A stretch of 64,000 nucleotides of DNA from Sinohyriopsis cumingii (lineage: Eukaryota > Mollusca > Bivalvia > Unionida > Unionidae): NCBI GenBank assembly GCA_028554795.2, contig CM068835.1, positions 27,902,311 to 27,966,310 of the forward strand. The letters are read 5' to 3'. The notes under the pieces are model-generated. The model did not search any database, was not told the origin of the DNA, and worked only from the letters and a program-made list of their open reading frames with translations. Positions 1 to 64,000 of this stretch are shown piece by piece; within the stretch, counting starts at the first letter, position 1, and every line of letters begins with the position of its first letter. Both the position numbers and the translations under genes were made by a program.

Positions 1-355
1 ATAAACAATAGACTGGGGATTTAGTAGTATAGATTTTCTGTAACTGTTTTCAGCATAAACAATAGATACTTGGGTTTAGTAGTATAGAATTTATATAACT
101 TGGGGTTTAGTAGTATAGATTTTATATAACTTCTTACAGCATAAGCAATAGACTTGGGATTTAGTAGTATAGATTTTATATAACTTCTTGTAGCATAAGC
201 ACTAGACTTGGGATTTAGTAGTATAGATTTTATATAACTTCTTACATCATCAACAATAGACTTGGAGATTTAGTATATTGTTTCTAACTTCTTACAGTGT
301 GAGCAGTAGACTTCTAGGGATTTAGTAGCATAGATTTCATGTAAATTCTTACAAT
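1..355. repeat. Minisatellite, about 54-bp unit
   Basis: About six degenerate copies of a unit containing GACTTGGGATTTAGTAGTAT followed by an AT-rich half. Successive GACTT starts lie at 151, 204 and 258, so the period is 53-54 bp. The array is cut by the window edge. No coding potential. Confidence 0.85.
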
Positions 356-1786
356 GCTTATTAACTTTAATTACTTTTTCTTGCCAATTGTTTTAGCATA
401 TTGGGTCAATTTTCCATGGACATTCACATAAATGTACATATGTTGCTCATTTTTGTTGATAGAAATTATCTAAACTTGTTATGTATATTCATCAATTTTA
501 CTATGCACAGTACTTAATGTAGTAAATTCAGGCAAGAAAAAGGCAATATTGGTAATCAAATGATATTGCTTGATTTTGACTTGGTCTGTGTGTGAGGTAG
601 AGATACTAGTATGAATGCTCTATATTTTTGTTAAAGTTGTAAACATGAATCTTGTTAAATTTCTTATCTGGGTTGAGTTAGGATTTTATCTCATGATTAA
701 TTTAATAGGACTCAGTGACAGGGCAGAGTTTTTTGCCAACATGTAATATACACTCATTGCTCAAGTGCATGGTGACTACTCTTTACAAAAAAAATCAAAA
801 GCATTTATTACTTTTGTGAAGTTGTTTTGTCTGACTTGCATAAGAATTGTAAGATAATATAGTCACTTTTTCTGCAGCAGTGGCAGCAATGTTTAAGTTT
901 TGCATTGAAGTGTTTAAAGTCACACATATTTTACAAAAATGCGAAACTCTGATACTATCACAATGTTTGTTCTGTAAAGCAGTTCATGTCTTGCTTGTCT
1001 CACCTACTTAAGCAGCATTCTGAATGATGTTCAGATTTTCTGTCCAAGTTCTTTCAAGTCATGTATCTTCTACACCAGTGGCACCTTTCAGCTGAAACTT
1101 GACATTATTGTAGATCTGATGTTATTATGCAGATATGCAAGGAATTTCTGTCTTGCTTGTCTCCCCTGCTTAAGAAAAAGCTTGGTTCATCATTGTGAAT
1201 GGTTTTAAAGTATTGCGTCAAAGATTTTGAAAGTTATATTCTTCTGCATGTCTTGCTGCAATCAGCTGAAACTTTGTTATCATATTGGCAGACATGCAGC
1301 TACCAGTTTTATATACAAATCATTAATTTAGATTTTTTTCATGACAAATTTAGTTGATTTTAACTTTAAGATGTTTCTACTTTTCCTGTGATTAACTTAT
1401 GTTTACCTAGTATGTGTAGGGATTAAGATATACCTTCATTAATGTATTTATTTAGACAGCATTTCCTTGCAACATTGTGTTTTGTCTATAAGTGCCATTT
1501 GTGTGTCCTTGTGCAATGTAAATTGTATCTGATATAATTTGAATAAATAATTGCAAGTGTAGTCAGAAGTTTCTATTGAGCTGTGTTCTGTTGTTTAGGA
1601 ATATACGTTTCTTATAAGGAGGAAGAGCATTTTAAGCTTTTTTTCTTTTGATATTATTGTCATAAATCTGCTTTTATTTTCAATGTTTTTTGGAAATGAA
1701 ATGCAAGTTAAAGTTCATATTCCTTGAATGAGGTATAATACTTACAGATAGATAGACAGGAATCAGAGTTAACTGTTTTATATATA
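356..1786. other. AT-rich stretch without recognised gene; possible plus-strand 3' UTR end
   Basis: No open frame of note. An AATAAA at 1542-1547 is followed 35-60 bp later by a GT-rich tract, which would fit the 3' end of a plus-strand gene lying before the window. No coding exon is visible to back this, so it is only a possibility. Confidence 0.25.
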
Positions 1787-3972
1787 CACCACTCCCTCGA
1801 TAACTCGCGCACATCGGGGTCCAGAAACATCGACCGCACTATAAGCGAGGGGCGAGTTATCGAGGGACCTATAAAATAAGCCCAAAACCAATAAAGTGAT
1901 TGACGACATAACGGAAAAATAAGGGGGGAGGGGTAGGCAGATTATACTGTTGAATACTCACTTTATAATCGTTCTGAGATTAACTGTTAATAAATATCTC
2001 TTCATAACGGTGTACTTTATTATTTTCTCATAGGACAACATTAAAAATTTCAGGATAAATTACAGTATATTGAGGCGATCATCGAAAACATTATTCCACG
2101 TGGTTTCCGTTCGTTGAACATGTGTACCACTTAACACATTGTGTACTACGTCACTAAGTTTTATGTTGAATTGTATGCATTCTAGTTTCATTGTTTGAGC
2201 CAAATTAGAAGTTTTTTATACACAAAAAGATCGACTCTTTTCGAGAAACAGTGTCGATCGAACGATAGATCGATAGATTTGAATGCGATAGAAGTAAAAT
2301 GGAAAACAAAAAAAAACAAGAGTTAATCAGTACTGACATATTTAATTGGTCTACAAATTTAAAACAACGTAAATTCTAACAAGTTAATACTTGCCGTTTG
2401 TGCCACGCTTGACAAATATCAATTCACTTTTTGAAAAAAATCAGTTAATTTTTTTTTGTGTGTGTTACTCCTTGGTTTCTCTGCCGCCGAGCAAAATCCC
2501 TCAGATTTCTCAACTGCATGAGCTTTACGTAGTCGACATTTTCGGTCTCCAGCCACCTTATGGCAATATCAAAATATTTGCTTCCTGTGCAGAGGGGTGG
2601 GGGTGCAACATCTGTGTCTGCATCACTTTCAACACTTGTGTTACTCCAGTTAGAATCGTCTTCTGCTGCAAATTTGTTCGCTATAGAAATAATTATAGTT
2701 TCATCTGACATGTATTCGGCTGTAGGGCAATCATTGTCAGCACAAATCCACTCCTCCACCAAGAGAAACGCCCATCTCAGGACCATGAGTCTGTACTAAT
2801 TTCTCCCAAACAGCCTCGGCATTAATGACATCAGTTTCACTGAAACATTCGAAGTCACTATCGTCGTCGTTGTCTCTGTTACTGTTTTGCTTTACGTCAA
2901 AGGCAGCTCCAAGACCCTTAATCCAGCACCCGAGGTCTCTTGTAATCGATTTTTTTTTTAATGCAACAAACACTTCCCCAAGTTGTTGATCAAAACAAAG
3001 CCGGCATGTACATGTAATTAGGTTCTCACAGAAGTACTCACGGGTTTCGATGTGACGGTCGATTGACTCTTTTCATGTTTTCAATGAACAGACTATGTTG
3101 TGATTATAATGTTTACACTGAAACGGAATTAAAGGATTAGAACGTGACTTTCACACAGGAAGTCGTTTAATTGATGTTTATTTCATTCTCTGTTGCCACC
3201 TGTTAACATTTACCAGAAGTTTTCATTGATCGCTATTTCACCAGACTGTTTATTTACAGTATAATGACAACTATTTATCCTAAAAACTTACATAATATAT
3301 GATATCTTTAAACAGAGGTCTCGCTAGGATTTTAAAACTGGGTCTTTCTGCCTCTGAATTCAATCACTAAATATCAGTATATTTTCTCACTCGGCCGCTA
3401 AGTCAAAGCCTTTGAACTAGCCGCCTAGCTGTTGCATCATGTTCTCTTTTTTTTTAATGTACTCTTATGAAATAGCAACAGTACATCAAAGAGTCTTTCA
3501 GTCACTGAATTCTGTCATTGTAAATATCAGCACAGTAAACTGATCAACACATTTTCCCACAAACCAGGTGGCTGAAACAGGACCGGCAAATCTTTGAAAT
3601 TTCCCGCGCACCTATTACATGCCTACGGAGGACTCCAGCTCAGTGATTTTCTGCGTCCCAGATCAAAAATTGGCGTCCAAATACGCGTAATTAAGCGTTT
3701 TCGAGATCTCTGAAATTAATTCTTCTCTAGAGCTTGCAAATTGCAAAATATGGGTTATATTTTTACGGGCATTAATCACCATTTTCGATGATAAAACGAG
3801 CAATGTATCAAGGTTTAATTTATCAATTCTTATCGTAATTTTTTTTCATGTTCAGCATATTTTAAAGATATTTTAAATACATTTTGTCTGGAAAAAATCG
3901 GGAGCCAAGACGGACACCGCGTTATAAGCGGGATCGCGAGTTATCCGGGCGCGAGTTATTGAGGGAGCGGTG
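1787..3972 (-). mobile_element. Tigger-like (pogo, Tc1/mariner) DNA transposon, internally deleted
   Basis: The ends are inverted repeats: the left reads CACCACTCCCTCGATAACTC and the reverse complement of the right reads CACCGCTCCCTCAATAACTC. Similarity continues more loosely inwards. Each end is flanked by TA (1785-1786 and 3973-3974), the target duplication of Tc1/mariner elements. The CCCTCGATAACTCGCG style of terminus is typical of Tigger/pogo. At 2.19 kb it could only just hold a transposase, and only a C-terminal remnant is readable, on the minus strand. It is denser in CpG than its surroundings. Confidence 0.8.
2445..2973 (-). pseudogene. Tigger-type transposase, C-terminal remnant
   Basis: Two overlapping minus-strand open frames (2973-2737 and 2786-2445) lie in different frames and look like the acidic C-terminal part of a pogo/Tigger transposase. 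The first has an FECFSETD-VINAEAVWEKLV stretch, the second CPTAEYMSDETIIISI, which matches the 'T-E-x-(L/M)-S/T-D-E-x-I' motif near the end of TIGD-type proteins. The CENP-B-like DNA-binding domain and the DDE catalytic core were not found elsewhere in the element. It is therefore frameshifted and 5'-deleted and cannot encode an active transposase. Assignment is by motif memory, not by search. Confidence 0.55.
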
Positions 3973-4731
3973 TATGTTAGTTCAAGAGCCCACAGTGATG
4001 AGTTGTTTTGAGAAAATTGTCTGTATTTTAATTACTGTATGTCACAGATAAACAAACTATACATGAAAAATGATTGCCAAGGCCTTAACTTTATTATAAC
4101 ATAAGAGACATATGGACTTGTTCATATTAGCACTAACAGGTAAGTATTGCCAAACAAGAGGTTGACAGGCAATGTATGTTTCTTTTGTCAAGCCAGCATC
4201 TACATTGGACTTGTATTCATCATCATTTTTTTGTTACTCAGAATTTCTCGTTATTTTCAGCTCCAGTACCGTAATCTGATTTACTTCAAAATCTTTAAAA
4301 TCATTTTCATCATCTTTATCATAACCATTCTTTGCCAGTTTAAAATCATTGAAGATAAATCATGCTGATGGTCGGTCATTTTGAGTTTTCCGGGTAGCAT
4401 GTTTTAACCTAACATTTGTAAAGCTAATTTACTAAATGCATAGTAAAATATGACAAAATGCTTGTTCCATGGCCCAGTGTACCAATACAATTTAGTTTCT
4501 CAACTATTCATGTCTGCATGAAGTGATTGTATATGTAAAAATAAAAACAGTTGCTTGCGTAAATTATGGCATTTAATTTGAACAAAAAAATTATTTTTAA
4601 TTTTGATATAAAATCGATATACATTGAAAATAGCATTTCTACAAGATAACTATGACAGCATGTATATACAGGCATACTTGTGTACAGAAACCACGTGCAT
4701 AGCTACCTATTCAGCCATACAGATCAATGTA

Positions 4732-5730
4732 CAGTGGTCTCCCTCTTATACAGCCACCCCTTCTGAAAGTGGCCTTATAAAGTGAGTGGCCTTTCCAGAG
4801 GGGGACTAAAATATTTTGTGAGAAGTATATGTAATCTATGTAGCAAGAAAGCTAAATACTTAAAATCATTTATTATCTTTATTTAAAGGTAACATTAATT
4901 ATTAAAGGTTCTTCTTGTCTTACAAATAGACTTATTTCAACTGAACACACATTAATAATAATAGATCTTATTCTTGACATAAGCATGAAATGCAAGCGGG
5001 GTATTGTTGTCATACACATTGCAAAACCATTCAAAAATATAATTTAATCTTGGTGCATACATAAATCTCTTTCCATCTGCTCTATTTTCCCATGCTGCTG
5101 AATATTCTTCATGCAAAAGTTCTGTAATATGTTGCTAATTGTGCAGTAGTGAGATTTAATTATGCAGATGCAACTTCTGTAGAGTAGATGATCTTTAAAA
5201 GTAATATTGTGTACTGTTATGTGATTTTTTGGGTACCTCATTTTATTCAAGGTTAATCCACAAAATCTATATTTAGCCTATGCTGACCAAGTTATGATCT
5301 TGACAGTAATGTCTGGTTGTAATCATCCAAGAGAAGAACTCAGCAGCTGTGTGAAGCCCAGTACTTTATCACAACATTGTTGAGTCCTTTTGCTCTAAAT
5401 GTTGGCTTTTACAGATAATGATATTGTGTTACATGTACTTTAGCCAACACTTCTGACAGAAACCTGACATTGGGAGATAGGTATCAGTAGAGATAATCAG
5501 ATTACTTACTTAACCATATGAATTAAATATTGGTTCTGGACACATTTTGTGGCAGCTTGTGAGGTGAACATTTTACATTTTTGTACTAATATGCTGGCTG
5601 CTGGTCGCATTAGAGGGGTGGCCATTCTTGAGGGGTACATTTGAACACAAAACTCGAAGGAATTGTGGCCATACAGTAGGTGGCCGCTGGTTGGGGGGGG
5701 GGGGGCGGCATTTAAGAGGGGGACCATTCA
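4732..5730. mobile_element. Non-autonomous TIR element of about 1 kb, family uncertain
   Basis: The left end CAGTGGTCTCCCTCTTATAC follows a TA. The reverse complement of the right end reads TGGTCCCCCTCTTAAATGCC. The ends also share a direct match (AGAGGGGGAC followed by ATATTTTGT) at about 4797 and 5719. The interior is AT-rich, with no transposase. The exact right end is blurred by a G tract at 5694-5706. A Tc1/mariner-type MITE is the likeliest reading. Confidence 0.5.
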
Positions 5731-5909
5731 AATATTTTGTTTCAAAATATCAGTCTAAATATAATTTTGCTAGTAATAATACTAGATTTATAAAATTCAT
5801 TTAAATCTGAGAATAAAATAAGATTTTCAGAAATCTCAAAATCCACATCAATCTCAGTTCTACAAAATATGTTTCATAACAACACAGTTGCAAAATAATT
5901 GTTTCATTG

Positions 5910-6205
5910 TGTCTTCTTAACTGAGCATCTGCCTTAGATATGGGAGGTTGTGGATTCAAACCCAGGCTGAGTCATACCAGAGACTTACAAAAATGGTACT
6001 AGCAGCTGCCTTGCTTGGCACTCAACATTAAGAGGTTAGTGTTAGGACTGGTGTCAGGATAATGTGACTGAGTGGGACATGGTGCTACATGTCTGTGGCA
6101 TGATGCCCAGTGCTAGACATCACTATAAACTGTCACACTGCAGTCATTGTAGCAATATGACTAAAATTGTTAAAGCTATGTTAAAAATCCGAATCACACA
6201 CAAAC
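5910..6205 (+). repeat. tRNA-derived SINE, copy 1 (plus strand)
   Basis: Shares with the copy at 59250-59565 the long core GACTTACAAAAATGGTACTA, AAGAGGTTAGTGTTAGGACT and the CACTATAAACT block, in the same order. The tRNA-like head is decayed, with a B-box-like GGATTCAAACCC at about 5952. It ends in an AC-rich tail near 6200-6245. Confidence 0.75.
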
Positions 6206-6359
6206 ACACATGCATGCATGCAGATACACATATACACACACACGTACACTCCCTCACTATTACAGACAGAGCTCCCTTTATCAGCTACAAAACCAATCTT
6301 GAATAAGAAACCATTTTAGTCAGTCTGTTGTGGTCAAATTCTTAACTGGAACTACCATA

Positions 6360-7320
6360 ATTTTGTATTTTTACAAGTCTATGCTCTTAAAATAAGTAAC
6401 AAGAAGAGTGAAAAGTAATAAGCTTTGTAAAATTCCTCAAATAATTTATTTCCCTAGAATAAAAAAGTGAAAAATGAGAAAAATGAACTTGCAGAATTGC
6501 AAATTAAATCCCCAAATAATCCTAGAATTACAGACTCAAGTCCTTATAATTAAAAGTCCTGAATAATTTCAGTAGAAGTAAAAAAAAAAATCCAGAACAG
6601 AAGGTGAAGATGTGTCTGTGGTAGCTACTAAATTGTTGATGTGTCATGTCTTTTGTTAAATCGCAGTAATATAATTCCTGGTTTAAATTAACCATAAATT
6701 CCAGTGAATGTCTCTTTCCAAGAATTGTAATCAGAGCACTTTTTGTATTTCCAGAGGAAATAATCACTTGAATTCAATAATTTTGAAGAAATAAATTCCT
6801 GCCCAGCTGGACACAACATATAATACAACTTGAAAGTGCTGGATTTTAAAGCACAACTGAAAAATCTTCTCAGTTACAAGATTATGTAGTTCTCTACTTG
6901 ACCTCAGGTCATAATTAGCATTTTCTACAAAAAAAATATTACTTGATGGAAAATAACCATTCAGTAATGATCCTGATGTTTGCAGAATAAAAATATTAGT
7001 TATTATTAGAAACCAAAACCTAAACTGTGTCAATACACTAAGGAAATTCCAAAACCTAGACCTAGACCCATGTAAACATTTACTTCTGTTAATAATAATT
7101 CTGATTTTAAACCCAAACATATAAGAGAGTAATTTAGCTATGTAGATGTATTAATTGTTTTCAGGAAAAAGTAAATTCAGGTCACGCAGAAATCAACTCA
7201 ATTTTGGACAGGGTCAAGTCCAATGCACAATGTTATATTACAATAGCATGTAATGAAATAAAAAATAAAATTTATAAAACTAACAAACAAACATTGCAAC
7301 TGAAATATACATAACAGTAT
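6360..7320 (+). repeat. Unclassified dispersed repeat, copy 1
   Basis: Homologous to 25150-25985 (same orientation) and to 10350-10915 (inverted). Shared landmarks are AATAATTTATTTCCCTAGAA near the start, TGACCTCAGGTCA in the middle and GGTCAAGT...ATATACATAA near the end. Two short minus-strand frames (7120-6764 and 6767-6528) lie in it, but neither is recognisable. Not matched to any known transposon class. Confidence 0.6.
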
Positions 7321-8667
7321 CCAAAGCAAATTTATACAGAATTGAACATACCTTATTCCACCAATCTTAGTCTTTTGAAATGTTGAATTTAATAAGAAAG
7401 GTGTTTTGAGCTTTCGAATACTTACAAAATGACTTTATTAAACTATTAAATATTTCTCATATTGTCAATTCCTGAGTAGAATTTCAATAGGAAAACATGG
7501 TGCAGAATTTTTTTGCATGTTGCAAATTTTATTTTTTAAATATAGCCTGATTACACTTATAGTATCATAACAATGTGCAATTTGAGGTGAAAATCATTTA
7601 ACTCAAAATAACCTTCATACGATAAATATAAACCTTACTCATCAAAGAAATGATAGAACTTTTACCCATCTGACAGCCATGATTGATACAAAACTGGTCT
7701 GTTATTAGTCCTATTTTTATTTTTTCAGACAATGTGTGAAATTTCAAGGAAGTTTTGTTTTTGATTTTTATAAATTCTGCCCATTATAAAAGGACATCCT
7801 TCCAAAATGAATTTTTATATCTTTGGATCATCACAATATTTGCAAATCGTGTAATTGAAAAAAGTGAAATACAACAACTCATATTATTGAGAATGTAATC
7901 TATTATATTTTGCAATTTTGAATGATTAATCAGCAAATGCTAAACCCTAAATATTTTTAGAGATATAATAAAAGATGCTAGATATACAATCCACCTTAAT
8001 TTAGCTTTTTATTAAGCTTATTACTTACTTTATCAGGACCATTATTCCACATAAATTTATAAAACAGTTTTCAATTCATTTTTGAACACTTGTTGATGGA
8101 TTTGGTAACATTAAGAATAATTGTGTCAATTTAGATAAAGCCACTGATTTTAAAGCAATGATTGTCCCATATATAGTTAATTTTCTTTAATTCCATTACC
8201 CTAAAAAAATTTGTACATCTTGAATTTTGTTTTCAGAAATTATTTCCACAATGTCTTCTTTATTCATGTATGACTCAACTTATAGTAAAGAGAAATTTGA
8301 AACCCAATCAGATACTAAATTTATACACATCTGTCTGGGAATTCTTAAATGCCCCATTTTTTATAACTTTTGTTGATATTCACTTTTAGCCCCGACACTG
8401 ATGCAAAGATGCATTTGCATCAGTATGGCATATACTTTGAAAAGCATTTAAGGATATCTGACAATGGTGCGACTGACACCACTATGAGCACTTCATAATT
8501 TTAAAATCTTGTCAAAATATTGAGACTGGGAACTTGAATTCTAAAAAGCTTTGAGAATTTGGGCCTTTTTATTATTTCCTTGTTACAGCTACATTCGGGT
8601 CATTTCTATGATTAGTATTTATCACAATCATTAAAATTTAAAAGATTTTCAAATTCTTTTCAACTAA
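7321..8667. other. AT-rich intergenic stretch, nothing recognised
   Basis: No open frame, terminal repeat or tandem array seen on either strand. Confidence 0.6.
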
Positions 8668-10036
8668 TTTAACCAGTGCTCACTTTGACAGTGATCATTA
8701 CTACCATGTCCATAAAATGCCAGTGCTTACTTTGACAGTGATCATTACTGTCATGTCCATAAAATACCAATGCTTACTTTGACAGTGATCATTACTGTCA
8801 TGTCCATAAAATACCAATGCTTACTTTGACACTCATCATTACTGCCATGTACATAAAATACCAATGCTTACTTTGACAGTGATCATTACTACCATGTCTA
8901 TAAAATACCAACGCTTACTTTGACAGTGATCATTACTGTCATGTCCATAAAATGCCAATGCTTACTTTGACAGTGATCATTACTGCCATGTCCATAAAAT
9001 ACCAATGCTTACTTTAACAGTGATCATTACTGCCATGTCCATAAAATACCAATGCTTACTTTGACAGTGATCATTACTGTCATGTCCATAAAATACCAAT
9101 ACTCACTTTGACAGTGATCATTACTGCCATGTCTATAAAATACCAACGCTTACTTTGACAGTGATCATTACTGTCATGTCCATAAAATACCAACACTCAC
9201 TTTGACAGTGATCATTACTGCCATGTCCATAAAATACCAATACTCACTTTGACAGTGATCATTACTGCCATGTCCATAAAATACCAATGCTCACTTTGAC
9301 AGTGATCATTACTGTCATGTCCATAAAATACCAATGCTTACTTTGACAGTGATCATTACTGTCATGTCCATAAAATACCAATGCTTACTTTGACAGTGAT
9401 CATTACTGTCATGTCCATAAAATACCAATACTCACTTTGACAGTGATCATTACTGCCATGTCCATAAAATACCAATACTCACTTTGACAGTGATCATTAC
9501 TGCCATGTCCATAAAATACCAATGCTTACTTTGACAGTGATCATTACTGCCATGTCCATAAAATACCAATGCTTACTTTGACAGTGATCATTACTGCCAT
9601 GTCCATAAAATACCAATACTCACTTTGACAGTGATCATTACTGCCATGTCCATAAAATACCAATGCTTACTTTGACAGTGATCATTACTGCCATGTCCAT
9701 AAAATACCAATGCTTACTTTGACAGTGATCATTACTGTCATGTCCATAAAATACCAATACTCACTTTGACAGTGATCATTACTGCCATGTCTATAAAATA
9801 CCAATACTCACTTTGACAGTGATCATTACTGTCATGTCCATAAAATACCAATACTCACTTTGACAGTGATCATTACTGCCATGTCCATAAAATACCAATA
9901 CTCACTTTGACAGTGATCATTACTGCCATGTCCATAAAATACCAATGTTTACTTTGACAGTGATTATTACTGCCATGTCCATAAAATACCAATACTCACT
10001 TTGACAGTAATCATTACTGCCGTGTCCATAAAATAT
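8668..10036. repeat. Minisatellite, 47-bp unit, about 29 copies
   Basis: Very regular unit (CCAATGCTTACTTTGACAGT, then GATCATTACTGTCATGTCC, then ATAAAATA). Variants alternate between GCTTAC/ACTCAC and GTCATG/GCCATG. Many units contain the inverted pair TGACAGT ... ACTGTCA separated by seven bases. Confidence 0.95.
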
Positions 10037-10349
10037 GTATGAAAGATATAAATGTGCCATTTAATAAGGAAGGCATTAATCATCTGCTGTAGACTAGCTA
10101 GTTTTTATTATCCGGCTCAGCTATATACAGAATTAATGAACAAACCTTGTGCTCTGTTCATATGACATGTTTATCTCAATCTGGGTCTAGAACATTGGAA
10201 ATTCTCCATGAATTGCCAGGTCTACAAGTTGTTTACCACATTTTATATTATAATTTTAAAAATGTACCTTCAAATTATAACTAAGATTTTATTTTGCAAA
10301 CATTTGGAACCTTTCAGAAAGAAATTTTCCATTAGGTAACAGTTTGTTT

Positions 10350-10915
10350 TCTCCAAAAATGTTAATTGTGACCTGAGGTCAAGAAGAGGACTATATAATC
10401 TTGTTTTTCTATAAATTATTCATTCATGCTGTAAACTCTGTGCAGAATCAGTTGTATTATTGTTGTGTCCAGTCTTGGTTTTGGGCTGGAATGTATTCAG
10501 ATTATTTAATTCAAGTTATTCTTCTCTGGAAATACAAAGTACTCAAAAATAAGACTCTTGGAAATAGAGATAAGGAATTGACAGTGAAATTCAAACAAAG
10601 ATATATTCTTGGATTGTATTATTGTGAGTCAACAAAGACTGTTGGTACATCATAATGACATAGGCTACCACATGCACATCAACACTTCCAGCATTGGATT
10701 ATTGATTTTTGGAATACCACTAAAGTTATTCAGATACATTAATCATTAAGTCTTGTCTAAGAAATATGAAGATATTTTGGGGATTTATTTTTAATACTTT
10801 AAGGTATTTTTATATTTTAACTTTGCATTAAAGGGAAATAAATTGTTTGTTGACATTACAAAGCTTGTTGGTTTTCACTCTTTTCTGTTACTATGTTAAA
10901 GACCATAGATTTGTA
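10350..10915 (-). repeat. Unclassified dispersed repeat, copy 2 (inverted, shorter)
   Basis: The reverse complement matches the repeat at 6360-7320. The TGACCTGAGGTCAAG block at 10371, the TTGTGTCCAG block at about 10464 and AAATAAATTGTTTGTTGA at about 10838 appear in the expected inverted order. The 84-codon plus-strand frame at 10401-10655 is a by-product of this repeat. Confidence 0.55.
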
Positions 10916-11128
10916 ATACAGGCATGACCATGAATTTAAGCACCCATCTATGTATTTTAACCTCAAAGCCATGACAATTGAGACTCACAAAAACAAATGA
11001 TACTACATCATGAAAGGAAATATAGTAAATTAGGTTTCTCAGAATATATGCCTCTTAACTAGGAAATAAAATCCAATACCACTTAATTCCATTCCTCTCA
11101 GAAAGATGAAAATGCCTGGTCTCCCCCC

Positions 11129-11238
<110 letters not shown>

Positions 11239-11554
11239 AATTTCCCCCTCTTTCCACTACTTGGTGGCCACTGAGGATTACTGCATTTGTAGGAAGGCAT
11301 GGAAGGGCTTCATTGTACTGTGACTGAGTAAGCACTGAAGTTGGGAGAATAGGTAATAGGAGGAGGAAATGCATGAGCTGATGGAATCCCTATGTGAAGG
11401 ATAAAACCACTCCCCTAATGTAAAGGCAGCACAACCGAATGTCACATTGTAATATTTACAATGATAGTATGAAATAACGAATTTCTTACCAACCAAATAT
11501 TCTAGGCAAATGCAGCAAAATGCATAAACCCACACCTGTTCTACAAATCTCGCA

Positions 11555-11995
11555 ACCTATATGTAAGCAATACTTCCCATAACAGTGATTTCCATTCAGT
11601 GTCCTTATGTGGTAAGCAGTACTTCTCATAACTGTGATTTCTATTCAATGTCTTTAAGCAGTAAGCAATGCTTCCCATAACAGTGATTTCTATTCAATGT
11701 CTTTAAGCAGTAAGCAATGCTTCCCATAACAGTGATTTCCATTCAGTGTCCTTATGTGGTAAGCAATGCTTCCCATAACAGTGATTTCCATTCAGTGTCC
11801 TTATGTGGTAAGCAATGCTTCCCATAACAGTGATTTCCATTCAATGTCCTTATGTGGTAAGCAATACTTCTCATAACTGTGATTTTTATTCAATGTCTTT
11901 AAGCAGTAAGCAATACTTTCCATAACAGTGATTTCCACTCAGTGTCCTTAAGTATCTAGTTTCCTTAAGTGGTATGCAATACTTTGCATAACAGA
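11555..11995. repeat. Minisatellite, about 49-bp unit, about 8-9 copies
   Basis: Unit AAGCAATGCTTCCCATAACA, then GTGATTTCCATTCAGTGTCC, then TTATGTGGT. Two subtypes end in TTATGTGGT or TTAAGCAGT. Confidence 0.92.
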
Positions 11996-13549
11996 CATAC
12001 CCATCACATTTTAAGTGTACTTAGAGCAATTAAAGTCAGAGAGTTGTGAAAAAAAAACTTAGGTCTGTTCCATTTCAACATGCATAAAACCCAAGCATGT
12101 TACTTTTAAAAATAATATAGGTTAGGGTACTTTTATTATTCAGAAGTTCATATGAACAATGGTATACAATTTTAAACTGCATCTATGGGTGACTACTCCA
12201 CATTAGCTGTGATTTCCCTGGGTGCCATATATATGTACAGCCCTTACCTGGATGCCAAGTCCCACAATTGATAACGACAATTCTTTATTAATTGATTCTT
12301 TATTAATTGCATTCATTACCACTTTAAAATCTACAAAACCCTACCATAATTAGGTATGTTATGGTATAAAAAGACAATATGTTAAACAGTTTCCTTTAAA
12401 AACATTTTATCAAATTTACCTTATTATGTAAAATAGCACCATTTCATTTAAAATGGACTTTAAATGACAGTAAAAGCTATACAACATGTTCGCATCATCA
12501 CTGTTGTCATTGTTACCATTAATATAAAGTAATTAAACAAGAGGCAGGTCCAGTAAAATTTAAAGCTATACAATATGCTGTCATAGCATTAAGACACATT
12601 TCATCAAAATAAATATTCCTATACATGTAAAATAATGATAAAAAATGTTAAAATATTAACAGTGCATGTGAAATAAGAGAAGTGAAAATACAACATACAC
12701 AAATATTAATGAAATAAACAGTTGATAATTCACTCACATTAATCTCAAGATGAATCCAAAAACGGATACCAGCCTACAGAAAACTTCATTTTCTATATCA
12801 AATTAAATTACAGTGAAAAAAAGTAATACTTTACTAAAATTGATCAAGTACAAATTTAATAAATTCTAAGTGACTTAAAATAACGTACATTTTAAGTATA
12901 CCATTACATGTATTAAACTTAACTGCTAATTATAACTAATAAAGATTATCTTTACCTCCTGCCTGTCTCAAGGAAACAGTAAATAAGCAATTTTTTATTT
13001 TAAATATTAATGATAATGTATGTCTCAGCAAAGAATAAAACCCCTAAAAGTCTGCATTAATGAAGTATTTCTACCTATTTGAAGTGTCAAATTTCTGATG
13101 TGGTACCATCTTTAATAGTGATCCCAAGGATGAAATCCTAGTAGCAGCACTGTTAAGTAAATTTCTGTGTAACACTTTCAAATTGATAAATCAGTCATTA
13201 TAAACCAGGTCTCACTCCTTGAACATGAAGAAAATGATGACGCTCTTGCTGCAGAATTAATTTCTTGTCTATTGTTTTATCAGTCTTAAAATGCCAAATT
13301 TTAATGTCCCCCCCACCATGACATTGGAGGAGATTCATTTTGGCACTTTCATTGTTGAAAGTTTACATAATTCATGCCGACTTTTAATCATGAAATTTAA
13401 GCATCTGTAAAGTACAACAATTGAATTGTCAAGCACTATAATTAATTGTGTCTACACTGGGAAAAATGTTGACTGCAGCATAGAGTTCATAAGATTTCAG
13501 ATTTAAGAATTTCATTCTTAGAAAATAACTTTGAAATTTTTTTTTGGAA
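11996..13549. other. AT-rich stretch, nothing recognised
   Basis: No coding signal, tandem repeat or terminal repeat was recognised on either strand. Confidence 0.55.
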
Positions 13550-13738
13550 CTAAGCCGAGGTAAAGGAGCAGTTTTGGACTGGGACTTGGGGAAGTGTTTC
13601 CAGTGGTGCAGTCATATCATCTTGCTCAAGTTCTGATTCCTTTAGCTTTTTTCTGTTTAAGTTATAACCCCCACCACAAATAAAACTATCCTTTTCGTCA
13701 GTATTTATTTTGGTGCTTTTCACTCTTGCCATTGGACT
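13550..13738 (-). CDS. Candidate terminal coding exon of an unidentified minus-strand gene
   Basis: A minus-strand open frame of about 62 codons runs from a good acceptor (pyrimidine-rich GCTTTTCAG just above 13738) to a stop at 13550. The peptide is charged and varied (KINTDEKDSFICGGG, then ESELEQDDMTAPLETLPQVP), unlike the low-complexity frames typical of this AT-rich DNA. The exon would start with one base completing a codon. No matching upstream exon was found between here and EXT2, and the family is not recognised. A chance open frame or a retained repeat fragment remains possible. Confidence 0.25.
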   Translation of the reverse strand, partial: SPMARVKSTKINTDEKDSFICGGGYNLNRKKLKESELEQDDMTAPLETLPQVPVQNCSFTSA

Positions 13739-14330
13739 GAAAAGCATATTCACCCATTAATTCAATGTCAATTTCAACAAACACAACAAAGCCCTCTGTT
13801 TATCACTTGGTCCCTTACCTAGATAAAGCATTTTAACATTTTCTTTTCTTCGCAGAGCACTGAGCTAAAAACTGTTTTTAATGTAAGCCTTACTGCCCCA
13901 GTGAAAACAACAGAAACCTGAGTTTACTCTATTTTTATGAGTATCTTATAGAAAAGTTCACAGCAAGTGTGAAATAAAATGTCAAGAAGATTTAGTTTCT
14001 CATGTTTGGAATGGACTTTTTATTTTTTCTTCATAGTTAATTAGTAAATTAATGTTTATCAATGAAATGAAATTTGTTTCAAAATTAAGAGTTTTCAAGA
14101 ATGATTTTACTATTTCTTGAAGCCAACTGCAAATTCAAGTACTTTTTGGCTTTCTGAGTTCAATGTACATTTATATTTTTGTGGTATTTGCATTCAGATC
14201 TGGACCAGCTTAAATACAGCCACATTTAAACTCCTGCCCAGAATAATTGGTATGTAGCATTCTTTCAAACAGACTACACCCATTGATTTGATTGCAGGCA
14301 GGTATGCCCTGCCTTCCTTTTTGAACATGT

Positions 14331-15046
14331 GTGCAAATAGATGCCTTCTGTCCAGAGATAATCATGCCTAGTAACATGTGTTCAAATGGATGCCTCCTGT
14401 CCAGAGATAACATGCTTAGTAACACGTGTGTAAATGGAAGTCTTCTGTCCAGAGATAACATGCCTAGTAACATGCGTGCAAATGGATGCCTCCTGTCCAG
14501 AGATAACATGCATAATAGCGTGTGCAAATTGATGCCTTCTGTCCAGAGATAATCATGCCTAGTAACATGTGTGCAAATGGATGCCTCCTGTCCAGAGATA
14601 ACATGCATAATAACGTGTGCAAATTGATGCCTTCTGTCCAGAGATAATCATGCCTAGTAACATGTGTGCAAATGGATGCCTCCTGTCCAGAGATAATCAT
14701 GCCTAGTAACGTGTGTAAATTGATGCCTCCTGTCCAGAGATAATCATGCCTAGTAACAAGTGTGCAAATGGATGCCTCCTGTCCAGAGATAATCATGCCT
14801 AGTAACAAGTGTGCAAATGGATGCCTCCTGTCCAGAGATAACATGCATAATAACATGTGTGCAAATTGATGCCTTCTGTCCAGAGATAATCATGCCTAGT
14901 AACATGTGTGCAAATGGATGCCTCCTGTCCAGATAATCATGCCTAGTAACATGTGTGCAAATGGATGCCTCCTGTCCAGAGTTAATCATGCCTAGTAACA
15001 TGTGTGCAAATGGATGCCTCCTGTCCAGAGATAATCATGCCTACTA
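14331..15046. repeat. Minisatellite, about 49-bp unit, about 15 copies
   Basis: Unit CATGCCTAGTAACATGTGTG, then CAAATGGATGCCTCCTGTCC, then AGAGATAAT. A second subtype (ACATGCATAATAACGTGTGC, with GCCTTCTGTCC) is interspersed at regular places, suggesting two-unit amplification. Long minus-strand frames across it are artefacts of the array. Confidence 0.95.
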
Positions 15047-15529
15047 TTTAGTAAACATTTCTCTACTGAAGTACTGATTTGTTTTTAATCCCTTTATAGA
15101 ATAGTAAATTTTGGTTCACAGTCAAAATTTCACAAAAATTAAGTTATAAATAGCAAAATTATAACAGTTATACTTTGTACATGTTACATTTGGCCAAGCT
15201 GAGAGACAATCATTTAATCAGACTGCATTATAGTCAGACAAGTCTAGAAACTTCATATAGCAAACAGAGCCATGCATGAGAGTGGGCACTGGTCAATTGG
15301 AATGTTAAATAAACAACACTTGACTAACAGCTGGTGGAGGAAGGGGGTGGGGGATTTGTCAAATTAGTTGCAAACTCTTGAGCAAGAATCTGTTATTATA
15401 TTCTGAAGTTATTACTTCTTTAAATGTCCATTAGAACAAATATTACAAACTGATCAGATTTTGCTTGGTTGCTTTTAATGTATACCACATTAAAGCTTAG
15501 TAAAAAAAACTGTGGCAATACAGTGACAG
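15047..15529. other. Spacer between two minisatellites, nothing recognised
   Basis: AT-rich, with no open frame or repeat structure. Confidence 0.5.
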
Positions 15530-16232
15530 AGTTAACAGGGCAGCACAATGGTAGGGTTGTCAGGGCAGCACATTAGTGGGGTTGTTGGGGCAGCACATTA
15601 GTAGGGTAGTCTGGGCAGCACATTGGTAGAGTTGTCAGGGCAGTACATTAGTGGGGTTGTTGGGGCAGCACATTAGTAGGGTAGTGTGGGCAGCACATTG
15701 GTAGAGTTGTCAGGGCAGCACACTAGTGGGGTTGTTGGGGCAGCACATTAGCAGGGTAGTCAGGGCAGCACATTGGTAGAGTTGTCAGGGCAGCACATTA
15801 CTGGGGTTGTTGGGGCAGCACATTGGTAGAGTTGTCAGGGCAGCACATTGGTAGGGTTGTTGGGGCAGCACATTGGTAGTCTTGTCAGGGCACCACACTG
15901 GTAGAGTTGTCAGAGCAGCATATTGGTAGAGTTGTTAGGGCAGCATATTGGTAGAGTTGTTAGGGCAGCACATTGGTAGGATTGTTGGGGCAGCACAATG
16001 GTAGGGTTGTCAGGGCAGCACATTTGTTAAGGTTAACAGAGCAGCACATTGGCAGGGTTGTCAGGGCAGCATATTGGTAGGATTAACAAGGAAGTACATT
16101 GAAAGGGTTAACAGGGCAGCACATTGGTAGGGTTGTCTGGGCAGCGCATTTGTATGGTTGACAAGGCAGCACATTGATAGGGTCAACAGGCAGCACATTG
16201 GTAGGGTTAACAGGGCAGCACATTCAAAGGGT
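15530..16232. repeat. Minisatellite, about 25-bp G-rich unit, about 28 copies
   Basis: Unit GTTGTCAGGGCAGCACATTG followed by GTAGA, with TTGGGG and TTAACAGGG variants. The strand is strongly G-biased (many GGGG and GGG runs), unlike the AT-rich surroundings. Confidence 0.93.
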
Positions 16233-17825
16233 TAATAACTGAGGAAGTTAAATTCCATATTACAAACTGGGTCCAAAGAACGTTCAATTTCAAAAGGTTG
16301 CCTCATAGATTATTTATGTTTAATGCTATCTAAAAGTTCACATATTACATATTATCAACAATAATAAGTACACGACATCATGTTTAAAAGTTTTATAATA
16401 ACTTTATCAAAATTTACAATGTTTTGAACTAAACTTATAACGAGCACTTAAACAGATTATGAACAAACTACTAAACAAGAAAAGAAATATTTTCAAACTC
16501 TGAAGTTTGTCAAAATGGAGAATAAATTGTGCAGTCATACACAGCTCAGCAAGGAATAACCTTGGACATGTATTTAACACTGAGATGCCCAAAGTTGCCA
16601 ACATTTTTGAATATGGGTAGCTAAATCTAAAGTATTACCTTCCACTTTGTGGTAACAAATAATGTATTTTCCACTCTCAAAACACACAGTAAGAATACTT
16701 TATCCAAGAAATGAAAGTGTACACTGGAACAAAATCTTGAATGGCATACTTTATGCCAAATAGAATGATGCCATACATTAAACTAGCTCCATCAAGAACA
16801 ATAACTGAAATTATGTGCATAATAGTTGTTTGTCAACTAGTACAGATTTAAATACTGTACAAGGGCTATTATCATACAAAGTTAATGGTAATATTGTTGC
16901 TGTACATAGTATTAAATCAGTTTTACCAAAGTCTTATTCTGTCAAATATTACTTAAGAAATTTTGGATTTGTTTTGCTACCTTGTACAAAGATCACAATT
17001 TATTCTGGGACGGGGATTATGATTAAACAGTAGTCATGGAAACATACTCAGTGTAATAACCACATCTTAATAAGTGTGTGCTCACATGCATATACAAGTA
17101 CACACACACTGGGCCAAAACTAAAATAACCCTCCCCCAACATTTATTTTGGGCACATATGTCTTGATCTGCGTATACCATGTTGGGCAAAAGTGGCTGCT
17201 AAAACAATCCTAGAATATCATATTTTTCTTGGAACTTATTATCATGCAAACCTCTTACTAGTTTGGTGCTAAAATGTGTTAAGTAATTGCCAAATTATGC
17301 TTGGAAAATAATGATCTTTAATCTATAGTATACCAGAAAAGTGCTGTACAAAATAAATCTCATTATGAATGTGACTCGGATTCAACTTAAGTTATTACCC
17401 ATGAACAAGTAGTATTTTTTACAATAATTCCAACCCTTTCAGATTTTTGTTTCAAACCAAAAGTTTTATTTATTCTAGACTTATGCATTTCTGTTTATTT
17501 GCTAATAAATGTAGTACCTTACACTATTTTATACAACTTTGGAAATAAGTTACTAAAGTGAAAATCAGCAACTTTAAAGTAAAAATATGCAGGTAACAGC
17601 ACAAGTTTTCAATCACCAGATCTCTTGTTTTCATTGTTGGCTTCTCACATATCAACTATGAAAGTTAAGTCAGTCTCAAAAATGGACCTTACCAGCATTT
17701 TCTTCCTCAAGACCATTGTGGGAGAGAGAATTCACCTCCAAAGTGAAAAGCTCACAACAAGGTTAAAAGGAGCTAACTCTTCTAGTATATAAATACACAA
17801 AATGTGCAAATGTGTACTTATTTCT
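16233..17825. other. AT-rich stretch, nothing secure
   Basis: No gene recognised. A short minus-strand exon-like piece near 17692-17751 is discussed among the rejected items. Confidence 0.5.
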
Positions 17826-17828
17826 TAA

Positions 17829-18480
17829 GGTGGCGCTCACCAGATAATATGTACTTTTGAGAGAGTGACGTATGTAAGGTGAAGTAGTTCGCATTTAAAA
17901 CATGCACAGTGGAGAGAATGTTTGCATACCTCTATGCTACATTAATGTAATGTGGATGATATTTCTTTTGAATATTGTACTTTTGGAAATTTTACATGAT
18001 TTAAGCACACTGCTAACTAAAATGACTGCTCCCTTGTGTTAAAAAATCAGTCTGAATTAGTCTAAAGTACACTATACATAGCAGCTATTAAAATAGGGAA
18101 AATGAATTTTGCCAGACTAGACAATACCAGCTTCTGAAAGTGCAATGAATGAATTACCAAATATATAAAATGTAAAAAAAGTTATCGGCTCTTTTTTATA
18201 CAACTGACCTCTGAAGTTCAGGAAGTGAAAATGACCAAGTAGAGCTAGCACTTTTTTGAAAGGTGCACATTTGAAGTAAGGCCAAGCTGTATACTCTATA
18301 ACCCATAGTACACCCATCAATCATACACCAAAATAAAGGGAATTAAAGGTTCTTTGCTTTATACCTAAGATATACAAGGTCTTTTTTAAATAGCCAGTAT
18401 AACCAGTGAGGAAAGCCGGGGACATTCTTTTTCTTTAAAATCCTAACCCTATGCAAAATGCGAAACTGTATAGCGCCACC
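17829..18480 (+). repeat. Terminal direct repeat 1 of composite A
   Basis: 652 bp, differing from repeat 2 (19198-19849) at about seven positions by eye and from the copies in composite B at a partly different set of positions. Contains a 67-codon minus-strand frame found in all four copies. Confidence 0.9.
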
Positions 18481-19197
18481 TTAAAGAAAATAAAAAAATG
18501 TTTGCAATTATTTTTTTTTATTTTCATATAATTATGTATGATGTTCTGAATAAAATGGTACATTCACATTGCATTTAAGCATGAAAATAAGCTAATTATG
18601 ATCATTTTTCTCTTGCTTACATAATTTGCCATGAGGTATGTTTGTGTGAGTAGTGACCTTAATTATGGGGAAATTAGAAGACTTAGAATATAGGAATAGA
18701 GTCAACTTAAATTTAAAACTGTTGCAATAAGTGACAGAAATATATGGTGAAAATGTTTCTTTTCATTTATTTGCAATGAAATAAAAAAATAAATGAAGAG
18801 AAAGTGAATTCGCTTCTTCCATATTAAACAATAGGCAAATATTTTACACTTTGACCTTTGACCTTTATGAAGCTGATGAGTTACCTCCCTTTTCTAATTG
18901 TAAAATTCATTGTTGATATCTCAGAAATAATTCTGTCTAGTTTCATGTTCCTGTCATTCAGCATAATATTGGTTGCTATGTTTACAAAATGTAATGTGCA
19001 TTCTTAAAATAGCTCACTTTTATCATGGGGGGGGTTAGGCTGGACTTGTTAGAGACTCTGACACTCATAAATACTGTTCTGTGGGGAAAAAGGCAGGAGA
19101 ATTATTCATAAGGATTGTTTTGATGCTTGCGACTTAAATGTTTCAGCCATATAAACATAATTAAATCATAAAAAAATAATACCTACATCTTCTTTAT

Positions 19198-19849
19198 GGT
19201 GGCGCTCACCAGATAATATGTACTTTTGAGAGAGTGACGTATGTAAGGTGAAGTAGTTCACATTTAAAACATGCACAGTGGAGAGAATGTTTGCAAACCT
19301 CTATGCTACATTAATGTAATGTGGATGATATTTCTTTTGAATATTGTACTTTTGGAAATTTTACATGATTTAAGCACACTGCTAACTAAAATGACTGCTC
19401 CCTTGTGTTAAAAAATCAGTCTGAATTAGTCTAAAGTACACTATACATAGCAGCTATTAAAATAGGGAAAATGAATTTTGCCAGACTAGACAATACCAGC
19501 TTCTGAAAGTGCAATGAATGAATTACCAAATATATAAAATGTAAAACAAGTTATCGGCTCTTTTTTATACAACTGACCTCTAAAGTTCAGGAAGTGAAAA
19601 TGACCAAGTAGAGCTAGCACTTTTTTGAAAGGTGCACATTTGAAGTAAGGCCAAGCTGTATACTCTATAACCCATAGTACACCCATCAATCATACACCAA
19701 AATAAAGGGAATTAAAGGTTCTTTGCATTATACCTAAGATATACAAGGTCTTTTTTAAATAGCCAGTATAACCAGTGAGGAAAGCTGGGGACATTCTTTT
19801 TCTTTAAAATCCTAACCCTATGCAAAATGCGAAACTGTATAGCGCCACC
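19198..19849 (+). repeat. Terminal direct repeat 2 of composite A
   Basis: 652 bp, same orientation as repeat 1. Its right end lies 86 bp beyond the EXT2 stop codon, so the EXT2 3' UTR probably runs into it. Confidence 0.9.
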
Positions 19850-19935
19850 TAAATACAGAATACAGGTATTATGATAAATTTAGTTACTGAGTTTAAAGTC
19901 AATTTCAACAATGACCATATTTATTATTAATTAAT

Positions 19936-20286
19936 TTAGAGGCTTCCGACATCATTGAAAATCTTCAATTCACTGGGAAAATTGTCTTTATAGAGGACTG
20001 GATCAGCCCTGAATTCCACATATTTAAGTGGCATGGACTGGTAGATACTGGCAAACTGGTTAATACAATCAGACCGCTCAACCATGTGTGTTACATCAGC
20101 TGAGATCATCTCTTTGTTTATGCACTCGGGGCACTTGAATTTCTTCCTGGGTGTCACTTTGATTGGAGCTTTGCCTGTAATGTTGGCAATAAGAATGTTC
20201 ATAGCAATGTCTTCACAGTTCATGTGTTCATCCACCCAGGCCTTTATATTTCCTGGCATCTTGTAAGTATACAGATAGCTGAAATA
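19936..20286 (-). CDS. EXT2: EXT2 coding exon 10, terminal (residues 595-710)
   Basis: Acceptor TTTTCCCAG|TATTTC; stop TAA at 19938-19936. Encodes [20 protein letters not shown], the CEDIAMN block, [13 protein letters not shown], and ends FNDVGSL, as human EXT2 ends FPNIGSL. An AATAAA (complement of 19920-19925) lies only 10 bp past the stop. It would leave almost no 3' UTR, so a later signal beyond or within composite A is likelier. Confidence 0.96.
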
Positions 20287-23200
20287 CTGGGAAAAAAAGT
20301 CCACATAAGAAATTGAGAACAAAACTCTAATACAATCATCATAGACAAAAATTCATACCAACAGAATAGGCTACTAGAAGGACTGTATATAGTTAACACA
20401 AATTCATCAATTTTCACACCTATCAATTTTGGACGGATTTCAAATTTGTAACAAACCATATTTCTAGATCCTCCTCATCAGCTGTGAGTTTAACTCTTTA
20501 AGCCACAAGTACACATCTAGTATCAGTATGACTGACTCAGATATACATCTAGTATCAGCATGATTGACTCAAGTACACATCTAGTATCAGGATGGTTGAC
20601 TCAGGTACACTTACAGTATCAGTATGACTGACTCAGGTACATATCTAGTATCAGCATGACTGACTCAGGTACACATCTAGTATCAGCATGATTGACTCAG
20701 GTACACATCTTGTATCAGCATGATTGACTCAGGTACACATCTAGTATCAGTATGATTTACTTAGATACACATCTGGTATAACTGCCTTACTGACTCACAC
20801 ATCAATTATCAGTCTGACTGATTCAGATGCACAACTGGTATCTTTGCCTGACTCGTATACACATATTTTATCATTGCCTGATTGACTCAGATGCATATAT
20901 GTTATCATTACCTGACTGACTCTGATACACATCTAGTATCACTGCCAAATGGACTCAGATCTATTATCACTGCCTGATTGACTCAGATACACATCTAGTA
21001 TCACCACCTGATTGACTCAGATAAATATCTAGTATCACTGCCAAACTGACTCAGATCTATTATCACTTCCTGACTGACTCAGATACACATCTAGTATCAC
21101 TGCATGATTGACTCAGATAAGCATCTAGTATCACTGCCTGGTTAACTCAGATACACATCTAGTATCACAGCCAAATTGACTCAGATCTATTATCACTGCC
21201 TGACTGACTCAGATACACATCTAGTATTACTGCCTGATTGACTCAGATACACATCTGGTATCACTGCCTGATTAACTCATATACACATATAGTATCACTG
21301 CCTGATTAACTCAGATACATATCTAGTATCACAGCCAAACTGACTACACATCTAGTATTACTGCCTGATTGACTCTGATACACATCTAGCATCACTGCCT
21401 GATTAACTCATATACACATATAGTATCGCTGCCTGATTAACTCAGATACATATCTAGTATCACAGCCAAACTGACTCAGATACACATCTAGTATCACTGC
21501 CTGATTAACTCAGATACATATCTATTATCACTGCCTGATTAACAGAGATACACATCTAGTATCACTGCCTGATTAACTGATACACATCTAGCATCACTAC
21601 CTGATTAACTCGGATACACATCTTGTATCAGCATGATTAACTCAGGTACACATCTAGTATCAGTATGATTTACTTAGATACACATCTGGTATAACTGCCT
21701 TACTGACTCACATATACATCTATTATCAGTCTGACTGATTCAGATACACAGCTGGTATCTTTGCCTGGCTCATATGCACATATTTTATCACTGCCAAATT
21801 GAATCAGATACACATCTATTATCACTGCCTGATTGACTCAGATACACATCTAGTATCACTGCATGATTGACTCAGATAAGCATCTAGTATCACTGCCTGG
21901 TTAACTCAGATACACATATAGTATCACTGCCTGATTAACTCAGATACATACCTAGTATCACAGCCAAACTGACTACACATCTAGTATTACTGCCTGATTG
22001 ACTCTGATACACATCTAGCATCACTGCCTGATTAACTCATATACACATATAGTATCACTGCCTGATTAACTCAGATACATATCTAGTATCACAGCCAAAC
22101 TGACTCAGATACACATCTAGTATCACTGCCTGATTAACTCAGATACATATCTATTATCACTGCCTGATTAACAGAGATACACATCTAGTATCACTGCCTG
22201 ATTAACTGATACACATCTAGCATCACTACCTGATTAACTCAGATACACATCTTGTATCAGCATGATTAACTCAGGTACACATCTAGTATCAGTATGATTT
22301 ACTTAGATACACATCTGGTATAACTGCCTTAATGACTCACATATACATCTATTATCAGTCTGACTGATTCAGATACACAGCTGGTATCTTTGCCTGGCTC
22401 ATATGCACATATTTTATCACTGCCAAATTGAATCAGATACACATCTATTATCACTGCCTGATTGACTCAGATACACATCTAGTATCACTGAATGACTCAG
22501 ATATGTATCTAGTATCACTGCCTGATTGATTGAGATACATATCTAGTATCACTGCCTGATTAACTCAGATACACATCTGGTATCACTGCCTGACTGACTC
22601 CAATACACATCTATTATCACTGCCTGACTGACTCAGATATACATCTGGTATCACTGCCAGACTGACTCAGATACACAACTAGTATCACTGCCAGACTGAC
22701 TCAGATACACAACTAGTATCACTGCCAGACTGACTCAGATACACATCTAGTAAATGGTTTTCATGCTTTTCTAAAGAAAAATTTCCAGGATGAAAATAAT
22801 TTTTTCAAGGTTCATATATGACTATTACTGAATGGAATTAAAGAATATTTCAGACTGTAAAACATGCTTTTTCTAAATCAAAAGATGGTTCTCTTTCAAG
22901 ACTTTCCAAAACATCTAAGCCAGAAAAGATGATCACGTATAAAACCACAAACATTTTCACATGAAACAAAGTTTGATTATATTCCTATAAATTGGCATGT
23001 AAAGTCATTTCAATGTACAAAATACAAATTCTAACTTTATTTTGCTGACATGCATTATGTTGCTAAGTAGGAACAACATAATGAACATAAATTAGTTTTG
23101 TTTCCTTTCAAGCCATTAATTCTAAAGAATTCTATAGTAATATATATTAGCACCTTATAGAAAGTAAACATTTCCTACTACAGTATAAAAAAACAATAAA

Positions 23201-26200
23201 TGCAAATAATTAGAATCTTGTCTTGTATGAAGAGAGTTTAACCCAGAATTTAACTGTGCCAATAAAATCCCAAATAAGATTTTTAATCAACCTAATCTTC
23301 TTAAGATGATCTGGTTAAAAATCCATCATTTAAAAAACATTTTCAAAAGGGTTGATTTAAATTTTGACAAAAGACCTTCAAAAGTATATACTGTCATGTA
23401 AACAAGGACTGAATTTTCTGTAAAATCAATTTGTCTTCTCATAATTTGTTAAACCAGTTCTCAAACCTGTACTGATACAGAGGCTCAAATCGTTTTTTAA
23501 TATATAATACAAGGGACAACAATTTCTCATTTCAGCTCTGAGATTCAACAATTTGGACTACGTATTAGGTTTAAAATGAATAGCAGTCCATTTTCTAATC
23601 TGGGTTTCCTCTAAATGTTCCCACCCCATTTTTCATATTTGGGCATTTAGGTTGGGTGCGGGGTCGTTGCAATTGCATTTAGAAAATTTGGAATTTGCCG
23701 CCACTGTGTGGTAGCGACATATGGTAGTCGCTTAACAGCGGGCCTAGAAAATTTAAACTTATGTTATATTGACTTATATCTGCAAGAAATCGATAGGAAA
23801 ATGATTTTTCTCAGAAATTGCAAGCATTATAATCATTATGTCTTTAATCTGCTGATAGACTAGATGAAACTACGGCATTGAAGAAACTGACCCGGTACTT
23901 GCAATTTGCATTACTAGTCACTTCACAAGTCTGAAATGACATCGGATGTCCAATGGTCATATGCTATCAACAACAAACTCCATTTTAATGTTGTTGTAGA
24001 GAAATTCAATTATATTAAATGAAAGTCACATATGTTTTGTAAAAACCAGCAATCTAACCAGTCTGATTTATCAAGCTGAGAACACATGTCAATGTGGTAG
24101 TCACCTGATACAATAAAACTCTAGAAGTTGTTCTCGGAATATATAAATATGGAAAATTTTGTGTTCTTTCATTTTTGTATTTTTATTACAACCATTATAC
24201 AACTTTCATTTAATACTGTTTTTATTTTTTCTCTACAACATTTGAAAATCTGAGTTGTTAGATTTGTGTACTCATGTGACTAGCAATGCAAATTGCAAGT
24301 ACCAGGTCACATTTCATCAACGCCGTAGTATTATCTTGTATTTCAGCAGATTAAAGACATAACAGTTTTAATACTCACAATTTCTGAGACAATAAGTAAT
24401 TTTCATATCCATTTCATGCATGTAACACTTGATCTAACAACATTTAAAGTTTGCTAGGCCATCCGGTAAGCAGCTATGCTTTGCCACCACAATGTTTGCC
24501 TCTTGTGATGCTATAGTGGTTTTCATACCTTCCACGTAAGGAAAGATATGAATATTGAGCTGAAAATAAAAGTCTACTTAACAAATCTAATCCACTGAGC
24601 ACTGGGATTGACTCGGCATATATGTTTATTGCAAGCACCCAAATGATCCATACTGCACCCTCTGAATATTCTGGTTAGAAGTTGATAAATTTAACTCACG
24701 ATTGTTTTGGGGCATTAAGTGGTGGCGGAAAATTCCCAGATATTTCCTGACTTTCATCAATATTTGCAAAATTCCAGGGCTTTTCACAGGTAGTGAAAAA
24801 AATTATAATTTCTCCCAACTTTTTCATGATTTCCCGGTAGCATGGGAACCCTGCTAGTATCAGTACAATTAACTCAGATACACATCTGGTATGATTGCCT
24901 AACTGACTCAGATACACATCTAGTATCACTGCCTCAATGACTCAGATACACATCTGACATCACAGCCTGGTTTACTCAAGACACAAATCTGGCATCTTTT
25001 TCTTTCACCACTAGTTACTGATAAACACCCAGATAGTTTACCCAAACTTAAGACAAAGATAGTCTATATATTTTTCTAAACAAGTAAAACTGCAAAAAAA
25101 ATCTAGCAGTCAGTTTATTAAGTAAAATTTTTTAAACACACTTGTAATGCTAGTCGTTACAACTCTATGGTCTTAAAGTAAGTAACAGAAAATAGTAAAA
25201 ACCAATGAAACTAAAATTCAACAAATAATTTATTTCCCTAGAATACAGAGTGAAAATTTAAAAAGAACTTAAGAGTATTGTGAATTTAATCTCAAATAGT
25301 CCTAAAAGTTCTACCACAAGTTCAAATGTATGAACTTCCAATTGAGTTCCAATGTTTTTTTTTAAATTGAATATTGAATTTACTGATGTGCCTCTAGACA
25401 CAAATTTTCTAATATGCCAATGGCCTGGAGTATGGCGATGTGCTAAAAGTCTTTTGATATAACACAATAATATAATTCAAATTGTCTTTTCCTGAATACA
25501 CTATAATTCCAAAATAATGTTTAAGTCCAAGCATATTACTTAGCACTTTGTAATTTCAGTGAATAATAATCTGAATAAATAAATCCACCCTGAGTAAAAA
25601 CTGAACACACCAATAAGACTGATGTTACTTCAGATATTAAGGCAAGAATGAATAATCCTAATGTAAACAAGATTATACACCCCTCTACTTTACCATTTTC
25701 TGAAAATACTTCATCAACTAATGAAATTTCCATTCTGTAAGTTTCTAAGGTCAGAATCAAGACTCTCTTGAACTCAAATTGAAGTAAACATGTTTACTAC
25801 TAATAATGATCTATGATAGAGATATATAAGTTTTGTATTATGTTGCTTATATAATAAATGTCCACTGGTCAGGTGCACTATTAGCTTGATTTGGAACAAG
25901 GTCAAGTACAAAACAGAGATGTACATGACATATAATTGGCATGAAAAGCCAACAAATAATACAAATTAAATATACATAATAATACAGACACTTCAAATCA
26001 AGCCCTATGACAGAGCAAAAAGACTTCAAATCAATAACTTTGACAGAGCATAGTGACTCACCTTATGATAGAATGCTGCCCCTGTTAGAACCATGGATAT
26101 GGCATTGGTCCACTCAGACTCATAGCGCCACTTGTTTGTGCCATTGTCCCACAGATGTACTCGAGATGGAAATCCTATTAGTCTATCAGAAAACTCACGC

Positions 26201-29200
26201 CAAACCTATTGTATGCAATGATAAATTAAACAATGATGGCATAATTCAGGCTTAATTCAATACATATCATCATGGACATTTGAAGGTTACATAAAAACTT
26301 AATATTAAACGTTTTTCAATCAGTTTAAAAAAGTGAAATCATTCCCCCCCCCCCCAAAAGATGAGGATGTGCACATTGGTACATAATGGAAGCTTCTTCT
26401 TCACTGAGATGGTGACATCAAACCTTGGAACGTGAATGTGGACAGTATGTAGACGTGGAAAACTGCATTAGTGTTCCAGTCACTTTTCAGAGGGACAATG
26501 CTTGATTGGATTATAAATTTGAGTTGCGATTAAATTTAAGATATTCAAATAAAATTTATTTGATACAAGTACCATTAACAATGTACACACTGTATAGTTA
26601 AGAGTTTTCGTCTAGGTGGAAAATGCTACAATGACTGGACACTTCTGAAATTCCAGCAAGCCAATTATACGGCTTTAAATACTTTATCACTAATATGTAT
26701 TTGACAGTAAAGAGGCATTGCACTGTGTTTATCTTTATACATGTATAGTCTAAATTGGTCAATGGAACAAAGTCTTTTTATGTACAACTGGTTTTAAAAA
26801 AAAAGTCTGGACAGGGAAAATGGATGGACATGCATGGAGAGTTAAACTTACAACAGCGGTCAATCCTGTTGTATAAAAGGGAACTACTAGTATGAAGTCA
26901 CTCTCATTTTGGGGTATCAATATTCGTGGATTTCAAGGTTGCCACATATGAAAATGTAAAAATGGAAGAAAAACAACTGAATTTTAAAGATAGGACCATT
27001 CTTCTCCAACATATATATTAATTTATGAACTGACACTGCCATATTCATATATTTAAGAACTGCCACACTGCCTTATCCATGTGCTGAAGAACTGAGAAAA
27101 ATGTAATTTCTCAAAATCATGGAAAATGATGCCAACAATTTTTTTTACAATATCAGAGTTAGAGTTTTGTCTTATGACAAGTAGAGTGCCATATATAAAG
27201 CAGTTAGAGAGTTGTCTTCTAACACAAGTAGAGTGCCAAATATAAAGCAGTTAGAGTTGTCTTCTAATACAAGTCAAGTGCTATATATAAAGCAGTTAGA
27301 GTTGTTTTCTAACACAAGTAGAGTACCTTATAAAAAGCAGTTGGAGAGTTGCTTTCTAACACAAGTAGAGTACCATATATAAAGCAGTTAGTTGTTTTCT
27401 AACACAAGTAGAGTACCTTATACAAAGCAGTTAGAGACTGTTTTCTAACACAAGTAGAGTACCATATATAAAGCAGTTAGTTGTTTTCTAACACAAGTAG
27501 AGTACCTTATATAAAGCAGTTAGAGTTGTTTTCTAACACAAGTAGAGTACCATATATAAAGCAGTTAGAGAGTTGTTTTCTAACATAAGCAGAGTGCCTT
27601 ATATAAAGAAGTTAGAGAGTTGTTTTCTAATGCAAGTATTCTAACACAAGTAAAGTGCCATGTACAAAGCAGTTAGAGAGTTGTTTTCTAACACAAGTAG
27701 AGTACCTTATAAAAAGCAGTTTTAGTTCCTTTGGTAATTGTTGATGTAAAGATACACTATGCTTACCTCATATCCAAACTCCAGTTCATCTGCAGTTAAC
27801 ATCACAATATCATCATCCAAAGCCAAGATACACTCGGTTTCTATCTCATCATAGGGAAAGAACCTATGGAAAAGCAACATTAGCATGCAAATCAATTACA
27901 CTTAACATTTTTTAGTTATCCTTGTCTTAATGGTTTTAAAATATATATGAGTAACATCTTTGTCCAATTTCCCAGTAATGTACGACCATTCACATTTTTC
28001 TGAATAAAAATATATTAAAAAGTTAGAAACACTTACTTTTGCTACTTCATTAAAGTTTAACAGTTGAAGGTATTAACAGTTGGATCTCAAAGGTCCATGC
28101 ATTAAAGTATTATTTGTTAAAAAGAACAGTTTTAACTTCTACTTATTTGTAAATTACAAATCTTTCAAATATATAAATCTTTAAAGAGTGGAGAATGGAA
28201 GCTCATTCCTAAAAACATTAATTATACTTAAGTCTACTGCAACATAAATCACACTAAGCCCATAATTAATGTCAAACACTGTATGTTTTGAATATGTGAA
28301 ATCATAGGTTTTCAAACTATGGGCAGAGGCAAACTTGTGGGCCATGGCTTGATACATTAGTCATATACAGAATACCATGAAGTAGGCCACTGATATAAAA
28401 GGTTTCAGAACCACAACCCTAGATTCCTGAACCTTTCTTGATAATAAATAATGATTAACATCGTTCTTCTCAAAATTTGTTTTGGTAAATTAGGAAAATG
28501 AACTGATGTATTTCTGAAATTTGTATCAAATTTAAAATCCTTTGTTTCATTTAAGGCACTGAGCACTTTCATGGGGTAAACATACGTAGAAAAATGATTA
28601 ATCAGGTTATACAATTCACAAATGAGTTGCACTGACTATTACCATGAACTACTGCTGAAATCCATTATTCTTATCTTGGTTCAAAATGGTTCAGTTTCTG
28701 AACTGTGTCACAAAGCTGCTGATGTTCTTAATACAGGTAGTTTCCCCAAGACATGCATCTCTTTGTATGTATAATGATAACTGTTTTAAACTGTTTGCAT
28801 TTTTCCTCTATGTTTTAATTGTAAGTAGTGAGTGTATCATCATTAATTATCAATGTAATGTAATTCTCACTTGTTACTCAGCCTTTACAGGCATCTAATA
28901 TAATTCTCACTTGTTACTCAGCCTTTACAGGCATCTAATATAATTCTCATTTGTTACTCAGCATAAATATTAATCTAATGCAATGCTCAATTGTTACAAA
29001 GCTTAAACGACAATCTGAGGTAATTCTCAACCGTTATTCCACTTAAATGCGATTCTAATGAATTTCTCACCTGTTATTCAAACATAAATTTAATTCTCAC
29101 CTGTTTACTCAGCTTAAAAGTGAATCTAATACAGCTAATCCCTGACTTGCATTACATCTGCATTCCAAAGAGTGGTTGCAAAACTTGAAATTGTAACTGG

Positions 29201-32200
29201 ATAACTTTAATTTTCATTTAAAAATTCAATTAACTTTAATACCATTCATTTTAGCCACCGAAGAATTCATTTTTGGGGTTTTAGACAAAATAATTTCATT
29301 AATTTTTAGTCTTTGCTAAAATAATCAAATACAAAAAAAACCATATGAAATTGTGTTTCTGCAAAATTTGCATAAGTTGGAATCTCGCAAGTTTGGGAAC
29401 ATCTGTAATGTAACTCTCACCTGTTACTCAGCTTATTTTTTTGAGTTTGAATCACTTTCAGTGGTTTTCCAATATTTGGCCATGCTGACACTGGAATAGA
29501 CACAAAAATATAGATAATAAATTGAACTTATATTAAATTGCAATTTACATCATAAACCTAAAATGTCTGCTTAATGAACCACTTTCACAGGAACTTGACC
29601 CATATTTAAAATGTTTCCTGAAAAGACCTATCTTCATATGAATCAGGCATACATATTAAAAAGGAAATAAAATTAGCTCAGTTTTGAAACTGCTATAAAC
29701 AGCACAAGAAATATATTACAATTCATCCCAATGATCACTGCTAGAAATTTATAACAATTCATCCCATTTCATCACTGCTAAAAATATATTACAATTCATC
29801 CTAATGATCACAACTAGAAATATATTAAAATTCGTCCCAATAATCACCGCTAGAAATTATTAGAATTCATCCCAATGATCACGTCTAGAAACTTATTTTA
29901 ATGGATCCCAATGATCACTACTAGAAATATAATTTATCCCAATGATCATTATTAGAAATATATTACAATTCATCGCATCCCAATGACCTTTACTAAAAAT
30001 ATATTACAATTCATCCCAGTGATCCCTGCCAGAAAGATATTACATCCCAATGATAACTGCTAGAAATATAATGATTACTACTAGAAGTATATTACAATTT
30101 ATCCCAATGATCACTGCTAGAAATATATCACAAAGGATCCCACTGGGTGCTAGAAATATATTACAATGTATACCAATTATCAATGCTAGAAATATATTAC
30201 AATTCATTAAAATGATCACTGCTAGAAACACATTACAATTCATCCCAATAATCATTGCTAGACACATAGTACAAATCATCCCAATGATCACTGCTAGAAA
30301 TATAATGATCACTACTAGAAGTATATTACAATTCATACCAATGATCACTGCTTGAAATATATTAAAATGGATCCCGATGGTCATTACTAGAAACACAGTA
30401 CATTTCATCCCAATTATCACTGCTAGAAATATATTACAATTCATCCCAATGATTGCTACTAGAAATATATTACAATTCATTCCAATTATCACTACTATAT
30501 TACAATTCACCCCAATGACCATTACTAGAAATATATTACAATTAATCCCAGTGATCACTACTAGAAATATATTACAATTCATCCCATGATCACTACTAGA
30601 AATATATTACAATTAATCCATGATCACTGAAAGATATTTTATCTCAATGATCACTGCCAGAAATATATTACAATTCATCCCAATAATCAATACTAGAAAT
30701 ATATTACAATTCATCCCAATGATCACTACTAGAAATATAATTTATCCCAATGACCATTATTAGAAATATATTACAATTCATCCCAATGATCATTACTAGA
30801 AATATATTACAAATTATCCCAGTGATCCTTGCCAGAAATATATTACATCCCAATGATAACTTCTAGAAATATATTACAATTCATCCCAATGACCATTACT
30901 AGAAATATATTACAAATCATCCCAGTGATCCCTGCCAGAAAGATATTACATCCCAATGATAACTTCTAGAAATATATTACAATTCATCCCAATGATCACT
31001 ACTAGAAATATATTTTACAATTCATTCCATTGATCACTGCTAGAAATTTAAAACCAGAATAAAGAGAAGAAAACTTAAAAGTTTCTACATCAAAGCATAA
31101 TGAAGAAACAAATTGTGGTTTTAAATTTGTTGTCATCAAAATGAATCAGACAATCATAAAATAACACGAGACAGAAATGTCATTTGTAATTTTTTGAGAA
31201 TGTACAAGAATTTTGTACAGAATAATCTTGTATGTCACGTTTTTATGTGAAGCTGCAAGAACTGTAAATTAGGATCCTTTGAAAAAGTAAACTGTTTTAA
31301 ATTGCATAGAAGGTGAGGATCTATCTTTACTGACACTCATTGTATAAAAGAACTTTCACTATTTTAAGCCCAGGGCACACTGTAAGATTAGACTTGGCAA
31401 GGGAGGCAACTATAGTTCCCAAGAATAATTTTATGAATGATCCTGACCCCTGAATCTATAAATGGTCACATGAACTCACTTTGTGGTGGGTGTTTCTGCT
31501 GATTGTTCCAGATGACCACAACCTTGGCCAGACTGGGGACTTTGGCCACCTGGTGGATGACGTCAAACAGTGACTCCAGTCTGTCATATGTCAGGATGAC
31601 TGCAGTGAAACCCTGGCTACTTGGTGGAATCATGGGCAAGAAGAGAGGATTCTTGAGGGCATTCTGTAATGAATAAGTGTAAATGATTCACAATGGCATT
31701 CACTTTACATGAAAAGTTTGTGTTCAACATTAACATTAGTTATAAAAGATACATGACCACTCTCTGAAAGAGAGACCACAATGGATGCTGTATTGATCAG
31801 ATGTGTTCCGGGATTAACCAGTGAAAATTTGCCCATAGCAGTGTTTGTTAACCGCATTTACAACTTGGCTTGTCTATTATTTCTCTCTAATGGTGTTACA
31901 TTAGCTGTTTGTTATTTTTCCTTCAGGGACTTGGGTCACTTTGTGTACCACACCGGAGGGGTTGGATACATTTTTTTTCATCTGACAATTATCACATAAT
32001 ATCGAGGTAGTGGTGTGTTGTTTGTGTGCAGAGACAACAACAGCCTATTAAAATGGAGTCTATGTGTTTCTTTGGTCAAGATTTACATGGAATACAACAT
32101 CTATACTAATTTAACTAACATTCTGAATTTTTCCTATCTATTGTACATATGGCTACATCCATTAATCAATAAAGTTTTCCAAAACTGTGAGAAATCTTCT

Positions 32201-32304
32201 AAAAAAAGACAGGTACACTTTTAACACTGTTTACTATGTACATAGAGAATACAGATGTGAACTTTAAACATGGGACATATAAACAAGGTCAATTACATGT
32301 GACA

Positions 32305-32376
<72 letters not shown>

Positions 32377-35300
32377 CATTTTCTATTTAAAGAACAAGTC
32401 ATCACAGTCTAGTCACAAGAAGACAAGCCTGTATTAGATGTTCAAAATGCACAAGAAAAAAATCCTTGAGCATTTTGTAAATCATGGCCTGCATAACTAG
32501 AATTTTGCTGGCTCCAGACAAAATTGTTTTTTATATACCTCTTTAGTGTCTGAATTTTCCAGTTTTTCTCTTGCAGACCCCTCAGAGATATGCCAGAACC
32601 TTCCTTGAGTCTTCTGACAAGAAGACTCCTCTAAGAGAAGGCATACCTCCTATTACAAAACAGGAGATATGGTACTCATATATTAGTGTATCGCTGCCTG
32701 CCATGGAAGAGCTGTACAAGTCATTCCATAGCCTGTCACTGCCTCCTGATGTGGAGGAGACACATCACTTACCTTGTAGAATGGTTCAGGCTTTAAAAGA
32801 TGTGGATGAGATGCACCATTCATCAAATAGCTGTCTGCCTTTTTGGAGAAGATGCACTGCTCATATAGTAACGTGTTGCTGCCTACCATGGAGGAGCTTC
32901 TCATAGTGTCACTACATCCCAATGAGGAGGAGATGCACCACTTTCATCCTTTCAGAGATAGTGAGTTATGCCTTACCCAAGGGAGGGATCAGCTTCACAC
33001 CTTTTTGAGTGGTGCATCAGTTGACAATCCTCTGAGTATTGCACTATGGCCTCATGGTATGGAGATGGGGTTCAGATCAAGTTTCACCTTCACCACCCTC
33101 TACCACCTCTTTATAAGCAACATTGGGAGTCTAACCAGAGTGCTCAGACTAGGCTAGGGGATAGAATAAAAATGGTATGGCCCCTTTCCTGTTATCACAG
33201 TGAATTCCTGTTGGATGTGGGGTCCTCCACATCAGGACCCTTTGTTTTGTATGCCTCTTTGACTTTTGGAGCTTGCCATCATAGCAGAGGTGACACTGCA
33301 GCTTGTGTCCTACCATCACCTCATCACCTGGTGGAAACAAACTGGAAGGCTAGAGGAATCACATCATCCTCAATGGAGGCACATTCTTTTCTTTCTCCTG
33401 CAAATGCAAGTCCTTCAGCCACCACTCACTGTGTTGAAGAGAGGGGCTTAAGCAGAGTGCACCTATTCCCTCTTCACAACGAGGAGATGTCTGTACACTC
33501 TCCAGCTTCAAGTGTGTTAGATCTATTTCCAATCTCATGGGCTCTATTGAATTTGACACTGAGGAAGCACAACTGACACCAACTTTTATACCTGCTCCTT
33601 CCTCTCTGTTGGTTGTGGAAGAGGAGGTATGGTCTTTTGATAAGGTGATTAATGAAATCTACTGCCTCTTGCCCCCTGACTTGTGCCTAAAACCATCTGT
33701 CACACAGTCCAAGATTCTTTCTAGTTTGGAAAAGATCTCGGATGTCTCAACACCAGCCAGACTCATCCTCTTCTTCCCTCACTCTGCAATGGTTTAGGAA
33801 TTTTCTGATGTTTTCTACAGACCAAAAACATGACTCAGCAACATCAAGGTTGGTCCATTCCCTCCTTGACTTTGATATCTTCTGCCAGCTAAAGGGTTCA
33901 TTCCCCAAAGTGGTCTACAAACCTCTCTAACTTAATGCCAGTCAGCCAAGGTGGCTATTTGAAGTAGAGCATATTCCAGTTAAAAACAATGAAGCCATGG
34001 AAGAAAGGCAGATAACTTGTAATTATAGCTTTACATGCTGGCCTCTTCTTAGTTGCTTCTTTGAGCATGCTATGAGAAGCTTCTTTGAACCCAGCATCCT
34101 TACAACATGTGCTGGAAGCTGTGGCCTAGACATCTTGGCATGCATTTCTGATGCAAATGCTTTTTCGGCGGAATTTACATACATCCAAAGTGATGTTGCT
34201 CAGTACACCCCAAAGGTCTTACTGAACCACAGTAAAGACTTTCGTAAGGCTGCTCCACTAGAAGCTGAGACTCTTTTTTGCAGGCCTCATTCCTAACGTG
34301 GCTTCTCAAAACTTGCTGGATCATCAATATCGATCCTTCACATACATGCTTGGCCAATCACATTCAGCCAGGAAACAGGTGCATCACACTCAGGGGCCTT
34401 CTGCCATGTTTTTCAAGCAGACACAGCCCAAGTCCAACACACAACCTCAAACCAGACCTCCTTGTCAGACATGCTCCCAGAGAATGAGAACAGAGGATCC
34501 TGATGAACTCAGAAGGAAGGAGGCAGTTTCACTCTCTCTTCTTTTCCTAAAAATGTTGAGGGGGAAACATCCCTAGGGACTCAAGCTCTCTCCGTTGCAC
34601 ATCCCTCTCCTAGATGTTCCCATCAGTGCTTGCCTAGGCCTCTTTTCACAGACAATGGTTGGGTCATTATAATCGTGAGGGGTACAGACTCCAGCTTCTG
34701 GAGCTACCTCCTCTATCCAGAACCCCTATCTTTCTTCACCAATCCAATCTGGTAGAACTGAGGGAGGAAATGTACACACTTTTACTGAAAGGGGCAGTCA
34801 AGAGGGTTCTAAAGTCTTCTATTTCCATATCATTCCTGTTTACCAAAAAAAGTGGAAAGTTTTGCATTAATATCAACCTCCTTTAAACTATTTTCTTCTT
34901 GAGGAATCTTTCGGGATGGAGACCACCTCCTCGATCTGGAATGCTTTTTGCCTACCTGATTGGCCAGTCTTTATTGTCCTTTAGGATGCCTCTCTACATC
35001 TCTAGTTTTGTCTGGACCAAGAAGTTTTCAACTTCAGGTTCTACCATTCAGAAATTCTCTGCACCCAGAGTTTCACTAGACCTATGGGAGTAGTAGCAGA
35101 TTACTCCTGAATATGGGGAACATCAATTCTCCAATATTTCAGCAAATGGATGATCCACAATGTTCAGATCCAGTCCTTTCATCAGGATCTGTTCCACTGA
35201 TGGTCTGTAGTAACTCAATTAGGATTTTTACCTCAAGAAATCAGAACTCAAACACTGCAAGACTTCTAACATGGGGATTTCCTAATGAATTAGAACTTGG

Positions 35301-38300
35301 TCTAATTTCCAAGGGATTGGATAGATCAAATCCTTGCTCTTTCAGGCATCGCAAGTAAACACTTCACGGTCTGCTCGACTGCACCTGTCCCTTTGAGAAC
35401 CTTGAATGCCACTGCCAACTTTGTTCTAACAGAATGTCTTCCTACATGTTCTCTACAATTCCTCCTCCTTTCAAGGTGGAACCTCACATGTTATTCTCTA
35501 TCAGACCCAATCATTCTATGACCAGCATCTCATCACCATTGCAATGCTGGATGAATCAGGACAGATTCATGATTGGGGTCCCCATGCATGCACCTGACCC
35601 ACACTCTTATCTGTTTGTCAATGCATCCGATTCTGGTTGGGGTGCTCATTTAGATCCAGAGGGCATACCTCTATAGAATAAGGCATTGTGTGTAATGGTC
35701 TTCTCTGACAACACACCCATCAAAACTAATCTCTGATGCTAATGAGGCACACATGCCCCATCTCTATGTATGGAAGTCTGGGACCTTCTCCACCAGTACC
35801 ACCTTGGAGAACATAGCACTCAAAGTTTGCCAGATTCTGGGCAAGAAGAACGTACTGGCAGACATCTGTCCACAGCTGTCAGAACCACCCTTGCAGAATG
35901 GACCCTTAATCGCTCCATGGCAGATTCCCTACAAACTGGGGGAGATCCATAGTGGATCTATTTGCATCCAAACTCAACAACAGACTTCCCTCCTACATTT
36001 CAGTCCCAGATCAAGGAGCATGGCAGTTGATGCCTTCAGTCTCCAGTGGAATCTGCTGTTTGTATATGCCTTCCCACTGGAAGTTTGATACAAGTCAGAA
36101 CTTTCGCTGCTCAGATCATTCTCAGAGCCCCACTGTGGCTATAGTTCTCATGGTTCAAATACCTTTTAGACCTGCTGATCGCTCGACCCAGGTCTCTTCC
36201 TCACATAAGTGATTTCCTGTCACAAAACCAGGGATCTCTCACACACAACAACCCATACATTCTCCACCTTCACACTTTAATCATCTCACATGATCTCTCA
36301 ACCAGAACAAGCTTTTGGGCTGAGTTAAAAACTGAATCATTCAGGTCAGGAGAGCTTCAACATTATAAGTCTATGATGCCAGGTAGAGAATCTTCTGTGA
36401 TTGGTGTAGAAGGAAACAAAGATCCTAGCTGTCCCTCTGTAAATTCTATTGCTCATTTCCTTTTGTTTCTCTTTGAGAACAAAATATGTCCAGTATCCAC
36501 TGTCAAGGGCATTAGAGGTGCCATTTCAATACATTTAATTGCATGGCAATTGATTCATATTTGTACCTTGCTGGTCTTATGAAATATTTTGAGCTGTAGA
36601 GAACTGTCTCACATTACCTTATGCCAAGATGGAATCTTTCTTGTGTTTTATGGTTATTAACCAACACTGCCGGCTTCCTTCAGGATGTCACTCTCAAGAA
36701 TATGTTTCCACTTGCCCTTGCCTCCACATGAAAACAAAGTGTGATTCATGCCATGTCTATCGACACAGGCTGTTCCTGTTTTAATGGGAATTATGGTTCT
36801 CTTTTTTTCCTTTGTCAACTGTGAGGGCACTCAATTTCCATCTTAAGGTATTTAAAGGGGAAAAAAAGGCTTGGAAGCATCTTTTCTATGTTCTCAAAGG
36901 CTTCACAGACATTTCACTTGCCACTATCTCATCATGGATTTTCACAACAATAAAAAGAGCATACCAGTCTCTTACTGATTGAGACCTTTCCTTTATGAAA
37001 CTGAAAGCCAATGAGGTTCAAGTCATTGCTACCTCATGAGCCTCAAGGTTCTCAATAGATTTACAAACTGAAGAGTCAGTTGACTCTTGACCCCAAAAAT
37101 CTCAAGAATTAAAATGAAAATCTCAAGTGTCAAAACTGAAATCTCGAGAGTCAATTCTTTTGGACAGTCATGAGCCTGTAGCTGATTCATCATTACTGGT
37201 TGAAACAAATGATGTTTAAAATTTCTTGTCTCTTGCCGAATAATGAGAAATACTTGTACAGTATTTTGTAAGAAACATACAATCTCATTTTTGTAAAAGT
37301 GTTTCTCTCACTATGTGTTACTGTGTGTATATTTTGTATATGAAACAGAGGATTATTTTATACTTATTATCTATTTTCAACTTCTCAACATATTCTTTTA
37401 TCAACTACTCAAATCATTTTATATGCAAAAATATACCCATACAACTATCAAGGTTTAATATTCAGATATCAAAGATGTACTTCACAGAACTGTCAGTTCA
37501 CTTTCCGTACTTCTTAAATTTTCTAAAAAAATTCAGAGATTGAATCTTCTTCTCCTTCTCCTCAGAGCTGACACCATCTTTCTGTTTCTCTGAAGTCTGA
37601 GGGTCAGAAAATTGATCACTGGTAGGTCATTTCTGAGACTGAGACAGAAAAGAAAAAATATGTCTTTGTGCCATAGTGATTTTAAAGTTCTGATGTATGC
37701 ACTGTTATTAAAATGTAATTGGGGGTATGTGTAAAACTAAAATGGTGGATTTTTGGCATGAAAAAGAAAGCTAAACAATGACTATGGGTAACGTGTTGCT
37801 GCTATTAAACTATAAATTAATAATATAAGACATATATCCATCGGCAACTATATCACCATTCAAATAACAAGTGTTATAAAATTCAAAAACAGACTCCAAA
37901 TAATATGTTCAAACACAAGGGTTGCTTTATGAAGTCATCATGGACCAAAAGTAAGCCCAAATCTAAATGTAACTGGACACCAATTTCAATGTAAAATATA
38001 TAAAAAGCATGCACAATTCCCCCACCTGAACAAATATACTTCTTAAAATTTTGTTCCCAACTGATAAAACTTTTATCCAAAATGATGGCACAAACACCCA
38101 AGAAAAATCCCTGAAATAGTCAAAAGATACCGTGGACAGCAGTTGATCTCACAATCTGAAAGATGTTGGATACTGCTTGAAAAGCAACTACATTTAACTG
38201 TATCAGTGGGCCTAACAAAATTATCAAGATATTTGATGTTCCAACAAAAGAATAGCCCCTTCAGACAAGCAACTGTTGGAACAATCTCTACTGCTTCTCC

Positions 38301-41300
38301 AGTTATGTGCACTGGAACTTACAACCATAACAGTGTAATGCAATTCACTACACTCATGCATGCATATTGATGTGCACACATTTGTTCAGGTCAAAAAAAT
38401 TTGTGTAAGTAATTTACTAGCCAAACTGCATTATATCCTTTTATAATGCATAATAATAGATTGGATATTTTACTGTCCTCAGAATAGAAGTTTGTACTCC
38501 TTAAGATTTTGTGATTTACATAAAAATATGAATGAGATTTTAGAACAGTGTGTTAACCTTCATGGGGATTTCATTCCAGTCTTCATACGACCTGGCAGCA
38601 TAAGGAAAAACTCTATCATTGAGAATCTGTAGAGTGGTAAGCGTAATAGCAGTCATGGTGCTGAAGTATCGCTGCCAGTAGAGGGCGCCCTGCTGACGCA
38701 TCTTGTAAATCCGATCCATGCTGACAGACTGAATTATCTCCCATGTCCCAGACAGTTCCTCCTCTCTTACAATAATTGCTGCCCTGCAGATAATTGCAAA
38801 AAACAAGTCACATTAATTTGTCCTGTCTTGCTGGGAATTGCAACAAACAAGTCACATTAATTTGTCCTGCCCTGCAGGGAATTGCAACAAACAAGTTATA
38901 TTAATTTGCCCTGCCCTGCAGGGAATTGCAAAAAACAAGCCACATTAACTTGTCATGCTCTTTTTGTCCTAGTAATTTAAAGATCAAGCCTGGTAATTTT
39001 AACATTAGAATGGTAAAAAAACAATATTCCTTTCATAACCTGAAAAAGAAGAGGAACCTTATATCTTATAGTTATTGGGTCTTTTAGCTTGGAAATAAGA
39101 TGAAAAAAATCAACTCTGTCTGCATGAAGTACATTGTCAGGTAGAGTGCCAATGTGATACTTCAGGAATTCTTCTAATTTATCAACAGCCTTTCCTGCAG
39201 CATGGTGCATCACACGACAGAGACAACCTGATATGTACAATGATGGAGACATTTTTCAAAATATAGAATGCAACTCCTTTATGAATTCCAGTCATCACTG
39301 ATGCAGTATCAGCTGAAAACCCCCATACAGTTCTGCCAACTTATGTTTATTCAAAGCATTATCAAGCAAATAAAAACGTGTTTTCTCCAGTGGAATCTAC
39401 TGTTAATTCTGGTAATGAAAGAAGCGCACCTTGACTTTGCCCTTTTCATTGCCAAGTCTCTTATACAGACTGGGTACAACTTTTTGTCATCATAATCACT
39501 GCTCATGTCTGTTGCAATACTAAACGTCCCAATTTTCATGGCTTCTGCAATCTGAAGTGAAGTATCTTCTGCTAAACACCTAACAATATTAGATGACTTT
39601 GTTACTGCACATGCATATTTTCTGCAATTTTTGAATCAGGAAACATCTGTTCGAACAAAGGACCAATGTAGTCTTCTACTGCCATGTTTTACCACCATGA
39701 CCAATATTAAAATCCTTTCCATGCAGCTTGCAAGGGGCATGAAGCTGCCCTAGAATGGAATGCTGTATTGTGTAAATCATTTATTCATCTCTGAATCAGT
39801 ATTTTGTCTTTTCCTAATCCATCTGTGAAATTATTTTAAAATCACTTTTGCTCTAACACACGCATCGACTAGAATAAATCTGACTTGACTTTTAGCGCCA
39901 AATACCTACAGACTGGTTCTGTACCAGATATGAATTCAAACAAAGAATCTGTGAGCAAAGATTAAAAGTTAGAAAACCAGTCTGTTCTCTCCTAACTAAG
40001 CCATACAGCTGCTATAAATAGAAACCGAGGTCTAAAGTTGAAAGTAGAAACTAGCATGTTTCTTGGAAATAGGGTAACTACTATAAATAGAACATAATAC
40101 TGTTAGGAAAGTACATGCAAGTCTTTGGACAAGCATACTCTTCTGTCATAGTTACACAGAAGCCGTCTGTTCTAGAATACAGTCTGTGAAATTAATGGGA
40201 TGTTAATAAAAATGAGAAAACAAATTATTAATTTATTTGGGAGGGGGATATACCGAAAACGCGTAAACTAAATACAGTTATGAGTAAGGCATAATTTAGC
40301 GAAAAAAAGTGTAACGATTACGCCAAAAGCGTAATGGTTGGCGTGTATGCAGATAGGCACCTTAACCAGAAGAAAGATAAAACCCATTTCTATATCTCGT
40401 GACACCTTTGCTGAATGGGTGGGGGGTAACAAGGTGAAGGAATTTGTAACATGAACTAGGTACAGGGAAAATAAGAAACTTGCTACAGCTTGTTTTTGCC
40501 AATTATTTTTCCAAGCAAATATACCTCTGATTTTTCTGTTTTATATTTATGCTTGTAAAAGATTTTGTTACTAACGAGACAGACTGTAGCTTTGTGGAGA
40601 TAACATGGGATCAAGAGAAGGAAAATCGACATCAGGCACCTGGTGATAATATTTGGCTTGACAAGTAACATTTATTCATACTTGACCAAGAATATAATGA
40701 TTTATGTACAAAAGTTCAAGCCTTGTTTTTGCAATTCTGTGGAAGGTGCAATTCTGGACAAGTGAACCTTTTCCAATCCTAAGAATCTTACATTTTCCAA
40801 TCCAGAACTTCTGAGAATGGCAGAACATATCCATCGGCAACTACAATGGGGATACAGCCAGTCATCAAGGCATCACTCAGCGCTGTCTGTCCCAGCCTAG
40901 CTCCTCGAAGCACCAAGCAAAATGTGGCATCCTAAAGAAAACAAAATAAGTTTGTAAAATACATATGCCCCCACCATAGACCAAGTGAAAACAGAAAGAA
41001 TTTTTTTACAAGAAATTAAAATTGCTATAATGGCATTAAAAATTGTAACAGGTTATCTATATATGCATACAAACATGCATATTAAATTTCATTTATTTAT
41101 GTATGCATACAAACATGCATATTAAATTTCATTTATTTATATATCTATACAAACAAGCATATTAAATTTCAGTTATCTATATATGTATACAAACATGCAT
41201 ATTAAATTTCATTTATCTATATATGTATACAAACATGCATATTAAATTTCATTTATCTATATATGTATACAAACATGCATATTAAATTTCATTTACCTAT

Positions 41301-44300
41301 ATATGCATACAAACATGCATATTAAATTTCATTTATCTATATATGTATACAAACATGCATATTAAATTTCATTTATCTATATATGCATACAAACATGCAT
41401 ACTGAATTTCATTTATCTATATATGTATACAAACATGCATATTAAATTTCATTTATCTATATATGTATACAAACATGCATATTAAATTTCATTTATCTAT
41501 ATATGCATACAAACATGCATATTAAATTTCATTTATCTATATATGCATACAAACAAGCATATTAAATTTCATTTATCTATATATGCATACAAACATGCAT
41601 GTTAAATTTCATTTATCTATATATGTATACAAACTTGCATATTAAATTTCATTTATCTATATATGTATACAAACATGCATATTAAATTTCATTTATCTGC
41701 CTCCTGTACTTTTTTTTCAGCATGCATTCAAGGATGCATTCAAGGTCTTTGTAAAAAAAAAGTTTAAAAAATGTATAAAAGAAAACTGAAATATTACTAA
41801 AATCTAATATGGCCATCTAGATGCAAATACAAACAAACCGAGCAAATCTGATTTATCTAAGAGTAAATTTTTGCTAAATCATGCAAAGAAAGTTTTGTCC
41901 AATGAAAAGTTTGAAAAAGGTTACAAACTCAAAATTTCTGGCTGGGAAATTTAATCAGGTCATTACTTATGTATACGATAAAGTTTGCAAAATTTTAATA
42001 GTGGTTTTCTGCCAATGTATTAAAACAGATTTGGGATGAAGTATAGATGCACTGACATACTGTAATGAAATAATATGCCACTGAAATCACAGTCTGGGAT
42101 ATATAAGCACTCACAAACCAGTCTACTTAAATTACCATATGGCCATACATTGTACTTGATTTTTAAGGTATATTCCCAAACTCCAACTGAAATGGAACAG
42201 TCTCCTTCCAAAATAAATTTATTGGGTCTTGGAAGAAACTATGGCAGCCTTTCTGTAAAAGATCCTTTATTGTTTCCTTGATTCTGTTATTAAGATAACT
42301 ATCTGGAATTTACACTTTTTTGTGTCATTCTATATTATGAAATGCAACATTTCTAATTAACAGGTTTTCAGTCATGTATTCTCCTTAGATGATTAGATGA
42401 ACAAAAGTATTTCCCTTGATGTAGGGAATTCATCATTACCTTCTTTTCCACTGTGAGTATTGTTTTCACATTTTATGTTTTTATTGTTTTCTGACAGGGA
42501 TTAGAACAAAGCAGAACTAGCTACTAAACCAATGTGAAGATACATAGGATGGTTGCTTGTCTTAATATGCTCTCTTATTATGTCCCTGACATCAATAGCA
42601 AGCAAAACTAACCTGCAGTACATGTGGATAATCATACTTGACAGTTCCCCTGCATCTCCTTGAGAAATTAAAGGTTCTTTGCAGAATACCCTCCTCCTCC
42701 TCCTCATTTTCACACTTGTCTAGTAAAAGAAAATCAGTCTTCAAATAACTTTCCATTTCTGTCAAGACAGCTCTGTACTCATGGTGTAGGCCAATCTGTG
42801 CTGACACTAGCAACCAAGGACGACTGTCCCTTAAAAATGAAGAAAAACAAACATCAGTGTCTGTTACATTAAAAACAGACCTTACATCTTTTTAGTGCTG
42901 CAAAGGATCGTGATGATGAAATACAAAATCTGTTTTAGATGGAAAAGTTATGGGTCTATAACTCTCTAAAGAAAAACTAACTTAATCCTACAGCAGTGTC
43001 AAGGGTCACAACTCTTGTTACATACAGAAAGAGAAGTATGCAGTCTAATAATATTTAAAATATGGAGTGACTTAATGATGAGGTTATTAAATATGAAATT
43101 ATAATAAAAAGCCCCAAAAGCAACAATACTTTAAATTGTACATGACACCCTGCCAACATAAGGGAATACACATATAGTATTTGTCCTGAAAAGAAATGTC
43201 ATGATGAAAAGCAAAGGTCAAATCTATTTTATTAACAGCAACCTTGACCTTGAGTATGCACATCCCCAAACCAAAATTGGTTCTTTCTTAGGATGAAGAA
43301 GACACATGTAAAATGTTCCATACAAATGCACTGTGTAGTGCTTAAGTCACTGTCTGGAAATTAAATGCAAGGTTAAATCCATTTGTAGGAACTGTGGTCT
43401 TGACCATTACTAATGACCCCCAAATCAACAGGCTTCTTGCTGGGTCTAAGGGAAACATTTCATTGAATTCTGTTATTTTTAACAAAAGTTATCAAGAAAT
43501 GAAATGCATTGGTCAATCTTATTTTTTTAGCAACTGTGGCAACTAACCCTGAAATAAATCAACAGGATTTCATCCAAAGTTTAGGGAAAGAAGAGTACTA
43601 AATTTCACTGTATTTTATTATCTAAAACTTAAGTTATCGTCCCAAAATTAAATCCATAGGGAAATTCTATTTTTAGCAAAATGAAGCTTGAACTCTGAGC
43701 TAGTGACACCAAAATCAACTGGTTGTTTTCTTTGGCTAAGGGAAACAGAAATACCAAGTTTCATTCAAATCTGTATATTGGAACTTAAGAATCATCTATA
43801 AATAAAATGAATAGACAACATTTTTTTTTTTATAGCAAGAGTGACTTTAATCCTGGATCTGCTGATCCCATGAACAACAGAGTACTTTCTTGGGCTGCTG
43901 ATCCCATGACCAACAGAGTACTTTCTTGGGCTTTCTAAGGGAAACACATACACCAAGTTGCACTGAACTTACGTCATCATGCAGAAACCAAAACAGATGT
44001 CTATCCCTTGCCCAACTGCCAGGGCTGATGATGTTAAACTATAGGCCTTAAGGTACTAATTCTATTGAAGAATGGGACCCAGTATAAAAATGAGTGGAGA
44101 TAAAAAGTATATATGGTTTTGGCTGGCCATGATTTGTAGATAATAAAAAGCACAAGTTTAGAAGAAAAAAATCGGACCAATCCAATTTGTAACTTTAAAA
44201 AATTTAGATAGTGTTTTGTTAATGGAATTACATCCCTTTTACAGACCCGAGTTTAGAACACTGATTCCTGAAATTAGAATCTGATTCCTTAGAAAAATTT

Positions 44301-47300
44301 AAATTTAAAGTTGTTAAATTTGTAATGTCATGGTGTTTCCATAATCTCACTATGCAAGTTGAATTAGCACTGTGAGTACTATAAAGAACAGCCTTATAGT
44401 TGAATTAGCACTGTGAGTACAATAAAGAACAGCCTTACAGTTGAATTAGCACTGTGAGTCCATTAGAAAACTGACTTAGAGCTGAATTTGCACTGTGAGT
44501 CCATTAGAAAACTGACTTACAGTTGAATTAGCACTGTGAGTCCATTAGAAAACTGACTTATAGTTGAATTTGCACTGTGAGTCCATTAGAAAACCGACTT
44601 ACAGCTGAATTTGCACTGTCAGTCCATTAGAAAACCGACTTACAGTTGAATTTGCACTGTGAGTCCATTAGAAAACTGACTTACAGTTGAATTTGCACTG
44701 TGAGTCCATTAGAAAACTGACTTACAGTTGAATTAGCACTGTGAGTCCATTAGAAAACTGACTTACAGTTGAATTAGCACTGTGAGTCCATTAGAAAACC
44801 GACTTACAGTTGAATTAGCACTGTGAGTCCATTAGAAAACCGACTTACAGTTGAATTTGCACTGTGAGTCCATTAGAAAACTGACACAGTTGAATTTGCA
44901 CTGTGAGTCCATTAGAAAACTGACTTACAGTTGAATTTGCACTGTGAGTCCATTAGAAAACCGACTTACAGTTGAATTTGCACTGTGAGTCCATTAGAAA
45001 ACCGACTTACAGTTGAATTTGCACTGTGAGTCCATTAGAAAACCGACTTACAGTTGAATTTGCACTGTGAGTCCATTAGAAAACCGACTTACAGTTGAAT
45101 TTGCACTGTGAGTCCATTAGAAAACCGACTTACAGTTGAATTTGCACTGTGAGTCCATTAGAAAACTGACTTACAGTTGAATTAGCACTGTGAGTCCATT
45201 AGAAAACTGACTTACAGTTGAATTAGCACTGTGAGTCCATTAGAAAACTGACTTACAGTTGAATTTGCACTGTGAGTCCATTAGAAAACTGACTTACAGT
45301 TGAATTTGCACTGTGAGTCCATTAGAAAACCGACTTACAGTTGAATTTGCACTGTGAGTCCATTAGAAAACTGACTTACAGTTGAATTTGCACTGTGAGT
45401 CCATTAGAAAACCGACTTACAGTTGAATTTGCACTGTGAGTCCATTAGAAAACCGACTTACTGTTGAATTAGCACTGTGAGTCCATTAGAAAACCGACTT
45501 ACTGTTGAATTAGCACTGTGAGTCCATTAGAAAACCGACTTACAGTTGAATTAGCACTGTGAGTCCATTAGAAAACTGACTTACAGTTGAATTAGCACTG
45601 TGAGTCCATTAGAAAACCGACTTACAGTTGAATTAGCACTGTGAGTCCATTAGAAAACGGACTTACAGTTGAATTTGCACTGTGAGTCCATTAGAAAACT
45701 GACTTAAAGTTGAATTTGCACTTAGATTTCTAAAGAGAATACAGTGGTTCTTCATATGCATATACACTTACTATAGAGGCTAAAGTCTATGGAAATAAGA
45801 AGCAAAATTACTACCTTTTGTCAAACTCACAAAGATTTTCAGATATGGCACATAGTTGTGTGCGTGTACTCACCAGTCAATTAAGATTTTATTCATAAAA
45901 GTAATTCCATAAAAAGAGCATAATTTCAATAATAAAAATACACAACAAACATTAGCTGTGTCCTATGCATGAATAGTACATGTACTTCATCTGAAAATGT
46001 CAAAGGTATTGACCTAGCAATACTCTTGTGATGAAGATTCAATAGGTGCGTGTACCTGCAAACTGTATGAAACTAGTTTGGGAGTAAACCATTCAACTGT
46101 GTGAGTTCATAGATTCATTGTGAATTCATTAAAACATGTGGAGTCATTCTCTAAAGGAAAGAAAAAATAAAAAACAACAACACTCCCCATATTCATTAAC
46201 ACATTTGCTTTATAACTGTGACTTCGCTTTGCTACAGAGCAGTAGGGAGTAGAATATTTTATTATATTAGCCAATCTCTCCACCCCTACAACTTGAATGG
46301 TTTTGTTCCACCCAGTGTTGATGCTGGAAGAACAGTTTCCCATGTATAAGTGAATGATATAAAGATAGAAAATAAAAGAGTTCAGATGATAGGGGGTGTT
46401 GTTGTTTTGCATGTGTGGCAATAATCAAAACTGCTGAAAATTCAGTCCATAAACTTGTTTCAACAGGTATTTATGGATGAATGAGCAGGCATAGATAATC
46501 TATTGTTATCCCATAAAATGTTAGGTAAATTAATTGATTTATAAATTCAGTTAAGAAGCTTTTTAGACAAGCACACTGTCTGTTTGACTTGTGAACTCTA
46601 AAACTCAAAGCTGATTGCATTTGTTTAACTCTGGATTGAATCCAGCCTGGGGCTTCATGCTTCTCATCTTTGTACCCCTTATCTGTTGTAAATACCCAAT
46701 AATTTAACACACTGACCCCTTTTTGTTTGAACAACTAGAGCAAAAATAATTTTTATGGAACAACGGGGTAATTTTTATATGAAATGCAGAATGGTATTAT
46801 TGGTCAACTGACTGCATGATGACTGATAACATGCATGTGTTGGCAGCTTTATTGTTTGGGGTGTGAATTTCATTTTATATATCATTGCCCTGTAAATGTA
46901 ACAAACTTTAGTGGTGAGATTAACACCGATGATTAGCAATTACTGAAATTAATTGATTATAAATTCAGATGTGAATCCTTTCTTTCCTTTGAGCAAAAAC
47001 TGTATACAGAATGCATTGAAGAAAAATGGAAAAGACTCACTAGTTTATATTATTCATAGTTCAATAACAAGATTAACACTTATCAGCTTTTTAACGAGCT
47101 GACTTCTTCTAAAACTAAGCTAAGATGAAATGGCAGTGATCGGCTACTAACACATGTGAAATGAATATTAACAAATTATAGAAACTTTGAAACTTTTCAT
47201 ATCAAGAAAGTTGCAATCATAAGACAATTTTTTCATCAAGATATCTTTTTAAATTCTTAAATCAAACTTATTTATTTGGCATAAAACCTTGCACTTCTTC

Positions 47301-50300
47301 AAGAAATTGGTTAAGTTATTGTTAAATGTCGTGAGCCATGCTATGATTGTGTTATAATCCAAATTCGTACATGATCTCTTCCCCCCAATGATAACTAACA
47401 TTTTACACCTTAGTTTTGAACTCTGAATTTTTTTTCCATGAACAATTTTTGGGAGCCATGCTACAATAGTGTTATATCCAAATTCATGCTATAATGAAGT
47501 GTGCAACAGCAGGGTTACACCATACGTTTAGATGATGAGCAGTTCGAAATGAGTTTTGTAACATCATAGTGTTTTCATATGTATACTATGGGAGCTGAAT
47601 TAGTATCACAGATCATTTGGGGTTATACAAACTCTAATCACAGATATCAACACATACGGACAGACCCAGACAATCAAAATTCTAATGTTCCAATCTATGA
47701 GGAACTAATTTTTTTCTAGTAAAATATGTCTATTCATGAATACCTAACCAGTCAAAATACCTTAAGAGACCTACTACTACCTCGCAAACCCAGCCCTCCC
47801 AGATAAAATTTTTGAGGTAAAAGAGCTAAAAGTCATCTTCCCACCTGGGCAGCGATTGGGCAGAGTGATCTTCCCTTAATACAGGGGTTAGTGGCAAAAC
47901 CCAGGAATATTTTAGTTACTACAGAAGCATATGGCATGCTCTCTATATGGATGTAACTGCGAGGAGGCTGAGACGGTGTTTATATATTATGATTGGGTAA
48001 GTATTCACGAAGAAACATATTTACTAGAAAAAATTTGTTTCTTCTATAATACACACAACCAATCATAATACCTTAGGTGAACAGGTAAGAGGTGGAGGGA
48101 ATTACATCCCTTTATCCCGGAGATGGGATCTCTGATCCACTAAGGTATATCAGACAGTTTCTAGGTAACCCGACTGGAGTAGACTTCATCTGTTGGGAAG
48201 CAGTTTCAGAAAGGGAAAATTTTCCCTCCCATAAATCCAGCGAAGTCATACAGCTGTGTCTTGTGAAGCTCTTGAAAGACCTGGAAATGTGACCTAATGC
48301 AGCATGGATCCTGAAGGTGGCCTTGAGTGTAAGTGTCCAGAGTAGAGAATGATTTCAGTACAAAGGTCTGGTTGCCCAAGGATAGAAGCATGTTCTTGGT
48401 GATTAAAGAGGGAACCATCATAAGTGAAACTGGCTCGTCTTGTCAGAACTGCATGGAATTCAGCTCCCCCGATAGGACATGTATTTCACTGACTCTGCTT
48501 GCCATTTATTAATGTGATAAGGAAGCAGGCCTTGTATGAAAGGTAAGCCAAAGGTGCCCTTGAAAGCAGTTCCTAATGTGTTTTGTTCAGCCAAGTTAGT
48601 ACCCATTATAGATTCCACTTTGGGTACAGAGCCAATGTTTCTGGCCATGTATAATCAAAGTTGGAGAGTAGACTGGATAAGTCTTTGTTTTGCCTGATAT
48701 CCTCTCTTCCATGATATCAAAAGGTGTCAGTAATCATGGAATAGTAACCTTGATTGTGTTTGGTGCTAACTTTTTCTCGTCAAAGAGCCAGAGAAGGAAG
48801 TTAGCCATTTTAGGTATAGATGCTTGTTATGTATAATGTATTCTTGTGTAAACCACCAGGTAAAACTTTTTCCATTTTTCTTTATAGACTTTCAGAGTGG
48901 AGGGCCTTCTTGCTTGAGTGAATTCTCTCCATGACTGAGAACTGTTTATTCCTATGGGCCTGTTTAACATGATCCAGATGTGCAGGTTCAATAGTTCTGG
49001 GTTGGGGTGAAACACCTGCCATCATATTTATTTGAGTAGATAAGGGAAATTCTCTATTTTCCAGAGAATTTCCATTGTGAGATTGAGGTCACTGATCCAT
49101 GACTTCTCCTATCTGAGTGGTGCATTGTGGGATACTTTGATTCTCTTGCTTTTTTTTATCACCTTTGGAATCAGTAGTGTTGGAAGGTAGACATATGTGT
49201 CCAGGCCATTGAAATATATGGATAGTACATCAACTGACAGGGATAAAGTAATCATTTGTAATGAGCACATATAAAGGTGACTTAGGATTATAAGGTATGC
49301 TGCTGCATTGAGCAAACCTAAAAGGCAAGGTGATTCCCATGTGGAGAGAGATCACCTCGAGAGTAACAAAGCCACCATGGTCCTGATTTCCAATGCCTGT
49401 TCCTGAGGGAGAAGTACTCTGTTTTTACTGGTGTGTTGAATTCCATACCTAGATGAAAAATATTTTTGAGATGGTACTAGGTTGTTCGTGTTGACAAGGA
49501 AAAACAGATTTGTAATAAGTGTAACCAGGGTTATCAAATCATATTCTAATATATAACTCATCTGATGTTTTTGCAGGATGTAACTTGATGTTGCCACTTT
49601 GGAGATGGTCTGGACATCAGCCATAACATGGTTCATCAGACGACTGAAGACCCAGGGAATGATGTTGAATCCAAGTGGGAGCACTCAGAATTGATAATGA
49701 ATTGACAGAGGACTCTTAAGTCAATGACAGGACACAGAGTGCTGATTGTTTCTGGGACCAAGAAAAGTCTGGAATAAAATCCAGGGGAATTTAAATTTCA
49801 AAAAATTTCTATTACCCTTTTCTGAAGAAGGTTGTTTATCTTTGGCTGCAAGGTGATGGCTTTAAATGGGTCTGTTCGAACATTTGTAACTAATGGGACT
49901 TGGGACAGAGAAGGAGGTGTTTTGAAAGTGATGCAGAGTCTCTCGGAAACCACTTGTCGGGTCCAATGATCATCATGGCAAATCTGTTGCATTTGGCAGC
50001 GAAGAATTTAATCCTTCCTCTATCAGGATCTCCATGAATGGCAGTGCAGAGTGATGTAATTTTTTGAGAGATAGAGGTTGTTGTTTATAGAAACTCTGGC
50101 ATAATCAATTGCTACTTCTCTGACTGATGTCTACTTTGGTTTGCGAGAACCATGGTTTTAGAAAGGAGGAACTACGAGTGGACAACGTTTTAGAGGTTTG
50201 TGTTCAAGTTGTGTCCCTTGGTTCCTTTTGTTAGTTTCCCAAAATGTCTCTCTATTGCTGTTGCAGTTGAGGGGTGGGAAAATATGTCTCCTTAGTGGCT

Positions 50301-53300
50301 TGTTTGTGTACTTCATCATCTGGCCATTAAAAAGTAGAGTAGATGATAATGGCTGTGCTCGTAGCTTGGCCTTATGATGGTCATTAAGGTGGAGGTGGAT
50401 AGCAGTGCACCTTGTGCCAATTGTAAATTTGCAGCTCTGTCATGTGGTGTTTTGAACTGGAGAGCCATTAGTTGATTTATCTCCCTTATCTGCCAAAAAT
50501 TCCTCCACTTAGGACATACCAGCATGTAGGATTATGGTGTTTTCATCCTTAGACGTGCTTTTCTGCACTTTGTCCATGGTCTAATCTGTAAGACAAATAG
50601 AGCAGAACATGCAAAACTGTTGTAGCTCTGCACCTATCTCTTATTATTGAATGCAAAATCGACGCAGAGCTATCCTTTCTAGTGTTACCTGGAAAATAAC
50701 AGACAATTTAATAAAGCCATGAAGAATCCAGGTAAAAAAACAGAATAATTCACCATACTGCCTGTGAGAGATTCAAGAACGACCTATCCAGGTAAATGCA
50801 ATGAAGCATGGCACGTGGATGCTAAATGTATTAGCAAAAAAACTCACCTGTATTTAGCCAGCTGTTGTGGAATTATACATATATTAAGAGTGTTCTATAG
50901 TTTTCAGGGACTCGCACAAACAAAAATAAAAAGCACAATCTGAATTTATTTGTGAAGCCGAATAGGCTACCAGAGCAAATATCTATGTACAATTAAATTT
51001 GTAAAGATGACAAAGTGTGGTAAAAGTTTAAAGGCAAAACTCTACAGACATAGAGAGAAAGAAAAATTGAAAATATAGAGTGAGTATATTTTCCTTGTGA
51101 AGTGCAAACTCCTACAACTTTTATCACAGTTGATTTTGGATTTTATGAGGTTTCTCGTGGTGACAGCACGCTTCTTACCACAAGTAGAAGTAGTAAATGA
51201 GATATCCATGGGTTTTGCTGCCAATCCCTATATCAAGGAGACATCACTCTGCCCGACTGCCACCTGGGTAGGCAGATAACCTTTAGATAACTAAACATTT
51301 TATCTGGGAGGGCTGGATTTGTGAGGAAGTTGTAGATTTCCTAAAGTATTATCATGACTGGGTAATGTATCTAAAGAAGATATTTAAAACAAAAAAATTC
51401 TAAGAATATTTTTTTTTCATTACAGGTATGACTTTGGTGGCAGCTCGACATCCACCACAAGAGGGTTGTACACGGGTAGTGAGACATCAAATGTGCGTCT
51501 GTACGACCAGGTGGAGAATCCTCCACCAGCTATAATTGCCTTCCCACAATCTACCTCCAGAACAGTGGAGTAGTCTGGCACACTACCAGGCAGCATGTTG
51601 AACAGTATGTGGTTGGAGCCGGCATTCCAGCTGTACAAAAAAAAAGCAATTTTTGTTAAAGTTCTTCATGCATGCATAATACAAGTTATTTATGTATATG
51701 GAATACAAGTTATTTATGCACATGGAATACAAGTTATTTATGTATATGGAATACAAGTTATTTATGTATACATAATGCAAATTATTTATGCATACATAAT
51801 ACAAGTGATTTATTTATGCATAATACAAACTATCAATGTATACATAGTACTAAAATATAAACTGGAACTGACAGTGAGAACCAAATTGTCACCAAGCATT
51901 TTCTGTGATTCTTTCTCCCCAAATGCATTAACTTGATTCCCAATGCTATCATCTGATACTCTATTGTAGAGGATTGATTAAGAGAATGTTCTAAGCATTA
52001 ATAAGCCCATCTCCCATAATATTCAAGTTGCACAGTCTTCATCATGTAGAGGATTGATTAAGAGAATGTTCTGAGCATTAATAAGCCCATCTCCCATAAT
52101 ATTCATGGTGCACAGTCTTCATCATGTAGAGAATTGATTAAGAGAATGTTCTGAGCATTAATAAGCCCATCTCCCATAATATTCAAGTTGCAGTCTTCAT
52201 CATGTAGAGGATTGATTAAGAGAATGTTCTGAGCATTAATAAGCCCATCTCCCATAATATTCATGGTGCACAGTCTTCATCATGTAGAGGATTGATTAAG
52301 AGAATGTTCTGAGCATTAATAAGCCCATCTCCCATAATATTCAAGTTGCAGTCTTCATCATGTAGAGGATTGATTATGAGAATGTTCTGAGCATTAATAA
52401 GCCCATCTCCCATAATATTCATGGTGCACAGTCTTCATCATGTAGAGGATTGATTAAGAGAATGTTCTGAGCATTAATAAGCCAATCTCCCATAATATTC
52501 AAGTTGCAGTCTTCATCATGTAGAGGATTGATTAAGAGAATGTTCTGAGCATTAGGTGGCGCTATACAGTTTCGCATTTTGCATAGGGTTAGGAATTTAA
52601 AGAAAAAGAATGTCCCCGGCTTTCCTCACTGGTTATACTGGCTATTTAAAAAAGACCTCGTATATCTTAGGTATAATGCAAAGAACCTTTAATTCCCTTT
52701 ATTTTGGTGTATGATTGATGGGTGTACTATGGGTTATAGAGTATACAGCTTGGCCTTACTTCAAATGTGCACCTTTCAAAAAAGTGCTAGCTCTACTTGG
52801 TCATTTTCACTTCCTGAACTTCAGAGGTCAATTGTATAAAAAAGAGCCGATAACTTTTTTTACATTTTATATATTTGGTAATTCATTCATTCCACTTTCA
52901 GAAGCTGGTATTGTCTAGTTTGGCAAAATTCATTTTCCCTATTTTAATAGCTGCTATGTATAGTGTACTTTAGACTAATTCAGACTGATTTTTTAACACA
53001 AGGGAGCAGTCATTTTAGTTAGCAGTGTGCTTAAATCATGTAAAATTTCCAAAAGTACAATATCCAAAAGAAATATCATCCACATTACATTAATGTAGCA
53101 TAGAGGTATGCAAACATTCTCTCCACTGTGCATGTTTTAAATGCGAACTACTTCACCTTACATACGTCACTCTCTCAAAAGTACATATTATCTGGTGAGC
53201 GCCACCATAAAGAAGATGTAGGTATTATTTTTTTATGACTTAATTATGCTTATATGGCTGAAATATTTAAGTCGCAAGCATCAAAACAATCCTTATGAAT

Positions 53301-56300
53301 AATTCTCCTGCCTTTTTCCCCACAGAACAGTATTTATGAGTGTCAGAGTCTCTAACAAGTCCAGCCTACCCCCCCCATGATAAAAGTGAGCTATTTTAAG
53401 AATGCACATTACATGTAAACATAGCAACCAATGTTATGCTGAATGACAGGAACATGAAACTAACCAGAATTATTTCTGAGATATCAACAATGAATTTTAC
53501 AATTAGAAAAGGGAGGTAACTCATCAGCTTCATAAAGGTCAAAGGTCAAAGTGTAAAATATTTGCCTATTGTTTAATATGGAAGAAGCGAATTCACTTTC
53601 TCTTCATTTATTTTTTTATTTCATTGCAAATAAATGAAAAGAAACATTTTCACCATATATTTCTGTCACTTATTGCAACAGTTTTAAATTTAAGTTGACT
53701 CTATTCCTATATTCTAAGTCTTCTAATTTCCCCATAATTAAGGTCACTACTCACTCAAACATACCTCATGGCAAATTATGTAAGCAAGAGAAAAATGATC
53801 ATAATTAGCTTATTTTCATGCTTAAATGCAATATGAATGTACCATTTTATTCAGAACATCATACATAATTATATGAAAATAAAAAAAAATAATTGCAAAC
53901 ATTTTTTTATTTTCTTTAAGGTGGCGCTATACAGTTTCGCATTTTGCATAGGGTTAGGAATTTAAAGAAAAAGAATGTCCCCGGCTTTCCTCACTGGTTA
54001 TACTGGCTATTTAAAAAAGACCTCGTATATCTTAGGTATAATGCAAAGAACCTTTAATTCCCTTTATTTTGGTGTATGATTGATGGGTGTACTATGGGTT
54101 ATAGAGTATACAGCTTGGCCTTACTTCAAATGTGCACCTTTCAAAAAAGTGCTAGCTCTACTTGGTCATTTTCACTTCCTGAACTTCAGAGGTCAATTGT
54201 ATAAAAAAGAGCCGATAACTTTTTTTACATTTTATATATTTGGTAATTCATTCATTCCACTTTCAGAAGCTGGTATTGTCTAGTTTGGCAAAATTCATTT
54301 TCCCTATTTTAATAGCTGCTATGTATAGTGTACTTTAGACTAATTCAGACTGATTTTTTAACACAAGGGAGCAGTCATTTTAGTTAGCAGTGTGCTTAAA
54401 TCATGTAAAATTTCCAAAAGTACAATATCCAAAAGAAATATCATCCACATTACATTAATGTAGCATAGAGGTATGCAAACATTCTCTCCACTGTGCATGT
54501 TTTAAATGCGAACTACTTCACCTTACATACGTCACTCTCTCAAAAGTACATATTATCTGGTGAGCGCCACCTTAATAATACGATCTCCCATAATATTCAT
54601 GGTGCACAGTCTTCATCATGTAGAGGATTGATTAAGAGAATGTTCTGAGAATTAATGACTTTATCTCCCATCATATTCATGGCACACAGACTCTATCTTA
54701 AATGGTTTAGACAGAGTTGTCCAATATTACACACACATACATGCTGGACCACAAATCTGACAAAAGTGAATTAAATCTAAACGTATTTAACTGAACTTTA
54801 AACAGTATCATTAACTGACTGCAATTGGCTGCAATGTAATCAACAGTCCGATTATTGTGAAGAGAGACATTTTATGACATCTGCTGTGAATCTGATAAAG
54901 CTGATTAATAAAAATTACAAATTTTATGAAAATTACATTCAATGAAACGTGTCTATATTAGTCACCAAGTAAACACAAGATTCTGTCTTTATAGATGGGT
55001 CTCTTGGTCTTAATGTCAATAACATCTCAAAATATCCTCCTTAAATTGAGATGTTTAAACATCTTTCTTACTGCTGGGTAGGCAACAATCATTTATTTTC
55101 ACAGAACATTCAGCTGACATTGCATAATAAAATACATAGTCTTGAAGTTTTCTTAATAGAATTTTGTCTTATCATTGAGGAAATTGTGGAGGATTTCCTT
55201 ACACATGAGAAATTCTTTTTTCATGAATAAAAAGGTTACAACAGATTAAATTTTAACACAAAAGAGTTATTTGCAATCCATTTCACCATCTCTGCATCTG
55301 ACAAAACTATTTATTTTGTTAGATATATCATAAGCAAGAAAAAATAAAATCTCAATTTAAGGATAAATTTTGAGAATGTTAATGAAAAAAGGGCAAGTCA
55401 ACTTAATAAACTAGGTCAAAAATAATGTTTTTATGAATAAATGTTTTTTTTTTAATGAGGTATATAATGATGCAGATTTCACTGCATCTACCAGTCAAGT
55501 CGACAATCTAACATATTATCAAATTTCATTGCCAATCTTACTGACACTGTCACACATGATGCAAATTTCACTGTCAATCTAACTGATACTGTCACACATG
55601 ATGCAAATTTCAGTGCCAACCTAACTGACACTGTCACACATGATGCAAATTTCACTGCCAACCTAATTGACACCATCACATATAATGCAAATTTCACTCA
55701 CAACCTAACTGACAGTGTCACACATAATGCGAAGTTTATAATTAGCAAGGTATGTGTCATCTGCGAATGAAAACATACATATATTTTGTCCCTGTCCAAA
55801 GTTAAGATTCTAATAAAATTGCCAAACAAATTATTTTAATATTTTACGTCACATGTTACATGAAATCACTTACTAGTTACATGTTACTCATCTGTCTTAT
55901 ATTGTCTCAGGTACTGCATGGCTCAAAATTTAATCGCAATCCACTAACCTGAGGTCAATGATATGTCGACAGATCACTGAAATCCCAGCCATGACTAATT
56001 GGTTGGATCAGTGAACATTTCTGCTGGTGGCTATTTTAATAATTAATAAGTGGTCTTGTGTTAAATGTGTCCAAACTTAAGACACCATTCTCTTTCATGA
56101 TTAATTCAGCACAATATCCTATTTTATCTGAATGACAACTAATATCCTCCATGGTAAAATAAATACCTGCTGTGGCAATATATACATGTCATTTTATGCA
56201 TCAAGTAAATTATGATGATTAATGTCAGAAAAGTTTGCACATGGAACTAACTTGGCCCAAACAATGATTCAATACAGATAATAACAAATGATTCTGGGTA

Positions 56301-57461
56301 TCAGGTTAGTAGTGGCCAACTAAATGCAAGGCATTTCATTAATATGTGCAGATCTCACATATAATATTAAGCATAGATCTTGCTCATAGTCACACACATC
56401 CAACAGGATGCAAGACTTTTTAACAAGTTTTATCAAAATCTGACCAGATGCTAATCTTGATAAACTCAGACAATCTAATGCAAGATCACATTCACTCATA
56501 ATCATACCTAACTGAGATCTTGACAATACAGGCCTATTTACCAAATCAGAACCCTAGGTGACCAAGTTGTATAAGCTGATCAACTTCACAGATCGCTAAC
56601 AAACAAGTAGTTTGATGTCAAAGATAATTACTGCAATAAACCAATAGTCTAATGCCAAAGATAATTACTGAAATAAACAGTCTTATGTCAAAGATAATTA
56701 CTGCAATAAACAAATAGTCTTATGTCAAAGATAATTACTGCAATAAACAAATAGTTTTATCAAAGATAATTACTGAAATAAAATCTTATATCAAAGATAA
56801 TTACTGCAATAAACAAACAGTCTTATGTCAAAGATAATTACTACAATAAAGTCTTATGTCAACAATAATTACTGCAATAAACAAATAGTCTTATGTCAAA
56901 GATAATTATTGTAATAAGCAAATATTCTTATGTTAAAGATAATTACAGCAATAAACTGCACTACCTTGGTAAAGACGCTAGAACTCTGCTGGTTTCCTTT
57001 AACCTGATATTATTTTGGTTCAAGAGATCAATGGATGGCGCAAGAAAACAGGCTGTGTCCGGGTCATCTGTGGAGAAAGGACTATCCAAAATTGCTGTTA
57101 GTATCTCATAGAATTCTTTAGAGATAGGCAGTGTCAAAGGTTCCCCATGCTCATCTAAAAACTGCTGTAATGGGTAGACATATACACTGATCCTAGTAAG
57201 ATCATTGTTACCACAACGATATATATCTAGACATGAGTAGAAGGTACAGCTTTCATCTCTGTGTTTTGCTGATGGACTGTTTAAGGGTAGTTCCATGGGA
57301 CTAGCTGTTTTTATTTTTAGTGGAGCCAAATGTTGAGAATCCTGTTCATCATTAGAAACTGGCCAGAGCATAGACAGGATAGCTAGCAATACTGACACAA
57401 ACACTGCTCCAAAAAGTAGCACAAAGAATTTCTTGTACGCAATTGCCATCTTCCATTTCAT
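19936..57461 (-). CDS. EXT2: EXT2, exostosin-2 glycosyltransferase (10 coding exons)
   Basis: EXT2 pairs with EXT1 in the Golgi to form the heparan sulfate co-polymerase, which adds alternating GlcA and GlcNAc; this role comes from the family. Ten exons join in phase to 710 codons plus a stop: 57461-56965, 51630-51424, 42829-42613, 40931-40792, 38783-38558, 31663-31480, 29490-29421, 27863-27767, 26205-26062, 20286-19936. All use GT-AG. The predicted protein is a type II membrane protein: signal anchor at about residues 12-33, Cys72/77/83, a GT47-like exostosin region from about residue 85 to about 395, then a GT64 region from about residue 447 with DDD at 530-532 and the [10 protein letters not shown] block at 615-624. 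Identity to human EXT2 is clear over nearly every exon (as recalled). Possible N-glycosylation sites are N567-G-T and N629-I-T. No break is seen, so the gene looks functional. Introns range from about 1.6 to 8.6 kb and are filled with repeats. Confidence 0.96.
20480..22753. repeat. 34-bp satellite array in EXT2 intron 9, about 67 units
   Basis: Unit GATTGACTCAGATACACATC then TAGTATCACTGCCT. Unit variants recur in the same order in long blocks: a run from CTTGTATCAGCATGATT through TTTGCCTGGCTCATATGCAC occurs at about 21620 and 22236, some 616 bp apart, and a more diverged version near 20706. This is higher-order structure. Borders EXT2 exon 10 by about 190 bp. Confidence 0.93.
22754..23696. 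other. Intron 9 sequence, nothing recognised
   Basis: AT-rich, with no open frame, tandem repeat or terminal repeat. Confidence 0.5.
23697..24500. mobile_element. Foldback / long-TIR element in EXT2 intron 9
   Basis: Two arms of about 300 bp (about 23697-24030 and 24195-24500) are diverged inverted copies. Shared landmarks on both arms are TATGTCTTTAATCTGCTGA, GGTACTTGCAATTTGCATT, CTAGTCAC, GTTGTAGAGAAA and ATTAAATGAAAGT, in mirror order around a loop of about 165 bp. No coding content. It looks like an old foldback or long-TIR MITE; the target duplication could not be fixed. Confidence 0.75.
24850..24995. repeat. Outlying block of the 34-bp satellite
   Basis: Four or five degenerate units (ACTCAGATACACATCTAGTA, TCACTGCCT) about 2.1 kb from the main array, same orientation. 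The foldback element lies between, so the array may have been split by insertions. Confidence 0.85.
25150..25985 (+). repeat. Unclassified dispersed repeat, copy 3
   Basis: Parallels 6360-7320: CTATGGTCTTAAAGTAAGTA near the start, AATAATTTATTTCCCTAGAA at about 25223, GGTCAAGTACAA at about 25900 and ATATACATAA at the end. It ends about 75 bp before EXT2 exon 9. Confidence 0.55.
26062..26205 (-). CDS. EXT2: EXT2 coding exon 9 (residues 547-594)
   Basis: Exactly 48 codons. Acceptor ATACAATAG|G, donor CATAAG|GTGAGT. Encodes [20 protein letters not shown], then [20 protein letters not shown] and TGAAFYHK. The sequence is nearly colinear with human EXT2. Confidence 0.95.
26206..27170. other. Intron 8 sequence, nothing recognised
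   Basis: Holds only a C13 tract at about 26344. No open frame or repeat structure. Confidence 0.5.
27171..27725. repeat. Minisatellite in intron 8, about 45-47-bp unit, about 12 copies
   Basis: Unit AAAGCAGTTAGAGAGTTGTT, then TTCTAACACAAGTAGAGTAC, then CATATAT. Ends about 40 bp before exon 8. Confidence 0.92.
27767..27863 (-). CDS. EXT2: EXT2 coding exon 8 (residues 514-546, DDD motif)
   Basis: A 97-bp exon. Acceptor TTTCCATAG|G, donor TATGAG|GTAAGC, phase 0. Encodes [20 protein letters not shown] then [16 protein letters not shown] at 530-532 is the metal-binding DxD motif of GT64. Confidence 0.95.
27864..28844. other. Intron 7 sequence, nothing recognised
   Basis: AT-rich. Short frames at 28405-28898 have no recognisable similarity. 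Confidence 0.5.
28845..29131 (-). repeat. Tandem array derived from the EXT2 exon 7 donor region
   Basis: About eight degenerate units of about 37 bp, in plus-strand form TAATTCTCACTTGTTACTCA then GC. The same string is present at the real exon 7 / intron 7 junction (CTCACCTGTTACTCAGCTTA at 29415-29434). Read on the gene strand, units carry GAGTAACAAGTGAG or GTAACAGGTGAG-like sequences, that is, copies of the donor. At least two units keep the exact CAGGTGAGA core (plus-strand TCTCACCTG). Confidence 0.8.
29132..29405. mobile_element. MITE with Tigger-like ends, 274 bp
   Basis: Left end CAGCTAATCCCTGACTTGCA, reverse complement of the right end CAGATGTTCCCAAACTTGCG, with TA on both sides (29130-29131 and 29406-29407). 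Tc1/mariner (pogo-type) non-autonomous element. Inserted 15 bp inside intron 7, splitting the exon 7 donor from its tandem copies. Confidence 0.78.
29421..29490 (-). CDS. EXT2: EXT2 coding exon 7 (residues 491-514)
   Basis: A 70-bp exon. Acceptor CTATTCCAG|TGTCAG, donor AACAG|GTGAGA, phase 2. Encodes [20 protein letters not shown] then SNR, matching human [21 protein letters not shown] in layout. A MITE starts 15 bp past the donor, and degenerate copies of this donor follow it. Confidence 0.93.
29700..31050. repeat. Minisatellite in intron 6, 36-bp unit, about 37 copies
   Basis: Unit GAAATATATTACAATTCATC then CCAATGATCACTACTA. As 36 is divisible by three, open frames persist on both strands (for example 30040-30582, with Met-Asn-Cys-Asn-Ile-Phe-Leu repeats); these are not genes. 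Confidence 0.95.
31480..31663 (-). CDS. EXT2: EXT2 coding exon 6 (residues 430-491)
   Basis: Acceptor CATTACAG|AATGCC, donor CACAAA|GTGAGT, phase 1. Encodes [20 protein letters not shown], then [20 protein letters not shown] and [14 protein letters not shown]. This opens the GT64 domain: the [10 protein letters not shown] strand and the VIWNN motif bind the nucleotide sugar in this family. Confidence 0.95.
31664..32309. other. Intron 5 sequence before the DIRS-like fossil
   Basis: Two short plus-strand frames (31781-31999, 32015-32224) have no recognisable content. Nothing else seen. Confidence 0.45.
32310..32375. repeat. (TA)n(CA)n microsatellite
   Basis: About 25 TA units followed by a short ACAC tract. 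Confidence 0.97.
32560..37070 (+). mobile_element. DIRS-like tyrosine-recombinase retroelement, fossil
   Basis: Broken plus-strand fossil within EXT2 intron 5, antisense to the gene. Parts in order: a gag-like region (about 32.6-34.5 kb), a reverse transcriptase and RNase H region (about 34.6-36.1 kb, with a [10 protein letters not shown] motif, an [14 protein letters not shown] RNase H motif and the [14 protein letters not shown] motif typical of DIRS), and a tyrosine-recombinase-like region (about 36.3-37.07 kb). Its less AT-rich base composition differs from the intron. It carries many breaks (of the order of ten or more) and looks old. Inverted terminal repeats were not found, so the ends are approximate. 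Confidence 0.75.
37071..38557. other. Intron 5 sequence between the fossil and exon 5
   Basis: AT-rich. Frames at 37313-37543 and 37883-38370 are unrecognised, on overlapping strands, and probably spurious. Confidence 0.45.
38558..38783 (-). CDS. EXT2: EXT2 coding exon 5 (residues 354-429)
   Basis: Acceptor TTATCTGCAG|GGCAGC, donor ATGAAG|GTTAAC, phase 0. Encodes [20 protein letters not shown] and [20 protein letters not shown], matching human EXT2 around the end of the exostosin domain. The acceptor sequence is repeated in tandem in the intron just upstream (38784-38955). Confidence 0.94.
38784..38955 (-). repeat. Tandem array carrying copies of the EXT2 exon 5 acceptor
   Basis: About four units of about 44 bp in plus-strand form CTGCCCTGCAGGGAATTGCA, then ACAAACAAGTCACATTAATT. 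The first unit spans the real exon 5 boundary (GCTGCCCTGCAGATAATTGC at 38779-38798). On the gene strand each further unit shows a CTGCAG|GGCAG-like acceptor. Confidence 0.85.
38977..39540 (-). pseudogene. hAT-like transposase remnant
   Basis: Two minus-strand frames in N-to-C order. 39539-39351 has [20 protein letters not shown], resembling the 'D-x-S-x-D-x-x-x-K-x-(L/F)-Y-P' region around the first catalytic Asp. 39252-38977 has [18 protein letters not shown], like the C-x-C-H-x-x-H-x-A motif of hAT proteins. The intervening part is out of frame and the 5' part is missing. Terminal repeats and 8-bp target duplications were not found. Lies in intron 4, same strand as EXT2. Inactive. Confidence 0.5.
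39541..40791. other. Intron 4 remainder, nothing secure
   Basis: Upstream part (to about 39.75 kb) may continue the hAT remnant. A locally CpG-richer piece at 40230-40345 (CGAAAACGCGTAAAC, AACGATTACGCC) suggests another element but has no recognisable ends. Confidence 0.4.
40792..40931 (-). CDS. EXT2: EXT2 coding exon 4 (residues 308-354)
   Basis: Acceptor TTTCTTTAG|GATGCC, donor GAAAAT|GTAAGA, phase 2. Encodes [20 protein letters not shown] and [20 protein letters not shown], the conserved core of the GT47-like exostosin fold. Too short to stand out as an open frame by itself. Confidence 0.94.
41040..41698. repeat. Minisatellite in intron 3, 40-bp unit, about 16 copies
   Basis: Unit TATATATGTATACAAACATG then CATATTAAATTTCATTTATC, very homogeneous. 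Confidence 0.96.
41699..42612. other. Intron 3 sequence, nothing recognised
   Basis: AT-rich. Overlapping short frames at 42020-42281 look spurious. Confidence 0.5.
42613..42829 (-). CDS. EXT2: EXT2 coding exon 3 (residues 235-307)
   Basis: Encodes [14 protein letters not shown] through KYDYPHVLQ. Donor CTGCAG|GTTAGT, phase 0. Two in-frame acceptors lie 6 bp apart (after AAG at 42830 or after ACAG at 42824), giving L-D-S-R or L-R at the junction, so proteins of 710 or 708 residues. An acidic EEEEE stretch, absent from human EXT2, lies at about 284-288. Confidence 0.9.
43190..43975. repeat. Degenerate repeat, about 150-160-bp units, about five copies
   Basis: Recurrent order of GGTCAAAT-CTATTTTTAGCA, then a gap, then ACCCCAAATCAACAGG or ACACCAAAATCAACTGG, TTTCTTNGGCTAAGGGAAAC, CCAAGTTTCATT. 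Resembles the 'CCAAAATCAATAGG...' type of diverged tandem repeat common in mollusc introns (from memory). Confidence 0.55.
43976..44344. other. Intron 2 sequence, nothing recognised
   Basis: No open frame or repeat seen. Confidence 0.5.
44345..45725. repeat. Minisatellite in intron 2, 41-bp unit, about 33 copies
   Basis: Unit GTTGAATTTGCACTGTGAGT, CCATTAGAAAACCGACTTAC, A. Variants TTTGC/TTAGC and CCG/CTG occur in short runs, suggesting local spread of subtypes. The first units (about 44370-44440) are a diverged edge. Confidence 0.96.
45726..47329. other. Intron 2 sequence, nothing recognised
   Basis: Two minus-strand frames (46421-46107, 46734-46471) have no recognisable motif. No repeats seen. 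Confidence 0.45.
47330..47520 (-). mobile_element. Fragment related to the Tigger-like element at 59.8 kb
   Basis: Contains two copies of a GAGCCATGCTA...TGTTATA-CCAAATTC string, which is the reverse complement of the left end of the 59834-61493 element (GAATTTAATATAATCG-type and ATGGCATGGCTCCCGAAATT blocks). Only an end fragment is present. Confidence 0.55.
47707..51403 (-). mobile_element. DIRS-like tyrosine-recombinase retroelement, fossil, with inverted terminal repeats
   Basis: Broken fossil in EXT2 intron 2, same strand as the gene. Inverted terminal repeats of about 170 bp lie at about 47707-47877 and 51233-51403 (shared CCAGCCCTCCCAGATAAAAT and GGGCAGAGTGAT). A third copy of the terminal sequence, in both orientations, lies at about 47985-48080 and resembles the internal complementary region of DIRS elements. 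Minus-strand parts: gag-like (about 50.5-50.3 kb), reverse transcriptase (about 50.0-49.35 kb, [17 protein letters not shown]) and tyrosine recombinase (about 49.0-48.2 kb, [16 protein letters not shown]). Many breaks; repeat divergence suggests an old insertion. Ends about 20 bp from the exon 2 donor. Confidence 0.8.
51424..51630 (-). CDS. EXT2: EXT2 coding exon 2 (residues 166-235)
   Basis: Acceptor TTTGTACAG| and donor ATACCT|GTAATG. Encodes [17 protein letters not shown] and [20 protein letters not shown], very close to human EXT2 (the GTNHLLFNMLPGG and GGGFSTWTYRQGYDVSIPV regions). The donor lies about 20 bp from the end of a DIRS-like fossil in intron 2. Confidence 0.94.
51655..51850. 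repeat. Minisatellite in intron 1, 24-bp unit, about 8 copies
   Basis: Unit TACAAGTTATTTATGTATAT then GGAA. Begins about 25 bp upstream of the exon 2 acceptor, so it crowds the branch-point region. Frames through it (24 is divisible by three) are artefacts. Confidence 0.9.
51955..52551. repeat. Tandem repeat in intron 1, about 78-80-bp unit (left part)
   Basis: Seven to eight units: GAGGATTGATTAAGAGAATG, TTCTGAGCATTAATAAGCCC, ATCTCCCATAATATTCA, TGGTGCACAGTCTTCATCAT. Two subtypes (CAAGTTGCAGTC and CATGGTGCACAGTC) alternate. Interrupted by composite B and resumes at 54575. Confidence 0.93.
52555..53206 (-). repeat. Terminal direct repeat of composite B (left)
   Basis: 652 bp, identical by eye to 53920-54571. 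Shares distinctive differences with it against both copies in composite A. Confidence 0.9.
53920..54571 (-). repeat. Terminal direct repeat of composite B (right)
   Basis: 652 bp, GGTGGCGCT to AGCGCCACC, identical by eye to its partner. Confidence 0.9.
54575..54690. repeat. Tandem repeat, about 80-bp unit (right part, after composite B)
   Basis: One to one and a half diverged units (ATCTCCCATAATATTCATGG, AGAGGATTGATTAAGAGAAT) that continue the array cut by composite B. Confidence 0.88.
54691..55484. other. Intron 1 sequence, nothing recognised
   Basis: AT-rich, with no open frame or repeat. Confidence 0.5.
55485..55735. repeat. Minisatellite in intron 1, 42-bp unit, about 6 copies
   Basis: Unit GATGCAAATTTCACTGCCAA then CCTAACTGACACTGTCACACAT. 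The 42-bp period keeps a minus-strand frame open (55697-55488), an artefact. Confidence 0.9.
55736..56599. other. Intron 1 sequence, nothing recognised
   Basis: A minus-strand frame at 56544-56320 has no recognisable motif. Confidence 0.5.
56600..56955. repeat. Minisatellite abutting the EXT2 exon 1 donor, about 37-bp unit
   Basis: Unit GTCTTATGTCAAAGATAATT then ACTGCAATAAACAAATA, with shorter variants lacking CAAATA; about ten copies. The last unit ends about 10 bp from the exon 1 splice donor. Confidence 0.9.
56965..57461 (-). CDS. EXT2: EXT2 coding exon 1 (residues 1-166)
   Basis: Encodes the cytoplasmic tail, the membrane anchor ([18 protein letters not shown]), the stem, and the start of the exostosin domain ending [10 protein letters not shown]. 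Donor CCAAG|GTAGTG; phase 2, so the split codon AG|C gives Ser166. The first ATG (57461) is used here. Met5 (57449) has a better context (AAGATGG) and could be an alternative start without loss of the anchor. An acceptor, TGTCTTTAG| at 57478, lies 16 bp before the ATG, so the 5' UTR continues in an upstream exon. Confidence 0.93.
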
Positions 57462-57480
57462 AAATTTCAGATCCCCTCTA
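57462..57480 (-). promoter_or_regulatory. Splice acceptor and 5' UTR segment before the EXT2 start codon
   Basis: On the gene strand TTTGTCTTTAG| ends at 57478, followed by 16 bases (57477-57462) and then the ATG. It implies an upstream non-coding exon. No in-frame stop lies between this acceptor and the ATG. Confidence 0.6.
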
Positions 57481-58319
57481 AAGACAAATATTACTGAAAT
57501 GATAACGAAGTATTATTATTAATATAATGATGACGATGATGATGCTTAAGAAAGTCGATATAAAAAGGGTCAATAAACCTATCACCAATTTGACAGTAAT
57601 GCAATCACACTGAGGAACATTTTGTATTTAACATTATTGTGGCATAATGTTTTGTTACCCATTATGAGTGTCATATCTGAAAATTTCTGATTTGGAGACA
57701 CATATGAGCTAGTCTCTTTCTGATGAATAAAAACGAAATATGATAGATCACAAATTAAAAATTTTAAATCATATTATACAAACTTTTAAATTTTGCTAAT
57801 ATGCAATTCTGTTCTTTTTTCTGAATTTATCAGCTGTTATTATTAAAGAAGTCATACATGTCATAAGGCCACATATTATTTCAGCCATGGGTATAATTTT
57901 TGAGAAGCTGATTACAAACACATTTAACTGGTGATTATTCAGTTTATTTCATTCCTCATCGATCAATATTACTTGGTATATCATAATATAAATGTAACAA
58001 CAAATGCATAGATCTAAATCAATGTTAAAGAATGTGGAATCTTTTGGACAAGGCCAAGCAATAGGTGTATTCCAATATAACAGACTGAATGTCATTCACT
58101 ATGACATCACAATGAAAGAACAGAATGTTGGAAAACATTTATAATACCGTGCATTGGTAATGTTTAGACATGACATTCTCTTGTCTTGAGCCTATTAAGT
58201 ACCTGGCTGCCATAAAAAGTCCATAGCAATAAAACTTTTCATCTGGAAACTGATGACAACTAAGCTGCAAAGCATTCAAAAGTCAGGCATAAATACACTT
58301 TGGTTAAACTATAATACTA
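57481..58319. other. Probable 5' UTR intron of EXT2, nothing recognised
   Basis: AT-rich, with a short GATGATGAT-like tract at 57530-57543. No open frame. Confidence 0.45.
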
Positions 58320-58425
58320 TTACATTTTACAACAACAATTAATATTTAAGATATATTACTATAATTGCATTTTACAACAACAATTAATATTTAAGATATA
58401 CTACTATTACATTTTACAAAAATTA
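58310..58425. repeat. Short tandem repeat, about 55-bp unit, two and a half copies
   Basis: Unit TTACATTTTACAACAACAAT then TAATATTTAAGATATA. Confidence 0.8.
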
Positions 58426-58631
58426 TTATTTAAGAGCAGAACCACATTGAAACACATAACAATGCACACATCTTTTAATGTTTAAAATCATTACTATTTT
58501 TATATTGCATTTGTTCAGTAAAAACTTTGTATGCATTTGTTCACAAAATTCTTACCGAACAGATACAATACTACTACTGTTATGATTTCAAATTTTGTTT
58601 TACATACTGCAATTTGTATGGGAGGTGTGTG

Positions 58632-58915
58632 ATTTGAATTTTTAACATTGCTTTAACAATTTTTCAGTCATATCACTACGATGTCTGCAGTGTGGCAGTT
58701 TATAGTGATGTCTAGCACTGGGGCATCATGCAGCAGACATGTAGTATGATGTCCCACCCAGTCACATTATCCCGACACCAGGCCAACCAGTCCTAACACT
58801 AACCTCTTAATGCTGAGCGCCAAGCAAGGCAGCTGTTAGTCCAATTTTTTTTTAAAAAAGTCTTTGGTATGACTTGGCTGGGGATCGAACCCATGACCTA
58901 CCGCATTGTACAGTG
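58632..58915 (-). repeat. tRNA-derived SINE, copy 2 (minus strand)
   Basis: The reverse complement matches the copies at 5910 and 59250. It has a good B-box (GGTTCGATCCC, complement of the GGGATCGAACCC at 58877-58888), but the 5' part of the tRNA head, with the A-box, is missing or decayed. Confidence 0.82.
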
Positions 58916-59044
58916 TATGGGTGTGTGCTACATTATGCATGTTATCCATATATTGATACATTTTCATAACAAAACTATAAAAGAAGCCTACATTTATGTA
59001 TTGAGTGAATTTTACAAATTATTCTAAGTTTTAATTTTTATGAA

Positions 59045-59245
59045 CAACTTGACACTATATCAATATACTGATACACTTTCATGGTACATTGTAAAATATA
59101 CTTACACACTTTCGTGGTACATTGTAAAATATACTTACACTCTTTCACTGTATACTGGAAAATATACTGACACACTTTCATGGTACATTTTAACTATACT
59201 GATACACTTTCATGGTACATTTGACAATATACTGAGATACTTTCA
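59045..59245. repeat. Tandem repeat, about 30-35-bp unit, about 6 copies
   Basis: Unit CACTTTCATGGTACATTGTA then AAATATACTGATA. One more partial unit follows the SINE at 59567, so the SINE interrupts the array. Confidence 0.85.
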
Positions 59246-59249
59246 TGGT

Positions 59250-59566
59250 GACTGCTCAGATGGTCTAGTGGTTAGAGCATCCACTACGGATGTGGGAGGT
59301 CATGGGCTTGATCCCGGCTGAGTCAAACCAAAGACTTACAAAAATGGTACTAACAGCTGCCTCGCTTGGTGCTCAGCATTAAGAGGTTAGTGTTAGGACT
59401 GGTCATCCGGGTGTCAGGATAATGTGACTGGGTGGGACATCATGCTACATGTCTATGGCATGATGCCCTAGTGCCAGACATCACTATAAACTTTCACACT
59501 GCAGACATCATAGCGATATTACTTAAAAATCATTAAAGCTATGTTAAAAATCTAAGTCATACAAAC
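59250..59566 (+). repeat. tRNA-derived SINE, copy 3, full-length head
   Basis: Has an A-box (TGGTCTAGTGG, 59261-59271) and a B-box (GGCTTGATCCC, 59305-59315) about 33 bp apart, as in RNA polymerase III promoters. The conserved core follows, then an AT/AC-rich tail. An ACTTTCATGGT string borders both sides, possibly the target duplication, but the host array carries the same string. Confidence 0.85.
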
Positions 59567-59833
59567 ACACTTTCATGGTACGCTGTACATGATTTTTGGA
59601 TTTCTGTAATGTGATATATCTAGTATAAATTTTAAATGACTGCTTTGTGTTGGACATTGGTATCCAATTTCATTTTATTATTTTCTTTGTTCAGACTGTG
59701 AATGGTTATGTGAATCTTACAAACGTGTTTTGTATAAAAGTACTGCATCCAGATGTACACAAATTGTTATATCTTTCCCAGCCATTGATAACATAGTTCA
59801 TAAAGTGTTCTTTATCAGACATAAGGCAAAGTA

Positions 59834-61493
59834 CAGTGCAGCCTGCTATAATGCACCCAGCTATAACGCAAATTCGGATATAATGCAGTCATGGCATGGC
59901 TCCCGAAATTTCATATATTCATTTGCACCTGAAAAAATAATTTTTGTTCAAAGTACATGAAATAGTGTATAAAAATGTATTATCATTATAGGGAAGAGAT
60001 CGTGTATGAATTCGAATTTAATATAATCGTGGTGTGGCTCCTGAAATTTTAAATACATGTATGTGTACTTTTCTCATACCGGGAAAGAATATTTGTTTTT
60101 AACTACCAGAAATAGTGTGTAAAACATTTATTATCATTTTGGGGAAGAGTTAACGTATGAATTTAATATAATACGATCGTGGTGTAGCTTCTGAAATTTA
60201 ACTATCACCAGGTTCTTAAAGTGTTACGCCAAAATAAACATTATCGGAAATGTTACTTTATAATGGTCCATGACGAAAGCCAGTAAGTCGTTTTTGTGAT
60301 TGTCATCAATTAATTCTGTATACAATCTTTGCTCAAACAATAGTCAACATGTGTTTCTTCTTTAACTGCACACACAACCAAGCAGCAGACAATGCGGTGG
60401 TTGATAAAAGATTCTCAGAGTTTAACAAACATAAAAAAAACAAAAGTCGCCAATATGTTTGCTGGGCTTGGCAGTGTTATTAGACGCAATCAGTTGACCA
60501 GTAAATAATGTCTGCTTTTTTAGCTGGAAATTGAAAGGGTATGAAATTGTACATGCGTACAGCTTAAATTTTTTTATAAACGTGACACGTGACCATTGCA
60601 GGCATACCGCACTTAGTTCTCGGGTTTTACATGGGTATGATGTTTGTTTATGAACTCGTTATTAATTTCCTATTTTTTTTGTAAAAATATTTCACCGTTA
60701 TGGAAAAGCAAATTCACAAATGCAAGGCATTCTCTGCACTTTGCATAATGATTAGTATAGTAGTTTTCACACATTTTTGATATTCACAAAATCTGAAGTA
60801 AAAGTTATATGCACGCTGAAAGCATGTGCTGATTGTTAATTATTCTTGCTGTAGTCATTCAAACAAATAGGCGTACAAACGTTAACTATTGGAAATTTGC
60901 AATAGATAAATGTACACGGAAACGCATATGAGAAAATGTTAGCAGTATGAAATTTGTACAGATACCATTCATAGACCCTGGAACGTTATGAACTGTACAT
61001 GTGCTTCATTTTTCTTAACCTAATTTTGCCGTTAATTTTTCCCATTGAATTCAGACACATAATGAAGTGTGACAAAATTATTTAATAGTTTAAATATGTA
61101 TGCAATTTTTGCAATGGGATTACATATATTATGGGTTAACTGCAAGCCCCGACGGTACGATATCAGACTGCAAGTAAACGGAATTGATACCCTGTTCAAG
61201 CTATATATTAGACGTTGAATTCAGACACAATGATCTGGGATTTTTTAAAATTGAATATTGTAAATCTGTGTGCAAGTTTTCAATGGAATTACATGCATTA
61301 TAAATGAATTGCATGAAACGACAGCATGATAGTAAACGGTGTTAATACCCTATTCATCATTCACATTAGACATGAATGCACATATGTGCCAACAAGTTGT
61401 TCTCTGAAAAAAGTAAAATACTGTAAAACCCCACATTAATGCGATCCACTTTTTTTAAAACCCCAATTATCGCATTATAGTGGGGTTCCAATG
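59834..61493. mobile_element. Tigger-like TIR element, 1.66 kb, non-autonomous
   Basis: Left end CAGTGCAGCCTGCTATAATG; reverse complement of the right end CATTGGAACCCCACTATAAT. Both are flanked by TA (59832-59833 and 61494-61495). The left part repeats a GGCTCC-GAAATTT block about three times; the right end contains a palindrome (CCCCACATTAATGCGAT / ATCGCATTATAGTGGGG type). No transposase frame seen. CpG density is higher than in its surroundings. Confidence 0.65.
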
Positions 61494-61582
61494 TACTGAG
61501 TGTGAACTGTGAACTGAAATACCACTAGTCCTACACTGTGTATAATATATCAATGAGTTCCATGAATCAACTGAATTAGCAC

Positions 61583-61695
61583 CATATTTCATAGCTATAC
61601 TTGAAAGTGACATATTTCATAGCTATACCTGAAAGTGACATATTTCATAGCTATACTTGAAAGTGACATATTTCATAGCTATACCTGAAAGTGAT
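61583..61695. repeat. Tandem repeat, 28-bp unit, four copies
   Basis: Unit CATATTTCATAGCTATACTT then GAAAGTGA; alternate units read ATACCTG or ATACTTG. Confidence 0.93.
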
Positions 61696-62264
61696 TGAGG
61701 TTTACTTAGTCCAGTATTGTTTATGTAATTTAATTTTGAATATTGCGATGTGTATTTCTTGGGGCATGCAAATAATGACCTTCCAATGCAATCTGGATGT
61801 ATTAGGATCCAGATAAAGTGAATATGTGCAATTTAAAAGTATGAGTAATCATATTTTTAAAAACGACACTCATTACTTAAATAGATGGTTCTGAATGCCT
61901 ACAAGACTTCTACTACTGCATCATCTATAGTATTCTCATATCATCCCATTTGTTTGTAACCTCCGCCTAACAATTTTCAGGACAAAATGCATCAAGGATA
62001 TAAAAATGCACAAAACTTAGTCATTTCATTCATTGATTTATAAGCTCTGACCTGACTGTTGCCAGGGGAACCCAAACACTGTCAACTTGCTGGTGTTTTA
62101 TTTTCGTCTATGTTTCCAAGCAAGAAATGTAATGTAGTTCAACACCAAATAATTTTAAAAAATTTGAGTTACAACACATATCCACAACAGTTTCTCCTTT
62201 AAATTTCTTCATTTCGTTTCATGAAATATTAAAAACTAGAAATTGCAAATACTGCACATAGACG
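61696..62264. other. Upstream sequence, nothing recognised
   Basis: No open frame or repeat. Confidence 0.5.
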
Positions 62265-62266
62265 AC

Positions 62267-62341
<75 letters not shown>

Positions 62342-62348
62342 TACACAC
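62265..62348. repeat. (TA)n(CA)n microsatellite
   Basis: About 30 TA units followed by ACACACACACAC and a short tail. Confidence 0.97.
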
Positions 62349-63560
62349 AGAGAAAATGACTGTTCTAGAAACCAAAACAGGAGAGTGAGCAGTCTGCTTG
62401 TCTATATGGAAAGCATCCGTTTGCTTTGAAACGCCAATAAGTCGACATCGTTAGGGTCCCCTTAGCGACACTCAGGTCACAAATTACGAATCAACAAATG
62501 GCTAAGTTCTGTTCGTTTTGTATATCCTTGATGACTTTCGTTTTTTTTTTTTTATAAAAGAAATCGGTAATGGGTTCAAACAAACGGGAAAGCGCGAATA
62601 GTTGAATTTTCCGGTCCTAACCAAGCCAAGTTACTTTGGAGAAGATGATGTTTAAAGACGTGTCTATTGAAGGTGATCTGAATAACTCGAAGAGATCAGT
62701 GACTACTGATGAGGTAAAGTATAAACAAGAATTACGATATTACCACCAGGATAAGATATTGGAGCTCAATTTTGACTCCATCTTGAGGCTATTGACACTT
62801 CAATAGAATTATTCTATACCAGTTGTACTGATTCAAGATTGTTATGACGAAATTCTAGAACCAGACCAACTTTGTTCGACTGACTTACTTTCATAACCAT
62901 TTTACCAAGAGGACTATATTCTACACGTTGTACAATCACCAGTCTACAAACATTTAACGCAATTTCTCACAATTTCTCGTGTTATCGCGATGTAAATGCA
63001 TCGTCTGTTAAAAAGTGCAGTTGTGGATATACGTGATAGGTATTTTGTCGTTTGATTTGTTTATTGAGTGAAAGAAAACAGATGAGGATATTTAAATCGA
63101 ATAGTGATGCCCGGAATAGTTGTTTTCCGACGTAGATGGTCCGCTGGTTCTGATGACTTTGTCGTACCCGCCGTATTGCTGCTTTTTCTACATGGTGTGT
63201 GGTGAGTTCAAAATGCAAGATGCTTTACAGTATAGATTTTAAAAATTAAGATCTAGTTAGCTACATATATTTGGACCGATAGGAGCAAATCTCCCCGATC
63301 AGGTGTCAATTCTGAATGAGATAGTATTTTGTGATGACTTTTTAATGATACGGAACATGGGCGATAAATGTCGGGGTCTTACCGTAAACAGGATGTAATA
63401 GGCTCGTTTTATCAGAGACTTTCAACATTTATACCAAAAGTTGTTAATTACCTGCAGCACCAAGGGTTGAGTTATGCGAGCTTGATGTTGATCGATAAAT
63501 AGCAGTGTTTTGTGAGAAAACTTATACTGTACAGTGTATACTGTAGTCATTGCTTTTGAC
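62349..63560. promoter_or_regulatory. Candidate promoter / first-exon region of EXT2 (CpG-richer)
   Basis: CpG is clearly more frequent here than across the window (for example GACATCGTTAGG, GAAAGCGCGAATAG, GTACCCGCCGTATTG), tandem repeats stop, and the EXT2 5' UTR must begin upstream of 57.5 kb. On the EXT2 strand there are strong donor-like sites at about 63379 (TTTACG|GTAAGA), about 63452 (CTGCAG|GTAATT) and about 62882 (GAAA|GTAAGT), any of which could end a non-coding first exon. None can be chosen from sequence alone. Confidence 0.3.
62645..62713 (+). CDS. Candidate first coding exon of a divergent plus-strand gene
   Basis: An ATGATG start is followed by 23 open codons (MMFKDVSIEGDLNNSKRSVT, then TDE) ending at a good donor GATGAG|GTAAAG, phase 0. 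The region is CpG-richer and lies upstream of EXT2, where a divergent gene could start. No further exon is visible before the window ends and the peptide is not recognised, so this may be chance. Confidence 0.25.
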
Positions 63561-64000
63561 GCACATCAGCACTTAGAACGTCGTTAAAAATGTGTTTTTA
63601 AAGATGGTTTCTGTTTACATAATAACATTGATCATTTGATTTGTTTTAAAGAATATACCGTCCTTTTGAGAAATTTATCCCATTCAGATTGATTTCCTTC
63701 ATGTTATATTTCAACATTCATTTATTTACTAAAGCATGGAAGTAAAATATCTGATAAATTATTTGGTAGTCAATTTTAGCATGCTTACGGCCAGGCCACA
63801 GACTTGACGGAAAGTTCGTACATCATGTGTTTTGACACACTTCCCGTGATTCTATTTCTGCCCGATTCCCTGTTGAACATAAGATGTAGAGAAAAAAACA
63901 ATATTTGGTGTAGCAACATGAGTATCACAGGATGCAAGTTTATTCTAAAAAAATTGCAGAAAGAAACTTGATTGAGCTGTTGTTAGTTCTATTAAGGACT
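63561..64000. other. Window end, nothing recognised
   Basis: AT-rich, with no open frame or repeat. Confidence 0.45.

Follow-up and report, generated by a model that had tools for sequence, protein, structure and literature searches.

A KolobokP-type DNA transposon with long terminal direct repeats appears to form an abundant gene-less family in Sinohyriopsis cumingii

Two copies of a composite element in a 64,000-nucleotide stretch of the genome of the bivalve Sinohyriopsis cumingii (hereafter the window, G000:C12:27902311-27966310, with C-numbers denoting contigs of this 2.9-Gb genome, G000) are, with a probability that we place at about nine in ten, inserted copies of a KolobokP-type DNA transposon that is non-autonomous and has the form LTDR-INT-LTDR, i.e., an internal segment (INT, here S) held between two long terminal direct repeats (LTDRs, here R). 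They appear to represent an abundant, young and gene-less family that is new but belongs to a kind already described and does not amount to a new class of element, the match to KolobokP being one of anatomy. The order R(652)-S(713-717)-R(652) occurs twice in the window, at 17829-19849 (unit A, forward strand) and, inverted, at 52555-54571 (unit B, reverse strand), and the sequence bears out to the base the pairing that the original prediction had proposed:

17826..17828 (+): left target duplication of unit A, TAA
17829..18480 (+): first LTDR (R) of unit A, 652 bp, with the ends GGTGGCGCT..AGCGCCACC
18481..19197 (+): internal segment (S, INT) of unit A, 717 bp, starting TTAAAGAA and ending TTCTTTAT
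19198..19849 (+): second LTDR of unit A, 652 bp
19850..19852 (+): right target duplication of unit A, TAA
54572..54574 (-): left target duplication of unit B, TAA on the element strand
53920..54571 (-): first LTDR of unit B, 652 bp
53207..53919 (-): internal segment of unit B, 713 bp
52555..53206 (-): second LTDR of unit B, 652 bp, with the same letters as the first
52552..52554 (-): right target duplication of unit B, TAA
51965..52554 (no strand): tandem array of 80-bp units with unit B inserted at its edge, the array units representing the empty site

The two elements (2021 bp for A and 2017 bp for B) are 98.5% identical over 2,027 bp with the TAA counted in, and a comparison of both units in the window detected no similarity past the TAA into the flanks; hence, the duplicated flanks that would be a sign of segmental duplication are absent between A and B. 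Within the window, the motif GGTGGCGC and its complement are confined to the eight termini of the four R, and each LTDR carries short inverted repeats of its own (9 bp without mismatch, or 15 bp with 12 matched) with GG..CC at its ends. As had been predicted, a matching duplication surrounds only the whole unit: the outer triplet is TAA in both units, as against TTA and TAT at the inner flanks. At unit B the flanks joined with a single TAA differ at 3 of 50 positions from five adjoining 80-bp repeat units, at 4 from two further units and at 7 from another one, and a diverged unit of the same array lies beyond the element at 54627-54676. The match of the array units to the joined flanks reveals the site as it was before insertion and confirms the 3-bp duplication. 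No open reading frame longer than 49 aa lies wholly inside S of unit A, and none of those overlapping unit A (ATG, GTG or TTG starts) exceeds 67 aa. A scan of the window against Rfam at the gathering level recovered no family; a bacterial promoter and terminator scan of 17700-20000 gave no signal above that of shuffles; an exact 23-bp R pattern was absent from the viral contigs and genome contigs searched; and unit A was absent from the phages and plasmids searched.

Genome-wide, a 33-bp R-start pattern (up to 3 mismatches) matches 3,678 places (1,877 + 1,801), a pattern for S 1,485 (790 + 695) and one for the R-S junction 667 + 615, with the reversed-pattern controls of all three yielding 0. 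We scored 42 insertions with both ends and flanks, comprising 13 solo R, 27 R-S-R and 2 R-S-R-S-R. These were drawn from 51 element rows, of which nine were dropped, namely three pieces of C917 and six that were rearranged or cut by the ends of the fetched stretches (C1:190038559, two at C16:93165264-93168980, C9:305532, C4:110383300 and C2:20997051); two of the retained R-S-R are short in the alignment, by 4 bp in R or by 2 bp in S. As the rows derive mainly from the best 40 of 370 R candidates and the best 40 of 1,404 S candidates, the sample leans towards young copies. On C1, 65 of the 78 clusters among the 100 exact R starts listed are single, which suggests that solos are commoner than in the sample of 42 (a single exact start may also mark a composite with a mismatch in its partner).

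A 3-bp duplication flanks 39 of the 42 insertions (13/13 solos, 24/27 R-S-R and 2/2 R-S-R-S-R), against an average of 5.5 matches and a maximum of 14 in 500 shuffles of the flanks. At 4 bp there is no match in the 42; at 5 bp and 7 bp there is one each, the same as in the highest shuffles. The duplicated triplets are mostly AT-rich and of 14 kinds (TTA 10, TAA 8, ATA 5, TAT 4, TGT 2, TCA 2 and eight singletons), such that the TWA-type duplication originally predicted holds within the window, where TAA occurs twice, but not across the genome, where 21 of 39 are other triplets. The three R-S-R without a matching duplication (C2:47475683, C3:148939891 and C3:61287198) may have lost it through mutation or recombination, the sole explanation that we offer. 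Among the 29 composites (R-S-R and R-S-R-S-R), the left flank equals the TTA at the start of S in seven, and the right flank equals the TAT at its end in two; inner and outer flanks agree no more often than the frequency of these triplets predicts. Zator, an element with a 3-bp duplication, was considered on that account and dropped once KolobokP had been found.

Beyond the dispersed insertions, R and S also form tandem arrays. All three stretches fetched from C917 (50,374 bp), at 2-16302, 33150-36866 and 42083-50373, consist of R-S array, with one joint at which S directly abuts S. Genome-wide, 41 such S-S joints match a pattern that detects only joints with intact neighbours; 37 of them lie in C6:51956226-52079066, an array that spans ~123 kb as judged from the joint positions. 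Loss at the 41 joints amounts to 4 bp in 40 and 1 bp in one. All 36 steps between the C6 joints equal one bare S (~712 bp) plus a whole number of R-S units of ~1,369 bp. The joints look to have been copied along with the array, so that the independent events may be few. At C3:47351866-47371123, two of 15 S steps measure 713-714 bp as against ~1369 bp, and the R-S junction is missing from the list at exactly these two; both fall outside the 41 pattern-matched joints. A further array at C1:87642105-87664674 has nine exact R starts with a period of ~2542 bp, and its R-S joint lies 1,173 bp further than usual from the R start. It seems that an insert of ~1.17 kb inside R was copied to every unit, in which case this array grew in place.

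This ensemble of forms is not something undescribed, as the original prediction had allowed, for the layout agrees with that of KolobokP, which has 228 published families and was described in 2022 (Kojima and Bao 2022, Mobile DNA 13:24, PMC9587614). In the parts of that paper drawn on here, KolobokP is characterized by an INT between LTDRs of ~450 or ~660 bp; by a short TIR of 11-18 bp, perfect or imperfect, belonging to each LTDR, with 5'-RR..YY-3' ends; by duplications of 3-4 or 4-5 bp without a strong target preference, as opposed to the TTAA of other Kolobok elements; by solo LTDRs, (LTDR-INT)n-LTDR multimers and INT-INT joints with a loss of 3-4 bp; and by a species table that includes bivalves, some gastropods and other animals (PMC9587614). 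Correspondingly, the elements described here have 652-bp repeats with 713-717 bp between them, 27 R-S-R being recovered with both flanks; GG..CC termini with 9 bp perfect and 12 of 15 matched; duplications at length 3 in 39 of 42 with 14 triplets; solos (13/13) and R-S-R-S-R (2/2) with duplications; and 41 INT-INT joints, of which 37 are in one array, so that they stand for few independent events. The TTAA duplication of the other Kolobok lineages has no counterpart here, with 0 of 42 matching at 4 bp. With the ~660-bp LTDR class, as presented in those parts of the paper, our family shares the LTDR-INT-LTDR order, short TIRs, RR..YY ends, 3-bp duplications, solos, multimers and INT-INT joints, whereas it differs in an INT of only ~717 bp, the lack of genes, the thousands of R and arrays of tens of units. 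The non-autonomous families in Table 3 of PMC9587614 are likewise young and present as monomers, solos and multimers, with monomers of 2637 and 2453 bp and LTDRs of 473 and 664 bp, as compared with 2021/2017 bp and 652 bp here. A literature search found no other description of a DNA transposon with long terminal direct repeats, the further papers that it listed being judged by title and the start of the abstract. IS481EU was ruled out by its duplications, given as about 4, 15 or 25 bp in the part of its description used (PMC10045372).

The feature that most recalls retrotransposons is the likeness of the two repeats of an insertion. The R pair of unit B shows 0 differences, as originally noted, and that of unit A differs at 6 sites. 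Across the 27 R-S-R the mean is 2.22 differences within an insertion and 6.86 between insertions, the lowest mean in 5,000 permutations being 4.96. In 34 of 54 cases no other copy is closer to a repeat than its partner, and in 14 of 54 the partner is closer than every other copy. There is no alignment column that distinguishes first from second repeats (the imbalance is at most 2/27). In a tree of the repeats, where partners had been expected to cluster, many pairs do group and some partners stand apart, with 10 of 58 inner branches well supported and the bootstrap unsettled. Both of the features originally claimed, LTR-like terminal repeats and TIR-type ends, are present, and on average the LTR-like pattern holds, with some partners unpaired in the tree: the ends have been homogenised or copied from one template. 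Within a single array the R differ by a mean of 0 to 0.67 (four stretches with at least 3 R), versus 6.7 between insertions; in C917 the mean is 0.56 over 18 R.

This likeness, the lack of any column splitting first from second repeats, and the presence of multimers and of solos with duplications would all be accommodated by a small non-autonomous LTR retrotransposon (TRIM-like) with odd ends, whose repeats are made from one RNA template, whose solos arise by LTR recombination and whose multimers arise by unequal exchange or template switching. Solo repeats, tandem multimers and partner repeats that are alike are indeed common to TRIMs and our elements. However, TRIMs and LTR retrotransposons have TG..CA ends, a primer site, a purine tract and longer duplications, none of which was seen in R-S-R: R starts with GG and closes with CC, its inverted repeat is perfect over 9 bp, the duplication measures 3 bp, and by eye there is no TGG-type primer site or purine tract beside the repeats, where S starts TTAAAGAAAATAAAAAAATG and ends CATCTTCTTTAT. 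Further, R is missing at 41 S-S joints with 1 or 4 bp lost, an outcome not expected of LTR recombination. On these grounds we regard a retrotransposon as improbable, and the case cautions that near-identical pairs of direct terminal repeats do not prove one. Even less can be said for a chance pair of PIF/Harbinger-like MITEs that flanked a captured spacer and was multiplied either as a composite or through segmental duplication. Such MITEs share with R the short TIRs and the 3-bp duplication, solos with their own duplication exist, and TTA and TAA together make up 18 of the 39 duplications. Yet the target duplication of Harbinger is TWA and 21 of the 39 are not, which speaks equally against the PIF/Harbinger-like composite first suggested. 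The original prediction had named solos with their own duplications, combined with random spacers, as the mark of a chance pair; the solos are there (13/13), but the spacers are not random, all fetched composites having the same S. In addition, 26 of the 29 have their own 3-bp outer duplication, and A and B have no common flank. Moreover, an old relative in L042 likewise holds S (positions 1-705, at 74%) between two R, and there are none of the fixed differences between first and second repeats expected of two independent MITEs. We give this explanation, and with it a spread by segmental duplication, almost no chance.

The arrays, of about 50 kb in C917 (of which parts were fetched) and about 123 kb in C6, with units that are near-identical where read, might also be taken to mean that R-S is a satellite-like tandem repeat that seeds single copies through extrachromosomal circles, with a transposase playing a minor part. 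We deem this very unlikely: the dispersed copies stop at the R ends with 3-bp duplications in 39 of 42 cases, which points to insertion of the transposase type.

For the KolobokP-type transposon, it is observed that R ends with a 3-bp duplication bound the solo, composite and R-S-R-S-R copies alike, and that R is missing inside arrays. A DDE transposase from an autonomous KolobokP of the same genome would act in trans on R. By pairing a left with a right LTDR end it could mobilize solo LTDRs, R-S-R and multimers alike, would cut the target with a 3-bp stagger, and might excise single R from arrays. The likeness of partner repeats could come from direct-repeat recombination, be it unequal exchange, gene conversion or the entry of an R-S circle into R, perhaps provoked by an I-PpoI-like nuclease, and arrays would grow by unequal exchange. 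Reverse transcription would not be needed, and the ends argue against it. More tentatively, and less likely than not, KolobokP elements might act in this genome as builders of satellites: rounds of unequal exchange, which the element's own homing-type nuclease may have set off, would array both gene-less R-S units and transposase-bearing units to 50-160 kb, with the transposase removing single LTDRs from within the arrays and the arrays serving as a standing source of homogenised copies. If true, such a source of fresh homogenised copies would explain LTR-like identical ends without reverse transcription. How the ends of a composite DNA transposon stay homogeneous is a question left by Kojima and Bao 2022, as far as the parts used here go (PMC9587614), and this young, very abundant family of KolobokP type, which occurs as solos, composites, arrays and scars, offers material for addressing it.

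Candidate helper proteins are themselves arrayed in this genome. The I-PpoI-like zinc loop domain PF05551 has 150 scored matches out of 1,890 candidates and 0 in 14 control genomes; the matches are mostly in arrays (C1070, C1077, C1078, C399, C691 and other contigs) with a period of 4168 and short steps near 3701, and those listed contain one TAG, except C244:621052 and C18:30121164. The transposase-like PF20700 has 114 scored matches out of 2,060 candidates, 0 in the controls, and frames of up to 682 aa without an internal stop, with arrays on C862, C105 and C222. At C105:1995095-2156071, 38 scored matches, mostly 681-aa frames without a stop, extend over 161 kb in 17 steps near 4446, 19 near 3989 and one double step. 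The missing ~467 bp (PF05551) and ~458 bp (PF20700 on C105) would agree with a lost LTDR of the ~450 class and a few additional bp. We infer that both sets of arrays are multimers of autonomous KolobokP with excised LTDRs. PF20700, to which Pfam gives the name Mutator, would be the KolobokP transposase; in the parts of the paper used, Kolobok and MuDR are said to share a motif (PMC9587614). By eye, no unit among the matches listed combines PF05551 with PF20700, and none is tied to R. The larger autonomous relative with the same termini that the original prediction had sought, i.e., one with a 652-bp LTDR, did not emerge from the spacing of R starts on C1 or from a comparison of R positions (100 listed of 3,678) with the PF20700 and PF05551 matches: among the 100 exact R starts listed on C1, no same-strand neighbours are spaced by 3-12 kb, and the PF20700 copy at C1:126901389 is at least about 1.16 Mb from the nearest exact R start among those listed.

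The family also has older relatives. L041 contains part of S (75% identity) together with R (90%) at L041:2676-3697. L042 has, in the order R-S-R, fragments of R with 76-92% and S positions 1-705 with 74% identity, and a young unit is nested within this old relative at L042:2446-7237. Such relatives indicate that the layout has persisted for long, as has the size of S. At L052:849-3717 (G000:C1:190036266-190039134), an inverted R comes after an R-S-R, and the outer flank of the inverted R is the same as the left flank of that R-S-R; either the insertion was duplicated as a palindrome or the assembly produced this pattern. The window itself has a GC content of 34.5% and many minisatellite arrays with units of 25-49 bp (e.g., 8672-10035, 14324-15043, 15536-16224, 20510-22752 and 44357-45722), and at 56961-57461 on the reverse strand it holds a 166-aa open reading frame that resembles part of exostosin-2 and looks like an exon of it.
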